Notes under the pieces: model-generated
The model's database searches: none
Told to the model about the DNA's origin: nothing
Seen by the model: the letters and a program-made list of their open reading frames with translations, nothing else
Assembly: GCA_030141605.1 (NCBI GenBank)
Contig: JAQGDQ010001372.1
Location: forward strand, 1 to 44,004
Reading direction: 5' to 3'
From: Tubiluchus corallicola
Taxonomy: Eukaryota; Priapulida; Priapulimorpha; Priapulimorphida; Tubiluchidae
DNA: 44,004 nucleotides
Shown: positions 1 to 44,004 of the stretch, piece after piece
Layout of the letters: each line of letters starts with the position of its first letter
Numbering within the stretch: position 1 is the stretch's first letter
Position numbers and translations under genes: made by a program

Positions 1-2150
1 ATGAATTGACGGACAGAAAGACAGATGGGAATGGCTCTGATATGTTTTAAATAATTATCCGAGGCACCATGGTACTAAGTTTCGTCTTCGCTACATCAGT
101 ACTATAGGAGGAGACAGATAATGAAGAGAGAAGGATACTAATTTCATAAGTTTTTCGATCAATGCTAGATAACCGTGCACAACTAAAGCCTAGACACCAC
201 CAATTGCGCAAGTTTGGTTAAAACTGAGTCAGTAGTTTCTCTGAAGTAAGGTGAACAAACAGGCTGACAGGCAGTCAGGCAAACAGACAAGCAGACTGAC
301 AGACAGAGAATACTGGAGGCTGAGAATAAGGGGCCGTGAAAATGAGTGAAAACCAATGTAATCTGGTAGTCTAAATTGGCTGAGTTGAGCCCTGGAACGA
401 AAATTTTAACGCAGTGAGCGCATGCTTGGATTGTTGCTGTTACTCAAGCGGAAAGGTGAACGAACATTCACAGAAAATTGGTCACCGTTTTAATCTCGCC
501 TGTCGTCAATAATATTATAACCGCGACTGTCTCTCCATTGTGACTATAGGTGAACTGAACGTGTGTTTTAATGAACTGTTGAACGATTAATTGTGCACTA
601 ATTAAGATCTGGTTTACAACGGTAAACACGGAAGTGGTTATATGACTGGATTAAAACATAGTATAGCTTGCGAACCTCTGCAGCTATTGAACAGCTACGT
701 GAGGTGGAAGTGCATAAAATGTAAGTACACATTTATCATAAGGTAGTTTTCTTTTTGTAAATTTACTTTTTTATTTAGTAAATTTAATTATTTAGATTCT
801 AGACTATGTAGTATGCATGTAGACTTGTAGTACATGCACGGTAATTATAGTAGCAAATAACAATTATGTAAAAATACCAGTTGAGAAAAACTGATTTTTC
901 GCAAAATAAATAACGGTTCAATGTTGTAACAATTATACCCTTTCAAACAAGTAAAAAAACTTTTGTCCATGTTTACAAAAATTACAGGCGCAGAGAATGT
1001 AACTGGCGAACTACGTCAAGACCATTAGCAAAGAGACTAAGTTCCGTAATTCAAGATCAGCCACACCACTAAATGCTGTCACGTAACTACTTAAAAGACG
1101 AACTACCCAACTTCTTATTACAGTTATTGAGTTATAAGTTTCTGTTAACTTAGACTTCTGATGATGCACCTCCACTGTTGCAAGACTTGCAGATTTGCTG
1201 ATGTTCTTCTGTAGGTTTCTTTGAACAAAGTCTTGCAGTTTTGTCATTAGCTTAACCTTACTGCTGAAAAGTATAAATTAAAATTTGGAAGTTTGTTTGA
1301 CTAAGATGGTGTTCCAGAACAGTGTGTTGAAGTGTTTTTCATGTCAGTTTGGATGCATTGGGTTGTGCAATTCAAAGTTATTGAAATGTGATTGTTAAAT
1401 AGACCACTGGCCGGTCATTATGACCCTTTAGACTAATGTCGTTACACACTCAGTAACAGTGTGAGAGCACTACCCTCAGACATTGGATTTGTAAAGCAAA
1501 AATTGAGCCCTGGCTGATTAGTATCCCACATTTTACAGTTTTGTCTTTTTAGCGCTGCACACTAAACAATTCAGCAAAATGCATTTCATTTCTGCATCCT
1601 CTAAGACACACATCAGTTTCAATTTGTGCGCATCAGTCGATAGATGTATTAATGATTTTATACTTTTTAGGAAACATTTAAAAATCTCTTTAATGTTTAA
1701 ATAACAATTTTATTAACTTTAATTTTGCGCAACTGTTAATGACAAGTTTATTAATTTTAGCAAAGATATTTTAAGGTGGTCTCTCCAACTTTGGTTTATC
1801 ATTGTCAATCTCTTAGTGGATCCATTCAATTTTGATAACTTCCTGTTATTTTATAGAATAATTTATAAAAAGAAAACTACTTTATGATAAACGTGTACTT
1901 ACATATCATGCAATATTCTAAGTTTGATGATTTGTTGGAGTTTGTGAAGGTATATTTTTAACTCTGTAATTTTATTTGAAGTTTTAACTTTGTAGTTGTA
2001 ACATTTTCTCAACTGCTGTAAAGCGCTTTGAAGCATTGTGTAAGGCTCTTATCTAAGTGTTTGTTCGAGGGTTGGTTCTTCCTTTTGACAGAGCTGCTCT
2101 TTGATTTATTCGACTCGTGTGCAACTAATATGCACCTAGGTTTAACAGAC

Positions 2151-2151
<1 letters not shown>
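1..2151. other. MNK intron / upstream non-coding, no gene seen
   Basis: I find no exon in this stretch. It should be intron, because the first MNK exon visible (2490) starts in the middle of the kinase C-lobe in phase 0, so earlier exons lie left of the window. I looked for the preceding kinase exon (the GYPPF and CGWD region) and did not find it. There is a short imperfect CAGACAG-like run near 256-306. Open frames on either strand look random. Confidence 0.6.
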
Positions 2152-2221
<70 letters not shown>

Positions 2222-2381
2222 AATAATAATAATAACAATAATAATAATAACAACAATAATAATAATAAGAATAATAACAACAACAATAATAATAATAATA
2301 ATAATAATAACAGCAACAGCAGCAGCAGCAGCAACAGCAGCAGTAGCAGCAGCAACAACAACAACAACAACAATAGTAGTA

Positions 2382-2445
<64 letters not shown>

Positions 2446-2478
2446 CAACTAATAATAATAACAATAATAATAATAAAC
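2152..2478. repeat. (AAT)n/(AAC)n/(AGC)n compound microsatellite in MNK intron
   Basis: About 325 bp of nearly pure trinucleotide repeats. Blocks of AAT alternate with AAC, with an AGC/AAC core near 2310-2350. It stops about 11 bp before the 3' splice site of the next MNK exon, so the usual polypyrimidine tract is replaced by purine-rich repeat. The long poly-I, poly-T or poly-L frames across it are repeat artefacts. Confidence 0.95.
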
Positions 2479-2489
2479 TTATTACGCAG

Positions 2490-2698
2490 GAAATGCTGTT
2501 CACCAGCATTCAGGAGGGAACGTACGATTTTCCCGATCGAGATTGGGCGACCATCTCGGAGAGTGCCAAAGAGCTGATACGCCAGCTGCTGCAGAAGGAC
2601 GCTAGGCTGCGCTACAGTGCGGAAGAGGTGCTGGAACATCCATGGGTGAAGAACGGTGGCGCCACCACTTCGCTGGATACTCCCCGTGTGCTAATGAG
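2490..2698 (+). CDS. MKNK: MNK exon: end of kinase domain
   Basis: Acceptor attacgcag|GAA (phase 0) and donor ATGAG|GTACGG (phase 2). It encodes EMLFTSIQEGTYDF onward through the alpha-helices that close the C-lobe, ending TPRVLMR with the Arg codon split across the intron. Human MNK has LFESIQEGKYEFPDKDW at the same place. Confidence 0.93.
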
Positions 2699-5600
2699 GT
2701 ACGGTGCTTTGTGTCTTAATGCTACACGTGTTATTACTATTAACCCTTTCCGTCCCAAATTATTTTTTAATAAGAAAATTTTTTTTGACTTGGTACTTTT
2801 GTTCAGTATGTCCATGTCGTTTACACATAATAATTATTTTTTTCTACATGTGCCCGCGTGCTAAATATAGCCTGCATCCCACGGGATACATTGGGATTCA
2901 ATGGAAGCATAAAATGTGCTTCATTTTGCAACTACTGATAATTTTTTAAAGTATTTAAGACATTTAGTATGCATGCTATGCTGATCTGTACAAAGTCATC
3001 TCTAAAGTACTGTACCTTGCGCAGTTTTTTATGCTATGTAGATTTTCTAGTTTGCCATTTTATCACCATTTTTAGTCTATTGTTATTGGCTTAAATCAAA
3101 ATAACTATTAACACATCAAATAACTGTCAGTTTTAAAATTTTATTAATTTTAAACGCAGAAAATATTCTCGTATCCCACGGGATACAACGGGTGTGAAAA
3201 GTTAATCTACTCACCACTCTGAATACTATAGTAAAAATTTAACTTGAAAAAAGTATGAAAACTTTCTTAATTTGCATTCGAACCCGGGTCTTGGTAGTTC
3301 CGAAATTATTTCCATTTTCACTTAATTCAGTTTGTGGTAGTAATGCAATGTCTTGATGAAGCCGTTCTAAAAATCATAGCATAGGATAGTCTGTTTTTCT
3401 TTTATTCAAAAAGATAGTTGGGCCGTCCCAAAACCGGACAATGTGTAGACATTAGTTCAAAATAAAGTATGCTCTAAAATATTGAAAACTACGACAGCTT
3501 TTTTTTTAAAATAATAATAATTACCTCAGACAGTTCAAAGTAGACTTTCAAAGCTACACGCGGCTCAGCGAATCCACCAAGACTGGCAATGCCACACCAT
3601 CACATTTGCATGGCCGACAAATAGGGGCGGTACCATGATAGGGATGATCAGTGTGACGTGGAGTTCATTTTCGTGACATCTCGCAAGAGTTACTGAAATC
3701 TTATGCAAAAGTGCTTAACGCGCTGGGGACGATGCCTGTCATTGCACAAACTATGGTTAGTTTGTGATGTTAGTGATAGCTGTGTTTGGTTGCCATTAAT
3801 TAACTTTCCAAGATAATTATTCAGATATTAGAAACACTGCCAATGTATTAAAATAAATTAAAATTGGACAGTTAATTAAAATGAGATTGAGTCTAAACAA
3901 TCGTCCGGTTTTCTTTTAATATCTGAAAAGGTAAACAATACTATGTCATGACATATACCACGTCCCATATGTGAGGCGGCAATATTGCCTGTTCTTTCAG
4001 GAATCCATAATTAAGTTGCTGAACTGATGCGAGAGATGACTTTGCTAAAAGGTTAACAATACTACGCCATGATATATACCATGTCTCATATGTAACACAG
4101 CAATATTGCCTGTTCTTTCAGTAATGCATAATTGCTGAACTGATGCGACAGATGACTTTGCTTTATCCACACGTCATGTGACGGTTGTAGTTAAGGTGCA
4201 TTGCTGTAATACACTCAACCTTTGACCTAGAGCAAGTCGAGTCAATTCAGATTCAATTTATTGTTTTGCAGGAATAACAGTTGTGCCAAAGATTTATCAG
4301 CTTTACCTAGAGCAAGTCGAGTCAATTCAGATTCAGTTTATTGTTTTGCAGGAATAACAGTTGTGCCAAAAATTTATCAGCTTTACCTAGAGCAAGTCGA
4401 GTCAATTCAGATTCAGTTTATTGTTTTGCAGGAATAACAGTTGTGCCAAAGATTTATCAGCTTTACCTAGAGCAAGTCGAGTCAATTCAGATTCAGTTTA
4501 TTGTTTTGCAGGAATAACAGTTGTGCCAAAGATTTATCAGCTTTACCTAGAGCAAGTCGAGTCAATTCAGACTCAGTTTATTGTTTTGCAGGAATAACAG
4601 TTGTGCCAAAGATTTATCAGCTTTACCTAGAGCAAGTCGACTCAATTCAGACTCAATTTATTGTTTTGCAGGAATAACAGTTGTGCCAAAGATTTATCAG
4701 CTTTACCTAGAGCAAGTCGACTCAATTCAGACTCATTTTATTGTTTTGCAGGAATAACAGTTGTGCCAAAGATTTATCAGCTTTACCTAGAGCAAGTCGA
4801 CTCAATTCAGACTCAATTTATTGTTTTGCAGGAATAACAGTTGTGCCAAAGATTTATCAGCTTTACCTAGAGCAAGTCGACTCAATTCAGACTCAATTTA
4901 TTGTTTTGCAGGAATAACAGTTGTGCCAAAGATTTATCAGCTTTACCTAGAGCAAGTCGACTCAATTCAGATTCAGTTTATTGTTTTGCAGGAATAACAG
5001 TTGTGCCAAAGATTTATCAGCTTTACCTAGAGCAAGTCGAGTCAATTCAGATTCAGTTTATTATTTTGCAGGAATAACAGTTGTGCCAAAGCATTGTCAC
5101 AACGGTGTGTTTGCCTACCTAGAGCAAGTCGAGTCAATTCAGATTCAGTTTATTGTTTTGCAGGAATAACAGTTGTGCCAAAGATTTATCAGCTTTCACA
5201 GACATTGCAGTGGAGATGCTGATTCAAGCTACGCAGCACGGCAGCAGTTGCAAGTCTGGTGAGTTGCACGTTTCAGCCACTAGATGGAAGCACTAGCCAA
5301 AACATGCGAAAGCACAAGAAAACCTTCTATTTATAGAATGCTTAAAAAATTTGTCTTGAAATTTTATACGACGTACGAAATGCCTTTTGCATGTTAGGGT
5401 TGCTTAAAACTTGTAAATTTAAACTCCCGCGATGACCGTTGGACGCAGCCATTTAAACTCCGGCGATGACCATTAGAGGCAGCCATTTTGACGATAAGTA
5501 ATTTGAAACAAGTTTAGATAACATCGTGTAAAGTTTGAAAAAATAATCAGAGTTCATAGCATATACGTTGATAACTAAGTAAAATTTTAAATTACTGTAT

Positions 5601-6586
5601 CTTGTCAATAAATTTAAAAATATGTTTTTTTGGCTACTGAGTGGCGCCGCCTGGAGGGTGGTGAATCAACGACATTTCACCCATTGGTAAAAAGATTTTA
5701 AATAATTAACAATTTTTTTGTATAAGTCATTCAAGTAGGCAAGTGAAATGCTTGGAAATAATTTTGCATGGAAAGTTCCTTGGGATAAACTTTGAAATTG
5801 ACTTTTCTTCCCTTTTAATCACAGACAGTTTATGTTAAACTTGTTTATCTTGCTTTGCTAGCTATTTGATATTCATTATTAAAATGTAAAAACTTGTAAT
5901 TTAATGGACAATTTTTGACTTAAATTTGTGCACATGTACTGCCAACTTTGCTGTCGTAATGTCTGGGGAATTTTAGTGTAATGAAAACACGTTTTGAAAA
6001 TGAAACTCCTGTTCACTTGTTGAATTGTGCTGCAGTTTCTAATGAAAACACGTTTTGAAAATGAAACTCCTGTTCACTTGTTGAATTGTGCTGCAGTTTC
6101 TAATGAAAACACGTTTTGAAAATGAAACTCCTGTTCACTTGTTGAATTGTGCTGCAGTTTCTAATGAAAACACGTTTTGAAAATGAAACTCCTGTTCACT
6201 TGTTGAATTGTGCTGCAGTTTCTAATGAAAACATGTTTTGAAAATGAAACTCGTGTTCACTTGTTGAATTGTGCTGCAGTTTGTAATGAAAACACGTTTC
6301 GAAAATGAAACTCCTGTTCACTTGTTGAATCGTGCTGCAGTTTCTAATGAAAACACGTTTTGAAAATGAAAGTCCTGTTCACTTGTTGAATCGTGCTGCA
6401 GTTTTGAATTTTCTTGTAGGTTTGTCGTCTAGAATCAGTTCCCGCCCGGCGCTGGCACGATCACCGAGCGAATCGAGCATCCTACGACGTCGCCTACTGC
6501 GACAGCGGGCCGCCGTGAGCATCGGTCCGTCGTCGCGACGACTCAGCGTCGATCCGCGTTATCTGATGAGCAGCTCCGAATTTTAG
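2490..6586 (+). CDS. MKNK: MAP kinase-interacting serine/threonine kinase (MNK), C-terminal three exons
   Basis: Partial gene; exons 2490-2698, 5164-5258 and 6420-6586 join to 156 codons plus stop. MNK kinases are activated by ERK/p38 and phosphorylate eIF4E bound to eIF4G. The first exon encodes the end of the kinase C-lobe, with the family block SIQEGTYDFPDRDW and an HPWV helix. The second reads NNSCAKDLSAF, matching the vertebrate MNK segment NSSAKDL. The last contains SSILRRRLLRQRA, equivalent to the MAPK-docking LARRRALAQ motif near the MNK C-terminus. All junctions are GT-AG and phases fit (AG|G, then G|GT). Both introns carry minisatellites touching the downstream acceptor. Vertebrates have two paralogues; the sequence does not tell which, and many invertebrates have one gene. 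Confidence 0.9.
2740..3205. mobile_element. piggyBac-like MITE, copy 1 (TTAA target)
   Basis: TTAA at 2740-2743 and 3202-3205 flank an element of about 458 bp starting CCCTTTC and ending GTGAAAAG. The other copy at 27481-27939 ends GTGAAAGGG, the expected inverted terminus. TTAA target duplication plus short CCCTTTC termini is the piggyBac signature. There is no transposase frame. It lies 41 bp inside the MNK intron after the kinase exon. Confidence 0.8.
3430..3912 (+). mobile_element. Non-autonomous TIR element, family A copy 1
   Basis: Starts AAAACCGGAC and ends GTCCGGTTTT, a 10-bp perfect terminal inverted repeat. An inverted, diverged copy lies at 37024-37555. It has no coding capacity; I cannot assign the superfamily because the target duplication is unclear. 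Confidence 0.65.
3930..4165. repeat. Two-copy ~115-bp tandem duplication
   Basis: The segment beginning near 3932 (GTAAACAATACTATG) recurs near 4053 (GTTAACAATACTACG). Both contain GGCAATATTGCC-like sequence and TTCAGGAAT, and end at GATGACTTTGC. Confidence 0.8.
4225..5196 (+). repeat. 80-bp minisatellite containing an MNK 3' splice site and 33 coding bases
   Basis: Twelve copies, with GGAATAACAG starting at 4271, 4351, 4431 and so on every 80 bp to 5071, then the true copy after a 92-bp variant unit. Each unit has about 47 bp of intron ending TTGTTTTGCAG and then the first 33 bases of the real exon. Only the last copy (acceptor at 5162-5163) continues into the full exon. Confidence 0.95.
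5164..5258 (+). CDS. MKNK: MNK exon: NNSCAKDLSAF segment
   Basis: Acceptor TTGTTTTGCAG|G, donor TCTG|GTGAGT. The first base completes the split Arg codon and the last starts a Gly codon. It encodes 31 full codons, opening NNSCAKDLSAF, which matches the conserved post-kinase segment of MNK. The first 33 bases are copied 11 more times upstream with their acceptor. Confidence 0.9.
5337..5690. repeat. Dispersed repeat family B, copy in MNK intron
   Basis: Contains AACTCCCGCGATGACC, a 'GACGCAGCCATTT' block and 'GAAACAAGTTTAGATAACAT'. The same blocks recur at 14640-14800, 18830-19150 and 28260-28700, with the 5' portion also at 21840-21951 and inverted at 23755-23890. No coding capacity; possibly a SINE or MITE family. 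Confidence 0.7.
5978..6406 (+). repeat. 61-bp minisatellite before the last MNK exon
   Basis: Seven copies; ATGAAAACAC starts at 5981, 6042, 6103, 6164, 6225, 6286 and 6347, a steady 61-bp period. Each unit contains GTGCTGCAG|TTT, an acceptor-like site. The last copy runs into the true acceptor TTTTCTTGTAG at 6418-6419. Confidence 0.95.
6420..6586 (+). CDS. MKNK: MNK last coding exon with MAPK-docking motif
   Basis: Acceptor TTTTCTTGTAG|G; stop TAG at 6584-6586. The frame joins the previous exon as SCKSG-LSSRIS. It encodes a basic tail with SSILRRRLLRQRA, corresponding to the docking motif LARRRALAQ of MNKs, then a Ser/Arg-rich end. GC content is clearly higher than in the flanking intron, as expected for coding sequence. 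Confidence 0.88.
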
Positions 6587-8660
6587 GCGCGCGCCGTCCA
6601 CGTGGCGCCGCCCTGTGATCAGCAGACTTGTGATGATGAAGCGTTACCGTCTGTCACACCCTGGGGAAGTGCGAACGTTCTCTTGTTTTTTTATTCTCAT
6701 GGTGTCCGTCTGTGATGAAGATGTTCGCTGGTGTAATTTCACTTTCCGAACGATCGTCAAAGTGGTGCAGGCCGACCATCAGCTCCACCTGGTGACTAGG
6801 ACTTGCAACGACAGCAGCGCGCCTGGAGGAAGAAATTAGGAACTCGGCGCGGTTCGTCGAAGAGCGGAGGATGCTCGTTTGTTTCCGGAGCATGGTTGGC
6901 CTGAACCATTGCGCAGGGGAGGGGTGAGGGTAGTGCGGTTTGTTCGTGCATTATTTGGGAGTCGTGTTGCGCTGTACAAGAGACATATGATTAGTTTTAA
7001 CACGTGTATTTTTACTTGCAAAGCAGCGAAGGCGACGCAAATTTGTCTGGCATCATTAGGTATTTCTACCATCTGGTTTCTGCCAAAATTGCTCTAATTT
7101 TGTTCATTTTCCTTTAAAAGGCATTTTGTTAGTAAAATCGGTTTACCAGCGATGGATTAAATTATTTTCTGCACTTACCGTTCGTTTTCGATCAGCAGCC
7201 ATATTGTCTCCTTGTTGCTTTTATGGTTTTTTTATTATCGGACAAATTTGCCTCGCCTTCGTGCGTTTTTACCGACTTAATCGTCAAAAAATAAAAAATA
7301 TTTGCATATTATATGCATGCATATATGACTAAGTATGTACATTTTGTTGAAATTTTTGTTGTACAGGGAGGGGGGTGTTAAGCAGCTTAACAAAAGTCAG
7401 ATCAGCAATTACGTAACTGGACTAGCACAATATTGTTAATGGTTTCGCGTGTAATATAGGATACGTATATTTTACCTTTTGTGGCTTTTTTTAAAGACTT
7501 TATATACGTTTTTTGCGTAAGTGCAGATTTATTTTGTAGCGCTTTGCCGTTTCCGTATGCTAGCGTAACGGTTTAGTTTCACTACCCGTTGCTGTCGCCA
7601 ACCAAATAAGCTAACTTGATTTTTCTCGTCCCTAAATATTTCACACAAATTTTCGCTGTTGTTTTATAATGGTGACGGGGGTGTATCGATGAGAGTGAGT
7701 GGCTGTGTCCATTATTTCAACTTCATTATTTCAACTTCGCTCTTTTTCATATTAGTGTGCTTATTGATTTATTTTTGTACATTAAGTGTGTGTACCGAGG
7801 AATGATATTGTGTAAATATGTGTACATTTCAAATCGTTGGGCGTATCGGAAGGTTTTTTAAAGGAGAAGCACCTCGCCAAACGGACGTCTGAGTTTCACA
7901 TTTCAACGCAGCGTTGTTTGTCTCTCGTTTCTAGCCGAAAATGCAAAATTCTTGCCAGGGTTAGAATTGGCGAAGGTTTCTCCTGTGCATCTGCACATTT
8001 TGGTGCTTTCCGATTTCGAATCGAGTCGGTTTATTGAAAATGAGGCTGAGGGCACTGCGGTGATCGAGGGACCGAGTGCTTTTGTCACTTATTGCAGCCG
8101 ACGCATTTATCGGTTTTATTGCTTCCAAGATTTGGGTGATAAGTGACCGTGTAGAGCGTGCTTTATATGATGTGTTTCATCAAGAGCCAGTGATGTGTGG
8201 GGACCGTAAAGCAGTTTTCTACGGTGGCACCATCTGGTGCAGATTGCTGTAAAAATTCTTTTTCTTTAAAGTGTATGATTTTTTTCTCTTCGCGCTGTCG
8301 ATGAAGATTAATGTGCGAGACGAGAGAGGGCGTCTCTTTTTTCTTTTCCTAAATATGCGTGGGCGGTTGTAAATATTTAATGATTTTTCTGTACGATTGT
8401 AAGAATTGTGCTCTTATATCACGTCTTCGAATGAAAAGTTTATCTCAGTGAAACAGAGATGGCAATAGCTGTCCGATACTTTTCTTTTATTTAGTGTAAC
8501 CGAGAGCATCGGTAAGAATGAAAATCTCTTTATAAGAGGTTTGAATTTGATTTGTTTTTAAAGAGGCAGTGTTAGTCTTTTTTTCCGGAGTTTCTCTGAG
8601 CATAAAATGTGTCATCTTGTTTTATATTGTTTGCATGTGCTACGAAGCCTGTTTGTAATC
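6587..8660 (+). other. Probable MNK 3' UTR and downstream flank
   Basis: No further exon is seen. A poly(A) signal AATAAA lies at 7290-7295, about 700 bases after the stop. Two TGTAAATA octamers (7811-7818, 8368-8375) match the Pumilio UGUANAUA consensus and would matter only if a longer 3' UTR is used. Otherwise I see nothing definite. Confidence 0.4.
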
Positions 8661-9162
8661 TGTTAAATCAGGGGTGTGCAAATTGCGGCCCGCCGAGAGA
8701 ATTTGTGCGGCCCGCAAAGAGATTTGTCGACCTAATGAAAGTGCGGCCCGGGCGATTAATTGAGTGTATCCAGCTGAAGTCCGTGCCACGATCCCAAAGA
8801 TAGTGCGGGTAGTTTTTTCTACTAGATCGGATGCCATTAACCCTTACAAGACGGTTGTAGCTTAATGTCACTGCACTACACAGACTGTGTGATACACATT
8901 GCTAATATGCATTGTAATGAAATTACCACTATCTGTCCTGAAAGTAGAAATATATGGTTTGTAATATAAATTTTAATAACTAATTCTAAAATAGTTTCTT
9001 GAGTGTAAGTAGTAATGATGTACGCAGGTCGGATGCAAAAAAATCGTTATTACGCCTTTCTGTACTTGACTCCTTGATCAAACTGCCTGTGGCCCGCAGG
9101 AATTGCGGGAAAGTTTAATGTGGCCCGGCTAGTCAGATAATTTGCACACCCCTGTGTTAGAT
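8661..9162 (+). mobile_element. hAT-type MITE, family C copy 1, with target duplication
   Basis: Element 8669-9154 (486 bp) starts CAGGGGTGTGCAAATT and ends AATTTGCACACCCCTG, a perfect inverted terminus. Flanks TGTTAAAT (8661-8668) and TGTTAGAT (9155-9162) form an 8-bp duplication with one mismatch. CAGGGG termini and 8-bp duplications are typical of hAT transposons. No transposase. Confidence 0.9.
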
Positions 9163-11040
9163 GCTGCAACAGAGATATCCAATTCCATGTAACACTGTGT
9201 GATAGATAATATTGTTGGCCTTTTGTATATGTAGAAAACTGGAAGCAATGTACGGAAATAATTTTCAGATAGTGATAACTTGTTTAGCTTGGATACAACT
9301 AGCCGTAACGTTTCGCGTTAAAAATCAATAATTTCAAAAACTAGTCAGCTCTTCGCCTGTGCGAAATTTATGGTTATGTTGGAATCAAAACGTTGTGTTC
9401 ACACTGTAATAAGACTTGTAACGTTCACATTGCTTTGTTTATTGTGTGACTAAGGCTTAAGCTGAACTGAATTCTAGGTGGCGGAAATTCAGAAAATCAG
9501 ATTTGCAATCTTGCCGCATTCACTTACGTAAATTTAGTGCAATTTCGAATTTCTGCCGCCCGAATGGGTTCGTGTTTGCAAAAATTTGTGCTTTTATGAG
9601 AATTGATGAAATGTGTTGTCGTAAAAGTGGAATTTTGAGGACCGGATGTCGTCATCCGGTTCGTGAGGTACGGGTGGATGCGTTGGTCGGGTTAGCCACC
9701 TCACCTCCCGTCCACTCGTACGCGTATCTAGTGCCTTATTATTGCTTTGGGAGCGCACGTCCGGTTTCGCGCACACGCGCGTTCGGACGCGACAGACGTT
9801 TTACACGAGGGACCAAATCACGAGGTGCAGTCTTGCGAGCTTCCCAAAGTTATAATAACAAATATATTTACTCTTCTACTATTTGTAAATGCTCAGGCTA
9901 AAGTTGAAAGAACAAAGCAGTACACGATCGGCGTGTTTCATTGCTTCGAGATCGGTTGCAAGGAGGGGGGTACAAAGAGATCGTATACTGGAAATTATGT
10001 AAACCGGGGGCGGATACAACCTTTAGAAAAAGGGTGGGCCAACAAAAAAGCAGCTAGGGGGTCTACAGCACCAGTTGTAAGCCGGGTCCGCTTTGTTGTA
10101 TTTTAGACCATTTCCTTAAGCATATTAAATATTTTAGAACTCATTATGTCACCTCGGACTTTTACTACTCGATATAATTCATTAAAAGCTGCCATTAAAC
10201 GTGCTGAAGCTTGTAATCCAGAGCAGATATTCACTCGGTGTGCTATAACTCGTACTATGAAAGGGGGGTCCAGGCGTCTTGGGTCCACCCCCCCTAAATC
10301 CGCCACTGTAAACGTTCGTCGTTTTTACGTTGGACTTGAAATTTCCTGCACTTTAGCGAGTGGGAGAAAGTTCTATACTGACCGTCTGCAGGTTTTACAA
10401 TGGTAGGTGCTGCCACCATACGACAAACTTTCAAATTGGGCTCCGTCAGTTTAACATCGGCCGTTTTATTCTCGCAAAGAATGCGTCTGTCGCGCGCAGC
10501 ATCTTGATGAATAATTTGCTGCGAATACAGTAAAACGAAGCGGTGGAAACCCTTTCAACTTTAGCCTGAGCAAAATCTGGCTTCGTCAAACATTGAAGCC
10601 GGCCTCGCCTCGTATGGAGACAACTACTTTTCCAGAAATCTCGACACCGTGAAGTTGAGTGTTTGGTTTAGTAGTTGTCACAGCAATGGCGTGATAAGCT
10701 GCTGGGTGTATTTTTGACGTAATTAGAGTATTTTTGGCATAATTAAAGTATTTTTGACGTAATCAGAGTAAGGGGAGATATTTTTGACAGTAAAATTTGC
10801 ATTCGAAAACGACCTAGTGAAATTATATGGCTTCTGACAAATAAGAAATGTGGGCAAAAAGCCTACTTGGCTTCTCAGCAGTTATCGTCGCCGTAGAAGA
10901 ATGAATTTGCTAAACATGCATTACTTGATAGTACCGTATTCGAGTATAGTTTATACGTGATATAGCATTGTTGCTTTGAAGTACATTTGGAAACTAGTAT
11001 ACTGCATTTGTCTTGTTAACGATAACTAGGTAGATCTGTC
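9163..11040. other. Intergenic stretch with small repeats
   Basis: No gene recognised. At 9642-9661 there is an 8-bp hairpin stem (ACCGGATG, loop TCGT, CATCCGGT) next to GC-rich sequence. Near 10707-10770 a 21-bp unit (GTATTTTTGACGTAATTAGA) is repeated three times. Confidence 0.5.
10003..10308. mobile_element. Possible degenerate hAT-like MITE (GGCGGAT termini)
   Basis: The right end CCCCCTAAATCCGCCACTG resembles the common CAGTGGCGGAT terminus of non-autonomous hAT elements. The left side has GGGGGCGGATAC in inverted orientation but is degenerate. The interior (10121-10260) is similar to 35382-35515 in ORC2 intron 2, so it is a dispersed family. The minus-strand frame here is not a recognised protein. 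Confidence 0.45.
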
Positions 11041-11551
11041 CTAGTTCAGCATTGTGTAAACTGATTTTAGACCGGTACTGTTTCCTAGTTCAGCATTGTG
11101 TAAACTGATTTTAGACCGGTACTGTTTCCTAGTTCAGCATTGTGTAAACCGATTTTAGACCGGTACTGTTTCCTAGTTCAGCATTGCATAAACTCGGTAC
11201 TGTTTCCTAGTTCAGCATTGTGTAAACTGAGTTTAGACCGGTACTGTTTCCTAGTTCAGCATTGTGTAAACTGAGTTTAGACCGGTACTGTTTCCTAGTT
11301 TTCAGCATTGTGTAAACTGATTTTAGACCGGTACTGTTTCCTAGTTCAGCATTGTGTGAACTGATCTTAGACCGGTACTGTTTCCTAGTTCAGCATTGCG
11401 TGAACTGATTTTAGACCGGTACTGTTTCCTAGTTCAGCATTGCATAAACTCGGACTGTTTCCTAGTTCAGCATTGCGTGAACTGATCTTAGACCGGTACT
11501 GTTTCCTAGTTCAGCATTGTGTAAACTGATTTTAGACCAGTACTGTTTCCT
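11041..11551. repeat. 44-bp intergenic minisatellite
   Basis: About a dozen copies of a 44-bp unit (CTAGTTCAGCATTGTGTAAA then CTGATTTTAGACCGGTACTG and TTTC). Some copies lack about 11 bp in the middle (near 11190 and 11446). Confidence 0.95.
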
Positions 11552-12097
11552 CTTTTCTCATATGTTTAGCACATTCATTCTGGGCGGGGCGAGGTACTTG
11601 TTTTTTGTGATCTCCCGGCGCGCGCAATCGGCAGCATGCGATTGCGTGCGCCGGTAGAACTTGTCGGTCTAACGTGCATAAATGAAAAAAATGTGAAAAA
11701 ATTCCGAACGCTTCTCCGTGCGGCAAACGAACGGTAACAACAACGGCAAAAAGTTAATTCCAGAAACTTTGAACCAGAAATAAATCCCGTCCACAACTTA
11801 CGCTTAACGGCGAGTTTGTTCTGTCGTTTACCGCACGGAAGTACCGGCATCGCCATCTTTAGCTGTGCGTAACAAACCAGCGTGAACTATTCCCGACTGC
11901 ACCAATCGTGTCCGAATTCTTCGTTTTTTGCATCGGGTGATACGCGAAAGGGTTCAGTACGGAATAGTTCCGCCGAGTCGCTAAAACTTATTGGATAAGA
12001 GTTATTTTTCATGTGAAACTAAAGAACAAAATAAAATAAATCTCAAAATCACAAAACTTTTGATGAATTCAGACATTTTATATTGACTTTGGTTCAT
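11552..12097. other. GC-richer intergenic island, no gene assigned
   Basis: 11575-11990 is richer in GC and CpG than its surroundings and holds a minus-strand frame of 93 codons (11856-11575). I recognise no family in it and see no clear splice sites. It could be a relic or an unannotated exon. Confidence 0.35.
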
Positions 12098-13568
12098 TAA
12101 GCAGTTGATTTACAGAAAAAATTTAGAAAAATAGTTCATCATTGAGCAGTTGATTCACAGTAATAATTTAGAAAAATAGTTTATCTTTATGCAGTTGATT
12201 CACAGTAAAAAATTAGAAAAATATTTCATCTTTGAGCAGTTGATTCACAGTAAAAAATTAGAAAAATAGTTCATCATTAAGCAGTTGATTCACAGTAAAA
12301 ATTTAGAAAAATAGTTCATCTTTAAGCAGTTGATTCGCAGTAAAAATTTAGAAAAATAGTTCATCATTGAGCAGTTGATTCACAGTAAAAATTTAGAAAA
12401 ATAGTTCATCTTTAAGCAGTTGATTCGCAGTAAAAATTTAGAAAAATAGTTTATCTTTGAGCAGTTGATTCACAGTAAAAATTTAGAAAAATAGTTTATC
12501 TTTAAGCAGTTGATTCACAGTAAAAATTTAGAAAAATAGTTTATCTTTAAGCAGCTGATTCACAGTAAAATTTAGAAAAATAGTTTATCTTTATGCAGTT
12601 GATTCACAGTAAAAGTTTAGAAAAATAGTTATCTTTATGCAGCTGATTCACAGTAAAATTTAGAAAAATAGTTTATCTTTAAGCAGCTGATTCACAGTAA
12701 AATTTAGAAAAATAGTTTATCTTTAAGCAGTTGATTCACAGTAAAATTTAGAAAAATAGTTTATCTTTAAGCAGCTGATTCACAGTAAAATTTAGAAAAA
12801 TAGTTTATCATTAAGCAGTTGATTCACGGTAAAAATTTAGAAAAATAGTTCATCATTAAGCAGTTGATTCACAGTAAAAATTTAGAAAAATAGTTCATCT
12901 TTAAGCAGTTGATTCGCAGTAAAAATTTAGAAAAATAGTTCATCATTGAGCAGTTGATTCACAGTAAAAATTTAGAAAAATAGTTCATCTTTAAGCAGTT
13001 GATTCGCAGTAAAAATTTAGAAAAATAGTTTATCTTTGAGCAGTTGATTCACAGTAAAAATTTAGAAAAATAGTTTATCTTTAAGCAGTTGATTCACAGT
13101 AAAAATTTAGAAAAATAGTTTATCTTTAAGCAGCTGATTCACAGTAAAATTTAGAAAAATAGTTTATCTTTATGCAGTTGATTCACAGTAAAAGTTTAGA
13201 AAAATAGTTATCTTTAAGCAGTTGATTCACAGTAAAAATTTAGAAAAATAGTTTATCTTTAAGCAGCTGATTCACAGTAAAAGTTTAGAAAAATAGTTTA
13301 TCTTTAAGCAGCTGATTCACAGTAAAATTTAGAAAAATAGTTCATCATTAAGCAGTTGATTCACAGTAAAATTTAGAAAAATAGTTATCTTTAAGCAGTT
13401 GATTCACAGTAAAAATTTAGAAAAATAGTTATCTTTAAGCAGTTGATTCACAGTAAAAATTTAGAAAAATAGTTTATCTTTGAGCTGTTGATTCACAGTA
13501 AAAATTTGGAAAAATAGTTCATCATTAAGCAGTTGATTCACAGTAAAAATTTAGAAAAATTGTTTATC
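12098..13568. repeat. 45-bp intergenic minisatellite, ~33 copies
   Basis: Unit GCAGTTGATTCACAGTAAAA plus ATTTAGAAAAATAGTTCATC plus TTTAA, with period 43-45 bp. The variant order around 12250-12650 repeats around 12830-13200 (offset about 578 bp), so blocks of units have been copied together. It lies in the convergent MNK-ATIC interval. Confidence 0.95.
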
Positions 13569-14154
13569 TTATACAACAAGCAACTGACACTGATCCATTA
13601 AAAATATTGATTCTGATCCAGTAACAGATTCTGTATCACCAGTTTACAGAAAAAGTTTTCCGTTCTAAAATTAGTAATTATTATAGATTTTGATTTTTGG
13701 ATAATCATAGTTTAATTAACTCCTTCAGGATCGCACCATTCAAAATAAATCTCATAAGACATGACTTTTTTGCTACTGTATGAGCACAGACATAACTAAA
13801 TGATTACAAATTAGGTACTGTTCTGTTCAGGAGAATCTCAGCTATACAACTCAGCCTATCGAGTTGCTCAGTCTGTTTTACACTTGCGGTGAAGTACACA
13901 CTATTTTATGGATTGCATGCCTGTGTAAGAAGTCTGCTGTACACATTTCCAGGAAAACCGACCGATCAGCCAAGGAAAAATTAATGTTGTTTCACTTTTT
14001 AACAGGAATTTCCCGTTAAAAATAGAATAGACTTGAGACCAGAGTATATCAGAGTGTTGTGTCTGGATAATTGAAATTTCCTTCATTAGCTGATTTCACA
14101 CAAGTGATACTGTACATTGTTACACACACAGCAGTTACTGAAAGCTTCTTTCAA

Positions 14155-14160
14155 TTTATT
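14155..14160 (-). promoter_or_regulatory. Candidate ATIC poly(A) signal
   Basis: AATAAA on the minus strand, 264 bases beyond the ATIC stop codon. It is the nearest exact hexamer I see downstream. Confidence 0.4.
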
Positions 14161-14423
14161 CGTCAAAAATCGATTTATAATTTGTCTAAGGTAAGCAAAT
14201 GCATTTCACATATAATTTTGCATGAAAATCCATTGCGTGACGCGTAGAAACGTACAGAAAATATGAGATACAACACAATCGTTGCTTGGTACGAGCAGTT
14301 TTTCCTGAACCCGTGAAAAATACAGCAAACGCTTACGGTCCTGAAGGACTTGAACGTAGAAAAATTCAGACCGACGCCTCCCCGCTTTCGTCCGATTGTG
14401 TACGTACAATTTTCACTTAAACT

Positions 14424-14543
14424 TTAGTGATGAAAAAGCCTGACATTAATGTGTGCCAACACGATGTCGTACTCGTTGCAAACATCAATGATGCTCCGAT
14501 CAGATACGCTGCCGCTAGGACTTGCTACGTACTCGACTCCAAC
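14424..14543 (-). CDS. ATIC: ATIC exon 14 (residues 554-592)
   Basis: Acceptor CTATAG|GTT; stop TAA at 14426-14424. Encodes [12 protein letters not shown] at the start and NVRLFHH at the end. Human ATIC ends NLRLFHH. Confidence 0.95.
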   Translation of the reverse strand, partial: VGVEYVASPSGSVSDRSIIDVCNEYDIVLAHINVRLFHH

Positions 14544-17500
14544 CTATAGCAAAATACGTTAATACATAAATGCCGATGCATGACTGAACCGATTTGTAAA
14601 TTCGTAGAAAAATCGTGCCGACAAAACAAACTTTCTACTTTGAGACAAAGATTGCAATTAAATTGTTTAGTGCCTTTTTGCACACAGGGCTAGCGTCGGC
14701 AGTAACACTGTATAAAACTTTCAAATTCAAACTCTTGTGATGACCTAATGGAAGATCATTTGAAACAAGTTTAGATAAAATTGTGTGAAGTTTGAAAAGT
14801 ACAAGATTGGAAGGAAAATTAAAGTACAAGATTGGAAAAAAAATTAAAGAACAAGATTGGAAGAAAAATTAAAGTACAAGACTAGTTCAAAAATTAAAGT
14901 ACAAGATTGGAAAAAAAATTAAAGTACAAGATTGGAAAAAAATTAAAGTACAAGATTGGAAGAAAAATTAAAGTACAAGATTGGAAAAAAATTAAAGTAC
15001 AAGATTGGAAGAAAAATTAAAGTACAAGACTAGAACAAAAATTAAAGTTCAAGATTGGAAAAAAAATTAAAGTACAAGATTAGAAAAAAATTAAAGTACA
15101 AGACTAGAACAAAAATTAAAGTACAAGATTGGAAGAAAAATTAAAGTACAAGACTGGAAGAAAAATTAAAGTACAAGTTTGGAAGAAAAATTAAAGTACA
15201 AGATTGGAAGAAAAATTAAAGTACAAGATTGGAAAAAAATTAAAGTACAAGATTGGAAGAAAAATTATAGTACAAGACTAGAGCAAAAATTAAAGTACAA
15301 GATTGGAAGAAAAATTAAAGTACAAGATTGGAAAAAAAATATAGTACAAGATTGGAAGAAAAATTATAGTACAAGACTAGAACAAAAATTAAAGTACAAG
15401 TTTGGAAGAAAAATTAAAGTACAAGATTGCAAGAAAAATTAAAGTACAAGACTAGAAAAAAATTAAAGTACAAGATTGGAAGAAAAATTATAGTACAAGA
15501 CTAGAACAAAAATTAAAGTACAAGATTGGAAGAGAAATTAAAGTACAAGATTGGAAGAAAAGTTAAATTACAAGATTGGAAGAAAAATTAAAGTACAAGA
15601 CTAGAACAAAAATTAAAGTACAAGATTGGAAGAGAAATTAAAGTACAAGATTGGAAGAAAAATTAAAGTACAAGATTGGAAGAAAAATTAAAGTACAAGA
15701 TTGGAAGAGAAATTAAAGTACAAGATTGGAAGAGAAATTAAAGTACAAGTTTGGAAGAAAAATTAATCTCAAATAACATGATCATGAGGCCAAAAAAGAA
15801 TTTAATTCTCTCATCAACTCAGAAGATGGCAGCAGGGAGGGAGTTGTGAATGTTGAAAGCTGAATTGCGGAATATTTAAAATCAGTTGAAATCAAAGTTT
15901 GTTTATTTCCCACTGGTTAGCAGCAATGTTTTAATTTTTTTCAATGCACATTTTTTCACGCTTTGCTGTTTAGTTTCGCATTACTAAGTTATCATATAAT
16001 TATTCGATAAACTTTAATCTCCAATACAATGAGCAGCATTACAAAATGGCAACCCTGGCCGAGAATTAGCCGAGGAAAAACACGGACGCGTCCTGCGTTC
16101 CCCGAAAGAACGATGTTATAATAATGATTGTGTGTCACGTTTTAATTAAAAAAAATACGTTTTTATATGACAGTGTCAAGTGTATGAATGTACAAAAATG
16201 TACATTTGACTCAGGGGGTCGAACTCCAAGATGGCATAGCGGTCTTGATATTGGACTGAATTCGACTCAGGGGGTGGAACTTCAAGATGGCACGGCGTTC
16301 GTGATATTGCGCATCATGAAGATCCATTTTACTATCGTTGTGTAACCGATTACTTAACTACAAATGTCAATTTTAATTACAAATGTTATGCTAATTAACT
16401 GAGTTAATGTCTGTAAACTAGTACCTTATACCTGTTATAGCATGTCATCTAAATCTCATAAAACAAAATACACAAAAACTACACTGTACGGAGTTTATTA
16501 TCAGCACTAATAAAAATAGGGAACCAAAATACACGTGCACAAAAAATAACTAACTAACTCAGTAACAGCACTACACCCGAGGAGCACCTGTGTCAGAAAT
16601 CCAGGCTGTAGTGACCTCTACACGCTTTTATACTGGCATTCCAGGTCAGCTGGCTTCTCACACCCCGTGTAGGCCCAAACAAGACGTCTGGACCTACAAG
16701 AAAGGGGTGAGTCGCTGCTGACGTGGAAGCAGGGCGTGTAGAGGGCCCTACACCTGACCCGACACAGGTGCCTCCGTAACAATATATAAAATTCCTGGCT
16801 GGGTACGTGATAAAAAAATATTACCCGGGCGATTATACGGAAACAAAAGTATTTTTATTTGTATTTTTATTCACTCCCATGGAACGAAACACACCTAAAA
16901 GATCACAGAATGAAACCTACCCGAGCAGCACAGTCGATACTGTCACGGAATGGAAAGAAGGCATCTGAACTCAGAACGACTCCCCGAAGTTTCCGCAGCC
17001 AATCACGTCTCTCGCTCTGAAAGTAAAAAATTGTTATTGTCTTTCGTAAAGCTTCTCTTTCACGATCGTTTTGTAATACCGTTGCCTTGGTAACAATTCA
17101 CTGAACTGTAGGTTTAGAGTTCAAGTCTGTTTATTTTAAGATAAATCACTTTTCTGTTTTGACTGTTCCAATCAAAACACTTTGATAAGAGATGTGAATG
17201 ATAATAGATAACCTTTACCAATTAGCCAAACTTTGAAGCAGTTTAGAGTCTGCTTCACCAGAGACAGAGTGCATGAAAGACGGAGTGCTTACAGAGTGAC
17301 TGTCCGAAAGTTACTGCCCCGTGTGTCAGCTTTTTCGTTACTTTTTTTAACACCAAAACGCTTCACTGAATCAGGAAGTTTTTCGAATTAGCCAAACTTT
17401 GAAGCAGTTTATAAAGTCTGCTTCACCAGAGGCAGGGTGAATGAAAGACGGAGTGCTTACAGAGCGACTGCCCAAAAGTTACTGCCTCTGTGTGAGCTTT

Positions 17501-17966
17501 TTCGTTACCCTTTTTACAATAGCAAAACGCTTCACTGAATCAGTAAGTTTTTTTAACTAGGTAACATTCATGAGGTCTTGGTACAAGCAATTACTAAGTT
17601 AATGTCCTAGTGGTGATAATTTGTACAAAACAAGAAACAGGAAATACTTCAGGAAAAAAACAGAGAAATCAGTAACTCCATAACAAATAAAATTCCTGGC
17701 GCTGTAAGCTTTTATTTTTTCAAAAAAGTGAAAAAATGATAATTTATGATAAAAAGGTTATCATCTTTACTGTTATACTCATTCCATCAAGCAGCTGTCT
17801 CTTCATACAAATTCCAGTCAATTTCTGCCTGCTACAACAGGCACTCCACAATGTGACACACCTTCAACTACAACAATTCAACTCACCACTGTCAATGCTG
17901 GTGGTACATGTTCCAACGAGTTCAAAAGTTCAACATCGTCTACCTGCTGAAAATAATGAAAACAGT

Positions 17967-18005
<39 letters not shown>

Positions 18006-18125
18006 CACAACCACAACAACAACATCATCAAGAAGAAAAACAAGAAGAAGAAAAAGAAGAAGAAGAAGAAGAACAACAACAACACCACCACCACCACCAC
18101 CAACACAACAACAACAACAACAACA

Positions 18126-18157
<32 letters not shown>

Positions 18158-18225
18158 AGCAACAGCAACAACAACAACACCACCACCACCACCAACACAA
18201 CAACAACAACAACAACACCACCAAC

Positions 18226-18267
<42 letters not shown>

Positions 18268-18274
18268 CCACACC

Positions 18275-18311
<37 letters not shown>

Positions 18312-21300
18312 CCACACCAACACAACAACAACAACAACAACAACACCACCACCACCACCAACACAACAACAACAACAATAAATTTCTTTATTGTTATTAA
18401 AATTACACATAACTGAACTGTAAACTTCACATTCAAAAACTGATAGTGTAATCAGTGTTTCCGCTGCCGTGAACAATAGTGTTATAGAGTAAAATGAATT
18501 TACAATTAAAAACACAAGCAAGGTTGTAATTAATTACATAAGTACATAAATTTAAGACTTCAAAACCTTGGAATATTTACAAATTGAAATTGAAATTGGA
18601 TGCTTTATAGATGTTTTGTGTTGAATATGGATAATACATAAGCTGTGATTTGATCTTATTATATTATTGATTTTTTGGAGGCTAGTTCAGTATTTTCCAA
18701 TTCATTTTTGAATTTTTGTAGAGTCACTAGAAAACAAGATAAAACAGAAAATATTTTGTGGATTTAATAAAATCAAAGCACAAAAACGCTCCTCATAAAT
18801 GAATCTTAAAAGATTCTTATCCGGAGTTCATATCATTTACATCTATCTTATTGTGCATAGAGCTTGCGTTAGCAGCAACGCTGTATAAAATTTGTAAATC
18901 TGAGCTCCCGCGATGATCATTAGACGCAGCCATTTGACAGTAAGGCGTTTGAAACAAGTCTAGATAACATTGTGTTAAGTTTGAAAAAATAATCAGAGCA
19001 TTCGTAGTCCATTCTTCACGAACTAAGTAAAATTTTAAATCACTATATCTTGTCAATAAGATTAAAAATACGTTTTTGGTCAGCGACACTTAACAAGTTG
19101 GTAAAAACATTTTAAATTATTATTTCTAGTTGCATAAATCTTTCCAGGCTTAAACAGGAATTTCTCCTTTTTTTTTGGTGAATCAGTGATGCATCCTGGG
19201 ATGGTAAGTCTGACAGTGAAGTTATAAGTCTTTCAAACAGCTAAGCCTATAAAAATGCTAAGTAATGTAACTTTTACGGGAAGTTTTACGGGATGAAGTT
19301 AAAAATGACCCTTTCTTCAGCTTGTGACCAGTGAAAAGTTTAGATAATATTACGTAAATTTTCAAGAAATATTGAGAACACTTGAGGCGCAGGCTTCTCT
19401 AACTAAGCAAAAGTTATCTTATCATCATCATTATTATTACTTCATCTCGTCCATCATCTTTATTATAAGCAATCGTACCTCTTCCAAAGAACTGTTAACA
19501 TAAACGTCAACTGCGTTTGTCATTTCCGTCCGTTTCACGCCCTTCTTAAAGTGCATGCTCAAGACATTCGGATGCTGACGAAGCCACCTAGAAGAGACTT
19601 CCTAGTTAAAGCAAACCCGACCCAATTTCTCTGCAGTTTTGGTAAATTGCTCTTCTAATAGTATTTAATAGAAAGGGCATATTTACCAATAGGTTACACA
19701 TATTTTCTAACACCCCACAAACAGTTACTTAGTCCAATTTTATATAAGACTTGTCCACCATCATATTAGTGTTATATAACAAACAAGTATATTTATTGTA
19801 TAAAACATAATACACCACAAACAGTTGCTCCGCCTGCTTAGATATAAAAGTTAGGCATATAAGAGCTACACATAAGAAGAGTCCAATTAATAGGCATTAA
19901 TGATATTAATACACCACACGTAATTGTATCTGCACTTCTTATACAAATAGCCAAAGATAAAGATCAGCATGTACTGTACTATAAGCCTAAGGCGTCATAA
20001 TATTTTGATGCTCTCAGTGTTAACCGACAAATCTTAACCCCGAAATCTTATAAAAAAAAACACAAATTTTAAATAAACATTTTTTCCGTAAATTGAAGAA
20101 CTCGCTCTCTCCAAACCCGTAGGGGTTTTTAGCTCACAGAAACTTGAAAAATTTTCACGAATAATTTTACCAGTTTTTGGCTTTTTCCGCTGCAAGCTTG
20201 ACACACTGCACACGAGACTGCTGCCCCGCTCCGACTCCAATAACCTGCCCGTCCTTTACGAGGCATACTGAGTTGGACTGCGTGTACTTTACGCATGTCG
20301 TAGCAATAATCATATCTCGTATAATGCTCTCAGGTACCTACGTAAATGAAATTACACGATATCTACAAATATATACCTTTACAGTAGGGGTGTGCAAATT
20401 ATCAGACTAGCCGGGTCACATTAAACTTTCCCGCAATTCCTTGGCCACATGCAGTTTGATCAAGGAGCAAAGTACAGAAAGGCCTAATAACAATTTTTTT
20501 TGCATCCGACTTGCGCACATCATTACTACTACACTCAAGAAACTATTTTAGAAGTTATTAAAATTTATATTAAAAACCATATATTTCATCATGTCCGACA
20601 GTGACATTAAGTGACAACTGTCTTGTAAGGGTTAATGCCATCCGATCTAGAGGAAAAACTACCCGCACTATCTTTGGCGCGGACTTCAGCTGGATCGCGT
20701 GGGCCGCACTTTCATTACGTTGACAAACCTCTTCGCGGGCCGCACAAGATCTCTCGGCGGGCTGCAAGTAGCCAGCGGGCCGCAGTTTGCACACCCCTAC
20801 TTAACAGAAATTTATTTATTTTATTTGCAATTAACATTTTATCAAAAAACTCGATAGTTTCATACTAACTATCGCTAGTAGGAAAGCACTGCCTAATTAT
20901 TTAAAGGAAAAGGCAACACTTTTCATAAATAAAGGCGATCTGTGCTCAACGGAGGTTAACCGACTTTTCAGCTTACGAAAAAAACCAGCTAAGTCAGCTA
21001 AAGCTCACAACTTTTCTTAACTAAATAAATGATAAATTGTTAGTTAACCGTTAATTACGGAGACAAATTTTTTAAATAATTCGTGTTGCTTATACACATA
21101 GAGAAGCTGATGTACAGATTCAAATAATGGATTAGAGATCAATTTTTCATTATTACAAAAAAGCAATGATTTAGTGCAAATCTAAGTCTAACTCCTGGTA
21201 AGCTTTATCTTCGTTACCAATAAATCAAAATCAAAACACCAAAATGATCTCAGACATGTGACTAACGTTCTGACAGCGAATGTGCGATGCGTTTGTCTTA

Positions 21301-24300
21301 TTTCAACCAGTGATTTCTTCTTCTTCTTCTTCTTCTTCTTCTTCAATGAATCACACGTCCAGGGACATGATACTGCTCACCTCCCTATGCCAGGACTCCC
21401 TACACGCTGCAATGCCCCAAGTGCATTTATTTCTAAGGATCAATGCTGAAGTGTTTAAATCTTTCTGTGCAAAATCTAAATATGTTAACATTTGTCCTCC
21501 TGCAGGTTTTTTAGCTGGTTCTCTATGGCGTGTTGAAGAGCTATCTTTACTGGAATATCATCAGGTAGTCTAAGCATGTGCCCAATCCATCTTAAACGTC
21601 GTCTTTTTATTTTTCTTGTCCAAGGTTCTTCTTTTATTTTTTCATACAGATCTTTGTTTGAAATTTTCCTTGGCCATCTAATACCCAAAATGTTTCTGTA
21701 ATTCCTCCTCCAACCAGTGATTTGCAGTGTCACGTGATTATCGCAAGAGCAGAAATCTTCGCGGGGCTAGGGCGACTGTAGAAATAAACTGACTGTAGCT
21801 CAGCTGCTAAACGGTGCGGCACTGCGCTCCATTTATAAACAAAGCTTAAAAATTTCTCTTGAAATTTTGTACCACTTACATGTTATCTTATTGCGTACAG
21901 GGCTTGCATTGACAACAACACTGTATAAAACTGTAAAAAGTGCATAAAGATGCTCACCAGCTTTCGATCGGTCACCACATTTTTAAATAATTCTGCACCG
22001 ATGACGGCATTGTTCCTTGTCTGTTCAAGCTGCAGGCCAAATACGGTCCTAGTTTCCAAATCCGCCGGTTGGTACAGCGGGTCCATCTTCATCACGCAGT
22101 ATTTGCCGCCCTTCTTCTTCCGCAGCATCCCCAGAGCTTCCTCCCCGTATCCGGGAGCGATTATACCATCGGATACCTAACAGTGTTTAATTCTTAATTA
22201 TTTTAATGATTATTTAATTAATTTCCTTATTTTAATTAATTAGTTATTTAATTGTTGGCGCGTTTCGTGATTAACGGACGCGATAATTTGAAAGCGGGAG
22301 AATCTTGGCTGGACTTCAACTATCAGTGGTCAGATGGTTGTGGTCAGTGGTCAGATCTACTCAATGTCTGCAGACTGAAATCTAGCTCACTTACAAGACT
22401 GCTCTAAATTGAGGCACTGCACTGGCAGAGGCGTCCCAGCCATGCTTGAATGTGTATGTGCAAGCTCGGTAAATACCTCGGAAATAGTATAGCGCATGAA
22501 GTCATCCAAAACGAATATTTAACACAGCAGTCACCTATCCATAAACTATCCAGGGTTGGTGCTGCTTTAATGCACTCACTATATACACACATATAGTAAC
22601 CACTTAGCTATTTGTACTGCCCCCTCACATGTAAATACCTGGGAATAGCATAGCACATGAAGTCATCCAAAGCGAGTATTTAACACAGCAGTCACCTATC
22701 CATAAACTATCCAGGGTTGGTGCTGCTTTAATGCACTCACTATATACACACATATAGCAACCACTTAGCTATTTGTACTGCCCCCTCACATGTAAATACC
22801 TGGGAATAGCATAGCACATGAAGTCATCCAAAACGAGTATTTAACACAGCAGTCACCTATCCATAAACTATCCAGGATTGGTGCTGCTTTAATGCACTCA
22901 CTATACACACATATAGTAACCACTTAGCTATTCGTACTGCCCCTCACATGTAAATACCTGGGGATAGTATAGCATATGAAGTCATCCAAAACGAGTATTT
23001 AACACAGCAGTCACCTATCCATAAACTATCCAGGATTGGTGCTGCTTTAATGCACTCACTATACACACACACACTAACCACTTAGCTATTCGTACTGCCC
23101 CCTCATACGTAACTGAACAGAAAGTGACGTACATGCTGCAGTGAGGTGGCATATCGTAACGGGTACAAAAAATTACAAAGAAAAGCAACTCTGGAGAAAA
23201 CATGATAAGACAATGGTGAGAAAAAATTTCACGGGAAAGAATTTTTTGGAAAACTCCGACAGTCATAACGGACAAATGCCAAATACCCACCTCTCTTGAA
23301 ATAATTCTGGCCGTTGCCGTATCACACGGCTCGGACAAAGCCACGAAATCTCCAAATGAAGCCAGTCTATCGGCAGCGCGAGCGCGAGCGTACGCCGAAG
23401 CCAGTGGAGTCAACGTATGCAACAAGTCATCCACCATGCAATGCTTGGCTTCAACTTCACTGAGCGGAATTCCTACGGCTGCACCTAGAAAGAGAAACCC
23501 AGTCGTACAACAACACATCGGGGACGTCACCTACAAAGAGAAACCCAGTCGTACAACAGCACATCGGGGACGTCACCTAGAAAGAGAAACCCAGTCGTAC
23601 AACAGCACATCGGAGACGTCACCTAGAAAGAGAAACCCAGTCGTACAACAGCACATCGGGGACGTTAGCGAAACTAAATTTTCATTTCGGTTTGCAACAA
23701 TTGCACTTTGGGTTAAGTTTGGGTTGGCGAAATTTATTGTTTCTTTATAAGTGTATCTTTATGCACATTTTACAGTTTTATACAGTGTTGTTGTCAATGC
23801 AAGCTCTGTGCGCAATAAGATAACATGTAAGTGATACAAAATTTCAAGAGAAATTTTTAAGCTCTGTTTATAAATGGAGCCCAGAGCCGCGCCGTTTCAA
23901 CTCAACTCCAGTCAGTTTATTTCTACAGTCGCCCTATCCCGGATAAGAAACTCAGTTTTAGGGGCAACAGCCGTTCAGTGATGGGAGTTGAGCTAGCCGA
24001 CGTTTGTATCGGCTGCGAAGATTTCCGCTCTTGCGATAGTCACGTGACAAAATTTATTAAATTTCGTAGTCGAAATTTCCGATAATTTTCCGTAGCATTT
24101 TTCCGAGGTTTTACTAGTATTTATTCCAATTTTTCTTTTTTCTCCTAGAAACACTCTCCTCTCAAAAACTGCTGAAAAATCTTGGCTAAAATAATTCAAA
24201 TGCAGCGAAAATTTCATTCACGTAACAGTTTGTGACGTGGTTTTTACTGGCAATGTGGCATATCTTCAGTGCTGACCACTGTAAACTTTGAGGGCCCCCG

Positions 24301-27300
24301 GACTCAATCGTCCGAAATATCAAAGCACATCTAGATTTGTTTGTATCCAGAAAAGTGCGCAGAGAAAACTATTAATACTACCTTCAGCTTTTAATTATTG
24401 ATAGTAGTATTATCAACTCACATCCGCACCACCCTTTTGGATTAGTATCCAGAAAAATGATGCAGAGAAAACTGTTTATACTACCTTCGGCTTTCAATTA
24501 TTGATAGTAGTATTATCAATTCACATCTGCACCACCCTTTTGGATTAGTATCCAGAAAAGGACGCAGAGAAAACTGTTTATACTACCTTCGGCTTTCAAT
24601 TATTATTACTGAAGTAGTATTGATCATACTACTTTCACTAGTACTGATAATACTACTGATTATACAGTAGTATGATAAATTTACATCTCCGCCGCCCATC
24701 TGAATTACGGCCCAGAAAGAATGCACAGAAAACCATTAGCACCACTAATCCATATTCACCTGTAGGGCTGACGTGCTTGAAAGATGCAGCAGCAGGTAGA
24801 CCAGCCTCAGCACCAAGTTCTTTAACCAGTTGCCAAGCGTTTAGAGCATCACATAAGTTAATGAAGCCAGGTGATCCGTTTAACACTAAAAACACAAAGT
24901 TTCTCTTGCCAAATCATGCAATAATCTTAAGTTAATGAAGCCAGGTGATCCGTTTAGCACTAAAAACACAAAGTTTCTCTTGCCAAATCATGCAATAATC
25001 TTTCCCATCAATCGAGTGTTAAATACTGAATGACATGCTCTTTAAATCAGGGGTGTGCAAATTGTGGCCCGCCGAGAGAATTTGTGCGGCTCGCGAAGAG
25101 ATTTGTCAACCTAATGAAAGTGCGGCCCGGACGATTAATTGAGTGTATCCAGCTGAAGTCCGTGCCACGAACCCAAAGATAGTGCGGGTAGTTTTTTCTA
25201 CTAGATCGGATGCCATTAACACTTACAAGACGGTTGTAGCTTAATAACACTGTACTACACAGATTGTGTGATACACATTACTAATATGCATTGTAATGAA
25301 ATTACTACTATCTGTCCTGAAAGTAGAAATATATGGTTTGTAATATAAATTTTAATAACTTCTAAAATAGTTTCTTGAGTGTAGTAGTAATCATGTACGC
25401 AGGTCGGACGCAAAAAAATCGTTATTAGGCCTTTCTGTACTTGGCTCCTTGATCAAACTGCCTGTGGCCCGCAGGAATTGCGGGAAAGTTTAATGTGGCC
25501 CGGCTAGTCAGATAATTTGCACACCCCTGGTTTAAACCTTCTCAGTTTGAGGACAAACAAGTGCACAAAAAATAGCTGTTAAATGATTGAACAGCTTGAA
25601 AATAAATCTATTGAAATAAATGTTAACATTTCGACCTGGTGAAGAATTTTGATGTCAATTATTGACAGTAGTATGATCAATTTACATCTGCACCACCCTT
25701 TTGGATTAGTATCAAAAAAAAATTTCAAACCGTCGGAAGTAAATCATTTAGTCAGTAAGTACACGCTACATCTGTTAAAGGCGAAATGCAAATTCACGGT
25801 AAATACCCAACACCTTTTACGAAAAAAACCCGCGAAGAAACTAGGACAACGTTAAGAGATCCACGATTTAGCATTTATGCAAAAAATGTATCATAAATTA
25901 TCATCGATTTTTTTCTGATTCTCGTCAAATTCTAACCCTAGAAATCAAAATTCGTTAAAAAAATGCATCACCACACGAATCTGTTTCAAAACAACCCGTG
26001 ATTCTAATGGCCGGGAGATCGGTGGCAATATCAAACGCTAAAATAAGTTTCTCCGCTTAACAGGAAGCCATTTTTTACAGGAAGCCAATTTTTTACAGGA
26101 AGCCATTTTTTACAGGAAGCCAATTTTTTACAGGAAGCCAATTTTTTACAGGAAGCCAATTTTTATGGGAAGCCAAGTTTGTACAGGAAGACAATTTTTT
26201 ACAGGAAGACAATTTTCAAAATCAGTACCCATTCACTTTTACACAAGACGATTATGGATACCTTCAATAGGCAGCCGTTGAGACATCGCGTAGACTTGTG
26301 CTGGCCTCTGGTGGGGGTTCATCCCGTAGCGCAGCGGCAGCTGTAGGTCGCCGTGACCGTACTGTCGACGGAAGTGATCGGCGATCGCAGCATCGTACCG
26401 GCAGGTATAAGAAAATGCCTAAACAGGTAAAAAATGTAGCTGTTTAATGTGACGCAAATTTAGTTATATTACAGTGACCTGAACGAACAATGAGGGAAAT
26501 CTTTTTTAGAGAAAATCATAGTGACTGCTTTGTAAACAGCGGCAACAACATTCTACAGCGGCAACAACAACAGCAACAACATTCTATAGCGGCAACAACA
26601 ACAGCAAAAACATTCTACAGCAGCAACAGCTACACCACCACCAACAACAACAGCAAAAACAACATGCTACAGCAACAGTGAGAGTAACAACAACAGCAAC
26701 AACATTCTATAGCGGCAACAACAACAGCAAAAACATTCTACAGCAGCAACAGCTACACCACCACCAACAACAGAACAACATGATACAGCAGCAGCAGCAA
26801 TAACAACAGCAAAAACATTCTACAGCAGCAACAGCTACAACACCACCAACAACAACAGCAAAAACAACTTGCTACAGCAACAGTGAGAGTAACAACAACA
26901 GCAACAACTTGCTACAGCAGCAACAGCTACACAACCATCACCACCACCAACAACAGCAACAACAACATGCTACAGCAGCAGCAGCAGCAGCAATAACAAC
27001 AGCAACAACATTCTACTGCAGCAACAGCTACAACACCACCACCAACAACAGCAACAACATTCTACAGCAGCAACAGCTACAACACCACCAACAACAGCAA
27101 AAACAACATGCTACAGCAACAGTGAGAGTAACAACAACAGCAACAACATGCTACAGCAACAGTGAGAGTAACAACAACAGCAACAACATCCTACAGCAGC
27201 AACAACATACTACAGCTACGCAGAGAATTAGCGCAGCAAAACAGTTTTCTACTCCTGTCCCCTTTTCTCTACGAAACTACCTACGAGAAAGAGGTCACTC

Positions 27301-30300
27301 TCCTTCTCCTTCGAGACATTTTTTTACAATATTTGTAATTTAAAAATGCTTTGTTACATTTTTGCATAATTATGACTATAACTGATAATAAAGATCCAGC
27401 TTAAAATTCATTGAATTACATATTTATTATTGTATTCAAACTCAAACTCAAACTCTTCCTAGTTTGCCAAAGTACTTTAACCCTTTCAGTCCCAAATTAT
27501 TTTTTTAATAAGAAAATTTTTTTTGGCTTGGTACTTTTGTTCAGTATGTCCATCTTGTTTACACATAATAATTATTTTTTCTACCTGTGCCCGTGTGCTA
27601 AATATAGCCTGTATCCCACGGGATACATTGGGATTCAATGGAAGCATAAAATGTGCTTCATTTTGCAACTGCTGATAATTTTTTAAAGTATTTAAGACAT
27701 TTAGTATGCACGCTATGCTGATCTGTACAAAGTCGTCTCTAAAGTACTGTACCTTGTGCAGTTTTTTATGCTATGTAAATTTTCTAGTTTGCCATTTTAT
27801 CACCATTTTTAGTCTATTGTTATTGGCTTAAATCAAAATAACTATTAACAGATCAAATAACTGTCAGTTTTAAAATTTTATTAATTTTAAAGGCAGAAAA
27901 TATTCTCGTATCCCACCGGATACAACGGGTGTGAAAGGGTTAAGTGAAGCCGTAACTTGACCACAGCTAAGGTTTTGCAAACAAGCATCTCGACAAGCAG
28001 ACTCGCACACAGCTAGGCTGACGTGCGGTCTGACATGCAGCACATTTACCGGAGAAGCCGACAGACAAGCTGACGTGTTGCAGAGATGCAGCAAGACAGC
28101 AGGCAAGCAGCAAAGCTAACGATTAGGACAGTGTACCTTTAAGGCAAGTTGTTGCCTTGTACCCAAGCTGGTATCACGCCGTACCGATTCAGACATTTCT
28201 TTGCCAATTCTATCAACAAGGGATTTTTAGAAAGGATTAAAGGACAAGACAATAAATAAAGGTTCAAAAATTCGTCTTGAAATTTTACTTACATGGTATC
28301 TTATTGCATACAGAGCTTGCCTTAGCAGCAACCCTGTACAAAACTTGTCAATTTAAATTCTTGTGATGACCGTTAGACGCAGCCATTTTAATGATGAATT
28401 GTTTGAAACAAATTTAGAAGACATTCCGTAAAGTTTGAAAAAATAATCGGAACATTCATAGCCCAGTCTTTACTAACTCAGCCAAATTTTAAACAACTTT
28501 ATAACGTCAATAAAATCAATAATGTTTTTTTTTTGGTGAATCACTGATGCACACTGGGATGGTGAGCCAGTGATTTTTCACCAGGTGACGTGAGTATATT
28601 AAATGATTAAGAATTTCATGTTTCAATAACATAAGTCTTTGAAACGGGTAAGCATATAATGCTAAGTAATATAACTTTGTACGGAAAGTTTTTTGGTGCA
28701 TACTTTAAAATTCACTTTTAAAATAAAAACAGCTTTTTTCGTTTTCTCATTTAGTTGAAAAAATGTGATTTCGTGTGCAACAAAATAGTTAAATAGAACC
28801 ATTTGCCAGTTTCACCAGTTTCTAAGAGTTGTGTTAAATGGTAAATGTCATCATTTGCAAGTTCATCTGCAGGTAGTCGAAAATTATTTGGCTTTAAAAG
28901 ATATAAGAAATCTCTTCTGCTGAAATCTTACTTATTATCCATTTTTGGGTTTTGTCGATAGTCACAGTAAATACTGCAACAGGTTATTTTGTATTTTACA
29001 TTTTCCTACTTTTTCATCGCGTCTCTGCTGCACTTCTTTCTAATTCATTTCTTTTCTCTTTTTCCCGTATCTCTGTCTACTATTTTATCTTAACTACTCC
29101 CTGTTTTTCTATAATTCTCTCTCTTGTAAATTAAGTCGTTTTTTTCACTTTTCATGGTTGTCTTACAAGCTTTGCTTCTTGACCACCATGCAGCATCTAT
29201 TTCTTGTTGACAAACTATTATGTAGTTTAGTAACTATATTAATATACTTCTGTTAAATTTTTGTAATTATATTTGGAATTTTTCCCTAACTATATCATGC
29301 TATAGTATTATTAATGTAGTTCTGTTACAATTATTGTAACTATATTTCATTTTCTAGTTGTAGGGCATAATAGTTGAAGATGATAATGCAAATTGTAATG
29401 TAAAAATACATGCTGAAGTGATAATAAATTACAAAAATTACAAATTGACTGTTTGACTTTGCTTAATTAATTCAATACACAAAACTAATTACGACTCTCA
29501 TTTCCTTCTATTTTTTAGACAAATTGATTTTACTAAATTGCCACATCCTTTGATAAATTTGAGCGCAGGTGTCATCGTACTTATAGTGTCAGTACATATG
29601 CAGCACATCTTAAGCAGGTTCGCCGGTAATTGCGCTTTTAGACGAGTTTCGTTTTCATCGAAAATTATCAAGTTTCGTAGACAAAACTTTCGCTAGCATT
29701 TTTCCGAGGATTTAGTAGTGCTATCCGTTCTCCTGTATGTTAAAAATACCTGAAATATTTTGTTAAAACGTTAAAATGAACGTAAATATCGTTTATTTGA
29801 CTTTCTAACAAATTGTCCCATGCTTTTTTACAGCAATGCGGCACATCTTCACTACTGACGACCGTGAAGCTTCGAGATCACCAGGCATAATCAGCCGAAA
29901 TATCAAAAGATATTTTGAATAAAACAAGGTTGAGTTTTATAATTTTGTAACCTGTTTTAACAGATACACTGAGTATTTCTACTTGCAAATGTTCAATGTA
30001 ACAAAATATTGACGTAACAACAGAAATTTCTCATTGGCCAGCAAGTTACAGTCAACCCTTGTTAAACCGGACTAATTGGGGGGTGGGGGGGGGGGGGGGT
30101 GGTCCAGTTTAGCCGATTGTCCGATTCATCCGATATGCCTATATATATGGTCTATATTATACAGGAATAATCACCTTAATAAGGCCTATATACATTGCAC
30201 TATATACTATACTGTATATTACTTTAAAATAGTTAACCTGTGAGGATAAAGAAATTATTGTACAGTTGGTACGCCGTGTTGTGTTTAGCGCTCTGGCTCG

Positions 30301-33300
30301 GACGGAAATCGGTCAGTTTCCTTTACCACGGATGACGTCCGTCTTATCCGATATCCGGGCTAACGGGGTCCGGTTTAACGAGGGTAGACTGTAATGAAGT
30401 ACAAGAGCAAAACTTGCAATTGCATTATTTACAGTTGCAATTGCATTATTTACAGTTGCAAGATTTTACTAAAAAAACGTTATGACTGTGACTAGTTATT
30501 ACTTTCTATAATCAGCTGGATCGCAGACCACCGTTACACGTCCGTAATTCTTTGCTCCAGCACGCAAAAGGGTCACTCCGCCGATGTCGATCCGTTCCAC
30601 GGCGTCCTCGCGGATCGCGTGCGAATTCGACGCCGCTTCCGCGAACGGGTAGAGGTTGCATACGACGACGCGAACAAGTCGATAACCGTGTGCGACCACG
30701 GCGCCAGTATCTTCCTGTGTTGATCGAGCCAGAATTCCTGTAAATGAAAGAATTCCTGTAAATGAAAGAAGCCGTGATTTACTACACAGCAGTACAGTAG
30801 CGTTGCATACGACGATGCGAACAAGTTGATAACCGTGTGCGACCACGTCGACAATATCTTCCCGTGTTGATCGAGCCAGAATTCCTGTAAATGAAAGAAG
30901 CTGTGATTTACTACACAGCAGTGCAGTAGCATTGCTAATAGCACATAGGACAGGGTTGGTTTTTCATGCTCATTCTGTTACTTTATACAATTAAAAAAAA
31001 CATTTATATTTAAAACACCAGATTTATCAAAACCTTAAATTTACATAGTTAAAAATCGTGTCAACACACTGAATATCTTACAGTAGCACTGTACCTCAAT
31101 TTTCATTTTTGCAAACATGTGCAACATGCTAGTGGAATATTTTTGCTATTGAAAATTAAGTTAGTTTGTGATGTCATCAATAGATGGGCTCGGCTGCCGT
31201 TAAACAAGTTTTTAATGTATTATTACCAGAAATGCTTTTGAGGTATTAATTGTGTTAAAATGTGTACTTTTTATGTGACTTGAAAATGGGGTAGTATATG
31301 AAAAATCATCAGTGGCTACTGCTGTCATCAACAGTGGTAAATTTTTACAAACATACAACCAGTTTATATAGGTAGAGCCTATAGTATAGAACATTATGCA
31401 CTAATTATGTATTTAACAGAAGCCAAATAGGTAATGAATAAGCAGACCAGTAGAAAAGAAATTGATACAATAAATTATGCACTAATTATGTATTTACAAA
31501 AAGCCAAATACCCATTCCATTTTGCTGTCGTGGCTGTGACAAGTTATATATTAGCCATACCGGGAGACAAGATGCTTATTCAGTGCTTTTTCAACGACAA
31601 AGCCTACGCAGGTAAACAGCTGGATTCAATAGGGCGAACAAAACGGCCCAGAAAGAGAATCTAAACCAGCCTTGGAGCAGGCCTTGACATCCGTTGCCAA
31701 TCACAGTGCCGTGACAACTTAGCTATGCAGCTCACGTTGCCTTTTGCTTACAAAAACTGTAGATGGTGTACCTGCATGTATAGCCGGGTGAAGTGTCTTA
31801 ACTCGACCACCAAGTAGTTCTGGAACTCCAGTAATTTCGCAAACATCACTGAAAAGAGATGTACATCGTTCTCTCAGTTTAGAAGTGTTCACTTGTGATG
31901 TAGTGCACATGTTTAAGAGCTCATATGTGAACACAGCGGTAAACTTGAAATTTGAATTTTAAACTTAAAATACGCCGGGCAGTTGGGCACCACACTGGCT
32001 GTTAATAAAGTTTTTAACCTAATTAATTAATTAATAATTTACTAATAATAGTAATAATATTAATAATTACTTAATTAACAAAAACGCTTTGGCATCATTT
32101 TTAGTTTAGAATGAAAACAAAACCTTTTAATGATATAAAGGTCTAAAATAATGTCACAAATTTGGACAAAGGAGTTATTGTTGTGTTTTGTTTCTCTCGG
32201 AAGGCTCGTGGGGAAAACCAGAAAACACTTCGTCAAATTAAACTAGTTTATTAAGCAAGAATTCTACAACACAAAAGTATGAAGTAACGCGAAATGATTA
32301 AACTAAACGTGAAAATCTGGAAAACGTTTGAGTGTATCTGAAAATACAACTATACAAGAGAATGTATAAGTCTGCATCAGTGTGAATCTGCGTGTGTGTC
32401 TCAGCGGCCAGCTTCGCCTTATATAGCGTGCTGGGGAACATTCTAGACGAGTCTTTCTAGAACATTCTACAAGGTAAGACGATTATTCTAATGGAACATT
32501 CTACAATGTTCTATTTAATTCTAATAGATGCCAGCGATCTCCACAACAGTTATGAGCCTATAAAGTGCGAAACTGGTATAAATTTCAGGCTTAAAAATAA
32601 ATGACTAGTTGGCAAAAGTAATGAATCAGATGCCACAAAATTTATGAAACTGGACGCTTTATCGAAAATTTAACAATATGGACTGGTACAGCAAACTAGG
32701 ATATGTACGAAATTTCCCTACTCATTGTGCCATTCAAACCTTCTCATGACCTTGAGCTGCGACATACAGTTCCTCGTTGAGCATGCTCAGTAAACTAGCT
32801 GTGAAAAACAGTTACTAAGGAAAAGCACCGCACTTGTACAAAGTCATTGCTGTGGTAATAATGTGCTTCTTTTCTTACATCTCTTGGTTTGCATACGACT
32901 GATATTACAGATATAAAATAGATACAAAAAAAAATAAAATGCACTGGCCGGCTGTGTTCAATTTCGTCAGCTCTGCCACGTGTTTTTGACAGTGTAGCTG
33001 TCGTGAATCAGTTAAATATTCCAGAGCAACGTAGGGAACAGCAGTTTTCATTCTTTTTATTAATGTGAAACTATTTGGTAAGGAGGCAGGCGGAGGAGTT
33101 GGGAACTACTTTTCAGCAGACGGAAAGAAAACCGCTTCTGTGTTAAATTTTTTACAGATTTTGGTGTTATTTTGTATCTTTATACGTTTTAATAAAAGCG
33201 TTGAGTTCTGATTAACCCAGGTGTCTGAAGCATTTATTTTCACCTGCCTGCGTTTATTTTTATTTGCAGGTTGTCGTCTTGTTTGAAACAAGCACTAACC

Positions 33301-33736
33301 CGATTATCAGAGGGGGACGTCTATTCCCTTTCCCCACCGCAAAGGTAAACTTTTTTGTTAAATTTAATCATCAATGACCAACGCCAATGCCTGGTAGAAG
33401 TTCTACTCGGAACGTAAAAGGAGGGCATTTTCTATAATAGCGTTAACTTGTATACAATCTTTAACACCTGTGTAATAAATACGTACGTCACATCCAGATC
33501 AGCTTGGAAAAGAAACCGAGCCGTTCCTCCAGATGCAACCAACTGCAGTCCACATGCTTGCAGCTGCCGAGCAAAATCAGCCAAACCGGTTTTATCCGAC
33601 ACACTCAACAAGGCTAAAAACAAAAGAGTCTTGATTAGTATTCGCTGTTATGAAAAAACTAAAATAAATGATTTCAATAACAAGTTCAAGTACTTATCAT
33701 AAAATTAACAAAATCACCTAGCTCATTTCCCGCCAT
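14424..33736 (-). CDS. ATIC: ATIC: AICAR transformylase / IMP cyclohydrolase (PurH), complete, 14 exons
   Basis: Catalyses the last two steps of de novo IMP synthesis: formyl transfer from 10-formyl-THF to AICAR, then ring closure to IMP; cytosolic. Exons: 33736-33718, 33613-33487, 31848-31772, 30737-30503, 28209-28137, 26418-26262, 24885-24760, 23484-23291, 22176-21958, 20337-20171, 19587-19479, 17946-17887, 17016-16921 and 14543-14424. They total 1779 bases, 592 codons plus stop, the human length. The N-terminal cyclohydrolase domain has SVSDKTG and GGRVKTLHP (Lys66). The transformylase domain has [13 protein letters not shown] (Lys266-His267) and KYTQSNSVC, and the end is RLFHH. All introns are GT-AG in consistent phase. 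It is divergent from ORC2 across 295 bp. Confidence 0.96.
14640..14795. repeat. Dispersed repeat family B, partial copy in ATIC intron 13
   Basis: Shares the 'AACACTGTATAAAACTTTCA' and 'GAAACAAGTTTAGATAAAAT' blocks with copies at 5337, 18830 and 28260. It is cut off at the start of the 22-bp array. Confidence 0.65.
14796..15768. repeat. 22-bp minisatellite in ATIC intron 13
   Basis: About 44 copies of a 21-23 bp unit AAATTAAAGTACAAGATTGG plus AAG, with variants ACTAGAACA and GAGAAATT interspersed in block-like patterns. It starts inside the end of a family B repeat, whose last bases (AAGTACAAG-like) may have seeded it. Confidence 0.95.
16195..16315. repeat. ~55-bp two-copy duplication
   Basis: TTTGACTCAGGGGGTCGAAC and TTCGACTCAGGGGGTGGAAC each begin a segment containing 'CAAGATGGCA' followed by a similar 'TGATATTG' end. 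Located in ATIC intron 13. Confidence 0.7.
16433..16781 (-). mobile_element. Likely solo LTR (TATA box, poly(A) signal), ATIC intron 13
   Basis: Read on the minus strand it starts TGTTACGGAGG and ends CTATAACA. TATAAAAG lies at 16632-16625 and AATAAA at 16499-16494, the order expected of U3-R. The flanks are ATACC and ATATA, matching only 3 of 5, so the target duplication is not convincing. An imperfect fold-back (GGAGCACCTGTGTC near 16578 with GACACAGGTGCCTCC near 16761) occupies U3. Confidence 0.6.
16921..17016 (-). CDS. ATIC: ATIC exon 13 (residues 522-553)
   Basis: Acceptor TTTCAG|AGC, donor CGG|GTAGGT, both phase 0. It encodes [12 protein letters not shown], then [13 protein letters not shown], matching human [15 protein letters not shown]. 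Confidence 0.95.
17218..17555. repeat. Two-copy ~168-bp tandem duplication in ATIC intron 12
   Basis: ATTAGCCAAACTTTGAAGCA starts both copies (near 17220 and 17387). Both run through 'GAAAGACGGAGTGCTTACAG' to 'AAACGCTTCACTGAATCAG'. Confidence 0.9.
17887..17946 (-). CDS. ATIC: ATIC exon 12 (residues 502-521)
   Basis: A 20-codon exon, acceptor TTATTTTCAG|CAG, donor GTG|GTGAGT, phase 0. It encodes [18 protein letters not shown] after Gln-Val, equivalent to human DLIKWKALFEEVPELLT. The acceptor is a CAGCAG tandem; using the second AG would drop one Gln. The 592-codon total assumes the first AG. Confidence 0.88.
17967..18380. repeat. Compound CAA/ATA/CAC/AAG microsatellite beside ATIC exon 12
   Basis: About 410 bp of trinucleotide blocks (AAT, AAC, AAG, CAC, CAG) starting 21 bp upstream of exon 12 in transcript order. 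On the transcribed minus strand it reads as U-rich TTG/TTA/TTC repeats feeding into the acceptor. Frames with runs of N, T, Q or L are artefacts. Confidence 0.95.
18381..18829. other. ATIC intron 11, no feature seen
   Basis: AT-rich unique-looking sequence; I found no exon, repeat unit or motif to report. Confidence 0.5.
18830..19150. repeat. Dispersed repeat family B, copy in ATIC intron 11
   Basis: Contains the 'AACGCTGTATAAAATTTGTA', 'GACGCAGCCATTT' and 'GAAACAAGTCTAGATAACAT' blocks in the same order as at 5337 and 28260, followed by TTGTCAATAAGATTAAAAAT. Confidence 0.7.
19479..19587 (-). CDS. ATIC: ATIC exon 11 (residues 465-501)
   Basis: Acceptor CTTCTAG|G (completes a split Trp codon), donor GAG|GTACGA. 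It encodes [19 protein letters not shown], almost identical to human WLRHHPQVLSMKFKTGVKR. Confidence 0.96.
20171..20337 (-). CDS. ATIC: ATIC exon 10 (residues 410-465)
   Basis: Acceptor TTTACGTAG|GTA, donor AACTG|GTAAAA (phase 2). It encodes [19 protein letters not shown] and [13 protein letters not shown], core substrate-binding segments of the transformylase domain that match human almost residue for residue. Confidence 0.97.
20377..20807 (-). mobile_element. hAT-type MITE, family C copy 2 (inverted, internally shortened)
   Basis: Element 20385-20799 (415 bp) has termini TAGGGGTGTGCAAATT and AGTTTGCACACCCCTA, each with one end base changed from CAGGGG. Flanks CTTTACAG and CTTAACAG are an 8-bp duplication with one mismatch. 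It lies in the opposite orientation to copies 1 and 3 and only 47 bp upstream of ATIC exon 10. Confidence 0.88.
21314..21345. repeat. (TTC)n microsatellite
   Basis: About ten perfect TTC units; in ATIC intron 9. Confidence 0.95.
21485..21733 (-). pseudogene. LINE reverse-transcriptase C-terminal fragment
   Basis: A minus-strand frame of 82 codons contains [15 protein letters not shown] and [20 protein letters not shown]. The pattern [14 protein letters not shown] is typical of the region after the RT domain in metazoan non-LTR retrotransposons. No complete element surrounds it, so it is a relic within ATIC intron 9. Confidence 0.75.
21724..21951 (+). repeat. Inverted-repeat arm 1 (in ATIC intron 9)
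   Basis: About 225 bp from GCAGTGTCACGTGATTATCG to AGTGCATAAAGATGC is the reverse complement, with few changes in the inner half, of 23755-24048. The arm ends six bases from the donor of ATIC exon 9. Its inner part belongs to dispersed family B. Confidence 0.85.
21958..22176 (-). CDS. ATIC: ATIC exon 9 (residues 337-409)
   Basis: Acceptor CTGTTAG|GTA, donor CTG|GTGAGC, phase 0 on both sides. It encodes [27 protein letters not shown] and FKNVVTDRK, matching human [14 protein letters not shown] and FSNVVTKNK. Confidence 0.96.
22468..23105. repeat. ~160-bp minisatellite, four copies, ATIC intron 8
   Basis: ATGAAGTCATCCAAAACGA recurs at about 22498, 22658, 22818 and 22977. Each unit includes 'CAGTCACCTATCCATAAACT' and a TATATACACACATATAG segment. 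Confidence 0.95.
23291..23484 (-). CDS. ATIC: ATIC exon 8 (residues 272-336)
   Basis: Acceptor TTTCTCTTTCTAG|GT, donor AGAGAG|GTGGGT. It encodes [27 protein letters not shown] and [10 protein letters not shown], ending IISRE. The acceptor is copied further upstream by a 46-bp tandem repeat. Confidence 0.96.
23482..23668 (-). repeat. 46-bp minisatellite repeating the ATIC exon 8 acceptor
   Basis: The motif CACCTAGAAAGAGAAACCC (plus strand) recurs at 23482, 23528, 23574 and 23620, a 46-bp period; the second copy has CTACAAAG. On the transcript each copy reads TTTCTCTTTCTAG|GTG, a complete acceptor. Only the copy at 23485-23486 continues into exon 8. Confidence 0.93.
23755..24048 (-). repeat. 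Inverted-repeat arm 2 (in ATIC intron 7)
   Basis: Reverse complement of arm 1 at 21724-21951; the 100-odd bases nearest the exons (23770-23875) are nearly identical. It has an extra segment around 23935-23990 that arm 1 lacks. Together the arms bracket ATIC exons 8 and 9. Confidence 0.85.
24050..24300. repeat. Dispersed repeat, related to 29630-29910
   Basis: Shares 'TTTCCGAGGTTTTAGTAGT'-like sequence, a GCGGCACATCTTCA-like block and 'CCGAAATATCAAA' with 29630-29910, in the same order. No coding capacity. Confidence 0.5.
24338..24735. repeat. ~103-bp minisatellite ending near the ATIC exon 7 donor
   Basis: GTATCCAGAAAA recurs at 24343, 24445 and 24548, with a diverged fourth copy (GGCCCAGAAAGAATGCACAG) ending about 25 bp from the exon 7 donor. 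A stray fragment of the unit lies at 25650-25720, beyond exon 7. Confidence 0.88.
24760..24885 (-). CDS. ATIC: ATIC exon 7 (residues 230-272)
   Basis: Acceptor TGTTTTTAG|TG, donor CTACAG|GTGAAT. It encodes [20 protein letters not shown] and [12 protein letters not shown]. Lys266 and His267 of SFKH are the transformylase catalytic pair and fall at exactly these numbers in the assembled protein. Confidence 0.97.
24857..25003 (-). repeat. 74-bp two-copy duplication spanning the ATIC exon 7 acceptor
   Basis: GTTAATGAAGCCAGGTGATC occurs at 24857 and 24931. Each copy holds the first 29 coding bases of exon 7 and its acceptor. Only the copy at 24857-24885 is continuous with the rest of the exon. 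Confidence 0.95.
25040..25537 (+). mobile_element. hAT-type MITE, family C copy 3
   Basis: Element 25048-25529 (482 bp) starts CAGGGGTGTGCAAATTGTGG and ends GATAATTTGCACACCCCTG, closely similar to copy 1 along its length. Flanks CTTTAAAT and GTTTAAAC match at 6 of 8 positions. In ATIC intron 6. Confidence 0.9.
26062..26216. repeat. 19-20 bp minisatellite next to the ATIC exon 6 donor
   Basis: About eight copies of CAGGAAGCCAATTTTTTA. It starts about 45 bp downstream of the exon 6 donor in transcript order. Confidence 0.92.
26262..26418 (-). CDS. ATIC: ATIC exon 6 (residues 178-230)
   Basis: Acceptor CTGTTTAG|GCA, donor TTGAAG|GTATCC (phase 1). It encodes [20 protein letters not shown], then [17 protein letters not shown], matching human [13 protein letters not shown]. 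It is GC-rich relative to its introns. Confidence 0.97.
26536..27228. repeat. Complex CAACAGCAAC-type array in ATIC intron 5
   Basis: About 690 bp built from ACATTCTACAGCAGCAACAG, CTACAACACCACCAACAAC, ACATGCTACAGCAACAGTG and AACAACAGC blocks in changing order. Long Q/N/T-rich frames here are by-products of the repeat. Confidence 0.93.
27477..27943. mobile_element. piggyBac-like MITE, copy 2 (TTAA target)
   Basis: Element 27481-27939 (459 bp), TTAA at 27477-27480 and 27940-27943. It starts CCCTTTC and ends GAAAGGG, a perfect 7-bp inverted terminus. It is near-identical in length and sequence to 2744-3201. In ATIC intron 5. Confidence 0.88.
28137..28209 (-). CDS. ATIC: ATIC exon 5 (residues 153-177)
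   Basis: Acceptor TTGATAG|A (completes a Lys codon), donor TTAAAG|GTACAC. It encodes [16 protein letters not shown] and TRQQLALK, matching human SESKDTSLETRRQLALK with no length difference. The acceptor has a weak pyrimidine tract. Confidence 0.9.
28260..28700. repeat. Dispersed repeat family B, longest copy
   Basis: Contains in order TCTTGAAATTTTACTTACAT, the CAACCCTGTACAAAACTTGT block, 'GACGCAGCCATTTTA', 'GAAACAAATTTAGAAGACAT' and GGTGAATCACTGATGCACAC. The last block is also found near 19180. In ATIC intron 4. Confidence 0.7.
28701..29629. other. ATIC intron 4, pyrimidine-rich stretch, no gene
   Basis: 28980-29130 is rich in C and T on the plus strand (TTTCTTTTCTCTTTTTCCC). No exon or element recognised in the rest. 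Confidence 0.5.
29630..29910. repeat. Dispersed repeat, related to 24050-24300
   Basis: Shares several blocks with 24050-24300, including TTTTTCCGAGGATTTAGTAG and CCGAAATATCAAA. The superfamily is not recognised. Confidence 0.5.
30047..30393. mobile_element. pogo/Tigger-like Tc1-mariner MITE with TA target
   Basis: Element 30049-30391 (343 bp) begins CAGTCAACCCTTGTTAAACC and ends GGTTTAACGAGGGTAGACTG, imperfect inverted termini, flanked by TA on both sides. CAGTCAACCC-like ends with TA duplications are typical of pogo-group elements. A long G-run (30078-30102) lies near the left end. In ATIC intron 4. Confidence 0.8.
30503..30737 (-). CDS. ATIC: ATIC exon 4 (residues 75-153)
   Basis: Acceptor TTTCATTTACAG|GA, donor AGAAA|GTAATA (phase 2). 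It encodes [27 protein letters not shown] and [15 protein letters not shown], matching human [15 protein letters not shown]. The first third of this exon and its acceptor are duplicated upstream. Confidence 0.96.
30656..30934 (-). repeat. 129-bp exon-edge duplication plus 18-bp acceptor duplication, ATIC exon 4
   Basis: The segment GCATACGACGA through CAGTAGC occurs twice (about 30658-30804 and 30805-30934). The nearer copy also contains an extra 18-bp GAATTCCTGTAAATGAAA repeat. Three acceptors result, giving exon starts at 30737, 30755 and 30884. The offsets of 18 and 147 bases are both multiples of three and the extra sequence has no stop. Confidence 0.93.
30950..31430. repeat. Dispersed repeat shared with ORC2 introns
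   Basis: TACAGTAGCACTGTAC and nearby blocks recur at 34840-34960. 'GGTAAATTTTTACAAACATA' with 'CAACCAGTTTATATAGG' recurs at 39352-39390. The family may be the tail of the Penelope-like element remnant seen at 39240-40250. Confidence 0.55.
31772..31848 (-). CDS. ATIC: ATIC exon 3 (residues 49-75)
   Basis: Acceptor CTCTTTTCAG|T, donor CATGCAG|GTACAC. It encodes [20 protein letters not shown] then PAIHAG. Lys66 of GGRVKTLHP, a conserved cyclohydrolase residue, lies here. Human reads [20 protein letters not shown]. Confidence 0.97.
32174..32553 (-). mobile_element. Solo LTR with perfect 5-bp target duplication and heat-shock elements
   Basis: LTR 32179-32548 (370 bp), flanked by GTTAT at 32174-32178 and again at 32549-32553. 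Termini are TGTTGTG and CACAACA, inverted. On the minus strand it has three GAA/TTC heat-shock-type motifs (best: TTCTAGAACATTC at 32455-32467), then TATATAAG (32425-32418), then AATAAA (near 32254-32248). This is the U3-R layout. No internal retroelement sequence remains, so it is a solo LTR in ATIC intron 2. Confidence 0.9.
32554..33486. other. ATIC intron 2, no feature seen
   Basis: AT-rich sequence without exons or repeats that I recognise. Confidence 0.5.
33487..33613 (-). CDS. ATIC: ATIC exon 2 (residues 7-49)
   Basis: Acceptor GTTTTTAG|CC (completes an Ala codon), donor GATGTGAC|GTACGT. It encodes [17 protein letters not shown] and [10 protein letters not shown]. Human reads [17 protein letters not shown] and [10 protein letters not shown]. 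Confidence 0.97.
33718..33736 (-). CDS. ATIC: ATIC exon 1 (start codon, residues 1-6)
   Basis: ATG GCG GGA AAT GAG CTA G, donor GTGATT. It gives MAGNEL, followed by the exon 2 [10 protein letters not shown]; human starts MAPGQLALFSVSDKTG, the same length. The context AAATGG has A at -3 and G at +4. It is only 19 coding bases long. Confidence 0.9.
33726..33734 (+). promoter_or_regulatory. E2F-type site overlapping the ATIC start codon
   Basis: TTTCCCGCC matches the E2F consensus TTTSSCGC exactly. It overlaps the G of the ATIC start codon and lies about 300 bp upstream of the ORC2 start. ORC2 is known as an E2F target in animals. Confidence 0.6.
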
Positions 33737-34031
33737 TTAAGTTCTTGCGAGCTTTTGATTTTATTACACTAACTTGTAAAATTCTAAAGATATTATCAAC
33801 ATCTGCTTCGACTGTTGTTCCAATTTCAAAAATCAAAAAGTAAGATAACCTGTTGTCAATTTTTTTATAAACATTTTAATTCTTTTCTAATTTTTTTGTT
33901 TTTTAAGATTTTATATTTTAAAAATCGAGGACTGAAACCTCAACAACGGTGTCAACAAATGGCGGCTCCCGGGAAAGAAAAACGTGGTTAGGCTCTTTGA
34001 GAATAAAATTAGTCTCGCATTAGTTTCTGCG
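33737..34031. promoter_or_regulatory. Head-to-head ATIC/ORC2 promoter interval
   Basis: 295 bp separate the two start codons. It contains a YY1-like ATGGCGGC at 33959-33966 (preceded by CAA) and no clear TATA box close to either gene. A short plus-strand uORF (33959-33991, ten codons plus stop, MAAPGKEKRG) would sit in the ORC2 leader if transcription starts upstream of it. Confidence 0.65.
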
Positions 34032-34056
34032 ATGGATGTTTCTGAAAGAAAGAAGA
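34032..34056 (+). CDS. ORC2: ORC2 exon 1 (MDVSERKK)
   Basis: ATG with G at -3 and G at +4; donor AAGAAGA|GTGAGT, phase 1. The start is inferred from frame and splice fit with exon 2, because the ORC2 N-terminus is poorly conserved. Confidence 0.7.
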
Positions 34057-37000
34057 GTGAGTTATAACATAAATAATAAAACATTTAACCATTGTGGTGC
34101 AGCGACAGAAATCTTGTTTTGATTTTATTTTAAAATTATTCTAATTTAGATTTTATTCATTGTGTCATTGCCGAGTGGGTTTTCTTTATATTTAGGTTTA
34201 AGACCTCGTGTTACTGGTGCTAAGAAGAATAATTCTCACCAAGCAAAAAGCGTTTCATTTTATAAAGAATCTTCTGACTCTGGCAGCAGTACAGAAGCCT
34301 CTTATTCTGATGATGAAATTCATAAAACAGACGGTAACTGGTTTATTTGTTTAAATACCTTCGGCAGTCTGCAAATTGGAATTCTGCCTAGATAATGAGG
34401 GCGACAAAGCTCAGTTCTGATCTATTACACGTTTATGGTCAACTTCTTATTTCAGTTATTTTCAGTTTGATTTTTTTTATATTATGCACTTATTATTACT
34501 GTTTATGAATTGTACTAACACGTTATAAGCACATATCAATTTAATGTCATTCGGAACAATTTAGTTTTTATTACAAGCAGTACTAACACTAATACACTGT
34601 AGCATAGCACCTATAAAAAATGTTACTCACTAACCAAAGGGCAGCTGACTAGATGACCAATTGGTCTTTCGCTGCCCTTTCTTCACATTTTTGTTTCCAA
34701 ATTAATTGTATTATAACTGTGCGTGTGTTAAAAGATAAATAAAAGATTATTATTATTATTATTATTATTATTGCACGATGGTGCAGCAGTAAGCTTGAAA
34801 TTTAAATTTTTAAACATAAATTGATCGAGTCGCCGTCATTGTTGTACAGTAGCACTGTACTTCCATTTTCATGTTTGTTCACGCTCGTGCAATGTTTGCA
34901 CTGTTACTAAATTATGCTGAGACTTCCGTTATTAATTAATCCTTTAGACTGTTATTTAATTATCACAAGTACTTTAGCATTATTATTATAAAACCCATTA
35001 TGCATACTCTTTACTTCAGAATGGGGTAAGATGTGAAAAATCGTGTTATTTTCCTTTAATTTAAATTATGAGCCGACATCTGAAATTAATAATATGAATG
35101 GAGAACAAATGCTTAAAATATATAATAATTGTGATTTGTTTTATAAATATATTTTAATATTCATATGCTACATGGTACTATTCGTAGATACTCGATGCAT
35201 TTCTGTTTCCCACCCCCATTTTTCGGTTTTTGCCCCTTCTGGCGTCAGATCTTAATAAATAATGTGTATCTGTTTGCTGTGCTTTGCTCAGCGTCCTGAT
35301 CACGTTCAGTGCATCATATAATTGACCAGTATACTATATAATTGCGCACAGCGACATCTTTGTCAAAAATTTCAATTATCACTTAAAGGGCGCAAACGTT
35401 TTTACACTGAAATATTTAATGCAGAACTTTTTACTCGACATAAGTCACTAAAAACTACCACCAAACGTTCTAAAGCTTATAATCCAGAGAAGAGATTCAC
35501 TTGATGTGCCGTAATTGCCACTATGAACATATATATATATACACTATATATATATATATTGCCACCATATATATATACGGCTCAGCATCAGCACGAATAA
35601 ACACAATGTGTCACGAAAAAGCGGTTACTTAGTTTTACTCTTTTCAAAGTTCTTAGGTTCCTCGGTGAAGCTTGGAATGCTCTGTGTGAATGAAAATAAA
35701 TAATTCAATGAAGAACTTAAATAAAAATTATTAACTTAAATAAAAATTATTAATTACGATTCTGAATAAGGAATTTATACATAAATATTTACTGAAGCCG
35801 GCTGAATATTCCTCCTTGGAGCTCATCATTTTGTCTGCAATTGCGCAAGCAGGCATTTAGGCTGACGCTGGACCATCGATGTAGAATTATTAGAAATATT
35901 TTAAGATATTTTTTTTATAATTTGACTGAGTTACTAAAATCATTGTTCTATTTTCATTCAGTAAATCTTGAAGATGAAGAAGACATTGTTTTAATGGGTA
36001 GTGATGTTTTCCAATTCCAGACACCTAAACGGAAGAAAGCTGTTTCATCGAAATGTAAGTCAAACTCGCAAAAATTCATTACTTATCCTATGTTAGTACA
36101 AGTGCTAGAGCCAACTGACTGTGCACTGTACAAGGCCGGAACTAGATGTGGCAAGCAGGGGGGGGGGGGCGCGGTATCCGAAGTGGTTAAATAATGGTTA
36201 AGCCAGTTTTAACCCCTTTTATACTGCATGCAGGCCTATAATTAGCATGTGTGTAGGACGGCGTAGCGGACAGAGCAATAATGAGAAAATTAACTCTCAG
36301 TTAACCTAACGTTATTAATGTGCCTCTAACTAAATTGTTATTTACAGAAATTTATCACACACAAGTTTTAAGAAAATAATACGCAGGAAATAATGTCAAA
36401 ATGAAATGTGGAACGATACTTCCTTGGACAAAAAAGTCTAAAGTTTTCAAAAAGTCTCAAATTTCAGCATGGTACCGCTGCTACACCAGCGTCCTATAGC
36501 TGTGCACACAGACCTGTTGGCCTGTGTGTAGAGCCTGTGACTGTGTGTGGTCCCTGTAGGCCTACACTGTGATAGGCACCTCTATGCTCACAGAGTTTTG
36601 TCTGCACGCACACTGAAGCTACCAAACATTTTTTTACCTAATTCTGATTCATATTGAAAATGATTACATGCAAACTGCAATTTTCACTGCAAAAAAAATA
36701 TTTGTGCGATTTTGCAGGGGAGGGCGCGCAAATTTTGACAAGGGGGGCGTGCGCCCCCGCTCCCCCTAGTTCCGCCCCTATCGTTAAGCGAGGACTTGCC
36801 ATATTTCAAGCGTTTCAATTTTCTCTTCCAGCGAGCATCAGCAAATCGACAGCAAAGAAGACCAGCCTGAAGAAAGCAGCGAATTCGAAGACGCCAAGTT
36901 CTGCTCGTAGTGGAAGACGACAAGCGTTGCAGAAGGACAGGTCGGCAGACACACCGTACAAGCTGCGGCGGTTAATACGAAAACGTTAGTTCATTTTCTT

Positions 37001-40000
37001 ACCACCAGTCGTACCTTTAAAGGAAAACCGGCGATTGTTTAGACTCAATCTCATTTTAATTTACTGTCCAAAATACACATTTTCTTGCCTATAAAAGTGA
37101 ACAATTGTTTCTTATATTTGAATAATTAGCTTAGAAAGTTAATTAACGGCAACCTGACACAGTTATTGTTTACGTCAGGAACTAACCACAGTTTGTGCAA
37201 TGGCAGGCATCTTCCCTTGCGTGTCAAGCACGTTTGTGTTACTGCTGAAACATGTGGTGTCACGAAACTGGGCTCTACATCATATGACGTCAGAAACTAA
37301 CACTGCAGTTCATGATCATGCTTATCATGGTACCACCTTCTATTTGTTGGCCAAGCGAATGTGACAAAAAGGCGCCGTTGCCAATCTTAGTAGATTCACT
37401 GAGCCGCGCGTAGCTTTGAAAGTTTAACGAGAAATTTGAGTATCCGAGGTAATTATTATTTAATCTGAGCTTTGATTTAAAATAAGCTGTTGTAGTTTTC
37501 AATATTTTAGAGCATTCTTTATTCTGAACTCATGTTTACACAATCATCCGGTTTTGCTTTAAAGGGGAACAAAAGAAAATTTTAAAGTATATCACACAGC
37601 TTTGTATGCAAAAATATATTATTTAACATATTATTATATGTTATTTAACATATTATCATATATTATTTAACATTTTATTATATATTATATATTATTTATA
37701 TACCTTACCTCACCTCCTTACCTTACCTTACCTCACCTCCTTACCTTACCTTACCTCACCTCCTTACCTTACCTTACCTCACCTCCTTACCTTACCTTAC
37801 CTTCATCCTACCTTACCTTACCTCACTTCCTTACCTTACCTTACCTTACCTCACCTCTTTACCTTACCTTACCTTACCTTACCTTACCTTACCTTACCTT
37901 ACCTTACCTTACCTTACCTTACCTTACCTTACCTTACCTTTTAATACGTCGTAACATTGGCCAAACACATTGTTCTAATGCTATTGAACGAATTAATTTA
38001 CATCAGTCAATTCTTAATACAGTCTCTATGATGAAAAAGCTTTTACCTGTCTGAGCTTCACGTCTCTGGAATAACTTACCTGTCTGAGCTCCACGTCTCT
38101 GGAATCACTTACCTGTCTGAGCTCCACGTCTCTGGAATCACTTACCTGTTGCTAAACGTTCTACAAATTCATTAGATTGTTTTAAACAACATCCTAAAAC
38201 ACGTTTGTTTAAATTTTACTTTTTATGATGAATTATTTTTAATGTCTTTTAAATTTTACATTTTTTTCATATTAAAAGATCAGTAAGGTAAGCAGGTGCC
38301 AAACCATGTTTTAGTTTAAGAGTTTGTATGTCTGAAACAACAACCGAGCAATTTTATAAATTTTATAAATGATTGTTTAGCGTGCTGAGATTTCAAATGA
38401 TGTAATGCGATATGTAAAGCAGGGATGAGAATTTTCCGCGGATACGCGGAATTCTGAGTTTCTGGAAGACCAGTAGTGCCATTTTTGTAAATCGCGTAAA
38501 TTCGTTGAGAAAATTTTTACGGACCCAGTACATTATTTCACAAGCTGACCGCTAGTTGGCAGGCCGTCACTTTGTTTACATCACGTACATCAGTTTAACC
38601 ACGTGTAGATCTCTATGTATAAAAATATAGAATCAATTGTGTGGAGTTATTTGAGTCAATTGCAGACAGTTTTTATAAACTTTTGCATAGGAGCGGCCAG
38701 TACTTAGGCGTTATTGAGACAATTAGGTATCATGTATCCTTGATAGTTGGGTGTTTTAAATTATACATGAAACAATGTAATTGATAATTTAAGTCCACTT
38801 AAGATGTTCTCTATGGTCACAAAATTGCAATTTGTTGCTGGCTTCAAGAGGGCTCCGCCCCCCCGTGAACCCCTACACGCAGCCCCCAAAACCCCGGCCT
38901 GTTTCAGAGTTTTTTGCAATTTGTCATTCTCATCCCTGATATAAATAAATCTTACATTACATTTAATTAATTTACATGTTTAATTAATTCCAGGCCTGGG
39001 TGACCTTAACCTGACCGATGTCCAAGATTCATCCAGTGATGACACTGACAGTGATGATGGCAGCGATAAGGATGAGAGCGCCGCAGCTGCCGAAGAACTG
39101 ACCTCGGTCGCTCGGTCAGCTTGTACTCGATCTACCCACCGGGCAGAGCCATCTACTGGACAAATTTCAACTAGGAGGTATCTCAGGAGTAGATTGGAGA
39201 TTGATCAAGTAAATTAAAATCATTTTGTTTAAAGGTCAAATTTAATGTAAAAATGAGTTTAAAAATAAGACAACTTTATTAAAAACTTTTACATTAAAAA
39301 GTTACAAATTAAAATCAAACGTTTCGACAAGCTGCTGTTGTCATCATCAGTGGTAAATTTACAAACATACAACCAGTTTATATAGGCAGAAACTATTAAT
39401 AAGTTATAAGTTTATTTATTTCCACTCTGCATCTAACAGTTATAATAAAAATACAGATAATTTCACTGAAGTAAATATAAATATAAATGCAATATTATCC
39501 GGAAATTACAAAAGAGATTCTTATGCAGCATATACATGTGCAAATTACATTACAGAATAATTTTGATGCATACAGTTTGAGCCTAAAAGCATAGCTTACC
39601 AGGCCAAACTGTACGTGGAAATCTTAAAGAAGTGATTAATAATTGAAATAATGAAATAATGATAAAATATACATAAAATTGGGGGGGGGGTAGTGAATGA
39701 AAGATGAAATGGAGCGAGAACTAAGAAAAACTGTGATCATGATTATAAAGTGTTCAGTAACCTGTTGAGCATCGTCACGTTTTATTAAGATTACTGTGGA
39801 AAAAAATTATGGACTAATTACATAATTAACAGAAGCCAAATACGTAATGAATAAACAGACAAGTAAAGAAATTGATGCACTAATTATGTATATACAAAAC
39901 GTAATGATTAAGCAAGCAGACTTATAGAAAAGAAATTGATGCAGTAACAAATAGTTAAGTATTTGAAAATAAAGTTAATGGAATTGAACTGCTTTGCACA

Positions 40001-43000
40001 TGAACAGAAGGCTTATTAGGGTACATAGATAAACTTTTATTGATAAATCCAAGTTATTTGTAGCTCTGGTCACAATGCTGAAATTAATAAAATCAACTTT
40101 GTGGCCAGAAGCACAAATATGGTCATTAATGGTGGAGTTGTCAGTTTTACACGTTTTTTTAAACTTTAAAAACAAGTTTTCTTAAATTAAAACTTCAAAC
40201 TGTTACCTTAAATGTTCACCTGAAGAATTACAGTGGTAGTTTTGAAACGTTGTGCATTTTGTTACTTTTTCCTTCTTGTTTAATTTTTTTCTTCTTTAGC
40301 AACAAATGGTGGAAGATTACTTCGACGCCCACGCGAGCTCCGCATCCACGACATCCGATCGTACGCTGTCTCGGCTCCGGAATCCCCGGCTCAAGCAGGA
40401 CGAGTTGCTGTCGGTGCTGAAAAGCGCTCCGGTTTCTCATCGGGCGGAATGTGCTGCCCTCTATGAGGAGCATAGGTGTTTGTTTGAGAAATGGATGTTT
40501 CAGTTGAGGTGAGGTTTCAATTACAAAACGTAACTTGCAGTATACAATCCAGCTGTTTGTTACTTGTTACTGTAAACAACAAAACAAACGTGTTTACCCA
40601 ATTGTTTACGATTTGTTTTACTGTAAACAACAAAACAAACATGTTTACGCAATTGTTTACGATTTGTTTTACTGTAAACAACAAAACAAACATGTTTACA
40701 CAATTGTTTACGATTTGTTTTACTGTAAACAACAAAACAAACATGTTTACCCAATTGTTTACGATTTGTTTTACTGTAAACAACAAAACAAACGTGTTTA
40801 CCCAATTGTTTACGAGTTTGTTTTACTGTAAACAACAAAACAAACATGTTTACGCAATTGTTTACGATTTGTTTTACTGTAAACAACAAAACAAACATGT
40901 TTACACAATTGTTTACGATTTGTTTTACTGTAAACAACAAAACAAACATGTTTACCCAATTGTTTACGATTTGTTTTACTGTAAACAACAAAACAAACGT
41001 GTTTACCCAATTGTTTACGAGTTTGTTTTACTGTAAACAACAAAACAAACATGTTTACGCAATTGTTTACGATTTGTTTTACTGTAAACAACAAAACAAA
41101 CATGTTTACACAATTGTTTACGATTTGTTTTACTGTAAACAACAAAACAAACATGTTTACCCAATTGTTTACGATTTGTTTTACTGTAAACAACAAAACA
41201 AACGTGTTTACCCAATTGTTTACGAGTTTGTTTTACTGTAAACAACAAAACAAACATGTTTACGCAATTGTTTACGATTTGTTTTACTGTAAACAACAAA
41301 ACAAACATGTTTACACAATTGTTTACGATTTGTTTTACTGTAAACAACAAAACAAACATGTTTACCCAATTGTTTACGATTTGTTTTACTGTAAACAACA
41401 AAACAAACGTGTTTACCCAATTGTTTACGAGTTTGTTTTACTGTAAACAACAAAACAAACATGTTTACGCAATTGTTTACGATTTGTTTTACTGTAAACA
41501 ACAAAACAAACATGTTTACACAATTGTTTACGATTTGTTTTACTGTAAACAACAAAACAAACATGTTTACCCAATTGTTTACGATTTGTTTTACTGTAAA
41601 CAACAAAACAAACATGTTTACCCAATTGTTTACGAGTTTGTTTTACTGTAAACAACAAAACAAACATGTTTACCAATTGTTTACGATTTGTTTTACTGTA
41701 AACAACAAAACAAAATGTTTACCAATTGTTTACAGTTTTACTGTAAACAACAAAACAAACATGTTTACCCAATTGTTTACGAGTTTGTTTTACTGTAAAC
41801 AACAAAACAAACATGTTTACCCAATTGTTTACAAGTTGTTTTACTGTAAACAACAAAACAAACATGTTTACCCAATTGTTTACAAGTTTGTTTTACTGTA
41901 AACAACAAAACAAACATGTTTACCCAATTGTTTACCAGTTTGTTTTACTGTAAACAACAAAACAAACATGTTTACCCAATTGTTTACAAGTTTGTTTTAC
42001 TGTAAACAACAAAACAAACATGTTTACCCAATTGTTTACAAGTTTGTTTTACTGTAAACAACAAAACAAACATGTTTACCCAATTGTTTACAAGTTTGTT
42101 TTACTGTAAACAACAAAACAAAATGTTTACCCAATTGTTTACAGTTTGTTTTACTGTAAACAACAAAACAAACATGTTTACCCAATTGTTTACGAGTTTG
42201 TTTTACTGTAAACAACAAAACAAACATGTTTACCCAATTGTTTACCAGTTTGTTTTACTGTAAACAACAAAACAAACATGTTTACCCAATTGTTTACAAC
42301 TTGTTTTACTGTAAACAACAAAACAAACATGTTTACCCAATTGTTTACGAGTTTGTTTTACTGTAAACAACAAAACAAACATGTTTACCCAATTGTTTAC
42401 AAGTTTGTTTTACTGTAAACAACAAAACAAACATGTTTACCCAATTGTTTACGAGTTTGTTTTACTGTAAACAACAAAACAAACATGTTTACCCAATTGT
42501 TTACCAGTTTGTTTTACTGTAAACAACAAAACAAACATGTTTACCCAATTGTTTACCAGTTTGTTTTACTGTAAACAACAAAACAAACATGTTTACCCAA
42601 TTGTTTACAAGTTTGTTTTACTGTAAACAACAAAACAAACATGTTTACCCAATTGTTTACCAGTTTGTTTTACTGTAAACAACAAAACAAACATGTTTAC
42701 CCAATTGTTTACGAGTTGTTTTACTGTAAACAACAAAACAAACATGTTTACCCAATTGTTTACAAGTTTGTTTTACTGTAAACAACAAAACAAACATGTT
42801 TACCCAATTGTTTACGAGTTTGTTTTACTGTAAACAACAAAACAAACATGTTTACCCAATTGTTTACCAGTTTGTTTTACTGTAAACAACAAAACAAACA
42901 TGTTTACCCAATTGTTTACAAGTTTGTTTTACTGTAAACAACAAAACAAACATGTTTACCCAATTGTTTACCAGTTTGTTTTACTGTAAACAACAAAACA

Positions 43001-44004
43001 AACATGTTTACCCAATTGTTTACAAGTTTGTTTTACTGTAAACAACAAAACAAATATGTTTACCCAATTGTTTACCAGTTTGTTTTACTGTAAACAACAA
43101 AACAAACATGTTTACCCAATTGTTTACGACTTGTTTTACTGTAAACAACAAAACAAACATGTTTACCCAATTTTTTACAAGTTTGTTTTACTGTAAACAA
43201 CAAAACAAACATGTTTACCCAATTGTTTACGAGTTTGTTTTACTGTAAACAACAAAACAAACATGTTTACCCAATTTTTTACGAGTTTGTTTTACTGTAA
43301 ACAACAAAACAAACATGTTTACCCAAATTTTTACGAGTTTGTTTTACTGTAAACAACAAAACAAACCCTTTTACGCATTTGCTTTTCTAGTAAATTTTTC
43401 ATTTTTTGCATTTTATTTTTAAGTGAAGGATACAATATCCTGCTGTACGGACTCGGTTCAAAACGGGTCGTCGTCGACGAATTCCGGAACAAATATTTAC
43501 TAACCTCAGATCACCTGGTGATAAACGGGTATTTTCCCAGTCTAACGGTGAAGCAGGTACGTGTGAAACCTTGTTTCCCAGTCTAACGGTGAAGCAGGTA
43601 CGTGTGAAACCTCATTTCCCGGTCTAACGGTGAAGCGGGTACGTGTGAAACCTCGTTTCCCAGTCTAACGGTGAAGCAGGTACGTGTGAAACCTTGTTTC
43701 CCAGTCTAACGGTGAAGCGGGTACGTGTGAAACCTGGTTTCCCAGTCTAACGGTGAAGCGGGTACGTGTGAAACCTTGTTTCCCAGTCTAACGGTGAAGC
43801 GGGTACGTGTGAAACCTTGTTTCCCAGTCTAACGGTGAAGCGGGTACGTGTGAAACCTTGTTTCCCAGTCTAACGTTGAAGCAGGTACGTGTGAAACCTC
43901 GTTTCCCAGTCTAACGGTGAAGCGGATACGTGCGAAACCTCGTTTCCCAGTCTAACGGTGAAGCGGATACGTGTGAAACCTCGTTTCCCAGTCTAACGGT
44001 GAAG
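34032..44004 (+). CDS. ORC2: ORC2: origin recognition complex subunit 2, first seven coding exons
   Basis: Partial (C-terminal half lies off the right edge). Exons 34032-34056, 34196-34333, 35962-36054, 36832-36984, 38994-39208, 40300-40508 and 43424-43556 give 966 bases, 322 codons, all GT-AG in matching phase. ORC2 is a core subunit of the nuclear complex that marks replication origins and loads MCM helicase. The N-terminal two-thirds is a low-complexity acidic/basic tail, as in other ORC2 proteins. The family signature is in the last two exons: MVEDYFDAHASS (human LVEEYFEAHSSS), SDRTLSRL, and GYNILLYGLGSKR (human GFNIVLYGLGSKR), the start of the AAA-like fold. Intron 6 is almost all minisatellite; the exon 7 donor is tandemly repeated. 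Confidence 0.94.
34196..34333 (+). CDS. ORC2: ORC2 exon 2
   Basis: Acceptor TTATATTTAG|GT, donor GACG|GTAACT. It encodes LRPRVTGAKKN and AKSVSFYKESSDSGS, a Ser-rich acidic segment. AKSVSF resembles the PQKSVSF patch of vertebrate ORC2. Confidence 0.8.
34636..34680. other. 10-bp perfect hairpin in ORC2 intron 2
   Basis: AAAGGGCAGC (34636-34645) and GCTGCCCTTT (34671-34680) flank a 25-base loop that itself contains the palindrome ACCAATTGGT. It is followed by AATAAA-like sequence and a (TTA)n tract at 34748-34772, the arrangement of a retroposon 3' end. Confidence 0.7.
34790..35050. repeat. Dispersed repeat related to 30950-31280 and 31910-32000
   Basis: Shares TACAGTAGCACTGTAC, TTTTCATGTTTG-like and 'AATGGGGTAAGATGTGAAAA' blocks with ATIC intron 3 and intron 2 sequence. 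Confidence 0.5.
35382..35580. repeat. Dispersed repeat (related to 10121-10260) and TATA-type microsatellite
   Basis: 35382-35515 resembles 10121-10260 ('AAAGCTTATAATCCAGAG' against 'GAAGCTTGTAATCCAGAG'). 35528-35575 is (TA)n/TATATA with short interruptions. Confidence 0.6.
35962..36054 (+). CDS. ORC2: ORC2 exon 3
   Basis: Acceptor TTTTCATTCAG|TA, donor GAAAT|GTAAGT. It encodes NLEDEEDIVLMGSDVFQ then TPKRKKAVSSK: acidic, then basic and nuclear-localisation-like. Confidence 0.8.
36130..36781. mobile_element. Non-autonomous TIR element filling ORC2 intron 3
   Basis: AAGGCCGGAACTAG (36132-36145) and CTAGTTCCGCCCCT (36766-36779) are inverted, 12 of 14 matching. The ends are G/C-rich with a G-run at 36160-36170. 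The element takes up most of the 777-bp intron. No transposase. Confidence 0.65.
36832..36984 (+). CDS. ORC2: ORC2 exon 4
   Basis: Acceptor CTCTTCCAG|CG, donor GAAAAC|GTTAGT. It encodes a strongly basic segment, KSTAKKTSLKKAANSKTP and then YKLRRLIRK, likely DNA- or histone-contacting tail sequence. A GTTAGT donor is less usual but fits phase on both sides. Confidence 0.8.
37024..37555 (-). mobile_element. Non-autonomous TIR element, family A copy 2 (inverted)
   Basis: Begins AAAACCGGCGATTG and ends CAATCATCCGGTTTT. It shares many blocks in reverse order with 3430-3912, such as 'AAAGTTAATTAACGGCAACC' and the TTCAATATTTTAGAGCAT block. In ORC2 intron 4. Confidence 0.7.
37680..37941. repeat. (CCTTA)n pentanucleotide array, ORC2 intron 4
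   Basis: About 260 bp of CCTTA with a higher-order CCTCACCT variant in the first half and pure repeats after 37856. It is not the arthropod telomere repeat, which would read CCTAA. Confidence 0.95.
38040..38228 (+). pseudogene. LINE ORF2 C-terminal remnant with tandem duplication
   Basis: The frame ending TGA at 38226-38228 reads RLWNHLPVAKRSTNS then LDCFKQHPKTRLFKFYFL. The RLWNxLP...FK motif closes many metazoan non-LTR reverse transcriptases. A 33-bp piece covering the RLWN codons is repeated in tandem three times (38041-38145). Confidence 0.68.
38412..38946. mobile_element. hAT-type MITE, family D
   Basis: Element 38420-38938 (519 bp) starts CAGGGATGAGAA and ends TTCTCATCCCTG, perfect 12-bp inverted ends. 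Flanks ATGTAAAG and ATATAAAT match at 6 of 8. It ends 55 bp before ORC2 exon 5. Confidence 0.82.
38994..39208 (+). CDS. ORC2: ORC2 exon 5
   Basis: Acceptor TTAATTCCAG|GC. The donor CAA|GTAAAT at 39209 was chosen because it gives phase 0 for exon 6; the nearer AG|GTATCT (39178) would be out of frame. It encodes LGDLNLTDVQDSSSDDTDS and further Asp/Ser repeats, a likely phosphorylated acidic tail. Confidence 0.78.
39240..40250 (-). mobile_element. Penelope-like element remnant (ORC2 intron 5)
   Basis: The minus-strand frame at 40175-39975 reads NSTINDHICASGHKVDFINF and then SIVTRATNNLDLSIK. The H...GH.idF.nF.il.r......ikE.l pattern resembles the GIY-YIG endonuclease tail of Penelope-like retroelements. 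Flanking blocks at 39350-39400 and 39815-39960 also occur at 31320-31520. No intact RT is present. Confidence 0.55.
40300..40508 (+). CDS. ORC2: ORC2 exon 6: conserved core start
   Basis: Acceptor TTCTTCTTTAG|CAA, donor TTGAG|GTGAGG (phase 2). It encodes MVEDYFDAHASS, SDRTLSRLRNPRLKQDELL and LYEEHRCLFEKWMFQL, aligning with human LVEEYFEAHSSS, SDRTLQKLKRAKLDQQTL and LNQQYEKLFHKWMLQL. Confidence 0.96.
40560..43368. repeat. 51-bp minisatellite filling ORC2 intron 6
   Basis: About 54 copies of a 50-52 bp unit (CTGTAAACAACAAAACAAAC, ATGTTTACCCAATTGTTTAC, GAGTTTGTTTTA). The first part shows a 205-bp higher-order period made of four units, with consecutive copies apparently identical. Long frames across the array are repeat by-products. 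It leaves only about 50 bp of ordinary intron at each end. Confidence 0.97.
43424..43556 (+). CDS. ORC2: ORC2 exon 7: YGLGSKR segment
   Basis: Acceptor TTATTTTTAAG|T, donor GAAGCAG|GTACGT, phase 0. It encodes EGYNILLYGLGSKRVVVDEF and HLVINGYFPSLTVKQ, matching human GFNIVLYGLGSKRDLLERF and HVVINGFFPGISVK. The last bases plus donor are repeated downstream. Confidence 0.96.
43534..44004 (+). repeat. 41-bp minisatellite repeating the ORC2 exon 7 end and donor
   Basis: GTCTAACG starts at 43540 (in the exon) and then every 41 bp to 43991: twelve copies, still going at the window edge. Each unit has TTTCCCAG, the coding bases TCTAACGGTGAAGC, and (in most) a GTACGT donor. The copies at about 43924 and 43965 read GGATACGT and have lost the donor GT. 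Confidence 0.95.

What the first reader, a model, noticed from the sequence alone, without database searches (positions are those of the whole stretch)
4225..44004. Minisatellites seeded at splice junctions in three neighbouring genes
Five arrays have units that physically include a splice site and usually adjoining coding bases: MNK (80 bp x12), ATIC exon 8 (46 bp x4), ATIC exon 7 (74 bp x2), ATIC exon 4 (129 bp x2 and 18 bp x2) and ORC2 exon 7 (41 bp x12). The 61-bp MNK array ends within about 15 bp of an acceptor. In every case the array grows into the intron and leaves one intact exon copy. Unit sequences are unrelated, so this looks like a recurrent local process rather than one mobile repeat. 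I recall 'mirage minisatellites' described at the amphioxus Adh locus as the closest precedent. A density of five cases in about 40 kb suggests a genome-wide mechanism, such as replication slippage or repair at R-loops near splice sites, or selection for decoy splice sites.
Basis: partly seen in the sequence, partly recalled or inferred. Interest (0 to 1): 0.92.

Follow-up and report, generated by a model that had tools for sequence, protein, structure and literature searches.

The report
Minisatellites that copy splice sites
In an unnamed animal, five short DNA repeats in three neighbouring genes have copied the edge of an exon several times over; the same oddity is known from amphioxus, and a sample of other genes in this genome gives no sign that it happens preferentially at exon edges.

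Summary
All five arrays exist, their units contain a real splice site, and each gene keeps one intact exon edge: MNK 80 bp x12, ATIC exon 8 46 bp x4, exon 7 74 bp x2, exon 4 129 bp x2 plus 18 bp x2, ORC2 41 bp x11.5, cut by the contig end. A second, colinear contig (C1185, 92.9% identical outside arrays) carries a complete ORC2 array of 14.8 units with a different variant pattern, so that array is not an assembly artefact. The MNK and ATIC arrays were found nowhere else in the assembly.
A genome-wide junction-seeding process is not supported. In 127 other exon loci (238 junctions; myosin, kinesin and TCP-1 genes) no array crosses a junction, and array coverage falls towards junctions. The window is a minisatellite hotspot (25% of bases against 3%). 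Placing its founding units at random predicts 1.2 straddling arrays against 5 seen (P = 0.005, post hoc); window and sample together give 5 against 2.2-2.8.
These fit 'mirage' minisatellites, named in amphioxus Adh3 and globin genes. ATIC is only 63% identical to Branchiostoma floridae, so the host is not Branchiostoma: a new occurrence of a known kind.

The parts
4220..5196 (+). 80-bp minisatellite x12; units hold the acceptor of the penultimate MNK exon; the array covers 33 bases of that exon
   Evidence: TRF; unit alignment; 12 of 12 acceptors score 9.3-10.6
5164..5258 (+). intact MNK exon whose acceptor edge is copied
   Evidence: gene model
2490..2698 (+). upstream MNK exon (kinase C-lobe end)
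6420..6586 (+). last MNK exon
5979..6404 (+). 61-bp minisatellite x7, ending 15 bp before the last MNK acceptor; does not include it
23482..23665 (-). 46-bp minisatellite x4 including the acceptor of ATIC exon 8 and 3 exon bases
23291..23484 (-). ATIC exon 8
24854..25002 (-). 74-bp duplication x2 including the acceptor and 32 bases of ATIC exon 7
24760..24885 (-). ATIC exon 7
30655..30929 (-). 129-bp duplication x2 including the acceptor and about 80 bases of ATIC exon 4
30731..30770 (-). 18-bp x2 nested duplication of the same acceptor; use of the upstream copy would add 6 residues in frame
30503..30737 (-). ATIC exon 4
43533..44004 (+). 41-bp minisatellite x11.5 including 24 bases of an ORC2 exon and its donor; cut by the contig end
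   Evidence: second contig
43424..43556 (+). ORC2 exon whose donor edge is copied
38994..39208 (+). ORC2 exon found through the second contig; no array on its junctions
40567..43366 (+). 52-bp minisatellite x54 filling the preceding ORC2 intron; ends 57-58 bp from both exons, holds no junction

Best explanation
These are ordinary minisatellites in a stretch that is unusually rich in them, in what looks like a highly heterozygous animal. Five founding tandem duplications happened to span an exon-intron boundary. Such a duplication leaves one complete exon edge next to the exon body, so it can be tolerated. Later unequal exchange or slippage adds and removes whole units on the intron side, and selection keeps the copy joined to the exon. 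The copied splice sites stay intact because units are recent and homogenised, and splicing presumably still uses the exon-proximal copy through exon definition. Shown: the anatomy, no other copy of the MNK and ATIC arrays found, a second version of the ORC2 array with other variants, open reading frames, no junction enrichment in the sample. Inferred: neutral founding, the expansion mechanism, and use of the proximal site.
For: Arrays (period 10 or more) cover 10.9 of 44.0 kb (25%) against 5.7 of 170.6 kb (3.3%) in the sampled exon loci counted once (6.25 of 210 kb with overlapping loci counted twice). 0 of 238 sampled junctions are crossed and coverage falls towards junctions. The sampled arrays would predict 1.1-1.7 straddlers under uniform seeding, so zero agrees with no special seeding. 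Window plus sample: 5 seen, 2.2-2.8 expected, P = 0.07-0.15. The MNK and ATIC arrays match only the window. The ORC2 array on C1185 has 14.8 units, a 5-unit higher-order repeat and other variants. A nearby 33-bp array differs in length: at least 16.2 units there, 3.2 here. Frames are open.
Against: Within the window, 5 straddling arrays against 1.2 expected (P = 0.005), and 5 of 42 junctions here against 0 of 238 in the sample (Fisher P = 6e-5); array richness may not explain all of it. The sample covers three conserved gene families and has power only against large enrichment. No RNA data show which splice copy is used.
Confidence: 0.7

Rival explanations
1. Junction-linked seeding: transcription-coupled damage, R-loops or replication stalling at splice sites starts tandem duplications there, so junction arrays are enriched.
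For: 5 straddling arrays against 1.2 expected in the window; four other arrays end within 15-57 bp of a junction; mirages are reported in amphioxus Adh, globin, troponin C and PGBD5 genes (PMC3902484 passages).
Against: 0 of 238 sampled junctions are crossed and array coverage declines towards junctions; the window was chosen after the fact.
Confidence: 0.15
2. Selection for decoy splice sites: the copies are kept because they tune splicing or make unproductive transcripts.
For: Decoys score like the real sites (simple matrix scores): MNK 12 of 12 acceptors 9.3-10.6; ATIC 8 8.0-8.3; ATIC 7 0.9 both; ATIC 4 decoys 10.4 against 7.5; ORC2 9 of 11 donors keep GT here and 15 of 15 on C1185.
Against: Homogenisation alone explains intact copies. 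Decoy use would give a stop in MNK, ATIC 7, ATIC 8 and ORC2. 2 of 11 ORC2 donors here are lost. Amphioxus mirages were reported not to disturb splicing (PMC3087553 passages).
Confidence: 0.07
3. Assembly artefact: collapsed or expanded reads created the arrays.
For: The ORC2 array runs to the contig end and C1185 ends inside another array.
Against: The ORC2 array is found, complete and with different variants, on a second contig with both flanks; units carry their own base differences. No such second copy exists for the MNK and ATIC arrays.
Confidence: 0.03
4. A mobile or dispersed repeat inserted at splice sites.
For: A dispersed sequence (13 matches on other contigs) overlaps the outer 10 bp of the ATIC exon 8 array and runs on beyond it.
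Against: The units contain host exon bases and differ from each other; apart from that outer edge the MNK and ATIC arrays had no other match (whose DNA search skips very common words); the ORC2 unit matched only at ORC2 on two contigs, up to 1 mismatch.
Confidence: 0.02

Closest known systems
'Mirage' minisatellites of amphioxus Adh3 (Canestro et al. 2002, not held here; cited in PMC3087553)
   Same: [quoted passage not shown] units of 10-72 bp; length instability; normal splicing reported (passages of PMC3087553).
   Different: Host here is not Branchiostoma (ATIC 63% identical); up to 14.8 units; splicing and somatic instability not tested here.
Mirages in amphioxus globins BflGb6 and BflGb9 (PMC3087553, passages)
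   Same: [quoted passage not shown] haplotypes differ (6 and 3 units).
   Different: Longer units (150-160 bp), fewer copies; no density test was seen in the passages read.
Tandem repeats at splice sites of lancelet PGBD5, with troponin C mentioned (PMC3902484, passages)
   Same: 60-bp and 108-bp repeats at splice sites; copy number differs between assemblies (2 or 7, 3 or 6).
   Different: One gene, imperfect repeats; here three adjacent genes and mostly near-identical units.
Intron creation by tandem duplication of AG/GT sites (Rogers 1989; Zhuo et al. 2007; Gao and Lynch 2009; known here only from the text and reference list of PMC3087553)
   Same: Tandem duplication that copies splice signals.
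   Different: No new intron is created here; copies sit inside an existing intron. ATIC exon 4 comes closest, with open in-frame upstream copies.
Tandem repeats modifying human gene structure (PMC2812944; title and start of abstract only)
   Same: Internal tandem repeats that touch gene structure.
   Different: Human segmental duplications; not read further, so overlap with this kind is unknown.

Membership tests
mirage minisatellites | tandem repeat unit spans an exon-intron boundary | tested here: met
   five arrays
mirage minisatellites | one authentic exon edge stays intact and the gene reads through | tested here: met
   ATIC and MNK, ORC2
mirage minisatellites | length differs between haplotypes | tested here: inconclusive
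   ORC2: 14.8 units on C1185, but the window's array is cut at 11.5, so only the variant patterns can be said to differ. MNK and ATIC have no second copy. A nearby non-junction array does differ, 3.2 against at least 16.2 units
mirage minisatellites | normal splicing despite duplicated sites | not testable with these tools
   no RNA data
mirage minisatellites | somatic instability (Adh3) | not testable with these tools
   needs tissue sampling
mirage minisatellites | host is an amphioxus (all cases met in the passages read) | tested here: not met
   ATIC 63% to Branchiostoma floridae; excludes Branchiostoma, not every other cephalochordate. Taken as known range, not as definition
   0 of 238 junctions; coverage falls towards junctions; limited to three gene families

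The most novel reading that the evidence does not exclude
In some animal lineages outside Branchiostoma, local hotspots exist where tandem duplication starts preferentially at splice junctions of active genes, repeatedly making up to 15 nearly equally strong copies of a splice site that the spliceosome ignores in favour of the exon-proximal one.
Probability: 0.15. Interest if true: 0.7.

Novelty: new member of a known kind. Interest (0 to 1): 0.4.

Why it matters
Mirages are a natural test of how the spliceosome picks one of many near-identical sites: in ORC2 on C1185 15 donors of nearly equal score lie in a row, and in the window any but the first should give a stop. They are also a suggested source of new introns (PMC3087553). 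Finding them outside Branchiostoma widens the known range, and the junction sample argues against a general, strong junction-targeted mechanism.

Tried and rejected
Whole-genome test: not possible, because this genome gives no file; replaced by the exon sample. Further families planned for the sample did not complete: PF00171 and PF01602, PF00069. Second copy of the MNK and ATIC arrays: none found. Naming the organism: ATIC best identity 64% in the 120 listed of 7997 scored; tree placement unsure, long branch, in no supported group among 26 rows; COX1 search did not complete. Prior reports: nine paper searches; judged by their listings, only PMC3087553 and PMC3902484 concern mirages; of both I saw passages and of the first also outline and abstract. 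The other listed papers were not opened. Loci left out of the junction count: L001-L004 (test pattern), L005-L007 and L009-L015 (no introns), L016 (doubtful), L037 and L058 (mirror copies). Of 254 exon ends in the 127 loci, 16 had no site above the score cut. Nearest miss: in L108 a 14-bp x2.1 array (score 51) ends 4 bases before the called acceptor. The donor called in L137 looks wrong on reading; no array touches either candidate. One search used 39178 as the end of the extra ORC2 exon; one search shows 39208 fits the frame; no array lies at either.

Full report
What is there. The window is a whole 44,004-bp contig (C1091) of an unnamed 343.5-Mb assembly in 2344 contigs. It holds the last three exons of an MNK-type kinase (+), 13 exons of ATIC (-) and six exons of ORC2 (+). 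The joined ATIC reads as 585 residues without a stop, its start missing, 56-64% identical to the 120 homologues listed. I found 40 junctions at first and two more at an ORC2 exon, 38994-39208, that a second contig revealed. With it the six ORC2 exons read through in one frame. That makes 42 junctions.

The five arrays are real. TRF, reading and unit alignments confirm each. Four copy an acceptor (MNK, ATIC 4, 7, 8) and one copies a donor (ORC2). The exon part ranges from 3 bases (ATIC 8) to about 80 (ATIC 4). The intact copy always adjoins the exon body. ATIC exon 4 has a 129-bp duplication, which TRF did not list, and a nested 18-bp one.

Second version of the ORC2 array. A 30-base pattern from the ORC2 unit also hits contig C1185. 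Two fetched pieces show that C1185 is colinear with the right end of the window: 92.9% identity over 920 bp outside arrays and 3 amino-acid changes in 44 residues of the exon (my reading). I take it as the other haplotype; a diverged duplicate is not excluded. Its ORC2 array is complete, 14.8 units, with another variant pattern and a 5-unit higher-order repeat. The window's array is cut at 11.5 units, so the two lengths cannot be compared. A 33-bp array nearby does differ: at least 16.2 units there and 3.2 here. Both contigs end inside arrays. A combined search found no second copy of the MNK or ATIC arrays.

Chance. The expected number of straddling arrays depends on the null. If the founding unit is placed uniformly, and units wholly inside exons or over two junctions are excluded, 1.16 are expected and 5 are seen (P = 0.005, 20,000 draws). 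If whole arrays are placed freely 9.9 junctions are hit; with at most 100 exon bases covered 5.6; with at most 40, 1.4 and P = 0.0075. I regard the first as the fairest, but the window was chosen because of these arrays.

Genome sample. I used exons of TCP-1 (PF00118), myosin head (PF00063) and kinesin (PF00225). 127 loci on 44 contigs gave 238 junctions with a score above the cut, of 254 exon ends. None is crossed by an array of period 10 or more and score 50 or more. Coverage by arrays is 0 in the last 50 exon bases, 0.4% in the first 25 intron bases, 3.1-4.5% from 100 to 224 bases and 2.7% at 225-249. Counted once, the loci hold 170.6 kb with 31 arrays covering 3.3%; searches count overlapping loci twice (210 kb, 35 arrays, 3.0%). 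Uniform seeding predicts 1.1-1.7 straddlers, so zero is unremarkable. Twenty loci were picked with small contigs in mind (contigs 25 to 136 kb except three loci on C70). The window differs from the sample (5 of 42 against 0 of 238, Fisher P = 6e-5), but it also carries about eight times the array coverage. Pooled, 5 are seen and 2.2-2.8 expected (P = 0.07-0.15). Limits: three conserved families, automatic junction calls with at least one likely miscall, and 80 of the loci have only 250 bp of flank.

How it probably works. A junction-spanning tandem duplication leaves one full exon edge, so it can persist; a duplication within an exon usually cannot. Expansion then happens in the intron. Nothing more is needed for the one-sided look. 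The puzzle left is splicing. All 12 MNK acceptors score 9.3-10.6; 9 of 11 ORC2 donors here and 15 of 15 on C1185 keep GT; the ATIC 4 decoys score higher than the real site. Use of any decoy gives a stop in MNK, ATIC 7, ATIC 8 and ORC2 of the window; in ATIC 4 the two decoys are open and in frame, adding 6 or 49 residues (all). Proximity of the intact edge to the rest of the exon (exon definition) is my inference for the choice.

Comparison. The name 'mirage' and the amphioxus cases were confirmed in passages of PMC3087553 and PMC3902484: Adh3, globins, PGBD5, with troponin C mentioned. They report length differences and, for Adh3 and globins, undisturbed splicing. The host here is not Branchiostoma: 63% ATIC identity. 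In a tree with 26 homologues the window's ATIC sits on a long branch in no supported group. Nine literature searches (listed under Tried and rejected) showed no mirage report outside amphioxus in the held library; subscription papers are mostly missing there and the original Adh3 paper is not held.

Verdict. A sound observation of a known kind in a new host. The proposed genome-wide junction mechanism is not supported by the sample but not excluded at the size of a few-fold.

Noticed in passing
C1185:36900-38300 and 42407-43906 (L147, L148): Haplotype-like contig overlapping the right end of the window at about 93% identity; both contigs end inside tandem arrays.
   Followed up: yes
window 30503-30929: Upstream ATIC exon 4 acceptors are in frame and open: +6 or +49 residues; a possible alternative isoform.
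   Followed up: partly
window 40567-43366: An ORC2 intron consists almost wholly of a 52-bp repeat x54, 57-58 bp from both exons.
   Followed up: partly
window 38043-38149 and L148: 33-bp array with CAG|GTAA on the minus strand: 3.2 units here, at least 16.2 on C1185.
   Followed up: partly
window about 23655-23720: A dispersed sequence overlapping the outer 10 bp of the ATIC exon 8 array and running beyond it, with 13 matches (77-86%) on other contigs.
   Followed up: no
C1923, C1917, C1761, C846, C1597, C1531, C2335; C349, C1556, C530, C2263: Intron-free full-length Cpn60/TCP-1 and kinesin matches beside intron-rich ones; C1923, C1917 and C349 also carry multi-exon kinesin matches. Retrocopies, intronless genes or contaminants, not resolved.
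   Followed up: no
C917:20400-23919 and 90660-94210: Two myosin stretches with the same match scores in inverted orientation.
   Followed up: no
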